A stretch of 64,000 bases of DNA from Jaapia argillacea MUCL 33604 (lineage: Eukaryota; Basidiomycota; Agaricomycetes; Jaapiales; Jaapiaceae): contig KL197713.1 in NCBI GenBank assembly GCA_000697665.1, forward strand, positions 1,266,593-1,330,592, read 5' to 3'. The position numbers and the translations under genes are program-made. Below, in pieces: positions 1 through 64,000 of the stretch; the stretch's first letter is position 1, and every line of letters begins with the position of its first letter. The notes under the pieces were generated by a model, which was not told the DNA's origin, made no database searches, and saw nothing but the letters and a program-made list of their open reading frames with translations.

Positions 1-192
1 AATGGATCAGCAGACCACCTGCACCGCCACAACATTCTTGCAGATCCTCGATCAGTCCGCTCCGTCATCGCCAGTAGACTCAGGAGTCATCCCCTGGTCC
101 GTGCACCCCTCATTCATTATAAAAACGCAACTCACTGCAATCGTACTTCGCCCCCCCCCCCTTCAGGCTGCAATCCTCCATTATTCACCACC

Positions 193-1265
193 ATGCTTCG
201 GGCCAAACTTGAAGAACTCTGTGTTGAGACGAGAACGGTCGTTAACGCCCCCACCGCACAAAAACTCATCAACCTCCTCCATTCTCACATCGTATCTAGT
301 CCAACGACACAACAAGCTTTATTAGAACCGCTCCTTCGAGCTTGGGAACAACATCCCAAAGCTCGACAAGTTCACCCCTCACAACCTTCCATCGCCGAGG
401 TCAGGAACGTCGTCCGCAGTCAATTCCCGAGTGACATTCATTGGTGAATGCACCGATTGGGATGGTACTACCCTCTGGGGTTATGTCCGTTCATCCCAAA
501 CCCCTATCGAGCCCGGTACTTCACAGTATCCGATGTTGTTCGTCAACAACATTTTCAAAACATACCTCGAGGAGAACCCAGTGAGTCTTTCCCGCCAAAT
601 CCGAGTCATCCTTCTCTGACAACGCTTTAACTACCAGTCGGATACATCCCCCCTTCGACAACTCTTCTTCGTCATGACCATCATCCACGCACTCTCGCAC
701 TCTCTCCACTTTGGAATGTTTGGCCCTGAAGTTAGGATTTCATCCGGAATAGATGCCTCAGTGGAGGGTCCGAGACCCAAAGACGGAGGATGGTTCGTGG
801 TTCAAAAATTATTCGGAGCAGACCTTTTGGTAGATTTGGAAAAGGGGAACTATCAGTCATTTTTGGGTACCGCGTTTTCCCCCGTTGACGCACACGCCGA
901 TGAGCTCTTGGGTGCGTATTCAATTCCACATTCTTACGGGTTCGCGTTTATTGACCGCTTTTATAGTTGTGAAACTAGAAATGGCGTTGGCTACGCTGGA
1001 GTCATTGTCGACCGACACGATTATCCCTTTCACTAATCTAGGCTTGAACTCACCATCCTATGCGTCTCCCCAACCTCCTTTGAACTCGGTGAGGATACCA
1101 GTCTTAGAGGGAGTGAAGGCCATTCAACCGCCCGTCATACCCATCATTGACCCCTCAAACCCACCGACGGGGAGGATGCCGCGTGTATTTCAATATAAAG
1201 GTCGACCTGACAGTATTATCGTCGGAACTGGTGGCGGATGTTGCAGACCGCCCCCCAGGTACTAA
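193..1265 (+). CDS. Hypothetical fungal protein, probably frameshifted
   Basis: I do not recognise a named function. The start at 193 opens a helical segment of about 80 residues. Near 430 the reading passes to another frame with no intron large enough to explain it: a single extra base after a Phe-Pro pair would restore a continuous segment that begins Val-Thr-Phe-Ile-Gly-Glu. That segment continues to 580, where a clean intron (581-637) leads into an exon containing HALSH, an HxxxH arrangement that could be a decayed or divergent metal site, and a KDGGWFVVQKLFG block. This frame stops at 1036, while another frame is open to 1265, so the true C-terminus is uncertain. It could be a young pseudogene, a gene with a sequence error, or one with unusual splicing. 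A run of 11 C lies at 151-161. Confidence 0.4.
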
Positions 1266-1841
1266 AACTTGTCCGCCGGATTGCTACTGTATGATTAGTT
1301 TCATGCTTGTCCCCCACGCGATGTTGTAAGATAAGGGTTTGAGGAACACAGTTGGTCTTGTCGAGTATTTCAAGCATTTCATGAATTTGTGTGTCAGAGC
1401 GGCTGAATGACCCCAATATTGGCATACATCAGAACGAGAATTTAGAACAAGATGCTTTACATGGTCGACAAACCTAAGACGAAAAGGACAAGTACGCAAT
1501 CGCCGAATGTGAAGAGTGACCCTGAAATCCGACCTTGCTAACTAGCCTTAAGTAACTGGACTGCATCGCCACAGCAATTCTTGCGTGCTTCGTGATGCGA
1601 TGGCGCTTTGTCGACATCTTGCTATCGTAGCATTGAGCATCTATCCAACAACCCTCCACCTCGTTTTCAACTTCTGCATAGATTCGATATCCACTGTCTG
1701 CTATTTGGGGGATAGCACTTAACTAGCACGCTTTTCACCGGAAATGAAATGGTGTCATAAGTAGTCCTATCGATTGTGACAAGACGCGTTACTACTTAAC
1801 TGCGACTGAGGTAGCGTGTTTCTTGGCATGCACCGCTCTAT
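1266..1841. other. Intergenic stretch upstream of TPR-CHAT gene
   Basis: No convincing coding sequence was seen. Short open frames on both strands have no recognisable motif and no splice partners. The right end holds the presumed promoter of the TPR-CHAT gene, with an ACGCGT hexamer at 1794-1799. Confidence 0.6.
1794..1799. promoter_or_regulatory. ACGCGT hexamer 42 bases before the CHAT start
   Basis: This is an exact palindromic MluI cell-cycle-box-like hexamer just upstream of the TPR-CHAT start codon at 1842. In yeasts this hexamer is bound by MBF (Mbp1/Swi6 or Res/Cdc10). It is short enough to occur by chance roughly every 4 kb, so a regulatory role is only a suggestion. Confidence 0.2.
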
Positions 1842-4800
1842 TTGCATCTACTGAAGCCTGTCATGTCAGTCCGCTTTTTCCAAATAGTTGATCCCTCAGC
1901 AGAGTCGGCTCCGACCCGCAGCCTCCCAGTCGATGCAGGAAAGCCGATTACCCAAGGCGACGCAGCGTTCGAAGCCTCGGATTATCGTCTCGCAATCGAC
2001 CTTTACACTCGTGCTATTGAGCTTGATCCCAACGATGCCGTAGCATACTCGCATCGCAGCTCAGCCTATGCTAGGACCCACTGCTTTAGGGAGGCTCTGC
2101 AGGATGGAGAGAAGGTTAGTTTTCTTCAATTTGTTTCGTACGTTGTCGAGACTGACTGGAAGATGTTACAGGCAATTGAGCTTAATGGAACTTGGCCTGA
2201 AGCGTATTTGCGAAAGGCCGTGGCGCTCCATGCGATGCGCCGGTTTGACGAAGGTATGGCTCCAACGATCTCGTCCATCCGCTTCGCCTTAACCTGCCAT
2301 CTTTGTTCCCTAGCAATCTCAGTATACACGACCGGTCTCAATCACGGACATTCTCAAGACATTCTTATTGGACTTAAGGAAGCGAAAAATGACAAAGGTT
2401 AATCTAGAGCTGTGTCTGAAGATCGCAATGTTGATTCGACATTTTTAGAGCTTTTCGAACATGCTGAAGCAGACTACGAGAAAGGCTGTGAAGCATTCCG
2501 TTCAGAAAAATGTGACGAGGCCGAGGAACCCTTTCGTCGTGCATGGAGAGTGTGGCCATGGGACGTTAAGTACTTGCTGAGTCTAGCTGGTTGTTTTTTT
2601 CGCCTTCATTTTATCCTCGTTGCTGATCTCACTCCCACCGTGCAGATGTGTATCTACAGAAAGGCAAATGGGATCAATGTATCTTGTCCTCTAGAAATGT
2701 TGTCTACGAGGGATACTTCAAGGCTAGTAAATTCCACCATTCGTCGATTCCTAAAGTTTCACGTTCTCCGCAGTTGAGCGTAGAGCAGAACATCATTGGT
2801 CAGGGCTTAGGTCGTGCAGGGAGAGCGTACCTCAATAAAAGATATTTTCTCACTGCCTCGTTGCTACTCAAGGAAAGCATTCGGAAGAACCCCGATCCCG
2901 TCGTCGAAGCTGCGATACACTCCGTATGTCCTTGTCGCTCTGCTCTGATCATAAGGCTAATCTCTGTGCGTTAGCTGGGGGATGTTCCTTTGGTTGATCC
3001 CGATCCCGACCTCCGTCCATCCGACATTCAGGGGCTCCCCACCCATCTTATGGATATCGGGCACAGTCTCCTGAACCTCGGCATGCTCTACACCCAATGG
3101 AACCCTATCGAAAACATCCACAAAGCTATTCAAGTTAAGAGAGACGCAGTATCCCTCACTCGCCCCGGGCACCCTGACATGGCAGCCCGTCTCAACACCC
3201 TCTTTAATAGCCTCTTCCGACGATATGAGCTCTATGGACAGGCATGCGACATCGAAGAAGCCGTAACCATCCAAGAAGAGGCGAACCGATGTACACCAGA
3301 TGACAGCATGCACAAAGCTGGTTGCTTATACGGCTTAGGAAATGTTTATAGGATACGCTTCCGGCACCTGGGGCAACTGTCTGATATTGACAAGGCGGTG
3401 GAGATTCACGAGAGATCGGTTAACATGACTCCCGACACCGACACCGACAACAAGGTCATTCGCCTAGTCTCACTCAGTGACTCGTTGGAGTGCCGTTTCG
3501 ACGGCCTCGGTTCACTTCGAGACATTGACAGAACCATATCTATGACCACGTTGGCTGCTCAGATTACCGCCAATGGTCATGTACATCGAGATAGAGTCCT
3601 TGGAGCCCTCGGTGGAGCTTTTAGGAAACGCTTCGATCACCTTCGGGAACTCGACGATATTGATAAGGCCATATCCTTCCTCGAACAGGCAGCAAACCTT
3701 GCCAGCGCCGACGATGAAGACAAGCCCGTTCGTCTCGATCATCTCGCCAATGCCTATCAAGCGCGGTTTCAAAGATTCAAAGCGCCCTCCGATATTGATA
3801 AAGCAGTTACACACCACAATGATGCCGTACAACTCACTTCTAATAGTCACCCGAGGAAACCTACAGTTCTCAGTAACCTCGGAAATTCCCTCGTCGCTCG
3901 CTTCGAACACAGCTCAGAGAAGCCTGACATCGACAGAGCAACCCAAGCTCACCGAGATGCATTGGCGCTCATGCCGGAAGGCCACGCAGCAAGGCCATCG
4001 TGTCTTAACAACCTCTCGGTGGCGTTGGTACGGCGGTTTTTGAAATACGATGACATCCAGGATATTAACGAGGCCATCGAAGCCTTGAACGAATCAGTAC
4101 GGTTGACACCTCCGGGACATCCAGAGCGGGCTTCGCACCTGCTGAACCTTGGACACGCTGTGCGACTGCTCTTCACAAAGTCCGGAGATGTCAAGGATAT
4201 CCGAAGGGCGTCCTCAGTTTTCTCGGAAGCAGCTCGCTCCGAATCCGGCCCTCCGTCAACTCTTTTTGAAGCAGCGATACAATGGTCCAAATACGCTCAA
4301 GAAGCAGGTACATCCCCCCTCGAAGCATTTCGTTGCGCCGTGGACCTTCTTTCCCGGGTGGCTTGGATGGGTATGTCTGTGTTTGACAGATATGTTGAAC
4401 TGTACGAATTGGGCGGGATTGTGCGTGAAGCCGCGGGGGCGGCCATCGCATCGGGAGAGTACGGTACGGCGGTAGAATGGTTGGAACAAGGTCGTTCGAT
4501 CGTGTGGGGTCAGCAGTTGCAACTCCGGGCTCCCGTACACGAGCTGAGGGATACGTATCCCGAGCTTGCCACAGAGTTAGTCCAAGTCTCCAAGGCTTTG
4601 GAGGCTGCCAATGGACGCGACACGGTGTACGATGAAGATGCTCCGCAGAAGCGTCACAATCTCGTGCTTGAGTGGGAGGCTTTGGTAGAGAAGGTTCGGA
4701 AGGAGACCGAGCTCAAAGATTTCCTCCGGCCTCTCAAGTACACCGAACTCTCGAAAGCTGCATCTGATTCTGGTCCTGTCATCATCGTCAACGTCTGCGG

Positions 4801-5934
4801 CTCACGGTGCGACGCGTTGATCGTGCTATCCAATGGCAGCGAGCCGCTTCATGTTCCATTGCCTGAATTTAGTCTCGATCAGGCGACGTCTTTGGAACGT
4901 TCCTTCCACAAGGTGCTTGTTGGTTCCGGTGTCGGAGCTACCAGAGGCATCAATTCTGCTTGGTCAGACAATCCTGACTTCCGCTTCAGAAATCTACTTT
5001 CGAGTCTTTGGAGCTGGGTAGTCAAGCCAATTATCGAGGACCTGCAGACAACTGTAAGTGAGTCCCCTGTATATCCGGTATTCATTGTTTGAGAACGTCT
5101 CAGATGCCACGAGGCAAACGTGGCCTTCGACGAGTCTGGTGGTGCCCTACAGGAGTCCTCAGTCTTCTTCCCCTCCATGCGGCGGGGATTTATGACTCAA
5201 AATCTCCCGGAAACAATGTCTCTGACTTCGTCGTTTCTTCCTATACACCCACCTTGAGTGCCCTCATCAATGCTCGTCGCCACCGAGGAAATCCATCCTC
5301 CCCCTTGAAACTCCTCATAGTTGCACACCCTGGAACACCATCAGCCCCCATCCCAAATACTGAGGCTGAGCTCAAATATATCACTAAACGATGCGGCAGG
5401 TCTATCAAACGATGCGGCGGAAAGATACACTACACGACTTTGACAGGGGCTTCAGCCTCAGTACCGCTGGTCACTCAAGGCATGGAACAGTGCGGCTGGA
5501 TCCACCTGGCCTGCCATGGCGTTCAGAACTTTCAGGATCCTGGGAAAAGTGCGCTTATCCTCACAGCCCCTAGCGACTCAACTTCGAACCGGCTGGAGTT
5601 ATCAGACATTATCAGAAACCCGCACCCCCATGCCACTTTTGCGTTCTTATCTGCATGCCAGACTGCGACAGGAGACAGTGGACTTCCTGATGAAGTTGTT
5701 CACCTGGCTTCAGGGATGCTAGTGGCAGGATACGGTAGTGTGATCGCGACCATGTGGTCGATTGAAGACAGTGATGCGCCCTTGGTTGCAGACAGTGTCT
5801 ATGGCGACCTTTTCGGGAAACGCCATCCAGATTCCACCCAGGCAGCGTTTGCCTTGCATCGCGCAATCAAGAAACTTCGTGATGGTGGTGCTCCATTCCT
5901 TTCATGGGTTCCCTTCATCCACCTTGGAGATTAG
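1842..5934 (+). CDS. TPR-CHAT domain protease
   Basis: A predicted cysteine peptidase of the caspase clan behind a long TPR scaffold. Seven exons join in frame (1842-2114, 2172-2253, 2314-2397, 2449-2589, 2646-2923, 2975-5053, 5104-5934) into about 1,255 residues. The N-terminus holds TPR units resembling the STI1/Hop class (FEASDYRLAIDLYTRAIEL). The middle is a long run of TPR-like repeats of about 50 residues, each with a recurring DIDKAV-type motif. The C-terminus is a CHAT domain: RVWWCPTGVLSLLPLHAAG, then HLACHG with the likely catalytic His near residue 1117, and FLSACQTATGD with the likely catalytic Cys near 1164. Both catalytic residues are present, so it looks active. CHAT proteins act in separase-like cleavage and, in bacteria, in defence; the substrate here is unknown. 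Met at 1863 is an alternative start. Confidence 0.85.
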
Positions 5935-6047
5935 CGAGCGTTGTAGGATAGGACAGAGAGCGAAATTGGTACAATGGAGTACATAATGAAATTCCAGGGA
6001 ATATTACAACTGAATCAACCACTCGCCAACAAGAAGATAATAACAAC

Positions 6048-8362
6048 CTATGCGGATAGAATGATCGACTGACGACAACCTCTTCGTATAACAACTGAGA
6101 CCAAGATCGTATCCCACGAGGATATTCTCCGAAACAAGTTGTCGGCTCTGCGCATATGACGAACGGTCTTGAAAGGGGACAGTTGTGGAATATCACTGAA
6201 ATCCACGTATTCCGAACTAAGGAAGAGTTTAAGGAATCCAACATCCACATCTTGGCCCTTGTTGACTTCGTAAGTGTACGGAACTTCCCCACCTGATCCA
6301 TACCCAAGCGTAATGGACCCATTGGGACGAAGGGGCGGATCTACCTTAAACTGAGCAGCATAAGGTGGATGATAGAGCGATACTAAACAACCGATTGCAT
6401 CAATATCTACTCCGTTTGTTCATCGGAGAGACTTACTGATGCTGAAGTCACTATTATCAAAGTAGAACAGAGCGGCGTAGAGGGGGATGGATGAATCATT
6501 GACAATTTTGATGCCATACATCCGATCACGGCTCGAAACCAGGTTGATAACGCCATCAACGTTGAGATTCTCCCCGATCCCTTGGGTCACCGGGTGCAGA
6601 TCTTCGGTGAGCAAACCATCGACCTTCTTCACTTCCGTGAAGACAAGGCGGACCTTGCCCCTGAGGTTGTGACCTTCGTCGGTTCGGCGAAGGTGCCAAT
6701 GAAAGTGTGCAGCAGCATCGAGAATTGGGTGGAGAATACTCGAATCGAGTGGAGCGGAAAAAGGAATGCGATGTAGATTAAACTTGGTGAGACGCTCGTC
6801 GAGGATATCGAAGACGACCTCCTTTCCCTGGATATCAATACCCATCTCAGCATCGCCCTTTCCCACCTGCATAATTCTAGGGCGGTCCGGCCGCGTGCGC
6901 TGCATCTGTGGAACGAGAACCTTGAAAAGTGTTGTGAGCTTCTTATGCTTCGCAACGTAGATGCGAAGGTCATGTTTCGCTCCGGCCTTCGTTTGCAATG
7001 CAAAGGCAGGATGGTTAAGCCTGAATCGTGGAGGAACGGAGACCGGGGTCAATACTGATCGCATTGGGTAGACAGTTGTCACAACGAAGATTGCCAGTGA
7101 TGATGAGCTCTTCGAAGGCTCTGGATCCTTGTAAAGAGTGAACTCATCTCCAATGTCAATGCCACGAGCGGTACCCGATTCCATGACATACTCATTGCCG
7201 TCGTATTCGACTTTGAAAAGAACCTTTCCTTGGCTCTGAGCTTTGGCATCGAACAAAACTCGATTCCGATAAAAGCCCTCACATTGGGGGTTTTGTCTGA
7301 GAGGAAGTTGGTTTTAGTTCATACAGAGGGAACAAGTCAATTGGCAACTTACTCAGTTATACCTTGTAGTCGCTGAAGCAGATTAGCATATGTGATGTTT
7401 TGAGCGCCCACTCCCGATAGAGTCGTCAACAAGGCGGATGTGAAAACCCCACGGCCATTCTCCTCTAAAGCGAACTCCTTCGCCCCGCAGGCGGCAAGAA
7501 GGATGTGTGACCGCAGACCATGATGTAGAAATCCGGGGGCAATTACAACAGCACGCTTGTGGCTCCGAGCATCACCCCAAATCCCGATATCGAGCTTCGG
7601 TGGAATATTATGGGAGATCTCAGTGAATCGTGGAATGCGATCTTCATTATCACCGCGAGTTCCAGAGCCAGAGTGACAACAGTCCAAGATGACTGTCTAT
7701 CGGAACTGTGAATCAGCCTTATCCCAAACACCAACTGATCCTGGAAGACATACTATATTGTCACCCCATTCTTCCGCAAGGCGAGACAACAAGGCTCCAA
7801 TCGTCCTGTCAGGGATTCCATGTACCACTTGCTCGTCCACTGTCGTTTTGAAATCAACAGGAACGAGCATCTGTATTTTGGAATCGCCTGCCTCCCAGCC
7901 GTCTGGAGCGTCTGCCTCCCCTCCGTGTCCAGCGTAGAAGATCAGGATAGGATCTCCACGACGGATCCGTTGATCAGCTATCAAGTCATTGATCTGCTGG
8001 ATAATCGCTCTGCGTGTGGCTTCTGCATCACGAAGAAACCGAATCTGAGTTTCTGGAACTCCCAAGTCTTCTTCTAGGTATGCTTTCATGGCGGCGGCGT
8101 CGGCAACGGCACCCTTCAAGTTCCCGACAGCGGGAGATGCATATTCATTGATTGCAATGATGAGAGCATAAAGACGTGGCAGCTCTTCCCTGGAGTCTGC
8201 GTCAGTAACGGGGTCGGATAGGTAGGTCCAAGCCGAAGATGACATACACTTCGGCAGTTGAGGAATCTGTCGAGTTCTCCGTGGAGGGATGGTGGCCACA
8301 GTAGAGAAACCCAAGATACTTCTTGACAGAAGGTTTGAAGAAACCCAGACGCATACCTGCAC
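6048..8362 (-). CDS. Caspase-like protease (peptidase C14) with C-terminal extension
   Basis: A predicted caspase/metacaspase-fold peptidase of a type common in Agaricomycetes. Four exons are inferred; the first runs from 8245 (or 8362) to about 7754, followed by about 7696-7353, then an exon to about 6433, then a final exon ending at 6048. Counting from Met 8245, the catalytic His lies in FYAGHGG (about residue 107) and the catalytic Cys in LDCCHSG (about 171), the latter formed across the first intron. RLYALIIAINEYA is the first core strand. After the caspase core comes a region of about 380 residues with beta-rich sequence, ending in YGSGGEVPYTYEV and QDVDVGFLKLFL blocks; that tail accompanies fungal caspase-domain proteins but has no function I can name. 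The gene ends 113 bases from the CHAT gene, tail to tail. The longer N-terminus from 8362 is less likely. Confidence 0.85.
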
Positions 8363-9035
8363 AGTTCGTGATTGAGGATTGACAACAGTAAAGTCACGTT
8401 GGAGACTAGTAAGGCCTAAGGATAGCGTTGGGACGAAGATGCATCTGGGGAATGAATGGCCTCAGTCGAGTCAGGACAGCTGGAACACGTTGAATCCGCA
8501 TGTATCAGGAACGTCGACGTTGTGGTGCGGTGGCTACCGTCCACTACAAAGCTAGACAGAGCTACCCTGAAGCCACACCATCAGTAAAAAGAGGGAAACC
8601 TGATATGGCCGTGTATGTCTCACGATTTATTTGGCAGGTTACGGCAGGCTCGCGACCCCTCGTGAGACATTGCAAGGGGTTGTGTCTGATTGCGAAGAAC
8701 TTTCAGGATTGTGCAAATGTTTTCTCCCTGACTGGGGAGAGTTTGCAATTCAATATCACCAGTACTGCAGTGTGCGGGGGCTTGCGAGCCTAATCTCACA
8801 AGCGTTTAAGTTCAAGTTGTGACACGTCGTCTGCTACACTAATCGCCGCTGCAGCTGATGCTCAAGCCAAGCATACGAAACTTACAGTGGTACACTAAAA
8901 CCAGGTAATTCTACTGTATTCTTCTGGGGCGAGGGGCATTCATGAATTTCGTCCGAGTCCACAAACGGCGGAGTCGGCATTGTCCAATGTCCGACAGCAC
9001 GTGATGTGTTGTTCAAGTTCGCCTGCAGAGATTCA

Positions 9036-9245
9036 ATGTTCGTTGTCTTCTCCCTCTTCTTTCTTGCACTCTCTCTCGAATCATCCCCTTCCTTCGCTGG
9101 GGCTTGCGCCCTTGAAACGGCTTTCGTTGCTGGTTCCCGACGTCATTTCAAGTTTTCGTGCAACTGCTGCCTGGGTGCCGAGCGCGGAACAACCACTCCA
9201 GCAACACTTCACAATCTCGAGCCTGATATCTGCACCTGCCTTTGA
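9036..9245 (+). CDS. Possible small secreted cysteine-containing protein
   Basis: A 69-residue frame starts at Met 9036 with a hydrophobic N-terminus (MFVVFSLFFLALSL) that could be a signal peptide, followed by several Cys residues (SCNCC near the middle, CTC at the end). No family is recognised and there is no splice or promoter support. Small secreted proteins are common in Agaricomycetes, but random short frames can look the same. Treat as a weak candidate. Confidence 0.15.
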   Translation: MFVVFSLFFLALSLESSPSFAGACALETAFVAGSRRHFKFSCNCCLGAERGTTTPATLHNLEPDICTCL

Positions 9246-9254
9246 TCCTGGTTA

Positions 9255-9440
9255 CTTGCTCCCTCCACTGCCTCAAGATGACCCTCCCTATGTTTCGAGG
9301 TTACGTTGTCCCTCCGCCTCAAGACGGTCCCACTGGTTTTCGGGCAGCCGAGGTCTCTCCGTACCGTATCGGCATTCGAATGGTGTCTCCTCTGCCTCAT
9401 CAAGATGGACCCTCCGGTTTCTTATTGAACATTCACGTTG
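9255..9440 (+). repeat. Degenerate repeats with a CCTCAAGA(T/C)G core
   Basis: Three related blocks near 9262, 9307 and 9385 share a core like ctgcctcaagatgaccctcc. In different frames they read as Pro-rich stretches such as PPPQDGPTGF and PLPHQDGPSGF. Spacing is irregular (about 45 and 78 bases), so this is a decayed array rather than a clean minisatellite. Confidence 0.35.
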
Positions 9441-10398
9441 TGGTCGTCACTCAAGCTCCCCACCGTCGATGGTGAATGCTCTTCCTCGCCTTGTATTCCG
9501 ACAGTCTGCCCTCCATAATACCCGCACAGGCTGTGTGGCTCCCCTTGTACATGTGGTTCGATGTGAGGATAAAGGCTTGGTTGGCCACTTTTTATTGTCG
9601 GGTGGATCTGTATTGTCCATCATGTGCCTCATTATGTATGAGAGAGGGAGGTGTTGCATATGTCGAGCTAGTTAGTCATGAATCAAAGTTTTTCTCTGCC
9701 CTTTCATCCTTCCCCGTCTCGATCTACAAGAAACAGTGTGGACCTAATGTAAAATGAATGGCAAATATTTCCACGCCACCAATCCCTTCTCCACCCTTAC
9801 AATGACTCGTACTCTATCACAATCGTTGTGAGGATTGTGAAAATAGGCAAGGTTGTGAGAATGCCAACTGATTGCGAAAAGTGGCGTCGGGGTTTGAGCC
9901 GTTGCGACTAGTCGCAATTTGAGCTACAATCTTGCAGCAGATCGGACCGCTCGTGGCAGGTTGTAACGCTCGCAGGTGCCTTCTAACCCGTTGTCAGGTT
10001 CTCCCTTTTTTACTGATGACGGCGAAAAGCCATTTCGTGGTATTGGTTGACTAAGCAAAAGCTGCCTGTAGGAGATCTATCGTTAGAACTGGAAAACAAT
10101 ATTCATCATCGATCAGGTTTGGAGGTGTGCTTGTCTCTCCTTGTTGAACAACAGGGTGGTGAACTGATTGGTTCGTTTTTCTACATTCTCAACATACCAC
10201 AAGGTTACTTGTCGGTCATCGCAAGAAGGTGGCGGTGAAGCGGCCCGATTGGTCAACCAGACCAGAGCTCACGGATTTCACATTGTCGCACTCCGCGAAG
10301 CCCTAATTGCATGTCCTAGTGTCCAGCGTAGAGGAAAGAGATAGAACCAAATGAATGACTGAATAAATAATCCGCACAACTCAATCCGCTCCCTATGC

Positions 10399-13068
10399 CT
10401 ATAAACCCAACCTCTCCCTCAACCTCCAATTCTCATCTCTCAACCTCCTATTCTCCTCCCTCAACTCCCTAACCTCACCCTCCGCAAACTCTTCAAACGC
10501 ACCTTTCCATCCCCGCTGCATAGAGAGGAGGTCAAGATGGATGTTCGTCAGAGACGATTTCAGTTCAAGGTGTGATGCTATGTGAGAGATGAGTGACGGC
10601 GAGGAGGCATGGAGGAATGGACATACAAGTCAAGGCATCAGCTGTCTCTGCATGATACGTACCCAGCGCACTATGTAATAAACTACTCAACATTTGCGCC
10701 GCATTCCCTCCATTCCCTCCTCCTATCCCATTACTTCCGTTGAACCGGGAAGGAGATATCGGAAGGGGCCGACGGGGCGATATCTGCAGACTCGTGCTCG
10801 TCTCCTCTTCTTCCTCCCTTCCCTCATCCCGTTCCTCCTTGTCTTCAGGATCAACAAAGCCAACTTTCCTCCCCCCATCATTCGCACTCCGTCTCCCAGC
10901 TTCAAGCCAAGCGTCCACCTCCTGCATCCCCCTCCCCAACACCTTTAACCCACACACCTTCCCTTCCTTCCCCTCACCACCCTCCTCCACAGCACCCTCG
11001 CCCTCCAAAACTTTCGCTTTCGCTTTGGCCTGAACCAGAGGAAAAGGAGTGATAGGCCACCCATCCATGGCCGGTAAATCAGGCGATGAAGTGCGTAGCG
11101 TACTCTTACTACTCGTCTCCCGTAACCCCGTCTTACCGTTCTCCCGCAAATTACCAGTAGTCCCTGACCGAGCCGAAACAGATGAAGAAGGGGATTTATT
11201 GGATGGGACGGACGAAGAAGACACAACCCTTCGGGTTCCACCAGGACCAGTAGCTACTCGAGATATTGAGGAAGAAGTCGATACGGCCCGCGTTCGAGGT
11301 TTGTCGTTGTTCGGCACTGTTAGGCGTTGTGGCGAGAGGGATTTCGATGGAGGGAGGACGTTGGCTGAAGGAGATGAGAGAGACGAAGGGATAGATTTCG
11401 AAGTCGGTAATCTAGGTGGTGGGGAGCCTTTACCAGCCAATCTTGCATTCTCTTTCCTGGTGGTAGACTTCCGAAGGTCCACGAGGGTTTCTATCTTCAC
11501 TGATAATGAAGCGTGAAATCTCAGTACGCCGAAGTGAAGCGGGCAGTAAATGAAGGACAAACTTGAGATATCCTCACCACTCTCGCCGTTGCCTAGAGGG
11601 TCTCTTACGGGTGAAAAGACTTTTCCTGCACCAGCGATAGCTGGAGGTTTCCCAGCCCTCCTCGCAGGCGTCGATACAGCCGGTTTGGATACCCGACGAG
11701 GGGTAGCGGCAGAGGTTCGTCGAGGGGTGGCTACGGATGGACGTCGAGGAGTACCAGTCGAAGTCACTCGAGAAGTGGTCGTCGTTGTTACTCGAAGAGA
11801 GGTGGTGGAAGAAGCTAACCGAGAAGTGGTAGAAGTAACCCGGGAAGTTGTGGTTGATGACGAAGGTCCTCGAGGGGATGTGATGTTTCGTGTTGTTGTC
11901 GTTGTGAGTGAAGGTTTCTTGGAAAGTGCTGGTGCGCGAGAGGTGGTGGTGGTGGTTACAGCCGTGGATACGGCGCTCTTTATAGGATCAGTCGAATTGT
12001 TGGGTTTTTTCTACCGCCGAAATCGTTGGTATGATTGATAAAGACCACGGCAAAGACGCACCTGCAAAGCCATCCCTTCGATCCTCTCCCCACCCTCTGA
12101 AAGAGCAAGGATTTTCGGAGGTTTATCGAGTCCTCTCAGACTCTGTATGAGGAGTTTGCCATTCTCGGTTCCGATGTATAGACTATCGCCTTCTTGAGAG
12201 AAGAGGAGGGAGGTTATAGGCGCGTGGGTAGGGAATGTACATCGAGGACTAATCCAGTGGCTCAGCGTGATAAGACAAAGATGATAGGCAGGTTGAAAAA
12301 AGGTAGTACAACTTACTTTTTGTCCTTCTCGAGGTCGACGAGTGCGACGAATCCTCCAGAAGTAGCTATAGCTACCAATGTCTTGCTGAACGGACTGCAA
12401 GCAATGGCTATGATATATCCCAGCATCTCTTCTGGTAGTGCGACGACTTTGGCGGGAGAGGATGAACGAGTAGTGTCGTATACCACGAATTGTTGTCCTA
12501 CCCCTAAGAGGAGACGGGTTCGGGAATGAGGGTGAAAGGAACAAGTCGATATTCCATTAGAAGTAGTAGGTATGCCACGAAGAACGGTATGTGAAGAGAG
12601 TGTAAGGTTGTGTATGTGCGCTGAGGTCGTGGTGGTGCTCGCGAGTAGAGTGGAGTCGTTTGAGAGACATAGGGACGTGATTGGAGAGCTGGCTTCGGAT
12701 TTGGGGGAGGAATGGGAACCGAGTGTCTTGGCGAGTTTACCAGATTCGAGGATGTGAATTTGGTGCGATTGGGAGAAGAGGAGGGTGTTCCCCTTGTCTT
12801 TTGCTTGTAAATGTCGGACTGGAGGGCCCTCCGAGTCTGACTTATATACTAAAGTGGGAGGATCATCTGGCGAGTTGGGAGTATACGTGTAAATGCCGTC
12901 TGAAAATGCGATGAAAAGGCTAGAACTGTCTGGAGACCAAACGACAGTGGTGGGTGGCGACTCCGAGGCCAGTGGCAGAGGAGTTGGGGATGGTGAGGAT
13001 GGGTCATTGGACTTGAGAGATGTTGGGTTGAGGAAAATGAGGGAGCTTGTCGTAGCTATGGCTAGCAT
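10399..13068 (-). CDS. NEDD1/GCP-WD-like WD40 protein
   Basis: A likely gamma-tubulin complex targeting factor. Five exons are inferred: the first from 13068 to about 12314, then one near 12260-12060, one from about 12012, a Ser/Thr/Arg-rich exon to about 10665, and a last short exon ending at stop 10399-10401. The N-terminal 300 residues form WD40-like blades (TTVVWSPDSSSLFIAFSDG, ISTCSFHPHSRTRLLLGVG, TSLLFSQEGDSLYIGTENG). The middle is a long basic, low-complexity TTTTSRV/TPRR linker. The tail reads LELKSSLTNIHLDLL and then a heptad-like RELREENRRLRDENWRL, matching the layout of the NEDD1 C-terminus that binds gamma-tubulin ring complexes (established for the animal and plant family). The assignment rests on this architecture plus the tail motif. 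It would act at spindle pole bodies. Confidence 0.75.
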
Positions 13069-13443
13069 TTGAACTAAATACTAATAGTGCAGAAAGTGAA
13101 AGCTTAAGGCGGGACACCATGCAAATTCCGAACGGAACGTGACCGCGACGCGACGAAGCACGTGGCATAAACTCCTCCTCCTCAGTGTTATCCTATACTT
13201 AAAGTTATCCATCCTCAGGAGCTCTCGCGATTCGGGCGAGAGCACACAGCCATCGCCCCGGTGCTCACCTCCTAGTTAAAGATTATCTATGGAAGCCATG
13301 GCCTCGCGCTTCAGACCACGTCACCTCATGTTCGATGCGAGGCTCGGGTCAGGCTCTTGAACCGTTGCCACCGTCTCCCCACTCGCGAGAGCTCGTCTTT
13401 GCGCTCCCCCTCGCGTCTCTTTTCCCACCAGGACCGATTGATC
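13069..13443. promoter_or_regulatory. Divergent promoter between NEDD1-like gene and family copy 1
   Basis: This 375-base spacer serves two diverging starts (13068 minus, 13444 plus). It holds gaccgcgacgcgacga at 13141-13156 and a CACGTG E-box at 13159-13164. The same pair of elements recurs upstream of family copies 2 and 3. Confidence 0.4.
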
Positions 13444-14716
13444 ATGCCAGCCGTTCGCAACCTCAATCCTGGGAATACCCCGAGGCAACCTCCCCAACTC
13501 ATCAAGAGACCGGAAGGACAGAATCGATTCAATGTGAGAAATGTCCTAGAGTTGTCAAAGCCCGAGTGGGAAGTTCTTTCTGTATGTATACTTCGCATCC
13601 ATATGATGCCCCTCTACTCATATCCGAGTCCATCGGGCCGAAGCACCGTATCCAAGAGCTAGCAAAGAAACACTTGGACCTGAGTGTGACATACCGCTAC
13701 CAGGACCCTGAGGCTCGCGATAAATTCTTGCAAGAGGTACGCCTCCCTCACATCATTCCTTCCATCCGTAGCACGATTGACGATATGAACCATTGTTGAC
13801 ACAACGAAATATCAATTCCCATTCGACCAGGCGATGAAGCAGGAGCCCATATTCTCTAAATTTGAGGATGGCTGGCCCCTCAGATATTATGTCAAGGATA
13901 GGTGGCTTGCGTACAAGGTGAATTACGCCAAAAAAGTAGCCAACCGTCGTTCCCGAGGTCCTCGAAGTAGGAGAGCCAAAGCAAATGTTAAGAATGGCGA
14001 CGTCGAAGACGAAGAGGAAGAGGAGCTCGAGTACGTCGACGAGGACAGTCAAGCAGGCGGTGTGAGTGGGGAGAACAGAGCATCTTCTCTCCCTGTCTCT
14101 CGAAGCTTCGACTTTCAAGAGGTAAGACGAGCCTCCGAGCTACCACATACCGTCATTTCTTGTACATTATTTGACCTCTATTTTCCAGAATCCAACCCTC
14201 GATTCCAGGGACCCTTCTACACGAACCCGAACAATGCTTCCTCGAAATGCTAAAACGCGATCCTTGCTTCGTCGAACTGAAAGGGACCACGATGACTCCC
14301 CCGATCCGCCCGAGTCGTCAGCTCGTCGACAGCCATCCCCTCTACCACCTCGTCCATCTCGAATGACTTTCCCAGCTCGCACCCCAGCATCATGCCCATT
14401 GGCACAATCACTCCCGACCTCCACCCGTACCAGTTCTACATCCCGCTCTCCAGCAAAGATTAATACGACAACCTCGTCCCCTCTCAACGAGTTCCTTTCT
14501 TCCTTCATCAAGCCTTCGCCCTCCCTCGCCAAAACTTTCGAGACCTATGGTATCAAAAGCTTTGAGGATTGGGATCAATTCGTCCACAAACCTAAGGCTG
14601 AGAGGGATGAAGTACTGATGAAGTTCGTATTTGTTGGGTTTATCAGTCTCTTTCAGTATCAGACGTTGATATTCGAGTTGGAGAAGTTGAGTGGGACTTG
14701 TTTGGTGCCTAGATAA
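13444..14716 (+). CDS. Unrecognised tandem-family protein, copy 1
   Basis: Four exons (13444-13581, 13644-13736, 13831-14121, 14189-14716) join in phase 0 to give 349 residues. The N-terminus is basic (MPAVRNLNPGNTPRQPPQL). Exon 2 encodes a 31-residue helical piece (HRIQELAKKHLDLS). Exon 3 begins with IFSKFEDGWPLRYY and WLAYK, followed by a basic stretch and then an acidic run (EDEEEEELEYVDED). Exon 4 is Ser/Pro-rich and closes with a helical domain of about 60 residues: TYGIKSFEDWDQF, KAERDEVLMKFVF, SLFQYQTL. I cannot assign any known domain. There is no signal peptide or membrane segment; the alternating basic and acidic low-complexity parts suggest a nuclear or scaffold-type protein, but that is inference. 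Confidence 0.75.
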
Positions 14717-15347
14717 ATGTCAGGCTATCGCTTTGGATTCTTGATGTAACACTAGTACATGAACGATATCGAAGTTTGTTGTTTGTTTGTAATTCCAGTT
14801 TACTATCCGTTGGCGGCCTTCAAGTTGCCGTATACTACTTGTACTCCCAATCCTCTCTGTTACTCGTCGATCCAAACAACGGGATATCGAAGGTTACGGT
14901 GCGGAAAATTGTGGAAATTTCTGAAGTGGTGAATGGACCACGTGACCGCGACGCGACGAACTTGCTTCAAAGTACAAGTGACAATTATGTCTGGTATCTG
15001 CCCTCTCCTACTTTTCGACTGTGTCTCCTCCCCTCGGCACTCACCCTCTTCGTCAGAGTGTCAGTCACACCAACATATTACCGTCGGTTGCGACCCACGA
15101 TTCGTGCAAGATCACACATTTGGCACCGCAAGGTTCACTCACTAGGTAATCGAAGCTATGGGCGCTTCAGTCCTAGTCAGGTGGTGTTCAATGCGACGTA
15201 TCTCGGCGTGCCATTCCCTTGTTGATGCCAAACAAGCTTCCAAATCCAACTTGAACAACCAAGCCCCTCTTGAACCATCGCCATCGCCTCGCCGCTCGTC
15301 TCTGTACCCTCACCTAACATTTCTTTTTCGATTGATCCTCGTTCGTC
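14717..15347. other. Spacer between family copies 1 and 2
   Basis: No gene is seen here. The spacer holds the duplicated upstream region of copy 2: CACGTG at 14939-14944 overlapping gaccgcgacgcgacga at 14944-14959, and a block near 15070-15115 that is repeated upstream of copy 3. Confidence 0.6.
14944..14959 (+). promoter_or_regulatory. Repeated gaccgcgacgcgacga element (copy 2)
   Basis: Identical over 16 bases to the element at 13141 and identical over 14 bases to that at 16757. It lies about 390 bases upstream of the copy 2 start and directly next to a CACGTG E-box. Conservation within otherwise diverged upstream DNA hints at a binding site, though shared descent alone may explain it. Confidence 0.35.
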
Positions 15348-16597
15348 ATGCCAGCCGTCCGCAACCTCAAACCTGCCAATTCCCGGAGACAACCTCCTCA
15401 ACTCATCAAGAAACCGAGAGGACAGAGTCACAGATTGATGGATGTTCTGGGGTTGTCAAAGCACGAGTGGAAAGTTCTTGCTGTATGTCTACTTCGCATC
15501 CATATGATGCCCTACTCATATACATGGGGTCAAAGCGCCGTATCCAAGAGGTGGCAAAGCGACACTTGAACTTGAATGTTACATACCCCCACCAGGACCC
15601 TGAGGCTCGAGATAAATTCTGGCAAGAGGTAAGTGACATCATCTATCATTCCTTCCATTCCCCATCGACATTATGAACCGCCGCTGACACGACCCAATAT
15701 CAATTCGCATCCAACCAGGCGATGGAGCAGGAGTCCATATTCTCTAAATTCGAGAATGGCTGGCCCCTCAAGTATTACGTATCGGACAGGTGGCTTGCAC
15801 AGAAGGTGTCCCGGGCCAAAAATGCACCAGGTCGTTCTTCCCGAGGATCTCGAACTACGAGAGCCGAGGTAAATGTTCGAGACGACGATGTTCAGGACAC
15901 AGAGCAAGAGGAGCTCGAGTACCTTGACGAAGGCAATCCGGAAGACGACGCTGAAAGGGAGAGGACAGCATCCCCTACATCCGCGACTCAAGATGTCGAG
16001 TTTCAAGAGGTAAGTTGAGCCTCTGATTTACCACATGCCATTGTTTCTCGTACATCTTCTGACCTCCTTTTCCAGACTTCAACCCTCAATTCCGGGGGCC
16101 CTTCTACGGGGATCCGACCATTTTTACCTCGAAAAGCTAAAATGCAATCCTTGCATCGTGGGACCGAGAGGGACCGCGATGTCTTCCCCGATCCACCCCA
16201 GTCGTCAGCTCGTCGGCAGTCATCCCCTCTACCACCTCCTCAATCTCGGATTTTCCCAGCTCGTGACCAAGCATCATACCCATCGGTACAATCAGTCTCG
16301 ACCCCCGGCCCTACCGGTTCTACATCCTGCTCAGCAAAAGCTAACGCTACAACCTCGTCCCCTCTCAACCAATTCCTTTCTTCCTTCATCGAGCCTTCGT
16401 CCTCCCTCGCCAAAACTTTCGAGATGTATGGTATCAAAAGTTTTGAGGATTGGGATCATTTTATCCACAAGTCTAAGGCTGAGAGGGATGAAATACTGAT
16501 GAAGTTTGTGTTCGTTGGGCTTATCAGTCTCTTTCAGTATCAGACGTTGATGGTCGAGTTGGAGAAGTTGAGTGAGACTTCTTGGGTGTCTGAGTAG
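15348..16597 (+). CDS. Unrecognised tandem-family protein, copy 2
   Basis: Four exons (15348-15482, 15536-15628, 15719-16009, 16076-16597) give 346 residues, with the second exon again exactly 93 bases and the third exactly 291 as in copy 1. Motifs keep their order: MPAVRNLKPANSRRQPPQL, RRIQEVAKRHLNLN, IFSKFENGWPLKYY, an acidic run (DTEQEELEYLDEG), and a C-terminal helical domain with MYGIKSFEDWDHF and SLFQYQTLMVELEKL. In this copy the N-terminal FNVxNVL motif seen in copies 1 and 3 has changed to HRLMDVL. No frame damage was found, so it appears functional. Function unknown. Confidence 0.75.
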
Positions 16598-17164
16598 ATG
16601 GGCTATCGCTGTGAATTCTTAATGTACCACGTGAGACAAGGATTTGATATCGAACGCGAGAAGAGTTGTGGATTTCGCAGAGATTGAGAAAAGGGGAGGG
16701 AATGCGAAGCAACCACACCGATTGAACGCCGATCACGTAAATTCCGCGTGGACCGTGACCGCGACGCGACGGAACACGTGACATATAGCATTCACTGGCT
16801 TTTCGACCTTGTCGTCTCCTCCCCTTAGGAGCTCAGCGGTGAGCGGTCGGCCCCTCTTCGTCAGTTACACCAACATCTTACCGTTGGTTACGACCCACGA
16901 TTCGCGCAGAACCATACATTCGTCACTCCACTGTTCACTTGCTAGAAGATTGTTTATCGAAGCCATGGGCGCTTCAAACCTAGTCAGGTGGTGCTCTACG
17001 CGAGGCGTCGAGGCGTCATTCTTTCGATGATTCCACAAACGTTTCCAAATTGGAACTTGAACCATCCAAGACCCTCCTGAACTGTCGCCATCATTTCCAA
17101 ACCCACGAGAGCTCATCTTTGTGCCCTAAACTAACATCCCTTTTACGATTCATCCTCGTTCACC
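16598..17164. other. Spacer between family copies 2 and 3
   Basis: No gene is seen here. It carries the third upstream element at 16757-16770 followed by CACGTG at 16775-16780, and the block near 16870-16920 that is also present upstream of copy 2. Confidence 0.6.
16757..16770 (+). promoter_or_regulatory. Repeated gaccgcgacgcgac element (copy 3)
   Basis: Matches 14 bases of the elements upstream of copies 1 and 2, about 395 bases before the copy 3 start, with a CACGTG E-box five bases downstream. Confidence 0.35.
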
Positions 17165-18426
17165 ATGCCAGCCATTCGCAACCTCAATTCCCGAAGGCAA
17201 CCACCTCAACTCATCAAGAGACCGAAAGGACAGAAGACATTCAATGTGATGAATGTTCTGGGGTTATCGCAGTCCGAGTGGACAGCTCTTTCTGTGTGTA
17301 TACTTGGCATCCATCTGATACCACCGACTCATGGCTATTGGGCCTAAGCACCGTGTCCAAGCGCTGGCAAAACGACATTTGAACTTGAATGTTACATACC
17401 CCCACCAGGATCCTGAGGCTCGCGATAGATTCTGGCAAGAGGTAAGTGACTTCGTCACTCTATCTATCATTCCTTCCATTCCCCATCGACATTATGAACT
17501 GTCGCTGACACGACCAAATATCAATTCGCATCCAACCAGGCGATGGAGGAGGAGCCCATATTCTCTAAATTCGAGAATGGCTGGCCCCTTAAGTATTATA
17601 TATCGGAGAGGTGGCTTTCACAATTGGTGTACCAGGCCGCGAATCCTCGCAGGAGACCTCGAACTCGGAGAGCCAAAGTAAATGTCAGAAATGATGATGT
17701 TGAGGACGAAGAGCAAGAGGAGCTCGAGTACCTTGACAAAGGCAACCAGGAAGACCACCTTGAGAGGGAGAGGACGGCATCTCCCAGTCCTCCCCCCGCG
17801 ACTCGACGTGTCCGCTTTCGAGAGGTGAGATGAGCCTCTACGCTACCACATATCATTATTCCTTGTCCTCCATGCCGACCGCTTTTCCCATCCAGACTCC
17901 AATCATCGATTCCGGGGGCTCTCCTTCAGGAACACGATTAACTCTCCCTCGAAACGCGAAAACTCGATCCCTGCTTCGTCACACCGAAGATGACCGCAAA
18001 GACTCCTCCGATCCACCCGAGTCGTCAATTCGCCGACAGCCATCCGCCACACCACTCAGTCAACCTCGAACGACGATCTCATCTCGCAACGTTGAATCGC
18101 GTCCATACCCACCACCAGTCTCTGCCCCCATCCCTACCAGCTCCCCATTCAACTATCATCCCACGAAAACCAAACCCCCAACTTCGTCCCGTCTCGACCG
18201 ATTCATTTCTTCTTTCATCAAACCCTCGGCTTCCCTCGTCAATGCTTTCGAGATGTACGGTCTCAAAAGCTCTGAGGATTGGGATCAATTCATCCACAAG
18301 CCTAAGGCTAAGAGGGACGAAGTACTGATGAAGTTTGTATTTGTTGGGCTGATCAGTCTCTTTCAGTATCAGTCGTTGATGGTCGAGTTGGAGAAATTGA
18401 GTGAGACTCCTTTCGTGTGTAAATAG
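17165..18426 (+). CDS. Unrecognised tandem-family protein, copy 3
   Basis: Four exons (17165-17293, 17349-17441, 17540-17824, 17896-18426) give 345 residues. The second exon is again 93 bases. Motifs in order: MPAIRNLNSRRQPPQL, FNVMNVLGLS, HRVQALAKRHLNLN, IFSKFENGWPLKYY, acidic DDVEDEEQEELEYLD, a Ser/Pro-rich linker (residues about 175-280), and the C-terminal domain MYGLKSSEDWDQF with SLFQYQSLMVELEKL. The first intron begins GTGTGT rather than GTATGT. Reading frames are intact. It is closer to copy 2 than to copy 1 in exon 2 (both read RHLNLNVTYPHQDPEARD). Confidence 0.75.
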
Positions 18427-18757
18427 ATGGGCTATCGCTGTGAATTCTTGATTTAGGACATGGTAGTCGAGTTTGAGAAATTGGCGCAGGATTGATACTC
18501 GATTGACACTCTGGGGGGGGAGGAGGCGGTCCAGTCTGTTTTCAATGTATACGTATATTTCTCTGTACCTCTGTACTTACACATCAACGACTTTCATACA
18601 GACCGCCACTCCACCATGAGGTTCACCGATTCGGAGAACTCGGCGACAGTTGGTACTTGGTGCAGGTCCCAGGATCACACAGCGAGTCTAGATATGATCG
18701 CCGCTCGAACCACAATCCACGACCACAGCCTCAAGGAACGCAATACCGCTTACCGTC
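18427..18757. other. Spacer before the F-box-like gene
   Basis: No gene is seen in these 330 bases. There is a run of G at 18513-18520 and presumed promoter sequence for the gene starting at 18758. Confidence 0.5.
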
Positions 18758-20400
18758 ATGCATCCATGCCTCACGATTCATGAAATTCTTGTTCCGACGT
18801 TCCGTGAGGTCCAAATAGTTGGTGGAGTGCGAGGCACGAACTGGAAAACCATGGCCTCCCTTGCGCGAACTTGTCGCTTATTCCACCTTCCCGCCATCAT
18901 GCAGATTTGGAGCACACAGCGTGGTTTCGTCCCACTTTTGCGTTGTATGCCCGACGACCTTTGGGAATGGGGATCGGGAGGTCGGTTAGTTGTGGTATGT
19001 TCAGACATTCTGATAGCTACTACATCCTCTGACTTTCCGTCGCCTAGCGTGCCAAGCGACAGTTGGTGCCACGGGATTGGGAGCGTTTTAACTACTACGC
19101 GGTCCATGTTCGACGACTGTGTTTTGGTCAGGAACATATGCCGCGGGTCCCACCAGGCCAATTCGCCGATTGCTTCACTTACGAAGCATTTATTTCATTC
19201 GTCGAACAAGCCCCCACCTTTCCACCGTTCTGCCAACTCCGCGAATTAATGTGGGATATCGATTTCGACTACCCTCAAATACTCGTCAAATTATTCAAAT
19301 TATTCAATATCGATTCATTGAAGAGTTTGGAAATCTCTTCATTCTGGGAAAACAACCTCGCTGCTGTGATTGACCTATTGGGAACATCGGATTCGATCAT
19401 GGAGACTCTATGCATCAAAATGCACGATTTCGATGATTTCAGCCCTTCTATCCACCCCCTTATATCACGTTCACTCGCCCAAGTCCCTTTCCCTCATCTG
19501 AAAGTCATTTTTGCGCCTTTCATTGTAGTGGACTGGGACGCCATCACGTCGTTGGCCTCCCTTCGAAGTATCCAAACCATCGACTTATCCTTGACACGCC
19601 ACGGCCCTCATAGCGATGTACCGATGGTATCGAAAACCGGATCCCCGTTGAACTTCGGGATGCTCTGTCTGAGAGCGGAGGGGATGTCCGAAGTTGCAGA
19701 TTTTTTGGGTTATCTGGCACATTTCGGGGCTGAGGAACTAGTTGTGTTCGCTTCCCGAGCCGAGAATGACGATGTTCAGATCACCTTGTTCCATGCGTTA
19801 GCTGGCCGCTGCTCGCCGACTTCCATAAGAACCCTCTCCATACAGATCTCCCAATTATCTCCACTCCCTGCCATCATCGATTACCACGCTTTCCACCTAC
19901 TGTTTCAGTTTCGCAATTTGGCATCAGTAACGCTCGAGTACGTTGCACGCTTCGACATCGACGATTCACTCTTGTCCGCAATGGCTGATGCCTGGCCCCA
20001 TCTCCGAGTCTTCAAGGTCTCGTATTATTCGAGGTTTTTCCCTTTGGGCGAGCCCAGAACTACACTTTCAGGCCTAATCCCCCTGGTCAATAAATGTCCC
20101 CAACTATCGACGCTAAAGCTACCTATGGACACCCCAACCACCCTCGCCGAGTGGATCAAATTTCGCAAAACCATCACTTCAAAGAGTCTTGCTACTACCG
20201 TGGAGTTCGATCCCATCACAGTCAGTAAAGCAGTGACTGTGGCGGCCATTATCACGGATATGTTCCCAAACATTTCAGATCCTCGCCCCTACGGAATGTT
20301 TACCTCTGATTTTTCCGCCGGGCCATGGGGGAAGACGAGACGATACATAAGTGCTATGGTTCAAATTCGGAAGGATTCGTGTGCGAGGATTGGGTCGTAA
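18758..20400 (+). CDS. F-box-like/LRR-type protein of basidiomycetes
   Basis: Two exons (18758-18994 and 19048-20400) give 529 residues. The N-terminus (LTIHEILVPTF, then SLARTCRLFHLPAIMQIW) has the layout of the degenerate F-box that starts many Agaricomycete proteins, where it would dock to SKP1 in an SCF ubiquitin ligase. Immediately after the intron comes RDWERFNYYAVHVRRLCF, a block that regularly follows the F-box in this fungal family. The rest has loosely repeated leucine-rich segments (LKSLEISSF, LRSIQTIDLSL, FRNLASVTLEY, CPQLSTLKLPM) fitting an LRR-like substrate-binding solenoid. The substrate is unknown. These genes are highly expanded in mushrooms. Confidence 0.75.
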
Positions 20401-21056
20401 CATCGATCGGCATCTACGACTTGCTCGATGTCTTTCGTTGATCTGACATTTGGTAAGTAAACTCTGAGTTATCCCGTTTCAATAGCACACGTACAACCTC
20501 ATCGCAGCGCTTACCAGGTTGCGGATGGTCCAATCCGCCACAGATTTGGTAGCTACGTTTTCCTATTGATCTGTTCCCTCGGCTTTCGCTCATCCGGGTT
20601 CTCAGGGAAGTTTCACCTGTATTTTACCATCTTGGACCTGAATTCATCTTTCCGACCCCCGTGACTGGCTAACCTAGGACCCATATCCCCATCGCCGTGT
20701 TCTCGCTGACGCGCCGGGGTCCTGCGGCTTCATTACTCCAACACCAATGCGGCGGTTGACGTCGCCATCAGAATCGAGAACTTCAGTTGTCCAATTCAAT
20801 GTTGTTGAGCTTATATGCTCCTTCCTTCCCTTGTGCGCACCTTCTACGTAAGCATGCTGGCATCGATTTGTCGTATACACTCAAGACCAAGGGGGAAGGT
20901 CAGGTGAACGCCACACGACGCGGCTCAGGCCCTAGGGACGTCTTGTTGAATCATCTGGCCACACCTTAATTGAATCAACAAGTTGAACACATCCATCTTC
21001 TTCCCTACCTTCGCTACCAACACCACCACCCGACCCCAAGCTGATCTCGGATTACA
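20401..21056. other. Intergenic region upstream of family copy 4
   Basis: I see no coding sequence with support. A CGACGCG core lies at 20916-20922, about 135 bases before the copy 4 start, resembling but not matching fully the element shared by copies 1-3. Confidence 0.5.
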
Positions 21057-22198
21057 ATGCCCGCTGCACGGACACCAAAGACCACTCCACGCTCCAAGCC
21101 GGCCCCAGGACATGCTACCCGACTTCAACAGTCCTCCAACGGCCGTGCGCCTCCTCTCATGCCCAAACCAAAGGCGACGTTCACCATGAGTAAGGTGATG
21201 GGGTTGGAATCGAAACCTTACAGAGCCATGACCGTAAGTTCTCCGGATGTCAACCAACTTACCAGGGCTTTGCAACGTTGCCATAGCATTCACCTTGTCT
21301 CGTTCTTTTAGACCCGTATTCGCGAGATTGGTGAGAAGTATCTCGACACCAGTAAAACGTGGGCCGACCAAACGCACCATGCTCGCGAAGTCTTCTTACG
21401 CGAAGTAAGGTTCACTGTACTCCGTACTGAGTCCTCAGCTGACAATTACTTTCCTCCCCTCGCCACAGGCCAGAAAGTCGAACCCGATCTTCGAAGAGTA
21501 CGTGGATGCATGGCCTGTCCAGTACTACACCGCGAACCTCTGGTTAGCCAAGAAACTATCCCGTGAAAAGCTAAGCTCGCAGGATCGGGCTGATGGCAAT
21601 TCTACGGATCCTGGCGAGGACCCTGACGAGGATGGGAATGAGGGGTTTTCTGAAGGCCAGGAGCGTGGTCACAAGGTGGAACAGAAGCCAGAATATCGCA
21701 AGTCCAGCTCTGCCTTGAATCCTCCTTCCAATCGCAATGGCGGTACATGTACCGCTTCCGGCTCTCAATCTGTGAGTAGTATTTTATATCATATTTTTTG
21801 TGATTACTGAGTCTCCTCCCTTTCAGACCATGTCATCGTCTTCAGGAGTAGTTCCAGCTTCTCAAGCTGCTCCGCCGCTTCGCCAAGTGTGTGGTTCTAA
21901 GCAAGATGCTCCCTCCCCGTCTTTGAAATCCTCCTCCACTCAATCCCCCCAAGCTTCATCGAATAGTCGCCAACGCCGTTGTCCGCATCTCCCAAAGTTC
22001 TTCACCGAGGATGAAGATGTTTACAATGCTTGTCGAAAATATGGTCTTGCCAGCCCTGCCGGGTGGGAGCTGTTTCTCCACAGCGATATATCGGAGCGGG
22101 AAGACATATTGGACCATTTTTTCATCACGAGGCAAGTCAGCCCAATCCAGTACAGGCGCATGGTCAAGGAGGTTTTGGCATTGTGCGATCAGCAGTGA
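21057..22198 (+). CDS. Unrecognised family protein, copy 4
   Basis: Four exons (21057-21233, 21312-21404, 21469-21771, 21827-22198) give 314 residues. The exon plan matches copies 1-3, with the 93-base second exon preserved (TRIREIGEKYLDTS...). Shared motifs: an N-terminal MPAARTPKTTPRS, LMPKPKATFTMSKVMGLES, IFEEYVDAWPVQYY with WLAKK, an acidic region (DPGEDPDEDGNEGF), and a C-terminal domain KYGLASPAGWELF, SEREDILDHFFITRQ, SPIQYRRMVKEVLAL. It differs from copies 1-3 in having a longer N-terminus and a shorter Ser/Pro linker that includes PPLRQVCG. With copy 5 it forms a second subgroup. Frames are intact; function unknown. Confidence 0.75.
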
Positions 22199-22621
22199 TT
22201 TGAAGGGCTGAGGTGTAGAGGTTCGGACGAAAACATGAATAGTTGTTGGGGATTTTGGGGTGTAATTCTGTTCATTTGGTTTTTTTGTTGATTTTTTTTA
22301 TGCTATCGTTGTTGTTCCAGAGAGGTTTTGAGCTCGAATCCAGTCTCGGATGTACTGACGTGGTCGTTGGGAGGGTCAATGAGCCTATCGGCGACCTGGT
22401 GTTGTTCTCTGTGTAATATTTGCGCTCTTGCCAGGTAGTACGTTCTATAGTCTTATGATAAAACAATATGCATCCTCACAGGCTAAGTTGATTTCTCTCT
22501 AGGACTCAGGGTGAAGTAAAGGGCCATCCGACATAGACATACCAACAAACGACAAGTCGACAACGTGGCAAAAGCTCTGACATTTCCGGTTTTGGAAGTC
22601 TCAACTTTTTCTTCCACTGGC
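22199..22621. other. Intergenic spacer before TIM54
   Basis: About 420 bases without a gene. A T-rich patch lies near 22275-22300. The right part should hold the TIM54 promoter and 5' leader. Confidence 0.5.
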
Positions 22622-24204
22622 ATGAGCACCGAAAATGCCTCAAACAACGCCCCACCTCCTCCTTCTCCTCCGAAATCTGGCGCTCGCATAGTACTCGAAC
22701 GAACAGGAGTACCCTCCTGGGTCTTTCAAAAACCCAAACTCCCCTCACGAAACTGGCTCATCTTCATCTCGGTCGTGTCCACCTTGACCGGATCCTACCT
22801 GTATGACCGCCAACAGTGTAAACGCATCCGTCGAGAATACGTTGACAAGGTCAAACACCTTGCTGACGAACCCTTGGGAGTGTTTGATTATGCAAGGAAG
22901 ATCACCGTATACGGGGGAAAGTGGCCTGGGGATGAGGATTATGAAAGAAGTATGAAGTATTTCAGGAAATACGTCAAGGTGAGCTCTAGCTGGCTACTGG
23001 CACTTGTATGTTGAGTTGACGCGTAGTTCTCTCACCCTCTCAGCCTATCTTAGTTGCCGCCGCTGTGGACTATGATATGGTGAAGGGTAGAAGGCTTGGG
23101 GACATCACGGATCGAATAGCCAAAGAAATCCAAGCTCGACGTCGCCTCGAAGCGGGGTTGGACACGCCTAGTAGCGCCATGCCCCTTCCCACAGATCAAT
23201 CCCTAGAAACCAAGAGAAGGAGGGAACTTGAAGGAGGGATTGTGATTGTTGGAAGACCGACGTTTAAAGAGTTCATGGCTGGGTTAAAGAAGGGTTGGTC
23301 TGAAGGTTTGGAAGTTGTTGACCCAGAAGAGAAGTTGGCGAGGGAGCTGGAGAGCGATGGGCATTTCGACGAAGAGGAGGAGCCTCTGGATACTCATGCG
23401 AGTATAGGATTCGTTGCCGGTGATGAGGAACCCATACCTACGCCATCTCGTCTCCCACCTTCGACGTCCATCTATTCACCCATCCAACTGCAGCCCCCCT
23501 CCTCACCATCCCAACGCCCCGGCTCTCCTGTAGACTCGTCATCCAACACTGCTCCTTCCGTTATACCCGAACTACCTCCCTTACTTCTCGTCCCCTTCGT
23601 CAACTATCTCGGATTTACCCAAATACCTTTAATGCTCTGGGAATTCTTCAACGAGAGGAAAAAGGTCCAGGCTGGGTCGGAAGCCGCCTACTCTCTCATC
23701 ATGAAACAAACTCGACCATTCACTGCATCCTCCTCCGCACCCTCCTCCTCCACTGAGTTTGTCTCAGAGGATGTCACACAACAAACCCCTTCGGAAAGAA
23801 AATTAACACCCTCCTCCGCCACAGTCAAGACCGACCTTGACTTCGACACAGACGCCGAATCATATTACAAATCCTCCCTTCGTAAAATCCCTGACGAGAT
23901 CACCAAAGCCCGAACTGAATACTATGCCTCCCTCCCCGCTAAGCTCAAGACTGCACGGGACTTATCGAGAGGACTCAGAGAACCGACAAAGGACGAGAAG
24001 AATTATCCGCCTCCAACCGAAGTGGAGTTGCGCGCTGAAAGGATGAAAAAGGAAGTCAAGTGGAGGAAGGATCTAGCTGGTTGGCTCACTGTCAAACCAG
24101 AGACGGACGTTGAGTGGGATGAAAGGTTCAGGAGTGCGCTGAAGGTTTTTACAGAGCCGACGGAAGGCAGCAGAGATGATGGGTTTGGAAGTTCGTCGAT
24201 CTAG
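22622..24204 (+). CDS. TIM54: Mitochondrial inner membrane translocase subunit Tim54
   Basis: Tim54 is part of the TIM22 complex, which inserts carrier proteins into the mitochondrial inner membrane. Two exons (22622-22978 and 23044-24204) give about 505 residues. The family signature is clear: WVFQKPKLPSRNWLIF, a single membrane segment (NWLIFISVVSTLTGSYLY, about residues 40-58), YDRQQCKRIRREYVDKV, then KITVYGGKWPGDEDYERS and, after the intron, PILVAAAVDYDMVKGRRLGD. The C-terminal region with a low-complexity Ser/Pro insert around residues 260-300 is expected in the intermembrane space. The start at 22622 is preferred over an in-frame ATG at 22565 because it gives the usual short, polar N-terminus before the membrane segment. 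Confidence 0.92.
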
Positions 24205-24330
24205 AAAGTTGCATAATCCTTGCTTTATTACACTCATCGTCTAATGGAATAATCGTACGCCTGCTCATGGATTGTCGATCACAGCGAGAATACAGGGAAG
24301 GCCATCGTAACTTTAGAAAAAAATGGTAGG

Positions 24331-27300
24331 TCATTGCGTTTTATCGACGATAACAACAGAGCCGCTCCTCAACCACGCATCAAACTCTGCCAAATCGTCA
24401 TCATTATCGACGTCGGTGTCCTCAAACCAAGGATCTACAACGCCTGCCTGGTCGCAAACTTCAGCTGAAGGTGGAGTGGGATCGTCGAATTTCGGAGAAG
24501 TTTGTTGGAAGAGCTTGTTTGTCAATATCGGGATGCGCTCGTCGGCAGAGGTGAGTTCAGGTGTAGCCAGCCCAGGAGGAGGAGGGGCGAGGTCGAAGAG
24601 ATTTTCGTTGAACTTAAATTCTTCTTCCGGTATGGGAGAATAGCTTCCAGCGTCAGGAATAGGCGGCTCATCGGCGAGAGGTTGGTCGTCTGAGAAGGCA
24701 GGTAGGAAGAGAGGCTCTTTCTGACCAACATAGTTACCCTTTCCCTTTGAGGGAGGGTATATATGAGGTAGAAATACATAATAAGAGTGGGAACATACCT
24801 GCGCCGGAGTGTGAAATTTCGTTATCTCGATTCGTTTAGGTGGAGGGGTGAGGAAATCTTCCGGTAGTGCTCGTTTATGGGATTGTTGTATCATCGGGCG
24901 AGGGCATTGGGGAGAAGGGATAGGGGAGGCGGGGAGATTCATTGTAAGGGGCATCGTCTTCAAGGCGCCAGGTACATCCTTCGGCTCGGAATCCAAGTAT
25001 TCGTCCCATGGCATATCGCGTATCAATTCGTCGAACTCAGGGTTCGAGTAATTTGTGTCTGAGGAAGGTGCAACCTTTTTCGCCTTGGTGGCAGGAACAA
25101 TATTGCCTAGCAAATCCAGCGGTTCGGGAAGATCTTCATCATCCGAGTCGTGTCGCTTGGGCTTGGGCTCCGGAGAGTCTCGAAGATCCATGAAGTCGAA
25201 GTCAAAGTTAGGCTTAGCCTTCTTCCTCGGCTCGTGGGAGGAGGCACTCGAGAGGCGATCATCCAACTTCAATCGACGGCCTTCTGGGAGCTTCAGACCC
25301 GTAATACTGCTTGTTCGTTCGTGCAGCGATTCAAGCTCTCGCATCCGGTGGTCTGGATGATTTGGATTCTTCTGCTTTGGCTTTGGCTTTGGCTTGAGGA
25401 CGTCAGAAGGCTCCACGATATGGACGAAACTGTCGAGTCGGCGTTCCTTCGTCTTGTTGTGTTGTCCCTTTGTGTTGTCGTTACTTGACGATTCTCCTTG
25501 ACGCCTCTTGGATGGCGGAGGCGGCTTTGCGATACCGTCCCGACAGCTACAAAAGAATCGTCCATATAGGGGGGGTAGGCAGAGGCCGAGACTGACCATA
25601 AATGCAAGCACTTTGTTTTGTCCTTACATGCGTGATTACATCTAGATCAAATGTGGACGAAGATTAGCGGAGGAATTAGGTCAAGACGCACTCGTAGTTG
25701 CCATTGGGAAGCTTCATAGGTTCTGGAGACTCGGTAATGAGATCGATAGACACAGCTAGCTTCCTGGAGGGCTTCTTCGTTTCAATACGAGGGGAGGCCC
25801 GCGAGTTAACATCCTCTGTTCCTCGTAATTAGTAAGGATGCATTCAATGCAATGAATAAGTCAAACTATGCGGCTGGGTGAGGTCTTTGATTGTTATATC
25901 TCCATCGTCGTCCACCTCAACGTTCCAGAAGTTGGGGTCATCTTCCAATCCGGCGAGGTCCATGTCCTAAGAGACGTAAATAACGCACTAAAGGATCACA
26001 ACAAGTCTTACGAGGGAAGTCAAGGGACGGGTATCGAGGGTTGGATATTTCCTAGCGTCAATATTTGGTCGATAGGTTTGCGTTACGGTGGTACCAGCGA
26101 TGTTCTCCTGTTTGGTCTTATTAGATGTTGGACGCTGTTCGCAGAAGAGAAAGCCTACTGAAGTAATCAGAACAATCACCGATTGACTTGGCTTGGTTAG
26201 AGTAGCGATGATGGAGAAGGTCTTAGTGTCCTTCAACGATCGTGTGCTGGGGTAACGTGTGAAAAGAGGGTACAATCCTGGAGAACGAATGGCCCTACGG
26301 GATGCGTCGAAAATCAACGAAATCGAGGTCTGAGGTGGTAGTCAATACGGCGGTGTGCTCAGTCCCTCGACCCTTCCGCTTCTTCGATTTCGGAAGTGAA
26401 GAGCCGTTCAGGATCAACCCACACGAAATGGAAAGTTCAACTTCCACCGCGGCATTACCAACGCTGCTTCCGGTCTCTTGCACGGTTAATAAGTACCTGG
26501 GAAGCTCGGAGAGCAATCCCAGGACTTCGTAGCCAAAGCCGGGGCGTCGATTGAGAAGCTAAGGCGTGAATGGGATGATGTCAAAATATCGAGAATTGCA
26601 CAGGCGTACGGTTTCGATGCGTAGTGGATCCTGTTTTCGCAAGATGTCGAATGATGTGATGCCGTGTTCAGCTAGCACCTGGAGCGCCGGTGAGAGATGA
26701 TAACTTGGTAACAATGAAACCGACCGACCTGCAGTCTGGAGATGATTGCTTTGTTGTCAGCTCTGCTCTCGCAACTTGTTTCAACTTACGATTTTTCACC
26801 GATTTGTTCAATCTGACGGAGCACAGTTGGGCGATCCTCCCATGCCTTACCCGTGAGACAACGCAACCTATACGGGAGATAGAATGTCAGTATCATCACC
26901 GGTTCATAAAATACGAGAGACAACGTACAGCTCCAATCCATGCTTTATCTGGGCGCCAGATCGCCTCACAAGAGCTACCTCCACGATGGCTACAAAAGAA
27001 GGATAGAGTCGGGTGACCATCCCGTCGTCGACAGACTTACCTCTAGCAAGTCGACCAACGTGGCGAAACACTGCCACAGACTCCATCACAGGCTGACTAT
27101 CCCCTGATTTATACTCGGCGGAGTTCAGAGTTATTCCACCCAGAATGGCCTCCAGTCGGATGAATAAGAGCAATGGCGCACAAACGGTAGTGAAGTCTCA
27201 CCTGGATGAGGATAAAAACTTTGTCGGAAGTCTTCTCTACTTTCTTAATTTTGAATCGAATGTCACTATGGTTGCGGAGTTTGTTGTATATCTTGCGAAC

Positions 27301-30300
27301 CCGATCTGAGAACAAAGTCCACAGGGAGGGGCGAGATATATACCTGCTTTTCCCCACTTCGCAGTTTAAGATCTGAGACCCTGCACGATTGACAGTGAAT
27401 ACAGAGAAGTGACGAGGAAGAAACATTCGTACTCATCGCAGTTGGCTATCACCTCGAGCTAGCAACAGTACCAATAAGTCGTCAGTCGAAACGAGAAGAC
27501 AAAGAGGGTACACACAATTTCTCGGATACTGGCACGCTCCGGCAGTTGCAGAATCCCACTCATCTGAGAAGGAGTAAGCCAACGCAGTCATACAACATCC
27601 CCACACGTACCGTTCCTTGTCGAATGTAGAACTGCAACACCCACAGCTGAGTCTAGGAATACGAGGAAGCACGATATACGCACCTTTGCCATGATATCGC
27701 CGAATTCAGTGGACAAAAATTTCTTATCTCCATCTTCGCTCTGCGTAATAAGTTGATTCTCCTTCAGCTTTGCGATGCTCTGTATCACCATCTCATCAAT
27801 TCCGTTCTGCCAAGTCTGATCGGCGTCTTTCCCGTAATGCGTAGGATTCTTCTGAATTCGGACGAATAAGAATGAGTTGTGAAGCCATTGCTTGGCGGTG
27901 TCAACGTTAGTTATGGTGCCCAGACCAATTTCGGAGTTGATGTGCTCCGAAAGATTTTGGTGGAGGCAGCTCTCGAGTATAGTTTTGCCTTGAGTCAAAC
28001 CTTTGTACTTGGCTTCCAATTCGGATTCACAGAGAATGATTGCGATCCCCTCCTTGTCTACATAGGGTGAGAGCAAGGTCAACTTGACAACAGGTACTCA
28101 CCAAATTGAGGGCGACCCTAGAAGATTTTGATTGATGGAACGTCGGGAATGAGAGAGACCCTAGTAAGTACTCACAGCTCGACCGATCATCTGCATGATA
28201 TCCAAGTCCGAGTACTCCTGCATCATGTTATTCTGAAATATCTTCACTCCCTTGATGACAACAGTGTGTGCAGCTGGCGGAAGTAGCTCATTAGCGCAAA
28301 TAGTGGCACAGGCTAACGAAAAATACTCGCGTAGGTTGACTCCGACGGCAAGAGTCTATCACAAGATTTAATGGCCACGACAGATTCGAGTGGATAGAGA
28401 AACTCACCGATGTGGCAGACACACATCGAAGAATCTTCTTCATATACAAGTCTTCTGTAGTTCGCCTGTCATCAAGACTTAGCCCAGCGTGGTGCACACC
28501 GATTCCGAACGCAGCAAGTTCTGAGTGAGGTGACACGGCTTCAGCGATCGAGAATCGTTTCCTTCTCGGGACTCACTTTCCAATCGCTTATCATGAAACG
28601 AACATTGGAATCTGATCAAAGCCGTCAAAATAGGTATGTGGTACGGACAAAGCTAAGGCGCACTTCTTTGGTTGAGTCCACGGCAAAGGCTGCTTTCCTT
28701 CCATAGCCTTCTCGTATTCCTTCATTAGGTGCTCCGCCGTGGAAAGTACGCCTGGCAACGCCAAAGTCAGAATCAAGTCACGATATCATAAAATAAATTC
28801 GACGAGATGTACCGACCTTTCCTCGTGGCGATGAAAATGAGAATGGGCTTATTTGACGTATGTTGCTGCAATAAAGGGAACAACTTGTAGTCCAGACTCT
28901 TCGCAAACACGAAATCGTTTTGGTTCTTATTTCGAGGGATACCGTAGACGAAACGCGTAAGCTTGCAAGGACGAAACTCTTCACCAAACTGTGAATACAG
29001 GGCTTCAGGAATGTGTTAATGTGGGCAAGAGCAAGTATACCTCGAAAATATGTGCAGGCCCAGAACGATGGGCATCTTCGATCCAACTAGCGATATCCTG
29101 GATATTGGGCACTGTCGCCGACACGAGGACAAATCGAACTGCCTTCCCGCGCGTTTTCATACGCGAGATCACCACCTCGAGAGTGCTTCCACGAGACTCA
29201 TTTAGAATGTGAACCTACTCACGACGAAGAGGGATCAGAATTTTTTCGTCAGGTTAAAGGAGAAAAAGTTGAAGATGAACCGCGCACCTCGTCGACGAGG
29301 AAGAGCTGGATCTGGGAGAGAATTTGTCCGTGATCGCCCCTACAATGGCGAAAGAAAGAAAATTGAAAGCGATTACATCCAGATGATGATGCACATACCA
29401 ATTTCTCGTCAAGCTATCCCATTTCTCGCCCTGTTTACAACTCATCAAGCGCTGCGCGCACGTCCGATCCACAAACCACGTACAGTTGTAATGCTATGGG
29501 GTGAAGGTTAGTAACTCCACATTAATATGATGGTTGAGGACGAAGGCTTACATCACTGATGCGTTCTTCGCATCACCCCAAGCACTCTTACCAAAATGAA
29601 CGGTGTCTCCCGTGAGTTCGCAACCTGGCCGAAATAATATCCTGTCAGACGAACTCGAGACAACCCCTGCTGGACGCACATTTTACACCCAGTGCATCGA
29701 ATTTTGCAGACCAGTCACGGTATCGTTCGGAACACAACGCCTAGAGTGGTGCTAGCGATAAATCGATCGATCCCAAACGAAGATAGATGCTGCGATACCT
29801 TCGTCGGGGCCATGTAGATACACTTCACGCTCTGTTTGTTACTGGCAGCTTCCATTAGCACACGGATGATCGCAAGCTCAAACAAAACGGTCTTCCCGCT
29901 ACCCGTTGGGGCTAGCGATCACCTTCAGCTAATAAACAAAGCTACATATAGAAAATCCAGACTTACCGCTTATGACCTAAGCGGAATTAAGTCGAGGCAT
30001 ATAAATACCCAGTTCATTGGTGTTAAGACGACTTGCCATGTTCTCATCAGAGTGCACTACCTGAATTAAAAAGTGGTGAAATACGAAGTGGCGGCTCTGG
30101 GAGAAGGGGACAAAAATACCAGATCATAACATTTGGATTGAATCGCATTGAACACTCCAAACTTGAACATTGCTCGATAGATGTCGGCTACGATGGTAAC
30201 CCCAAGGTCGCGGTCAGCTGCCAAGGGCTGGAGGACTTAGACCGAGGATACGCACGTAGTTCAGAGACAGGTCTCAGGCGTATTCCATGTGTATTTTTGG

Positions 30301-30934
30301 GATGTGAACCCACCGAATAGGCCGGCCCCGCGTTTGTGTCGCTCTCACCAATAAGATAGGTCATTCTTGTGCCATGCCCAGTTGGAGCGTACCGACTGAT
30401 TGGCTGATGGGAGTTGGACAATAGAGGCTGGGTTAAATATGATTGGTCTGCTGGATGGTTAGGAAATGAAGCGCATATATCAAAGTATGAAACCCACTGT
30501 GATGCTGCTGTTGAGAGGGTCGAGGGAAAGGAGATTCTGATTGGTGTCCCAAAGAGTGGTCACGATGCAAAGGTTGATCAAAAGTGTGTTGATCTTCATC
30601 AAAATTCTTGTATATGGTATGATCTTCGGAGTGTCCAAACTGCTCGATCTCATCTTGATTGAGCTGAGGCTGATGGTGAAGCGTATACTGAGGGGGGTGG
30701 TAGGATGTGTATGGACCGGGAGGAGATGGAGATGAATTCTCTATTTATATTGAATGTGTTGAGTTGATCAAAGCCTAAACTGATGCGCATATACACACCG
30801 ATCTCGTCCGTAAAGTCACTGGCCAGTTCATCGTATCCAGCCATAACATGACCGGCTTCATGGCCGTAGTTCGAGCCATACTCATCAGCATCAAGTCCAC
30901 ATTCACGAGCCATTTCAGCAAAGTCGTCGTCCAT
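24331..30934 (-). CDS. MER3: MER3/HFM1-type meiotic DNA helicase
   Basis: A Ski2-like/Sec63-containing 3'-5' DNA helicase that promotes meiotic crossovers by extending D-loops in the ZMM pathway. The gene is split by many short introns. From the start at 30934 ([20 protein letters not shown]), motif [20 protein letters not shown] lies at about 29913-29860, preceded directly by an intron. The DEVH box is split by an intron (LVDE from about 29303, VHILNES from about 29220). The motif III-type VLVSATVPN follows. Motif [11 protein letters not shown], lies near 28195 with GRPQF in the next exon. Sec63-type helical exons follow from 28.1 to 26.5 kb. A Cys/His cluster ([11 protein letters not shown], then HLCCRDG across an intron near 25585) matches the C-terminal zinc finger of HFM1. 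The tail to 24331 is acidic and disordered. I did not resolve every exon join. Confidence 0.88.
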
Positions 30935-31151
30935 GGCGAGTCTGAGATGTGAAGGTCCAGGAAAGAGGTGAGGACAAGCCAGTTACGCGTCGGGGTCACG
31001 GGTACCCAAACCGAATCCACGTGCTCCTGCGTCACGCGACCTCACGAGACTCGGGAATATTGTGACAGTTGTGACTCACCGCGTTTCCGCCACAGACCAC
31101 CACCGTCTCTCGTGTGCTTGTTTTCTGCTCTCGACGTTCCTATCATCGACG
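30935..31151. promoter_or_regulatory. Divergent promoter of MER3 and CKS1
   Basis: Only 217 bases separate the two start codons. The spacer holds an exact ACGCGT at 30985-30990 and CACGCGAC near 31033. ACGCGT is the MBF-type cell-cycle box of yeasts, and both flanking genes are cell-cycle or meiosis genes, so joint control is plausible but unproven. Confidence 0.4.
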
Positions 31152-31649
31152 ATGGCTGAAGTCGCCTCTCAGAACCCAGGGAAGCAAATGGAGGATTACA
31201 TTGAAAAGTAAGCCAGGCTTTCCCCATGCCAGCGTTGATGTTGCTCACAAATTCTGTTCGATTCCAGGATTCACTACTCGGATCGGTACACAGACGACGA
31301 GTGGGAGTACAGACATGTCATCCTCCCGAAACCCCTCTTGAAGATGTTACCGAAACCATACTTTATGGACGATGATAGCGGCTGTCTTCGTCTCTTGACG
31401 GAAGCGGAGTGGAGGGGCATCGGCATTCAGCAGAGTCTCGGGTGGATTCATTATGAAGTCCATGGTACGTTCTACATGGCATTTCCCAATCTAGCACATC
31501 CCGGATGCCCGCTGATCTCGTCCCATGTAGCTCCCGAACCCCATGTGCTCCTCTTCCGTCGACCGAAGCACCTCGCTAATCAGCAGCAACAGTTGTTACT
31601 GCAACAACAGCACATGTTGAATGGGAAGAAGGACGGAAGGAGGAAATAG
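31152..31649 (+). CDS. CKS1: Cyclin-dependent kinase regulatory subunit Cks1
   Basis: A small adaptor that binds Cdk1 and phosphothreonines, promoting multisite phosphorylation. Three exons (31152-31207, 31268-31464, 31531-31649) give 123 residues. The family core is complete: [26 protein letters not shown]-type [16 protein letters not shown], the hinge [16 protein letters not shown] with the conserved H-x-PEPH strand-exchange region formed by joining exons 2 and 3. A Gln-rich, then basic, tail ([18 protein letters not shown]) extends beyond the core as in other fungal Cks1 proteins. It diverges from MER3 across a 217-base spacer. Confidence 0.95.
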
Positions 31650-32032
31650 ACCCAAACCCATCAAGTCGACCGTTTCCTCCACCCGATTATTAGATTCCGG
31701 CCTTTTGATCAATATCCCTGTCACCCCTTGTCAATTCCTTCATCTGGTTTATCAGTCGCTGTTTATTGTCCGTGGTCCCGTTCCTATCGCACTGTGTCAT
31801 CATATCTTGTTGTGCTGTTCGTTGTCGCATTTGTATCTGAACTGTGAATCTCCATTTCTTAGCTTGAAAACTAGTCAACTGTCGCCCATCCTGACAGTCC
31901 ATGCTCGCGGACGCAAAGAGGACGGCCAAAGTGATCCGCGCCTCTATCGTTGACAAATGAAAAGGGAGGTAGAGTTGTGATTAAGTACAGCTAGTACAGG
32001 ATAGATCGCCGACCAGCAACGACTAAAACCTA
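31650..32032. other. Convergent 3' flanks of CKS1 and the M16 protease gene
   Basis: About 380 bases between two gene ends. No coding sequence is supported; it should hold both 3' untranslated regions. Confidence 0.6.
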
Positions 32033-35000
32033 TCAAAACTTGGATAAGGGTAGATCGCCCCATTCTACAATTGGTTTCGGGTCTCCCGAAGGCTTCAACG
32101 ACGCCTTGAATGCTTTTACATCCTCAATATATGTCACCCCCTCACGCTTTTGCGTGCCCTCGTTGTCCTCGCCTTCCCCTTGTACCGGATGTTGCTCAAC
32201 CAGTTTTGGAATCTCCAAAAGCAGTTTCTTCATAGTCTCGGGGTCAGCACTCGGAGCCAGAAGCCCATGCCAGTGCTTGGCAAAATCGGTGATCAGCGGA
32301 TCCTCTTCGTCATCGGCGAACTCCTCTTCTCCCGACTCATGCTGGTCAACCGGAATGGTAGATTCCTTGACAAGAGTTTTGAAAGCGGTCCGAGCGGCCA
32401 AACCAACCTTCTTCGGTGGAGGCTTTTGTGAGCGTAGGTGAACTGAGAGTTTCGAGCGATTTGGCGACGAGGGGTGGATGTGAGAAAGGAAAATAGAGAG
32501 GACGTCATCCTTGGTGACACTTTGCAGTACCTCTGCATCCTTGGCACCTAGAATCGGAAACGACGTAAGTCCCTGACAAAGGAAATAGAAAATGATCATC
32601 TCACGTCTCAGAAAATCTAAGAACCCAGAGTCGATATGGCCCCAATATCTATTCGTCTCCTCTCCAATATTCTTCGGCTTCTCCGTCCACTTCCTCTCCA
32701 GTCCTTTCTTCTGCTCCTGGAATTCCTCGTCACTCATCTCTTCGATAGTCTTCTTCATTCCGCCCAAAAATGCTTCAACTCTCTCTTCCAGATAAGGTGG
32801 TGGTTTCTCGCTCTGAACAACCAACCGCAGCCCCTTCTCGCTCTCACCAGCCAAGTGCCACGCTGAACAAGAAACGATGTATCCGAGTTGCTCCTTGGTC
32901 CGTAGAACGTTGAAGGCAGGTTCGGACAGGATTTGGGCAAGGAGAGAGGTCACAACCCGAAAATGTTGGTCGAGGAGGGAACCCAGGTGGAGGTAATAAG
33001 TGAGCGAGGAGTTGGGCTCGTTGGGATTCGGAACGGTTGTAGCCCAGATGTAGTTGCAGGCTAAGGAAAAGGAGGTCAGACCATACCATCAGTCGGCAGC
33101 TGGCGACGAACGGACCTGGAGGGAGCAAGAGTGACCGATCAAGGACGTCTGACGGTGCAATCGGTTTGGGGGCCAAAATGTTCTCAGCCATTTCGACTAT
33201 CCCAATGGCTTCCTGGAAGTTGATAAATGTGATTAGCCATATTTTCGTCTGAAAGGGGGGGGGCTTTTATCTTACGCTCTTGTACATGTTACCCAACACC
33301 AACATCCGGATGTTAACAGTCGAAAGCAGTTGCTCTGCATGAGCCTGGATCTCTTCCGGGGTGACGGCTATACAAAGTAAATCCGTCAGTATGGAAGCGG
33401 TACCGAACTAGAAGTGAGGGCTCACCAGCTATTTCAGGCAGCTTCTCCTGGAGTGTCCACTGCTTTTCCGTGATGAGATAGCGACCATAATACTCGGAGA
33501 TGGTATAACTCTGGCCAAGGAAAAAGTTCTGCCACTGTCGCTTCACCTACAATTATTGCGTACGTGAGCTTTGCCATCCACGGTAAGGCAACACTAGGAA
33601 ACACGGACCTCCTCCTTCATGACGTTCAACCGCTCGGGATCAACCTTCAAGTTCTTGACACTCTCCAGGACGTGTCGTGCTAAAAGAGGGAGTTTGTCGT
33701 TATACCCACTCAATGCCACGAATACCCCCAAAGGATGGGAAGCAAAGTTGTACGAAAGGCCAGCAAGATCGGCGTCGTAGGAAAACTCAGTGAGGGAGTC
33801 AACGACCAAGTCCGTGAATAATCTAGAACGGACGTGAACAGGTATAAGGGGATAGCACATCAACGGGACATACCGTGACATAACGGAGGCTTTGGGTGAA
33901 GCGTTCGCAAATGGACTGGTGATTGGAATATTTAGTCGACAGCAGAGATGATGAACGCGTCTACGCACCTGCGAATTTCGATGATCACACGAGCTTTCGG
34001 CACCCAGAACTGATCGTCTTTCTTGTGCCATAAACTCGATAACGGGGTTTCGCGAATGAGATGAGGTCGTTGCAGTGGCTGACACAGATTTAAGATCCGA
34101 GAACTCCAAATGCGAGGAAAGAGTACTCACTTCCGCGACTTCGCGCTTGTCGACATCCAGGTTAGTCGGGATGAACTCGTTGGGGCCCGGTAAGAAAAGT
34201 TGGGGGATGTCATTTGGGCTCGAAGCCTGCAGTGTGGTCAGCTCGACGCGAATCGCGGAACATGTGCGTCACAATACACACCTCCTTGAAGAACTGATCA
34301 TCAAACCTCTCAACACGATACTTCGTCCCGTACCACGGCTCGCTTTCCCAACCCTTCTCCTTCTGTTCGGGAGCAGCAACTTTGTCATGTTCTTGCTCTC
34401 TAGCCATCAAGACCACTCGACCTTTCTCGACCTTCAGCCCCTCCAAAACCTCTCGAACCTCTCTCTCACCCTTACACATGACTTCGCCCTCACAGTCGAC
34501 AACATCCTTCTCGTCCCAAGGCCATGTCAATTGCGGTGCACTGATGACCAGCTCCCTCGGCACCGGCCAACTCATATGCTCTGCAAGCCAGACAGCATAA
34601 TCATCCGGTCGCTTCTTTTCCGAAAATCTAAACCTAGTCGACGCGATGGTACTGATTTCACTCTGGTTCCACGAGGGGAAAGGAGAGGAGCGAAGGAGAT
34701 TGAGATACTTGAACGTTGCGAGTGTGATTTCACGGTGGTTTTCTGGATTCAAATTGACATTGACGACAGACATTCGATACAAAAGAGAAAGTACTCACGG
34801 AAACCCTCAGTAGTCAGATAGGCTGTGATCTTGAACATTCCGAAGCCCCTCGCGAGATTCTGCGCGCCACTGCTCAAACCTGTGATCCATCCCTTATTCT
34901 TCAGATAGGAGTGAAGAGAGCCGGGGCCTTCATGGCCGGTGAAATGAGCAAGGAAGCTTGCAGGTTTGTGGCGCCAGTTCGGTGGTTGGTAGTCGAGGGG

Positions 35001-36468
35001 GAAGGAGATCTCAAGAGCGTGGAAATCCATGATTGTTTGAACCGAAACAAGAGTCTAAAGGGGATAACAATATTGCGGTGAGGGTGGAGAAGGTGCAAGT
35101 GAGACATGGTAAACATACACCCATCTCGTTCTGCCCGAATGGATGATCGTTGATCATTGGTAAGGCGTCCCTGCCACGGTTGAGAATGGGAGAAAACATC
35201 TCAGCCACCATATCCGACAGCTCGTCAACAGATTCTAATTAAAAGGTCCATCGTCAGTGAACAAACACTCACTACACATGGCAAGGCCGACAGACCTTTT
35301 CCGATGACGCAGAGACTCATCCGGCTGGCACAATATTCCCTCGTCCACCATTCCACCAACCTCCTCCTCGTCTCCCGTCCTACAGGCCCTCCATCTGCTT
35401 CAGTCTCGCTGGTCTGGGAGCTCTCACTCGGAGCAGGTGACGGTCCCCTCGAAGGTATCGGTGTCGGAGCCAAACTATTCCCCGTCGGAGTCTTGAACCC
35501 ATTAACTGACCTCTCCAACAAGCCCCTCTTCTTAAGCTCTTTCGCATGCTTACTCAAACTCTCCCTATTGCCGCTTCCGAACTTCTTCCATACATGGCCA
35601 TCCTTACTCAAATGTTTGTTCAGCTGGAAGATCCTCCACATATCCTGTTGGTGGTTCTTCTTGTGCTCCGAGTCAACAGCGTTGAGCTCCCTGGATGTAC
35701 ATGATGGAGCGAAGAGGGGGCAGTGGAAGAAGGCTGCGAAACGGGAGAGAGCTCCTGGAAGGGCCTGAGTGGCTACGTTGAAGTAGTAATTAGTCGCGCT
35801 TGTAGCAGTATACGCATTCGAAGAGCCATTGTTCTTGGAGAGATACTAGCAAGCGAAGATCACGCGATCAAAAAAAATTGTGAGCGAAGAGGGTGATTGA
35901 AGTCTACCTCAGAGTACTCGTTCTCGCGGGGATATGTCTCTGTTCCCTATATCATGGCATAAGATAAGAACAGACTGTCGACCATGAATTGGACCCACCA
36001 TGAACAATAGATGCTCGCAGAAGTGGGCAAGCCCCGGCATATCATCCTACTAGTCGTCAGTACATGCATTGCATCTCGTAAAGAACCATCCTTCCGACGT
36101 CACCCACAACGCCTAAAAGAACTAAGACGACTCACCGGGTCATAGAGATGACCCACTGCCACTTCCAAACTTGCCGCCGCCTTGTCAGCGGAGGCATCAT
36201 GAATGACAGTTGCCTGCAACCCATTCTCCAACTGCACAATCCTATACTCTCTATCGTCTTGCTGAGACTTTTCTATCGGTTTCATGAAGATAGAATACGG
36301 AGGAACTTTGTCCTTGGCGGGTGCCACACGTCGCCACTTGATGTTGTCTCTAGCCATAGCAAAATGAGCGCGATGATTGAGGGATGCTGACCGAGTAGCG
36401 AATCTGGTTAATAAGAGTCGAGCTTGAACAGAAGGAATGAAGAATGGTCGGGCGACGAGTGGGGGCAT
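32033..36468 (-). CDS. M16 metalloprotease, insulin-degrading-enzyme/Ste23 type
   Basis: A zinc peptidase of the insulysin family, which in yeast (Ste23/Axl1) trims a-factor and degrades short peptides. Many short introns interrupt it. The inverted zinc motif HFCEHLLFM (HxxEH) is found near 36030-36005, and the downstream zinc-ligand Glu block ELNAVDSEHKKN near 35690. NNGSSNAYTSATNYYF-type sequence follows the zinc motif as in insulysin. The middle half (RFDDQFFKE, WPVPRELVISAPQ) and the C-terminal half (SEPAFNVLRTKEQLGYIVSC, EEFQEQKKGLERKWTEKPKN) match the full four-domain layout of about 1,100 residues. From Met 36468 the N-terminus is Arg/Ser/Leu-rich (MPPLVARPFFIPSVQARLLL) and could be a mitochondrial presequence; Met 36357 (MARDNIKW) would give a cytosolic form. 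Confidence 0.92.
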
Positions 36469-36849
36469 TCAAATGTTCAAACTCTGATTACAACAGACAA
36501 TGGTGCGGACGCGGAATTTGTGGGATGGGCGTGTCCCAGGCTGCGGATTTGGCAGTGAAACACCCCAAATTGGTCTCACAGTCTGCGTCCGAACGTAACG
36601 AAAAGCATAGTTTATGAGAAGACTAGACAACGTACTACCGCAACAGTGGTTTATTACATAGAGAACTGACTGGTTTGGGGACCCTCCCAGTGACCACATG
36701 AGAAAATGCATGAAGTTGAACAGACTGGAAGGTTACATAAAAGTACAACGAGCTCTTGACCTCTCCGGCACAATAATGAACTTGAAAGCATGCGAAAGCA
36801 ACGATGTTCGAGTTACAGCCCAAGCCTCCACATCTCAGCCGCGTGATCC

Positions 36850-38045
36850 TCAAGTTGACCCATGGCATAACGCCGAAACTTCCTTGACCATACGGTTGTA
36901 CTGGATGACACTGACCTGCCTCGTGTAGAATAAATCCAGCAAAACATTGTCCCTCTCTGATTTCTCACTTTGAAGGAACAACTCCCACCCAGCGAGGGTG
37001 GCGAGACCATATTTTCTTAAAGCCTCGTAAACGCCTCGATCGGATCGGAAGAACTTTGGGAGATGTGCATCGCGGACGTCACTAGTCGACGAAGCTTGGG
37101 AAGGGTGGTGAGAGGTGGATTGAGAAGAAGAGGATGGACCAGCTCGGTTGGGTCCACACACTTGGCGAAGCGGTGCAGAACCTTCAGAGGGCAAAATTGC
37201 CGCAGATGACGAAATAGACTGGAACGAAAGAGGATCAATAAACCTCAACGCTGGGAAAACCGAAATAGAACCTACAGACTGAGAACTTGAATTGATATGA
37301 GCCCCACTATTGCGATTTGAAAGAACCTTCGCGGCGGGGTTGAGCTTGCGGTTGTCTGGTTCCAGTTTCACATGGCGAATCCCCTGGCCATCTCGGGGCT
37401 CCTCATCTTCATCATCGCCACCCTCATTCCCATTCTCATAACCCTTACCCCCATCCCCATCCTCACCCTCATCCTCATTACCCTCATCACCATCCCGGTT
37501 ACCCTCCTGGTGCGAAGCGTCGTCTTCCCGCGGCTTCCCCGCACGATAAATTTTCTTCATCAACCACAGATTCGCCGTGTAGTGTTGGATGGGCCATGCG
37601 TCCTGAAATTTTTCAAAAATCTGGTTTGACCTTCTTGCCTGTGAATGGGGAGAGTGATCGTTATTTAACCAACGTTGCTGGGCAGAGTATCGAGAAAGCT
37701 TACTTCGCGAATGTAGGCGTCACGAGCATTATGCGTTTGCGCCGACCACCTTTTGTCGGTGTCGAGATGTACTTCGCCAAGTTCACGAAGGCTTGCCTGA
37801 GAAGGCGGTACAGGGTGAGTTTTACCGACCTCGCAACGCTCTGGCAAGTCTGGAGATGGAGGACATACGAAAAGGTTTCTATAGCTCTTCATGTCCAACC
37901 CCATCTCGTTTCTGAGATTAAAGGTTCCTTTGGGTTTTGGAACGAGTGGAGTGGTGGGAGCTTTCCGGGGATGTTGCGTTTGGGCAGCATGTCCAAGGAC
38001 TGTTGTTGAGCGGAGAGTAGACTTGGGTGTTCGGTCAGCAGGCAT
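36850..38045 (-). CDS. Unrecognised family protein, copy 5
   Basis: The fifth member, on the opposite strand. Exon 1 runs from 38045 (MPADRTPKSTLRS, VPKPKGTFNLRNEMGLDM) to about 37875. The second exon is again 93 bases (ASLRELGEVHLDTD...AYIRE, about 37806-37714). The third starts ARRSNQIFEKFQDAWPIQHY with WLMKK and carries a long acidic Gly/Asp/Glu/Asn run. A 57-base in-frame intron after SSSQS is inferred from copy 4. The last exon has APLRQVCG and the C-terminal domain KYGLATLAGWELF, SERDNVLLDLFYTRQ, SVIQYNRMVKEVSAL. It is closest to copy 4. Frames are intact and function is unknown. Confidence 0.75.
37395..37500 (-). repeat. Imperfect GAx/GGx hexamer-like tract in family copy 5
   Basis: On the coding strand this tract is an irregular run of GAT, GAG, GGT and AAT codons giving an acidic Gly-rich segment (DEGNEDEGEDGDGGKGYENG). 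It replaces the shorter acidic run of the other copies and probably arose by slippage of a short repeat. Confidence 0.6.
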
Positions 38046-39702
38046 CGTGGGCAGTGTCGAGTTGGATGGTGGTGGTGTTAAGAAGAGGAACGTTGTGGTC
38101 GAGTAACCGAGTGTTCCGCCTGTTGATTTAACTAGTTCTAGCTCGATGAATCAACAGGAAGAACCCTGAGTTCGTCTCGAGATCCGTTTGCGCCCAAAGG
38201 TCGCGTCACAACGCCCTCATCTGAGGGTCTCCTCTTGACTAGCATAAGACAAATCAGCGATGTCAGCTTTTACATACGCCCCCAGTTTGGAAAAGTACTG
38301 ATTGTCAGGACCGTATTGCAGAGGCCTGCCCGCCGTCCGCGAGGCATCAAGGAGAGTCATGAAATGAGTAATGACAAGGGGACGTAAGATGAAACCGCAG
38401 TCGACAGAATATCATATCTGCGGGAATGTCGGGCTGTGGCCCTGGGCTAAGTTACATATGTCCTGTGGTCCATGGTCCAGTAGCTGATAAGACCACTGAT
38501 AAGATTACCTCGCGATAAGATCAGACTGAGTGACCAACTACGTGACATATATGTGACAAGTGTTTCTGCCACTCGACACTCATCCCTACCTACTCGTCTC
38601 TCCCGACGGCGGCGGCGCTGCCCTCGATGACTCCGCCAACTGTGATACACGCTCTCTCAACGGCGTGATTGACACCGCTTGATTCGTAGGTCACACCATT
38701 AACTCTTCCCCGCTCAGTCTCAAGCACAGCAGCAGTGCAGCACCTGCCAACGTCAAGCTTCCCACCGCGTCACCCCCATCGCCGCCGTTGCCACCTGCTT
38801 TTACTCAAGAGACACAGAACTCTCTGCTACTGTGGTTGGAAATTCCTGATGGTTCAAACAGATTTGATGGAGCTCTTTGGATTTCAGAATGTGTAGGGTG
38901 GCTCGGGCTCACGTCGGTTGCCTTGGTATGTCTGCTCCTGCCTTCCTCCTTGCTTATCACTCGGCATGCCTAGCCACGCTTATCCCGCACTCTCATTCCC
39001 CTCCGACCCCGATCATTTCTTCAAGGCGTTGGCTGGTTTCTTGAGGGTTGATTCGACATTGGTAGTGCCTGTATTATGCACATTGTTGCTATGTAAATCG
39101 TGTATCTGGGATTTTGCTCGTGTGATTCCCTCTCCAGCACCTCAGGCCTCAGGCATCGATTTGAGAACATGGAAACACGGATGCTCGGCCAGTTGAAGTT
39201 CAATGAACGTGGCTACGGCGTGGCAAGACCACATCCCAGAAAAGCTTATCTAGAAATCAACAAATACAAAAGGGCTATAACCCAGGTCCAGCCCTCGTTT
39301 CACGTGGATGAGATGTTCTCCGAGTCGATGGGTTCCGTCTACATTGCGGAGCCTCCCAATGTCCAAAGCAAAATCGGAATCTTGATCGCCCGGACCAAAG
39401 GAATCAGCACGGGCATCTTATCACAATCAAACCCATATCTGATTAGATACGTAACGTTGACAACCCCATTATGGCATAGTCACCGATCTCCGAGTTCTCG
39501 AATTATCAGATTATCCATTTCAAAATAATGGAATATCTCGAGTCGGGAATCCCGATCACCACTCACCCTCCAACATCTCCTGGAAGCTTTGGTTGTTTCA
39601 TTACGGCTCCTCGAATACCCGTCTGCTGTCAAATAAAACCCAAGCACTCAGAGCTGTCATGACAGGATTCCCTACCAGATCCCCCCTCAGTCCCCGGCAA
39701 AG
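38046..39702. other. Long intergenic region between copy 5 and FTR1
   Basis: About 1.65 kb without a supported gene. Open frames at 38788-38973, 38918-39196 and 39100-39528 have no recognisable motif. It carries GACGCGAC on the minus strand near 38201, the three-site GATAAG cluster at 38486-38519, and a further TTATC at 39418-39422. Confidence 0.55.
38486..38519 (+). promoter_or_regulatory. Cluster of three GATAAG sites
   Basis: GATAAG occurs at 38486-38491, 38498-38503 and 38514-38519, three times in 34 bases on one strand. Fungal GATA factors that repress iron uptake genes (Urbs1/SreA/Fep1/Cir1 type) bind GATAA-type sites, often in pairs. The cluster is 1.2 kb upstream of FTR1 and 440 bases upstream of family copy 5, so its target gene is uncertain. 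Confidence 0.4.
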
Positions 39703-41297
39703 ATGATCAAGGAGCTCTTCTCAGTCCCCATCTTCTTCATGGTCTTTCGCGAGACTCTCGAAGCTGCTATCATCGTTTCTGTTCTACTCGGTCTCGTCAA
39801 ACAGATCGTCGGGACCGATCCTGCCAGATTGAGCCAAGATGGGGTGACCACCAACGTCACGTCCGAATTGCCCACTAGGGCCCACACGGATGCTGCTGAG
39901 AAGGGGGATGGCGAGAGCGAGGACAATGCAAGTCCGACCCTCACTTCTCAGAGGTTGGAGCGAAAATTACGTATACAAGTGAGTTGACATGGCGCAATCC
40001 ACTTCCACACAACCTAACGCTTCTCTCAAGATCTTCCTGGGGGCTGGTATTGGCCTTGGGATTGCCCTCGCCATCGGCGCTGGTTTCATCGCTGTCTGGT
40101 TCACTCAAGCATCGAATCTGTGGGCGAAATCAGAAGAGTTATGGGAAGGTAACCCCTCCTCTGTCTCTTTCTCCTCATATTCCGACACAAACTCTCTAGG
40201 AATCTTCGAATTAATCGCATCCTTCATGATCTTCGTAATGGGAATCACAATGCTCAAACTCGATCGCGCCAAGGCTAAATGGCGCGTTAAACTCCAACGA
40301 GCATTCGAAGGCAAAAGTCTGTCTCTCTTCATTCTGCCTCTCGCCCTTTCCTCTATTGACATCGCACCATTGACTCAGAGGTCGACTCTGGAACCCGAAC
40401 AGGCAAATGGATCCTTCTCATCCTTCCAATGATCACCGTCCTCCGCGAAGGGATGGAAGCAGTCATCTTCGTAGGCGGTGTCTCACTCGGCCAACCGGCC
40501 ACATCTATCCCTATCGCAGCTATCACTGGATTGGTCTGTGGGGTTGCCTGTGGGTTCTTGATTTATGCTTTTGCTAGTCGGACGAGTGAGTACCTCCTTT
40601 CCCCATTTCGGTCTTGGCATGAAACTGATGGGGTATTGGGGAACCTTAGCGTTGAGAGTATTCTTAGTGGTGATGACCAACTTCATCCTTCTCATCGGCG
40701 CTGGTCTATTCTCAAAAGCCATCTGGGCATTCCAAGAACATGCATTCAACACTTTGTACATCACTCCCCTCACTTCCAATCCATTCCCCATCTAACAAAC
40801 ACTTCTTTTCGATCAAGGCTCGGAGCGGATGTAGACCATAAATCAGGCGACGGACCGAGATCTTTCAACGTTCGGGGAAACGTCTGGCATTTGGATTGTT
40901 GTAACCCCAATAACAACTTTGACGGACAAGGGTGGTTAATATTCGCTGCCATTTTCGGTTGGACCAATAGTGCTACACGTGAGCCACTCTCCGCCCTCCT
41001 TCCTCCCCTCCTTCCTGTTAACTTGATGTTGGTCGTTGTGTGGGCATAGTGGGCTCGGTGTTGTCATACGTCTTCTACTGGATAGCCGTCGTCGCCACAC
41101 TCGTTCATATGAAGTACAAGGAGGTGAGTGCCCATCATTCTATACTTCCCTCATGAACTTCGGGGTATGCGGTGATATGGGTTCTGATCGTGATCGACTT
41201 TTGTTGGCAGGGCCGCACAAAAATCCTCGGCTACGAGTCTAAACTCGCGATCGAAAGACGGCATTTACGAGAACAAAAGGAAACCTTGCCTCAATGA
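39703..41297 (+). CDS. FTR1: High-affinity plasma-membrane iron permease Ftr1
   Basis: Ftr1 carries Fe3+ across the plasma membrane after oxidation by a multicopper ferroxidase of the Fet3 type. The gene has about eight exons; the first is 39703-39977 and the second begins at 40031. Both REXXE iron-binding motifs are present: RETLE in MVFRETLEAAIIVSVLLG (membrane segment 1) and REGME in MITVLREGMEAVIFVGGVSL. Further membrane segments are IFLGAGIGLGIALAIGAGF, IFELIASFMIFVMGITML, ITGLVCGVACGFLIYAF, VFLVVMTNFILLIGAGLF and VLSYVFYWIAVVATLVHM. The usual DGQGWLIF-type block before the last segment is intact. The C-terminus ends LREQKETLPQ. In many basidiomycetes FTR1 sits beside FET3, but no ferroxidase gene is visible in this window. 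Confidence 0.93.
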
Positions 41298-43836
41298 TTC
41301 CATCGTGTTGTACAGTTCTACAATAGCTGGCGAAAACTCAGAGTCGACTAGTGGGGCTTGAACATACTCCGGATGTGGGGGGCGTCTAAAGTGGAAGCAT
41401 GCTGGCGAGTTCGGACTTATAAAGAATGGTTGCAATTGAATGGGAATACCATACCCTATCATTTGTATCACCTTTTGCATTGAAGACCCTTATCCTAGTA
41501 CATGCCATCAGAGTTCGTTTAGATCTTGTTTCGTCATTTCTATTATTGCGTACCTTTACGTTCCGTATCCATTGCTTTGTAGATGAAATCCAAACAAATT
41601 GTAAAATTTTGTCGCCGTCGAGGAGTGTTCATGACCAGTTCGTCTTTAGAGTGCGGACAAGAATAAGTCGTGACGTGAAGCCGAAGGCAAGCACGGAGAA
41701 TGCATTGTACAAGCCATCCTGCAAAGTTCGACTTGCCACGGACATAAATTCGTGTATTGTGGTTACGACTTCCATTGCAAAGTGTTATCTTCCAGAAAAA
41801 CGAGAAGGTGGGTGGATGGGTAAGTATTCCTCGAAGGGCAAGTTGGACGTCCACGCCAGCTCAAGCGCTCACCAGTAGGTGGCTTCCCTTAGGATTATCA
41901 GGAGACGTTCCCCAAGTTGACAGTCGAACTGCACGGGATCTTCCATGATCATCCAAATTCACCAATGGCGTTCACGGGGACCGAACTCCCATGTCCTGGT
42001 GGTGCGGATAACCTACGTCAAGTCAAAATCGAATGCAGCAAGAATCACCCAATGTTCGGCGTATCCTGGGGCCTGAGGCTCTGCGTTGTCTCGATGCACC
42101 CCATCATCAGGGCCGGAGAACGGTCACCAGCCAGTAGCCATACGCACTCTTGCCACAGATTACTGAGTAACTAATACGAATTCGGTGTCGTTAGCCTTGC
42201 AAATCCATTCGGAGTAGAGGCATGTGGCTCCTGGAGGCCGGTCTGGACGTGCCAGGGTGAAGGGAGATACTCAGAGTAGGACCGCCAGGTATCAGAGAAC
42301 ACCTTGCACAGAAGACGAAACCACAGCAATGGTAAATGGATGCAACGAGGTTGGTGCGGAAATGAACGAATGGGACGATGGTTATCATGCCCAAAATTGT
42401 GGTTGGGGCTTTGGCGAAAGCTCTAAGCGGGTCCGCATGCCACATTGCCTCTTCATCTATGATCGAAACGAGAGGTATCCGCCAGGTCAGAGAAGCTCTG
42501 CGGAATAGGATGCGACTCGCCGACAAACGTGCACGCGGGGTCAGGGCGACTTTAACATGAAAGCAACGCCATATAGTCGGTCACCCCACACCCGACGAGG
42601 GGCTAGCAACTCTGAGTAACTTAAACAATAAGGATATCCAACAGTCCTATTTCCGGAGCCTGGTGTGGATCATGCTTGTTTTGTTTAGGTACGGGTAGAT
42701 TCCTGATCATGGACTGAGTCGCGCGTCTACTCGTATTCTTGTAGTGTGGGTAGAATGAATGGCTGACGGGTGACTGGTTACTGGTGTTCATTTTACAGGA
42801 CGTGATTGAGACAGGCGGGAAGAAAGCGTGGCAGGCGGCTTACAGTAAACTCCTTGTCTGATTTCAGCGTTTGTCTTCGTCTCGGACCGTGTAATTGTAC
42901 CTGGTATGTCGTTTCTCGGCCAGACAGGACGTGACTGATTTATCCTTACAGATAGTCGTTTAGCGTACTTGCTGCTCGCGTAATTGATAACCTTTTCGAT
43001 TCGTTACTCCCCTCACGATCTGCCAAGGATTGAGCCAGGAAGGAAGCGATCGCAATGAGGCAACTGGAGGCCAGGAGCGTCTCGTTCAGTGTGTTCAGCG
43101 TCGTTTCATCTTGTGTGCGCCGTAACTCGTCGCTTAGCAGCAATCGTACTGAGCACTTTCCGGCGATTCGGGCTTAGAACCTTGTGGCACCTTTTCCCGC
43201 TTCCCGCTTAGCCACAGGAGTCGATCAAAGCCAAAGCAGGAGCCCACAAACTAGTGGTTCCCCAGACCTGCATGCACGAGCCAGGTCCATCTAAGTTAAC
43301 CGGTTGTTCTGCTCAGGCACCCACGCGGGTGCACAAACGCTTCTCCGAGTTTATCTACCGGCGGCCCCAGCGCCTGCATGACGTCGGACTCGCCTCAACC
43401 TCGCTCCCTTGGAGGATGATACTGCTCGGACATATGTTCTATGCACCGTGAGTGAACTTTCAACCGCATGTTTCTCGCCTAAAACCATTCTACTCAGTGC
43501 TTCCCGGGATTCGGGTTCGCATTTATTATATGCGCCAGCTTTCGTTTATCCGAACCTGCCAGCTGGCGCCTTCCAGCAATCACTCTACATTCCGATGGTG
43601 TGCGAGCTTGGATGGCTGCGTGAACGAACGAGTGAGCGAACGCGTTGTCGCGGGACTGACGCCGTCGAAAGCTCGTCGATTGTGGCTTTGTTTCTTCTGT
43701 CCACGAGCCGAGAGGAGGGTCAACACTCAATGGCTGGCCTTGAAACGAACTGAGGAAATCGAGTGATGAAACTCCTACCACGAAACATCCTGGATACGTT
43801 AAACACAAATGCACAGATTCAATCAGAGAACGGGGC
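41298..43836. other. 2.5 kb without a recognisable gene
   Basis: Several short frames (41426-41878, 42224-42508, 43254-43451, 43409-43766) lack domains or convincing splice partners. I recognised no transposon terminal repeats or transposase remains. The stretch could hold decayed sequence, a noncoding RNA, or a fast-evolving gene with introns I cannot resolve. Confidence 0.5.
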
Positions 43837-46800
43837 TTAAATTCCTTCCATAAGTTTCAGACACTGCTTCAACTCTACGTTACATCCATGCACCTTCGCT
43901 CTAAGTATCGGAGCGAAAACAAGGAGCCTTTGAGGAAACTGGGGTAAGGCAGCGGAAGCACGATGAAGACCATCGCTATCCAAAAGTGCGAAAAGCTCGT
44001 CGCAGGCGAGTAGAGTGATCCCGAGAACAGAAACGAGGTGCCGCGCCAACGATGAGCATGCAGCGGCCGTCAACACTACGAACATGACAGCATAGGTCGT
44101 TGGTTGACAAAACGAAGCGCGGATATAAAGACACTTTGAGAGGAGCCATCGACTATAATGTCGTGACGGCCCGGGGATGTGGGCAACGGGATCTGCGATG
44201 AGGTCGGCATGAGGGTGCGGATCTCTCTTCGTTGACAAAGACCTCAAATTAACGGGGACAGTGGGGTGAAAGACCGACGCGGCTCCAAATATGAGGGCCA
44301 AAACGATCGTGGCCATCCCAAAGTGAGAGACAAGGTTACCGAGAACGAAGTACCGAGCCCCGAGGCGCACAATGCATGGCAAATGGTGGTTTGGATGGTG
44401 GGTGGCGGGGTGGAAAGTCTCAAAGAATGCCAGCGCCAGAGCGACACAAGTAACACCACCCCAAAGTGGTACCCGATTTACCATCCCAACTGTTAGGGAG
44501 CATAACATGGCAACCTGAAGATGAGCCGACAGACGATTCCCCCCACTATCGAAGTTCCAAGGCTGTTGCCTCCTCGGATCGGCTATCTGCAGGGGAACCA
44601 ACGCCGGGGAAGTTAAGAAGTCGTCATCTTCTAACGAACGCCGCAAACTGTGGCCCTCGGGAAGCACAGTGCAAAGGTTCGATACTCCCAAACGACCCAA
44701 AGTGTTCGTGGCACACTGAATAGAGTAGATGAGTCTGCTGGTTCCAATCGCAACTGGCATCTGTTCGTCGTAGCGATAGAGTGCGAACTCTAGGTCTCGG
44801 AAAGCGGATATTGCGCGAGTAGTTGCGAGGAGGAGGGCTTGAATGGGTCGTTGATGGCGAGGAGGTACTTCACGAAGTGCGTCAATCACTTCAACTTGGT
44901 AAACGGACTTTATGTGTACGTCTGCGAAGTACCGGCAAGTTTGAAGGATACGGGACACGAGGGCTTGGCAATAGACGGGAATTGTCTTAGTTTGTGGAGC
45001 AAATTGGCCAGAAGCTGTGCTATGATCAAAGGCTACGGAAGAGAGATGGAGATGAGAGCTCATCAACTGAGCTACGGCGCTCTCGAGGCCGCTGAGCGCA
45101 AATACGAGATTGACGATAGTCGCAACGTCTGATGGCCACCGGATATCTTGGGTATCAACAGAGGGAGCTATAGCAGATGCGGATTGTACGATCTGCTCAA
45201 GAGACTGGTAGAGAACCTTCTTGAGACACACATTGGCGTGACCCGAAGAATGGGAGATTATGCAGCCGGCGAGATGAGCTGAGAATCGACGAAGCGAGTA
45301 GACCATAAGCTCCCTTTCGGGCCGTTGTAAAAGCATCTGCAACTCCTCCAGTTCCAATGGCTGCTGGACTTTCAATCTTTCGATCTCCACCAACTCCTGT
45401 TCCCAACGAACTTGCACCTCGAGTAGCACTTGCGCCAGACCTCGCAAACCTTGCAGACCATCCCTTGCTCGGTTCTCTCTCTCTTCTCGCTTCATCCAGG
45501 TTCTCTCCAAATCTTCCAATTGCACAATCTCCCACTGGTACTCCCACATTTTCCAATGCTTCCTGTGCCCATGCTCCCCAAGGCGAATCTCCAGCAAGCC
45601 CATTTGCGGATGGTCAATTTCTTCTGGCGGCTTGAGCCTCTTGGAACGTGGTCGTTCGGCTCGACGCTGATCAACAGCGTCATAGTATTGCATCAAGGGA
45701 TTAGCGATTGTCGAGGCTCGTAGAACCGATGAACAGGAAGCAAGGAGGGAGAGGTGGGAACGCTGTGGTCGGATAGCGTGTTGTAGAGCGTGAAGGTCAA
45801 CGGAGAGATCTTCTTCATCAGAAGCGGTCTGTCGAAGGAAATCCTTGAAAGACTGGTGAACAAGGCCGGCTCGAATGATATTGCCATCGCTCCGCCGACA
45901 ATCAACCAAAATCCCGAGTATGCGTCTGAGCAATGCCAGAATGTCGGACTGCCGTTTGGCATCGTCCAGCCCATCATCGTCGACGTCCAAAGCAAGAGCG
46001 ACGTCCAGAAAGGTCAGCGTGAGTGGACGTTCTGCGTATGTGAGCCACTGCAACACGCGAATTGCGATCGCTTTAGCGTGCTGATTATTCCTTTTGGTTA
46101 GGGTAACAAGATATTGCTCGTACATTCGGTTCAGATCCTTGGGAGGTCGCTCCAAGATTCTCTCGATTTCGTATAGAGATAGATCCTTGTTTTCGATAAC
46201 GTCCTGGACCATGAGTCGAACGAACAGAAACATGTCTCCCGCAGCTTGGAGTAGACCCGTCTTCAGGTCCTTCTCTCGACCCCGCAACTGGGGCACTTCA
46301 CGGACCAACTCCGCGACTTGCTCGATGACAAATATTTGCATGTCCTTCTGTGTCGTATCTTTCTCTCCTATCTCCATTTGCGGCCAAAGTCGGAGACAGT
46401 CGTGGACGAATGGTTCCCGACGACCGATGAAGAGTAGCTTGACCCTCGATTGGGAGACTCTCGATAGCTTGTCAAGAGTGTCAACGAGTCCACCGACTGC
46501 GAAGACTTCCTTGTCGCATTCATCCAAGCCATCAATAATGAACCTATCACGGAGGGACGTTATGAAGATTAAATTAACGAGGAGAGTTCATGCACCCATA
46601 CCTTGATTTTGAGAATGAGGCCAAGAGCGACACAAGATGCGACTGCAATTCCCTCACGGAAAACCGGTAACTCCTCCCTCGCTTCAGTACAACCTGGGCC
46701 AGTTTTTCAAACTCCTCCCTATACGTCGCCTTCGTTTCTACGAGCTGTGTGATGAAGGCGCGAAGCATGGACTCGGAGGTCTTCCTGCTCGCATCTTTGT

Positions 46801-47920
46801 TGTCACAGAAAAAGTAGATCACTATTTCATCGGGAGATGCATTCTTGGTGGCTTCGTCGGTTACATGAGCAGCCAGGATGCTCTTTCCTGTCCCAGGATT
46901 TCCGTGGAGCCAAAGACGTAAGTCATCTTCCTCCCATGTATCATCAAGCCAGCGTCGGATCACGGGATGGGAGTTTGACCATTTGCAAGTGCCTTCAAGC
47001 CGGCGCTCTAGTCTCGAGAGTAAGTCTTCGCTAAAGTTGACTGAATCAAGCCGAACTAGGAGTTTCTGGTACTGGTTATCTGGAATGGTGTCAGATTTGA
47101 CCGAAATATGGGTAGATGAGACGGGAAATACCTTGATGATATTGTTGTGTTTCTTTGAATTGTATGGCACAATTCTCGTAGAAAGCGTCACGAAAACGCT
47201 CCACCAAGATCTCCTTCGCCTTCTTGATGCCAGATGAGAGGCTGGAATTGGGGAGGAATTGTTTGAGCTCTATGAAATAAAAATCTATACGTTGAGCTCG
47301 CCACAGTGGAAGGTGCACTTACTGGATTGCTGGAGATATTTGGCCACGTCGATGAGGAAAGCAACGATCTCCCGAAAGGCGGCGGAGAGAGCAGTTGTAG
47401 CCAAGTCGGTGGGGCGATGTCCAGCATACGAACAAATTCGGGGAATATTATTTGCCATGGAGATGAAGGCATCGATGATGGCTACGAAGAACTGAGAAAT
47501 AAGAACGACAAGATGAATAAAACAAATCACCTTCGATGACATCCTTGCGACCTTTAGCAAGCTGGATAGCAATGTCAACATCGTGATTTGTGGGAAGGAG
47601 GTAATATGACGAACCTGTAGGATGATCTTCACTGAGCCCCAGACAATGGGCGCGACGGGGGCATGTAGTTGCGCGAGAGGATCGACCAACAGGCTCAATT
47701 GGTCGAATACTTGACTTATGTCGGACAAGACTCCCTCCAGCTTGGTGACCCCCCGAGACTTGGCTAGGATCTCCTCAAGATCCTTCATGGCGCTCTTCAC
47801 GTCATCGACGTTGGTATGCCCGGCCTGGAGTTGGCGCTCTTGGTCCTCGTCAGAAATGTTCAAGAAGGCTGCCCGTAAGCTGTCGAGTGTAGTCAAATCA
47901 AACCCTGAGTCAGTGTGCAT
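43837..47920 (-). CDS. NACHT-domain STAND NTPase with hydrophobic C-terminus
   Basis: A fungal NLR-like protein. Exon 1 starts at 47920 with a helical domain (SDISQVFDQLSLLVDPLAQL, then VAPIVWGSVKIILQ) of the kind that precedes NACHT in many fungal STAND proteins (DUF7708/Goodbye-like; exact family not certain). Several short introns follow. The NACHT core has Walker A GNPGTGKS near 46890 and Walker B FIIDGLDECD, completed across the intron near 46525-46600. The winged-helix-like region follows (RPLTLTFLDVALAL, VHQSFKDFLRQ). Then come a coiled-coil-prone stretch around 45530-45330 and a C-terminal part of about 480 residues without WD40, ankyrin or TPR units. Its last third holds at least three hydrophobic segments (VPLWGGVTCVALALAFF, ATIVLALIFGAASVF, YAVMFVVLTAAACSS and SVLGITLLA) between about 44520 and 43975, suggesting membrane association. 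Role in non-self recognition is inferred. Confidence 0.82.
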
Positions 47921-48577
47921 TTTGAGGAATCAGGATCTCGTCCAACGCGAGAACGGGTCGCAGAGCTAATTGCGAAGGTCAAAAGAGGTTCATTTACAAA
48001 TATTTCGCCCAAGGACATGTTATAATGTTGGTATCTAGAAACCGAGTTGCGTAGTGCACAGGCTGTGGTGGAGAGAAACTTGGATTGCCTTTTCTGGCCA
48101 AGCTCCTCTTTGTTGGCAGTTACCCTCCAACATCAATTCTAGCCATGCCCATGCCGCACCTGTGCAACCAACTGCCATCATCATACCCTTGTAGCTCATC
48201 AGTCCCTATCGAAGCATTCGATGTACGAGGGACCCACATCCACACCCTCGGAGTAAGGCTCTACTGTCGTTTGCCCAGCCTTCAAACCGTACAAAAGGTT
48301 CCGCTCCTTCCTAGCGGAGTAAGTAGCAGTGCCATCTTTCTCATCCATTTCACAAAGATGGTTGTCATCTCTTCATTTCCCAGAAATCCGGGCGGAAGAG
48401 TGCGACGGAAGCGACGACGTGGCGATGACTTCATCAATCACTGTCTCCCACCGCACAGCTGATTGGGAACAGTACAGCATGATGACCAACACTAGAGTTC
48501 AAGGATTTCCCTTATATCCCTCGATAAATTAGCATCATCCGAAACAGACTCATATTATCGGACTCATCTCACCGCCC
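47921..48577. promoter_or_regulatory. Divergent spacer between the two STAND genes
   Basis: This 657-base spacer separates the two starts (47920 minus and 48578 plus). No coding sequence is supported. It should hold promoters for both genes and could coordinate their expression. Confidence 0.4.
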
Positions 48578-51159
48578 ATGAATACTTTCCTCGTCGGTGC
48601 AATCCGCCATCCCGGCGCCGATTCTTCAGTAGACGGAGGAACAGACCCTCTGTCTACGTTTGCGGATCTTGAATTGGGAGGCAAAGTTTTGGTGAGCGCC
48701 GAGCTCGTCATTTTCAATCGTTCTTTCTGATTTCTGCATAGACAGGCTTCTTGAACCAGTTTCGAAGAGTCGTCGCAAACTGGACACAACCCACGATTGT
48801 GAGTACTCCCTGTTCGTAGCATGCGGCACATAGTCATATTGTCTCGGTTTGACTAGAGTACAGATACTGTATGGTAGGAACTGTTCAATATCATCCCCTT
48901 TGTCTCATGTTGCATATTGATTCGTCCCCCAGTTCGCTTCCAGCTCCAAGCAAGTGCTTCGGCAGAGAATCTGTTGTCGCAGATATTATCCAGAGAATTG
49001 ACAATGGTGTCCAATGTCTCGCAATCACAGGTGCCCCGGGTATTGGGAAGAGTGCTGTGGCCAAAGACTTGATCTATCACGATACAGTCGCATCACATTT
49101 CCGACATTGTCGCCTCTGGGTTCCATGTGCGGAAGCAATGACCTTCGTTGGCTTCTGCAATATGCTATTGGACAGTATATGGGGCCCATCCTTATCCGCG
49201 CGTCTCCTTGGAGGGAGGTACAGCCTCTCACCACGGGCCATAGAATCGCACCTCGCCGCGGCGGTGGAATCACTGTTACGGTCAGGTCCGCGACACCTCC
49301 TCGTCTTGGACGACTTCGATGCCATCTGGGGCCGTAACGACCTGAGACGTGATGTCGAGCATGTCTTGGAAATACTCCTTCAAGCCCCTCACCTCACTAT
49401 CGTCATCACACTTCGTGGAACGCGCACCCCGGCGGTCGTACAATGGACCAAGGAGATAGACCCTCTTCCACTTCAGGCGGCCCAATGGGTCTTTCTATCT
49501 ATCCACCCAGTGGACGACGGTAGCCTCATTGATCTTCTGCTTGCGGTGGACTGCGTACCGCTTACAGTCACCACTCTGGCCTTCGCTGGCCGAGCGCGGA
49601 ATTGGGCTCCGTCCGATTTATTGGCAATCTGGAGAGCAGAGCAGAAACTACTCGTTGACCTCCGATTACCGCATCATCGCTCATTCGAAGGCGAGCTCAT
49701 TCGACTCGATCCGGATGCGAAGAAACTTCTCAGCATTCTCTCCGTCCTCCCCGGAGGCGTGTCCACTGCTGAGTTGAGCAACCTTGCTGCCGACATTCAG
49801 AATGTGTACGAAGCTGTCGGCCAGCTCTCTTCATCATCTCTCGCTCAGCTCCCTCCCAACGGTCGCTATCAGCTTTTATCCCCTATCCGAGCCTATGCGC
49901 TACAATACTACAAGATCGATACCCCTTCCCGCCAGTCCCTTTATACCTATTATTTCTCACGGATCAAGCGACATGGTTCACGTCCAGGAGACGTAGCCTT
50001 CCGTGCTGCAGCACGATATTTTATTGAGGAAGAAGTTAACATCTACGCCGTCCTCGAGAGCGCCTTGGAGCAAGGTTGTAGCATCGCCATTGAGGCTGCA
50101 GTAGAAAACTCCGATCTGCTCTCGTGCACTCGTCCACGCGTCGATATTGCCACCAAAGCTGTGGCGCTGGCTCGAAAGTTATCCCCCGACAACTTGTTGA
50201 GTCAATGCCTGCAGTGGCTCGCTGAGAGCTATAGAGCTGTTGGGCAACTTCCTGATGCTCAGTGCATCCTCGAGGAGGCGTTGTCGGAATATCGAAGGGT
50301 GGGAGATAGGTCGCGCGCGGCTCAGAGTTTACAAACTCTTGGCCTCATCCGATATCAGCGCGGGGACAAGATAGCGGGCATCTTGAAACTAGAGGAAGCT
50401 CTTGAAGAATTTCGACTCCTCCGTGATGCTCCTCGAGAGGCCAGCTGCCTTCTCAGTCTCGGGGAGAAGTATTTCGAGAATGACCGTTCGGAGGATGCCC
50501 GTATTTCCTTCCAACAAGCAATGAGTCAATTCAAAGATACCGATGACCGAGGCAGTCGAGCTCAGGCTCTCCATCATTTGGGCCGACTCCACGCATCGAA
50601 GGGTCATCTCGACATCGCACGCTCCCAGATCGACGAAGCCTTGAAAACTTACCGGGAACTTGATGATCGTGCAGCCGCTGCCAACTGCCTTATGTTGCTC
50701 TCTCATCTCTACCCGGATATCAACGAGAAACGCTCAGCCCTTGAAGAAGTCCTATCAGAGTATCTGAACCTCGGCAGGCGTCTTGATGCTGCCTTCGCAA
50801 TGAAACGGCTCGCTCCGTTGTATACGGCACAAGGACGATATGAAGAGGCCCTCGCTCTTCACAAGCGGGCTATCCCAGAATTTTCCCATTTCGTCTTTGT
50901 ATATGCAGCTGCCGAGAGCCAGCTCGACATGGGACTACTCTACTTGAAGATGGAACGGTATCATGAAGCTCGACTGGCACTTGAGATTGCACGGCAGAAG
51001 CATGTTATCCATGGTGATCGACGGAGAGCTGCGATTGCCATCGTCAATATCATCTCGTGCTTACTCCACCAAGGCGATCAAGACAGTGCATTGTCTTTGC
51101 TCGAAACACATCGAGGGGATATCGAAGAGTTTTTCGAAGTAGAGGTGGCCCAACCTTGA
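48578..51159 (+). CDS. NB-ARC/AAA-type STAND NTPase with TPR repeats
   Basis: A second NLR-like protein. The large exon from about 48859 carries a nucleotide-binding module: CFGRESVVADIIQRI as lead-in, Walker A ITGAPGIGKSAVAKDL, Walker B LLVLDDFDAIW, and a sensor-like VITLRGTRTP, then a winged-helix-like segment (LDPDAKKLLSILSVLPGGVS). From about residue 500 on there are roughly eight TPR-like units of about 40 residues (AQSLQTLGLIRYQRGD, ASCLLSLGEKYFEND, AQALHHLGRLHASKGH, AESQLDMGLLYLKMERYHEA). I propose two small upstream exons: 48578-48691 (MNTFLVGAIRHPGADSS) and 48742-48798 (TGFLNQFRRVVANWTQPTI), joined in phase 0 to 48859. They are less certain than the main exon, which could also start at Met 48871. 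TPR would sense a ligand; no effector domain is visible. Confidence 0.8.
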
Positions 51160-51630
51160 ACTGGTAATCGGCGTTCGTGTCCGAATTGCTCTCATCGTAT
51201 TCAATTGTATTTGTATCCTTGTTGTCCCGTCTTGAACAATAAGCTGGTCGATTCAGTGCGCCTCTCAACGTTAGATGATGTGGTGAAAGAATGTCTGAAA
51301 TATACTATAGTCTGAAATATCACACTGCTCGCATCGGACAGTATCTTGAGGTTGAATCAGGTCAACTGTTCTTCAGTCAGGGGCCGCGCATGAGCGCTAC
51401 TAAGTAGTAGCGATCTTATGGCTGATATTGAGACAGCAAGTCGGGAGAATGAGTTGATCTATGGAGGGGTCTTAGACAAAATCGCGCCCAACAGTCAAGT
51501 CCAATGTTCCGATGTTAGGATGTCAACATCCACTTTTTTCATCGTGCTGACTCAGCAGGTCCCAGAGTCCTCGGTCCACAAGGGACCCTTGACAAACTCA
51601 TCCACTTCAACCTCCACCACTGCCATTGTC
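51160..51630. other. Intergenic region upstream of SNW1
   Basis: About 470 bases. An in-frame ATG at 51418 extends the SNW1 frame upstream, but that part lacks the family N-terminus and is probably leader sequence. No other gene is seen. Confidence 0.5.
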
Positions 51631-53584
51631 ATGGCCGCCCTCGCCGCCGCTCTCCCCGCCCCAGTCCACGCCTCATCCCTCTCCGACGACGAAGACGAGC
51701 AAACCTACGTCGGTCCCTCCCACTCCCAGGCCCAGTCGTCGTCGTCGGCTGCGCCTGTATTTGCGCGAGTGGTCATCCCACCATACGGCCAACGAAAAGG
51801 TTGGAAACCGAAATCTCAAGAAGATTTTGGAGATGGGGGGTCTTATCCTGAATGTCACGTCGCTCAGTATCCTCTCGAGTTGGGTCGCAAGAAGGTTTGT
51901 TTCGTTTCCTCTCCTCCCTCCCTCGACTTTTGTTGGGTTGTCAACTCATTCGTGTGTGGGATGACGATAGACAGCAGCAGGCAACACTCTAGCCCTCCAA
52001 GTAGATTCCGAAGGCAACGTCCGATACGATGTGATAGCGCACCAAGGCCAAACGCCCTCCAAACACATCCAATCCCAATTCAAAGACCTAATCCCCCTCC
52101 AATCCCGCTCCGACCTCTCAGATTCCTCTCGCACTCTCGAAAGACCATCAGAAGACGAAGTACAAGCGACGACAGACAAGACCCGCGCTGCACTGGAGAA
52201 ACTAGTCAACGGTAAAATCAAGAGCGCTCAACCGAAGAATGTACCCGATTCGCAAGGAAAGACGTCGTTCGTTAGGTATACACCTGGGCAGCAGTTGCAA
52301 GTACAGAATGGAGGGGGACAAGGGGGGTTGAAGCAGAGGATTATTAAGATGACCGAGGTTGTTGAGGATCCGCTTGAGCCTCCTAGGTTTAAACATAAGA
52401 AGATACCTAGAGGTCCGCCGACGCCGCCGCCTCCGGTGTTGAGGAGTCCTCCGAGGAAGGCTACGGCGCAGGAACAGAAGGAGTGGATGATCCCGCCTTG
52501 TATCTCCAATTGGAAGAATAATAAGGGGTTCACTATTCCGCTTGATAAGCGGTTGGCTGCTGATGGGCGCGGTTTGCAAGATGTGAGTTCTTTCTCGTTT
52601 CTTTTTAAAGTTCAAGCTAATTGGGTTTCGCGTTGCGGCGGGTGTTAGATTCATATTAATGACAACTTTGCGAAATTTTCAGAGTCGTTGTTCATTGCGG
52701 ATCGACATGCGCGTGAGGAGGTTAGGCAGAGGGCTTTGATGCAGCAGAAACTTGCGCAGAAGGAGAAGGAGCAGAAGGAGGAGAATTTGAGGTTGCTTGC
52801 GCAGAGGGCTAGGGAGGAGAGAGGTGGTGTCCCTTCGTCATCTGGTCGTCCCACTGCAGCGCCTACGGCCGAATCCAAAGCGGCTATGAAATCTACGCTT
52901 GCTGGGTATGGATCTGGGTCAGACAGTGGGAGTGGTGATGAATCTGAGGATGAGGATGGAGGGAAGGGAGATGGGAGTGATGATGAAGAGGCTGCGAAGA
53001 TTCGAGATCAGATGCGTCAGGAGAAACGAAGGGAGCGGGAGCGGGAGTTGAGGATGTCGAATATGGGAGCTGAACAACGGGCGAAACATTTTGCGAGGGT
53101 GCAGAATCGAGATATTTCGGAGAAGATCGCGTTAGGACTGGCCAAGCCGACACTCTCGAAGGAGTCGATGTTGGATTCGCGGTTGTTCAACCAGGAGTCG
53201 TTGTCTGGTTCCTTCGCGGACGACGATCAGTACAACCTCTACGACCGGCCTTTGTTCCACGGCTCCACAGCGGCGGCTGCGATTTACAAGGCGCGAGGAA
53301 ACATTGAAGAAGGGAATGAGGAGTCGTTTGGTGGAGGGACGGAGGAAGGGATTGGGAAAGCGTTGGATAATGATAGGTTTGGACTTGGGCAGGGGAGGTT
53401 TGAGGGGGCTGGGGAGCAGGAGGTTAGGGAGGGGCCTGTACAGTTTGAGAAGGATGTTGGGGATGTGTTTGGGTTGGATAAGTTTTTGGACGAGGCGAAG
53501 GGGGGGAGGAAGAGGGGGTTGGATGTTGATGCTAGTGGGTCTAGGAAGAGGCAGCAGTTGAATAGGGAGGCTGAGAAGGAGTGA
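51631..53584 (+). CDS. PRP45: SNW/SKI-interacting spliceosome protein (Prp45/SNW1)
   Basis: A core component of the activated spliceosome that also touches transcription factors in animals. Three exons (51631-51894, 51971-52582, 52649-53584) give 603 residues. The signature block is complete: PPCISNWKNNKGFTIPLDKR followed by LAADGRGLQD and, across the intron, IHINDNFAKFSESLFIADRH. The N-terminal part has VVIPPYGQRKGWKPKSQEDF and YPLELGRKK/NTLALQVDSEG joined across intron 1, as in the family. After the SNW core come a charged helical stretch (ARREVRQRAL-type EEVRQRALMQQKLAQKEKE), MRQEKRRERERELRMSNMG, and RDISEKIALGLAKP, then an acidic tail ending in GRKRGLDVDASGSRKRQQL. The start at 51631 gives the usual N-terminus. 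Confidence 0.95.
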
Positions 53585-54065
53585 GGGGGTTTTTATGTTA
53601 TTGTGTACCAAGTACTATGCTATTCCTGACTTGAAGCTTGATCTATGGTGCATCACCGCAAGTAGGGTGTCGGGATGAGTCCACGATAGACCACTGTCTC
53701 TGGTCCACGTCAATGTCACCGGTCCTCCATGGACCGATCAACAGACCTGCTGTGGACGCGGCGTGTCAACGAGGGCAATTCAACAAAAGCGTCTTACTGG
53801 CGCGCACGACCGCGTCGCAAAAAAAGTGGGAGCTCCGACGTCTGTGTCTGTCGCCTGTCGCTGGCTCTCGTCCTTTGCTGCCCTCCCTGACTCGAACATT
53901 ATAAAATCCTCAACCGCAGAACTTGGCTTACAATTTCCTCTGCGCTGTACTCCAACTTCCAAGAGTCCAAATTATCCCCAAACGCGTCACATACCACTAC
54001 CTGCACCTACACACCGACGCGTCTTTCCATTCATTCGCGAACAAACTCTGCGCGAACAACATATC
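53585..54065. other. Intergenic spacer before the large membrane-anchored protein gene
   Basis: No gene is supported in these 480 bases. Short frames on the plus strand run into exon 1 of the next gene but have no conserved content. Confidence 0.5.

Positions 54066-64000: not shown

What the first reader, a model, noticed from the sequence alone, without database searches (positions are those of the whole stretch)
13444..38045. Five-copy, locus-restricted gene family with no recognisable domain
Copies at 13444-14716, 15348-16597, 17165-18426, 21057-22198 (+) and 36850-38045 (-) all share four exons, the same motif order (basic MPAxR N-terminus; IFxxFxDxWPxxYY; acidic run; Ser/Pro linker; C-terminal YGxxS...W..F...QY domain) and intact frames. 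Several genes of conserved function sit between them, so the family has spread locally. I know no described family with this layout. Persistent open frames across diverged paralogues suggest selection.
Basis: partly seen in the sequence, partly recalled or inferred. Interest (0 to 1): 0.75.

Follow-up and report, generated by a model that had tools for sequence, protein, structure and literature searches.

The report
Unnamed two-domain mushroom gene family
Five related genes in a wood-rotting fungus are real, intact and kept by selection, and they belong to an unnamed two-domain gene family that is spread over the genome, with a relative of its first domain in another mushroom; what the proteins do is not known.

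Summary
The window is Jaapia argillacea MUCL 33604. All five genes have four exons and three phase-0 introns; exon 2 is 93 nt in each. Deposited models for copies 1, 3 and 4 equal my spliced proteins; copy 2 is deposited truncated; copy 5 was not returned. Selection is purifying in the four pairs tested: overall dN/dS 0.38-0.70, domains 0.26-0.51, linker 0.67-0.92. More members lie elsewhere: a tandem pair about 170 kb from copy 1, one gene each on contigs 1, 39 and 26, and weaker matches. A Galerina marginata protein carries the N-terminal domain. Window copies have no Pfam match at E 0.001 (best 0.045). One distant paralogue shows a sub-threshold SAM resemblance at its C-terminus. My best guess, an inference, is an intracellular adaptor: two small helical domains joined by a disordered acidic, Ser/Pro-rich linker. 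It is undescribed as far as my searches reach, but an ordinary kind of thing. Interest is moderate to low.

The parts
13444..14716 (+). Copy 1, exons 13444-13581, 13644-13736, 13831-14121, 14189-14716; 349 aa; N-domain residues 29-111, C-domain residues 272-349
   Evidence: Splice model; identical to NCBI JAAARDRAFT_204849 (P0001); domain limits set by eye on the alignment
15348..16597 (+). Copy 2, exons 15348-15482, 15536-15628, 15719-16009, 16076-16597; 346 aa; the deposited model stops at 217 aa and lacks the C-domain
   Evidence: Splice model; truncated deposit P0004; C-domain dN/dS vs copy 1 is 0.50 from few sites, so the longer frame is favoured
17165..18426 (+). Copy 3, exons 17165-17293, 17349-17441, 17540-17824, 17896-18426; 345 aa
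   Evidence: Splice model; identical to NCBI JAAARDRAFT_204851 (P0002)
21057..22198 (+). Copy 4, exons 21057-21233, 21312-21404, 21469-21771, 21827-22198; 314 aa
   Evidence: Splice model; identical to NCBI JAAARDRAFT_191206 (P0003); AlphaFold model
36850..38045 (-). Copy 5, exons (- strand order) 37869-38045, 37704-37796, 37276-37638, 36850-37218; 333 aa; not returned by the three protein searches
   Evidence: Splice model; absent from the hits
13144..13155 (+). CGCGACGCGACG element, its end 289 bp before copy 1 start codon
   Evidence: 40 exact sites genome-wide against 2 for the reversed pattern
14947..14958 (+). CGCGACGCGACG element, its end 390 bp before copy 2 start codon
16760..16771 (+). 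CGCGACGCGACG element, its end 394 bp before copy 3 start codon

Best explanation
The five genes are members of an unnamed family of about 285-350-residue proteins. Shown or predicted here: a basic N-terminal tail; an about 80-residue N-terminal domain, predicted all-helical, encoded in part by a 31-codon phase-0 exon and ending with (Y/F)x(D/N)xWP; a less constrained linker that is Ser/Pro-rich with an acidic run; and an about 70-residue C-terminal domain, predicted helical. The family grows by tandem duplication and is dispersed over several contigs. Inferred: the proteins are intracellular, probably nuclear, adaptors. The N-domain binds a partner or nucleic acid, the C-domain works like a SAM-type interaction or oligomerisation module, and the free linker holds the two at variable distance. 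Duplicates in the window diverge mainly in the linker.
For: Five intact four-exon models, three equal to deposited ones. Copy 4 N-domain predicted helical at block-mean pLDDT 83-96, linker below 50, C-domain helical at 56-76. Tail pI 11.7-12.0, linker S+P 24-31% in the window copies. dN/dS 0.26-0.51 in domains vs 0.67-0.92 in linker in the 4 window pairs compared. A profile of the five window N-domains alone finds the contig 5 pair (64.6 and 63.7 bits), the contig 39 gene P0005 (37.3), a Galerina protein (17.8) and a metagenome protein (13.6), with the best of 2000 shuffled controls at 7.3. Exon 2 is also 31 codons in the contig 5 pair and P0005 (counted by eye). SAM lead: P0005 C-terminus SAM_2 E 0.02 and SAM_1 E 0.03, EphB2 SAM E 0.08, SAM chains are the first three Foldseek rows though at E 1.3 or worse.
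Confidence: 0.45

Rival explanations
1. The N-domain is a sequence-specific DNA-binding domain and the family are transcription or chromatin regulators, with the acidic, Ser/Pro linker as activation region.
Confidence: 0.2
2. A rapidly turning-over conflict family (self/non-self recognition or defence) that expands by birth and death.
For: Tandem array, linker dN/dS 0.67-0.92 in the window, and a neighbourhood with a STAND/NB-ARC-TPR gene and a caspase-domain gene.
Against: The domains are under purifying, not diversifying, selection; no known effector or NLR domain in the members scanned; such neighbours are common in these genomes (own knowledge).
Confidence: 0.15
3. Debris: duplicated gene remnants or chance frames without function.
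For: No known domain in the window copies; no expression data were available.
Against: Intact frames in all 5, conserved splice sites and phase; dN/dS below 1 with bootstrap share at or above 1 at most 0.014 in the 4 window pairs compared; deposited gene models.
Confidence: 0.03

Closest known systems
GALMADRAFT_210576, hypothetical protein of Galerina marginata (P0009)
   Same: Shares the N-domain: LDxSxSYxKQD and YEDCWPV. Natural-only profile hhalign 93%, E 2.7e-7; hmmsearch 28.7 bits vs best shuffle 9.2.
   Different: 179 aa, ends soon after the N-domain; no C-domain seen. It has a 7-residue insert near the exon 2/exon 3 junction of the J. argillacea genes, possibly a retained intron.
SAM (sterile alpha motif) domain, Pfam PF07647 and PF00536
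   Same: One paralogue (P0005) matches the first half at E 0.02-0.03, and SAM chains lead its Foldseek list.
   Different: Below curated cut-offs; 0 of 5 window copies match SAM at E <= 10; the genome SAM_2 search does not list the family.
Snowball (snb1) family of Agaricomycetes, PMC10949477 (passages read)
   Same: Another mushroom family of unknown function, of the same 'dark proteome' class.
   Different: Seven transmembrane helices and DUF6533 by the paper's passages; not compared by sequence here.

Membership tests
Unnamed two-domain family defined here | Exon 2 of 31 codons between two phase-0 introns | tested here: met
   5 of 5 window copies; contig 5 pair and contig 39 gene as well, counted by eye
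Unnamed two-domain family defined here | N-domain with the WP motif found by profile | tested here: met
   Profile of the five window copies finds l40a, l40b, P0005, P0009 and P0008 above the best of 2000 shuffles
Unnamed two-domain family defined here | Homologous C-domain | tested here: inconclusive
   Copies 1-3 vs copies 4, 5 and the contig 1 copy: 97.4%, 1e-11. Those six vs contig 5 pair: 64%, 6e-5 (but copies 4, 5 and contig 1 alone vs pair only 0.7%). P0005: 5%, 0.008 at best. So met within the window, open for P0005
SAM domain (PF07647/PF00536) | Reaches Pfam curated score | tested here: not met
   P0005 15.5 of 20.5 and 15.1 of 23 bits; no SAM row for the other members scanned
SAM domain (PF07647/PF00536) | Five-helix SAM fold | tested here: inconclusive
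Homeodomain/Myb-like DNA-binding domains | Helix-turn-helix fold | tested here: inconclusive
Any DNA-binding family | Binds DNA | not testable with these tools
   Needs purified protein

The most novel reading that the evidence does not exclude
The N-terminal domain founds a new protein domain family across mushroom-forming fungi, with its own small helical fold, joined to a diverged SAM-like module, and the pair forms a fast-duplicating set of nuclear adaptors that no database has named.
Probability: 0.35. Interest if true: 0.5.

Novelty: new member of a known kind. Interest (0 to 1): 0.32.

Why it matters
It gives a usable definition (31-codon exon, WP motif, two helical ends) for a family that the Pfam and NCBIfam scans here did not name, extends it beyond one locus and at least to Galerina, and suggests that one deposited gene model (copy 2) lacks its C-domain and that copy 5 may be unannotated. 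If the domain proves widespread in Agaricomycetes it would annotate many hypothetical proteins. It does not by itself answer an open question.

Tried and rejected
Pfam, NCBIfam and PDB sequence searches gave no match that counts for the family. The search with the full alignment was capped at the 7994 candidates sharing most words, I think because of linker words, and returned only J. argillacea; masking the linker (213 candidates) again gave only J. argillacea. Foldseek gave no match at E <= 0.001 for either model; the lists for the copy 4 model show no SAM row, while those for P0005 do. Both models were whole proteins; the domains were not predicted alone. A search of the own genome with the Galerina protein found one place on contig 17 (E 2.3e-4) and none of the known family genes (5 candidates scored). 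Weak own-genome hits on C9 look, by my reading of the frames, like a dihydrouridine-synthase-like gene; hits on C50, C12 and C2 did not hold up. My first DNA pattern was set out of frame and its hits are meaningless; the corrected one gave 13 sites, of which 4 are family genes (copy 1, the contig 5 pair, contig 39) and 9 are not by eye. I considered that the CGCGACGCGACG element marks a family regulon: of the 5 further regions fetched I listed frames in 4, and none shows the family by eye; 32 of the 36 sites outside the family (40 in all) were not looked at. The trees resolve only the closest pairs and were not used.

Full report
What is there. The window lies in Jaapia argillacea MUCL 33604; the protein database returned copies 1, 3 and 4 of the finding, and a shortened copy 2, under that name. 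The window is contig 5, 1266593-1330592, of a 43.7 Mb assembly. I rebuilt all five genes: each has four exons, three introns in phase 0, and an intact frame. Exon 2 is 93 nt in all five. The models for copies 1, 3 and 4 equal the deposited proteins letter for letter; the deposited model of copy 2 stops at 217 residues, although the frame I give runs to 346 and its C-domain still looks constrained against copy 1 (dN/dS 0.50, from few changes: 8.5 synonymous and 17.5 non-synonymous). Copy 5 was not among the hits of the three protein searches.

Relations inside the window. Copies 1-3 form a tandem array with spacing of about 1.8-1.9 kb; copies 2 and 3 share upstream sequence too. Copies 4 and 5 are each other's closest (43-46% by blastp) and lie in opposite orientation about 14.7 kb apart. 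Between the two groups blastp gives E from 1e-17 to 2e-14 in the N-domain and 4e-6 to 2e-9 in the C-domain, for a subject set of 9 proteins.

Selection. Nei-Gojobori dN/dS over whole genes is 0.70, 0.58 and 0.63 for the three pairs among copies 1-3 and 0.38 for copies 4-5. For the two domains together it is 0.51, 0.50, 0.51 and 0.26; for the linker 0.92, 0.67, 0.79 and 0.68. Bootstrap shares at or above 1 are at most 0.014 for whole genes and 0.015 for domains; for the linker they are 0.36, 0.04, 0.14 and 0.05. The pair elsewhere on contig 5 gives 0.41 overall, 0.38 in the domains and 0.42 in the linker, so there the linker is not freer. The six pairs between the groups were not computed. The method is simple counting, not a codon model.

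Not locus-restricted. Searches of the own genome found a sixth gene on contig 1 near 63.2-63.9 kb, its 5' part hidden by a run of N; a tandem pair on contig 5 at about 1106.5-1109.8 kb, some 170 kb from copy 1 (P0006 and P0007); and a gene on contig 39 (P0005). The pair and the contig 39 gene have the same 31-codon exon 2, counted by eye. P0005 then finds a contig 26 gene (C-terminal half E 2.9e-19; N pieces E 1e-4 and 0.02), and C-terminal-half matches on contig 53 (1e-18), three places on contig 8 (2e-8, 1e-5, 5e-4) and contig 59 (0.02), with weak N pieces at fitting spacing on contigs 53 (0.16) and 8 (0.7). These last matches include linker sequence and their DNA was not read. I count 10 members with good support (five in the window, one on contig 1, two more on contig 5, one each on contigs 39 and 26) and a few possible ones.

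Beyond Jaapia. With natural words the protein search saw only J. argillacea. I recalled, without a source, that mushroom proteins carry YE(D/N)xWPV motifs, and added three made-up probe rows to two natural ones. That search returned, besides P0003 and P0005, a 179-residue Galerina marginata protein (E 4.5e-9) and a 95-residue metagenome protein (E 2.7e-10), 4 hits among 930 candidates. Because the probes could be circular, I re-tested with natural J. argillacea sequences only: hhalign 93%, E 2.7e-7 for Galerina and 54%, 1e-4 for the metagenome protein; hmmsearch with the five window copies alone gives 17.8 and 13.6 bits, with all eight J. argillacea N-domains 28.7 and 19.7, against a best of 7.3 and 9.2 among 2000 shuffles; blastp of copy 1 against Galerina gives 2.5e-6, but copies 4 and 5 only 0.16 and 0.24. 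Against this, a search of the own genome with the Galerina protein listed only a place on contig 17 and none of the known genes. I take Galerina as a true relative of the N-domain; the metagenome piece is likely but short. How wide the family is cannot be told with these tools, as no fungal genome collection is held.

Known or not. 0 of 5 window proteins has a Pfam match at E <= 0.001; three sub-threshold rows (DUF4746 0.045, Ribonuclease 0.11, DUF5359 0.24) were seen in one member each. P0003, P0001, P0005, P0006 and P0007 have no match above a cut-off in Pfam or NCBIfam. Five paper searches were answered (15 of 39, 0, 1, 8 of 60 and 3 papers listed), and no title or abstract start in those listings names such a family. 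I read only passages of one paper, PMC10949477 on Snowball, a different, membrane-spanning family that illustrates how common such unannotated mushroom families are. So the family seems undescribed as far as these searches reach, but as a kind it is ordinary.

Noticed in passing
window 13144-13155, 14947-14958, 16760-16771; G000 contig 5 1106255-1106266: CGCGACGCGACG occurs upstream of copies 1-3 and of one gene of the paralogous pair; 40 exact sites genome-wide against 2 for the reversed pattern, including one just before a gene that I read as F-box-like. Looks like a general promoter element with repeated CGCGA.
   Followed up: partly
window 15641-15817 and 17462-17638: Intron 2 of copies 2 and 3 differs at only 7.8% of sites while their introns 1 and 3 differ at 26% and 36%, which suggests local gene conversion between copies 2 and 3.
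   Followed up: no
L040 (contig 5 pair; P0006, P0007 linker): Both proteins carry DIIDLT in the linker, which resembles a SUMO-interacting motif (recalled, not tested).
   Followed up: no
window 48853-51156 and 7700-8461: A STAND/NB-ARC-type ATPase with TPR repeats and a caspase-domain (C14) gene lie in the same window.
   Followed up: no
L039 3800-4697 (contig 1, about 62.3-63.2 kb): The 5' part of the contig 1 family member lies in a run of N; the readable part has W-V in place of W-P in the motif.
   Followed up: no
window 18698-20400: A 450-aa open frame (19048-20400) between copies 3 and 4, and the overlapping frame before it, have no Pfam match at E <= 0.001; by eye it resembles the large F-box-like families of mushrooms (own impression).
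   Followed up: no
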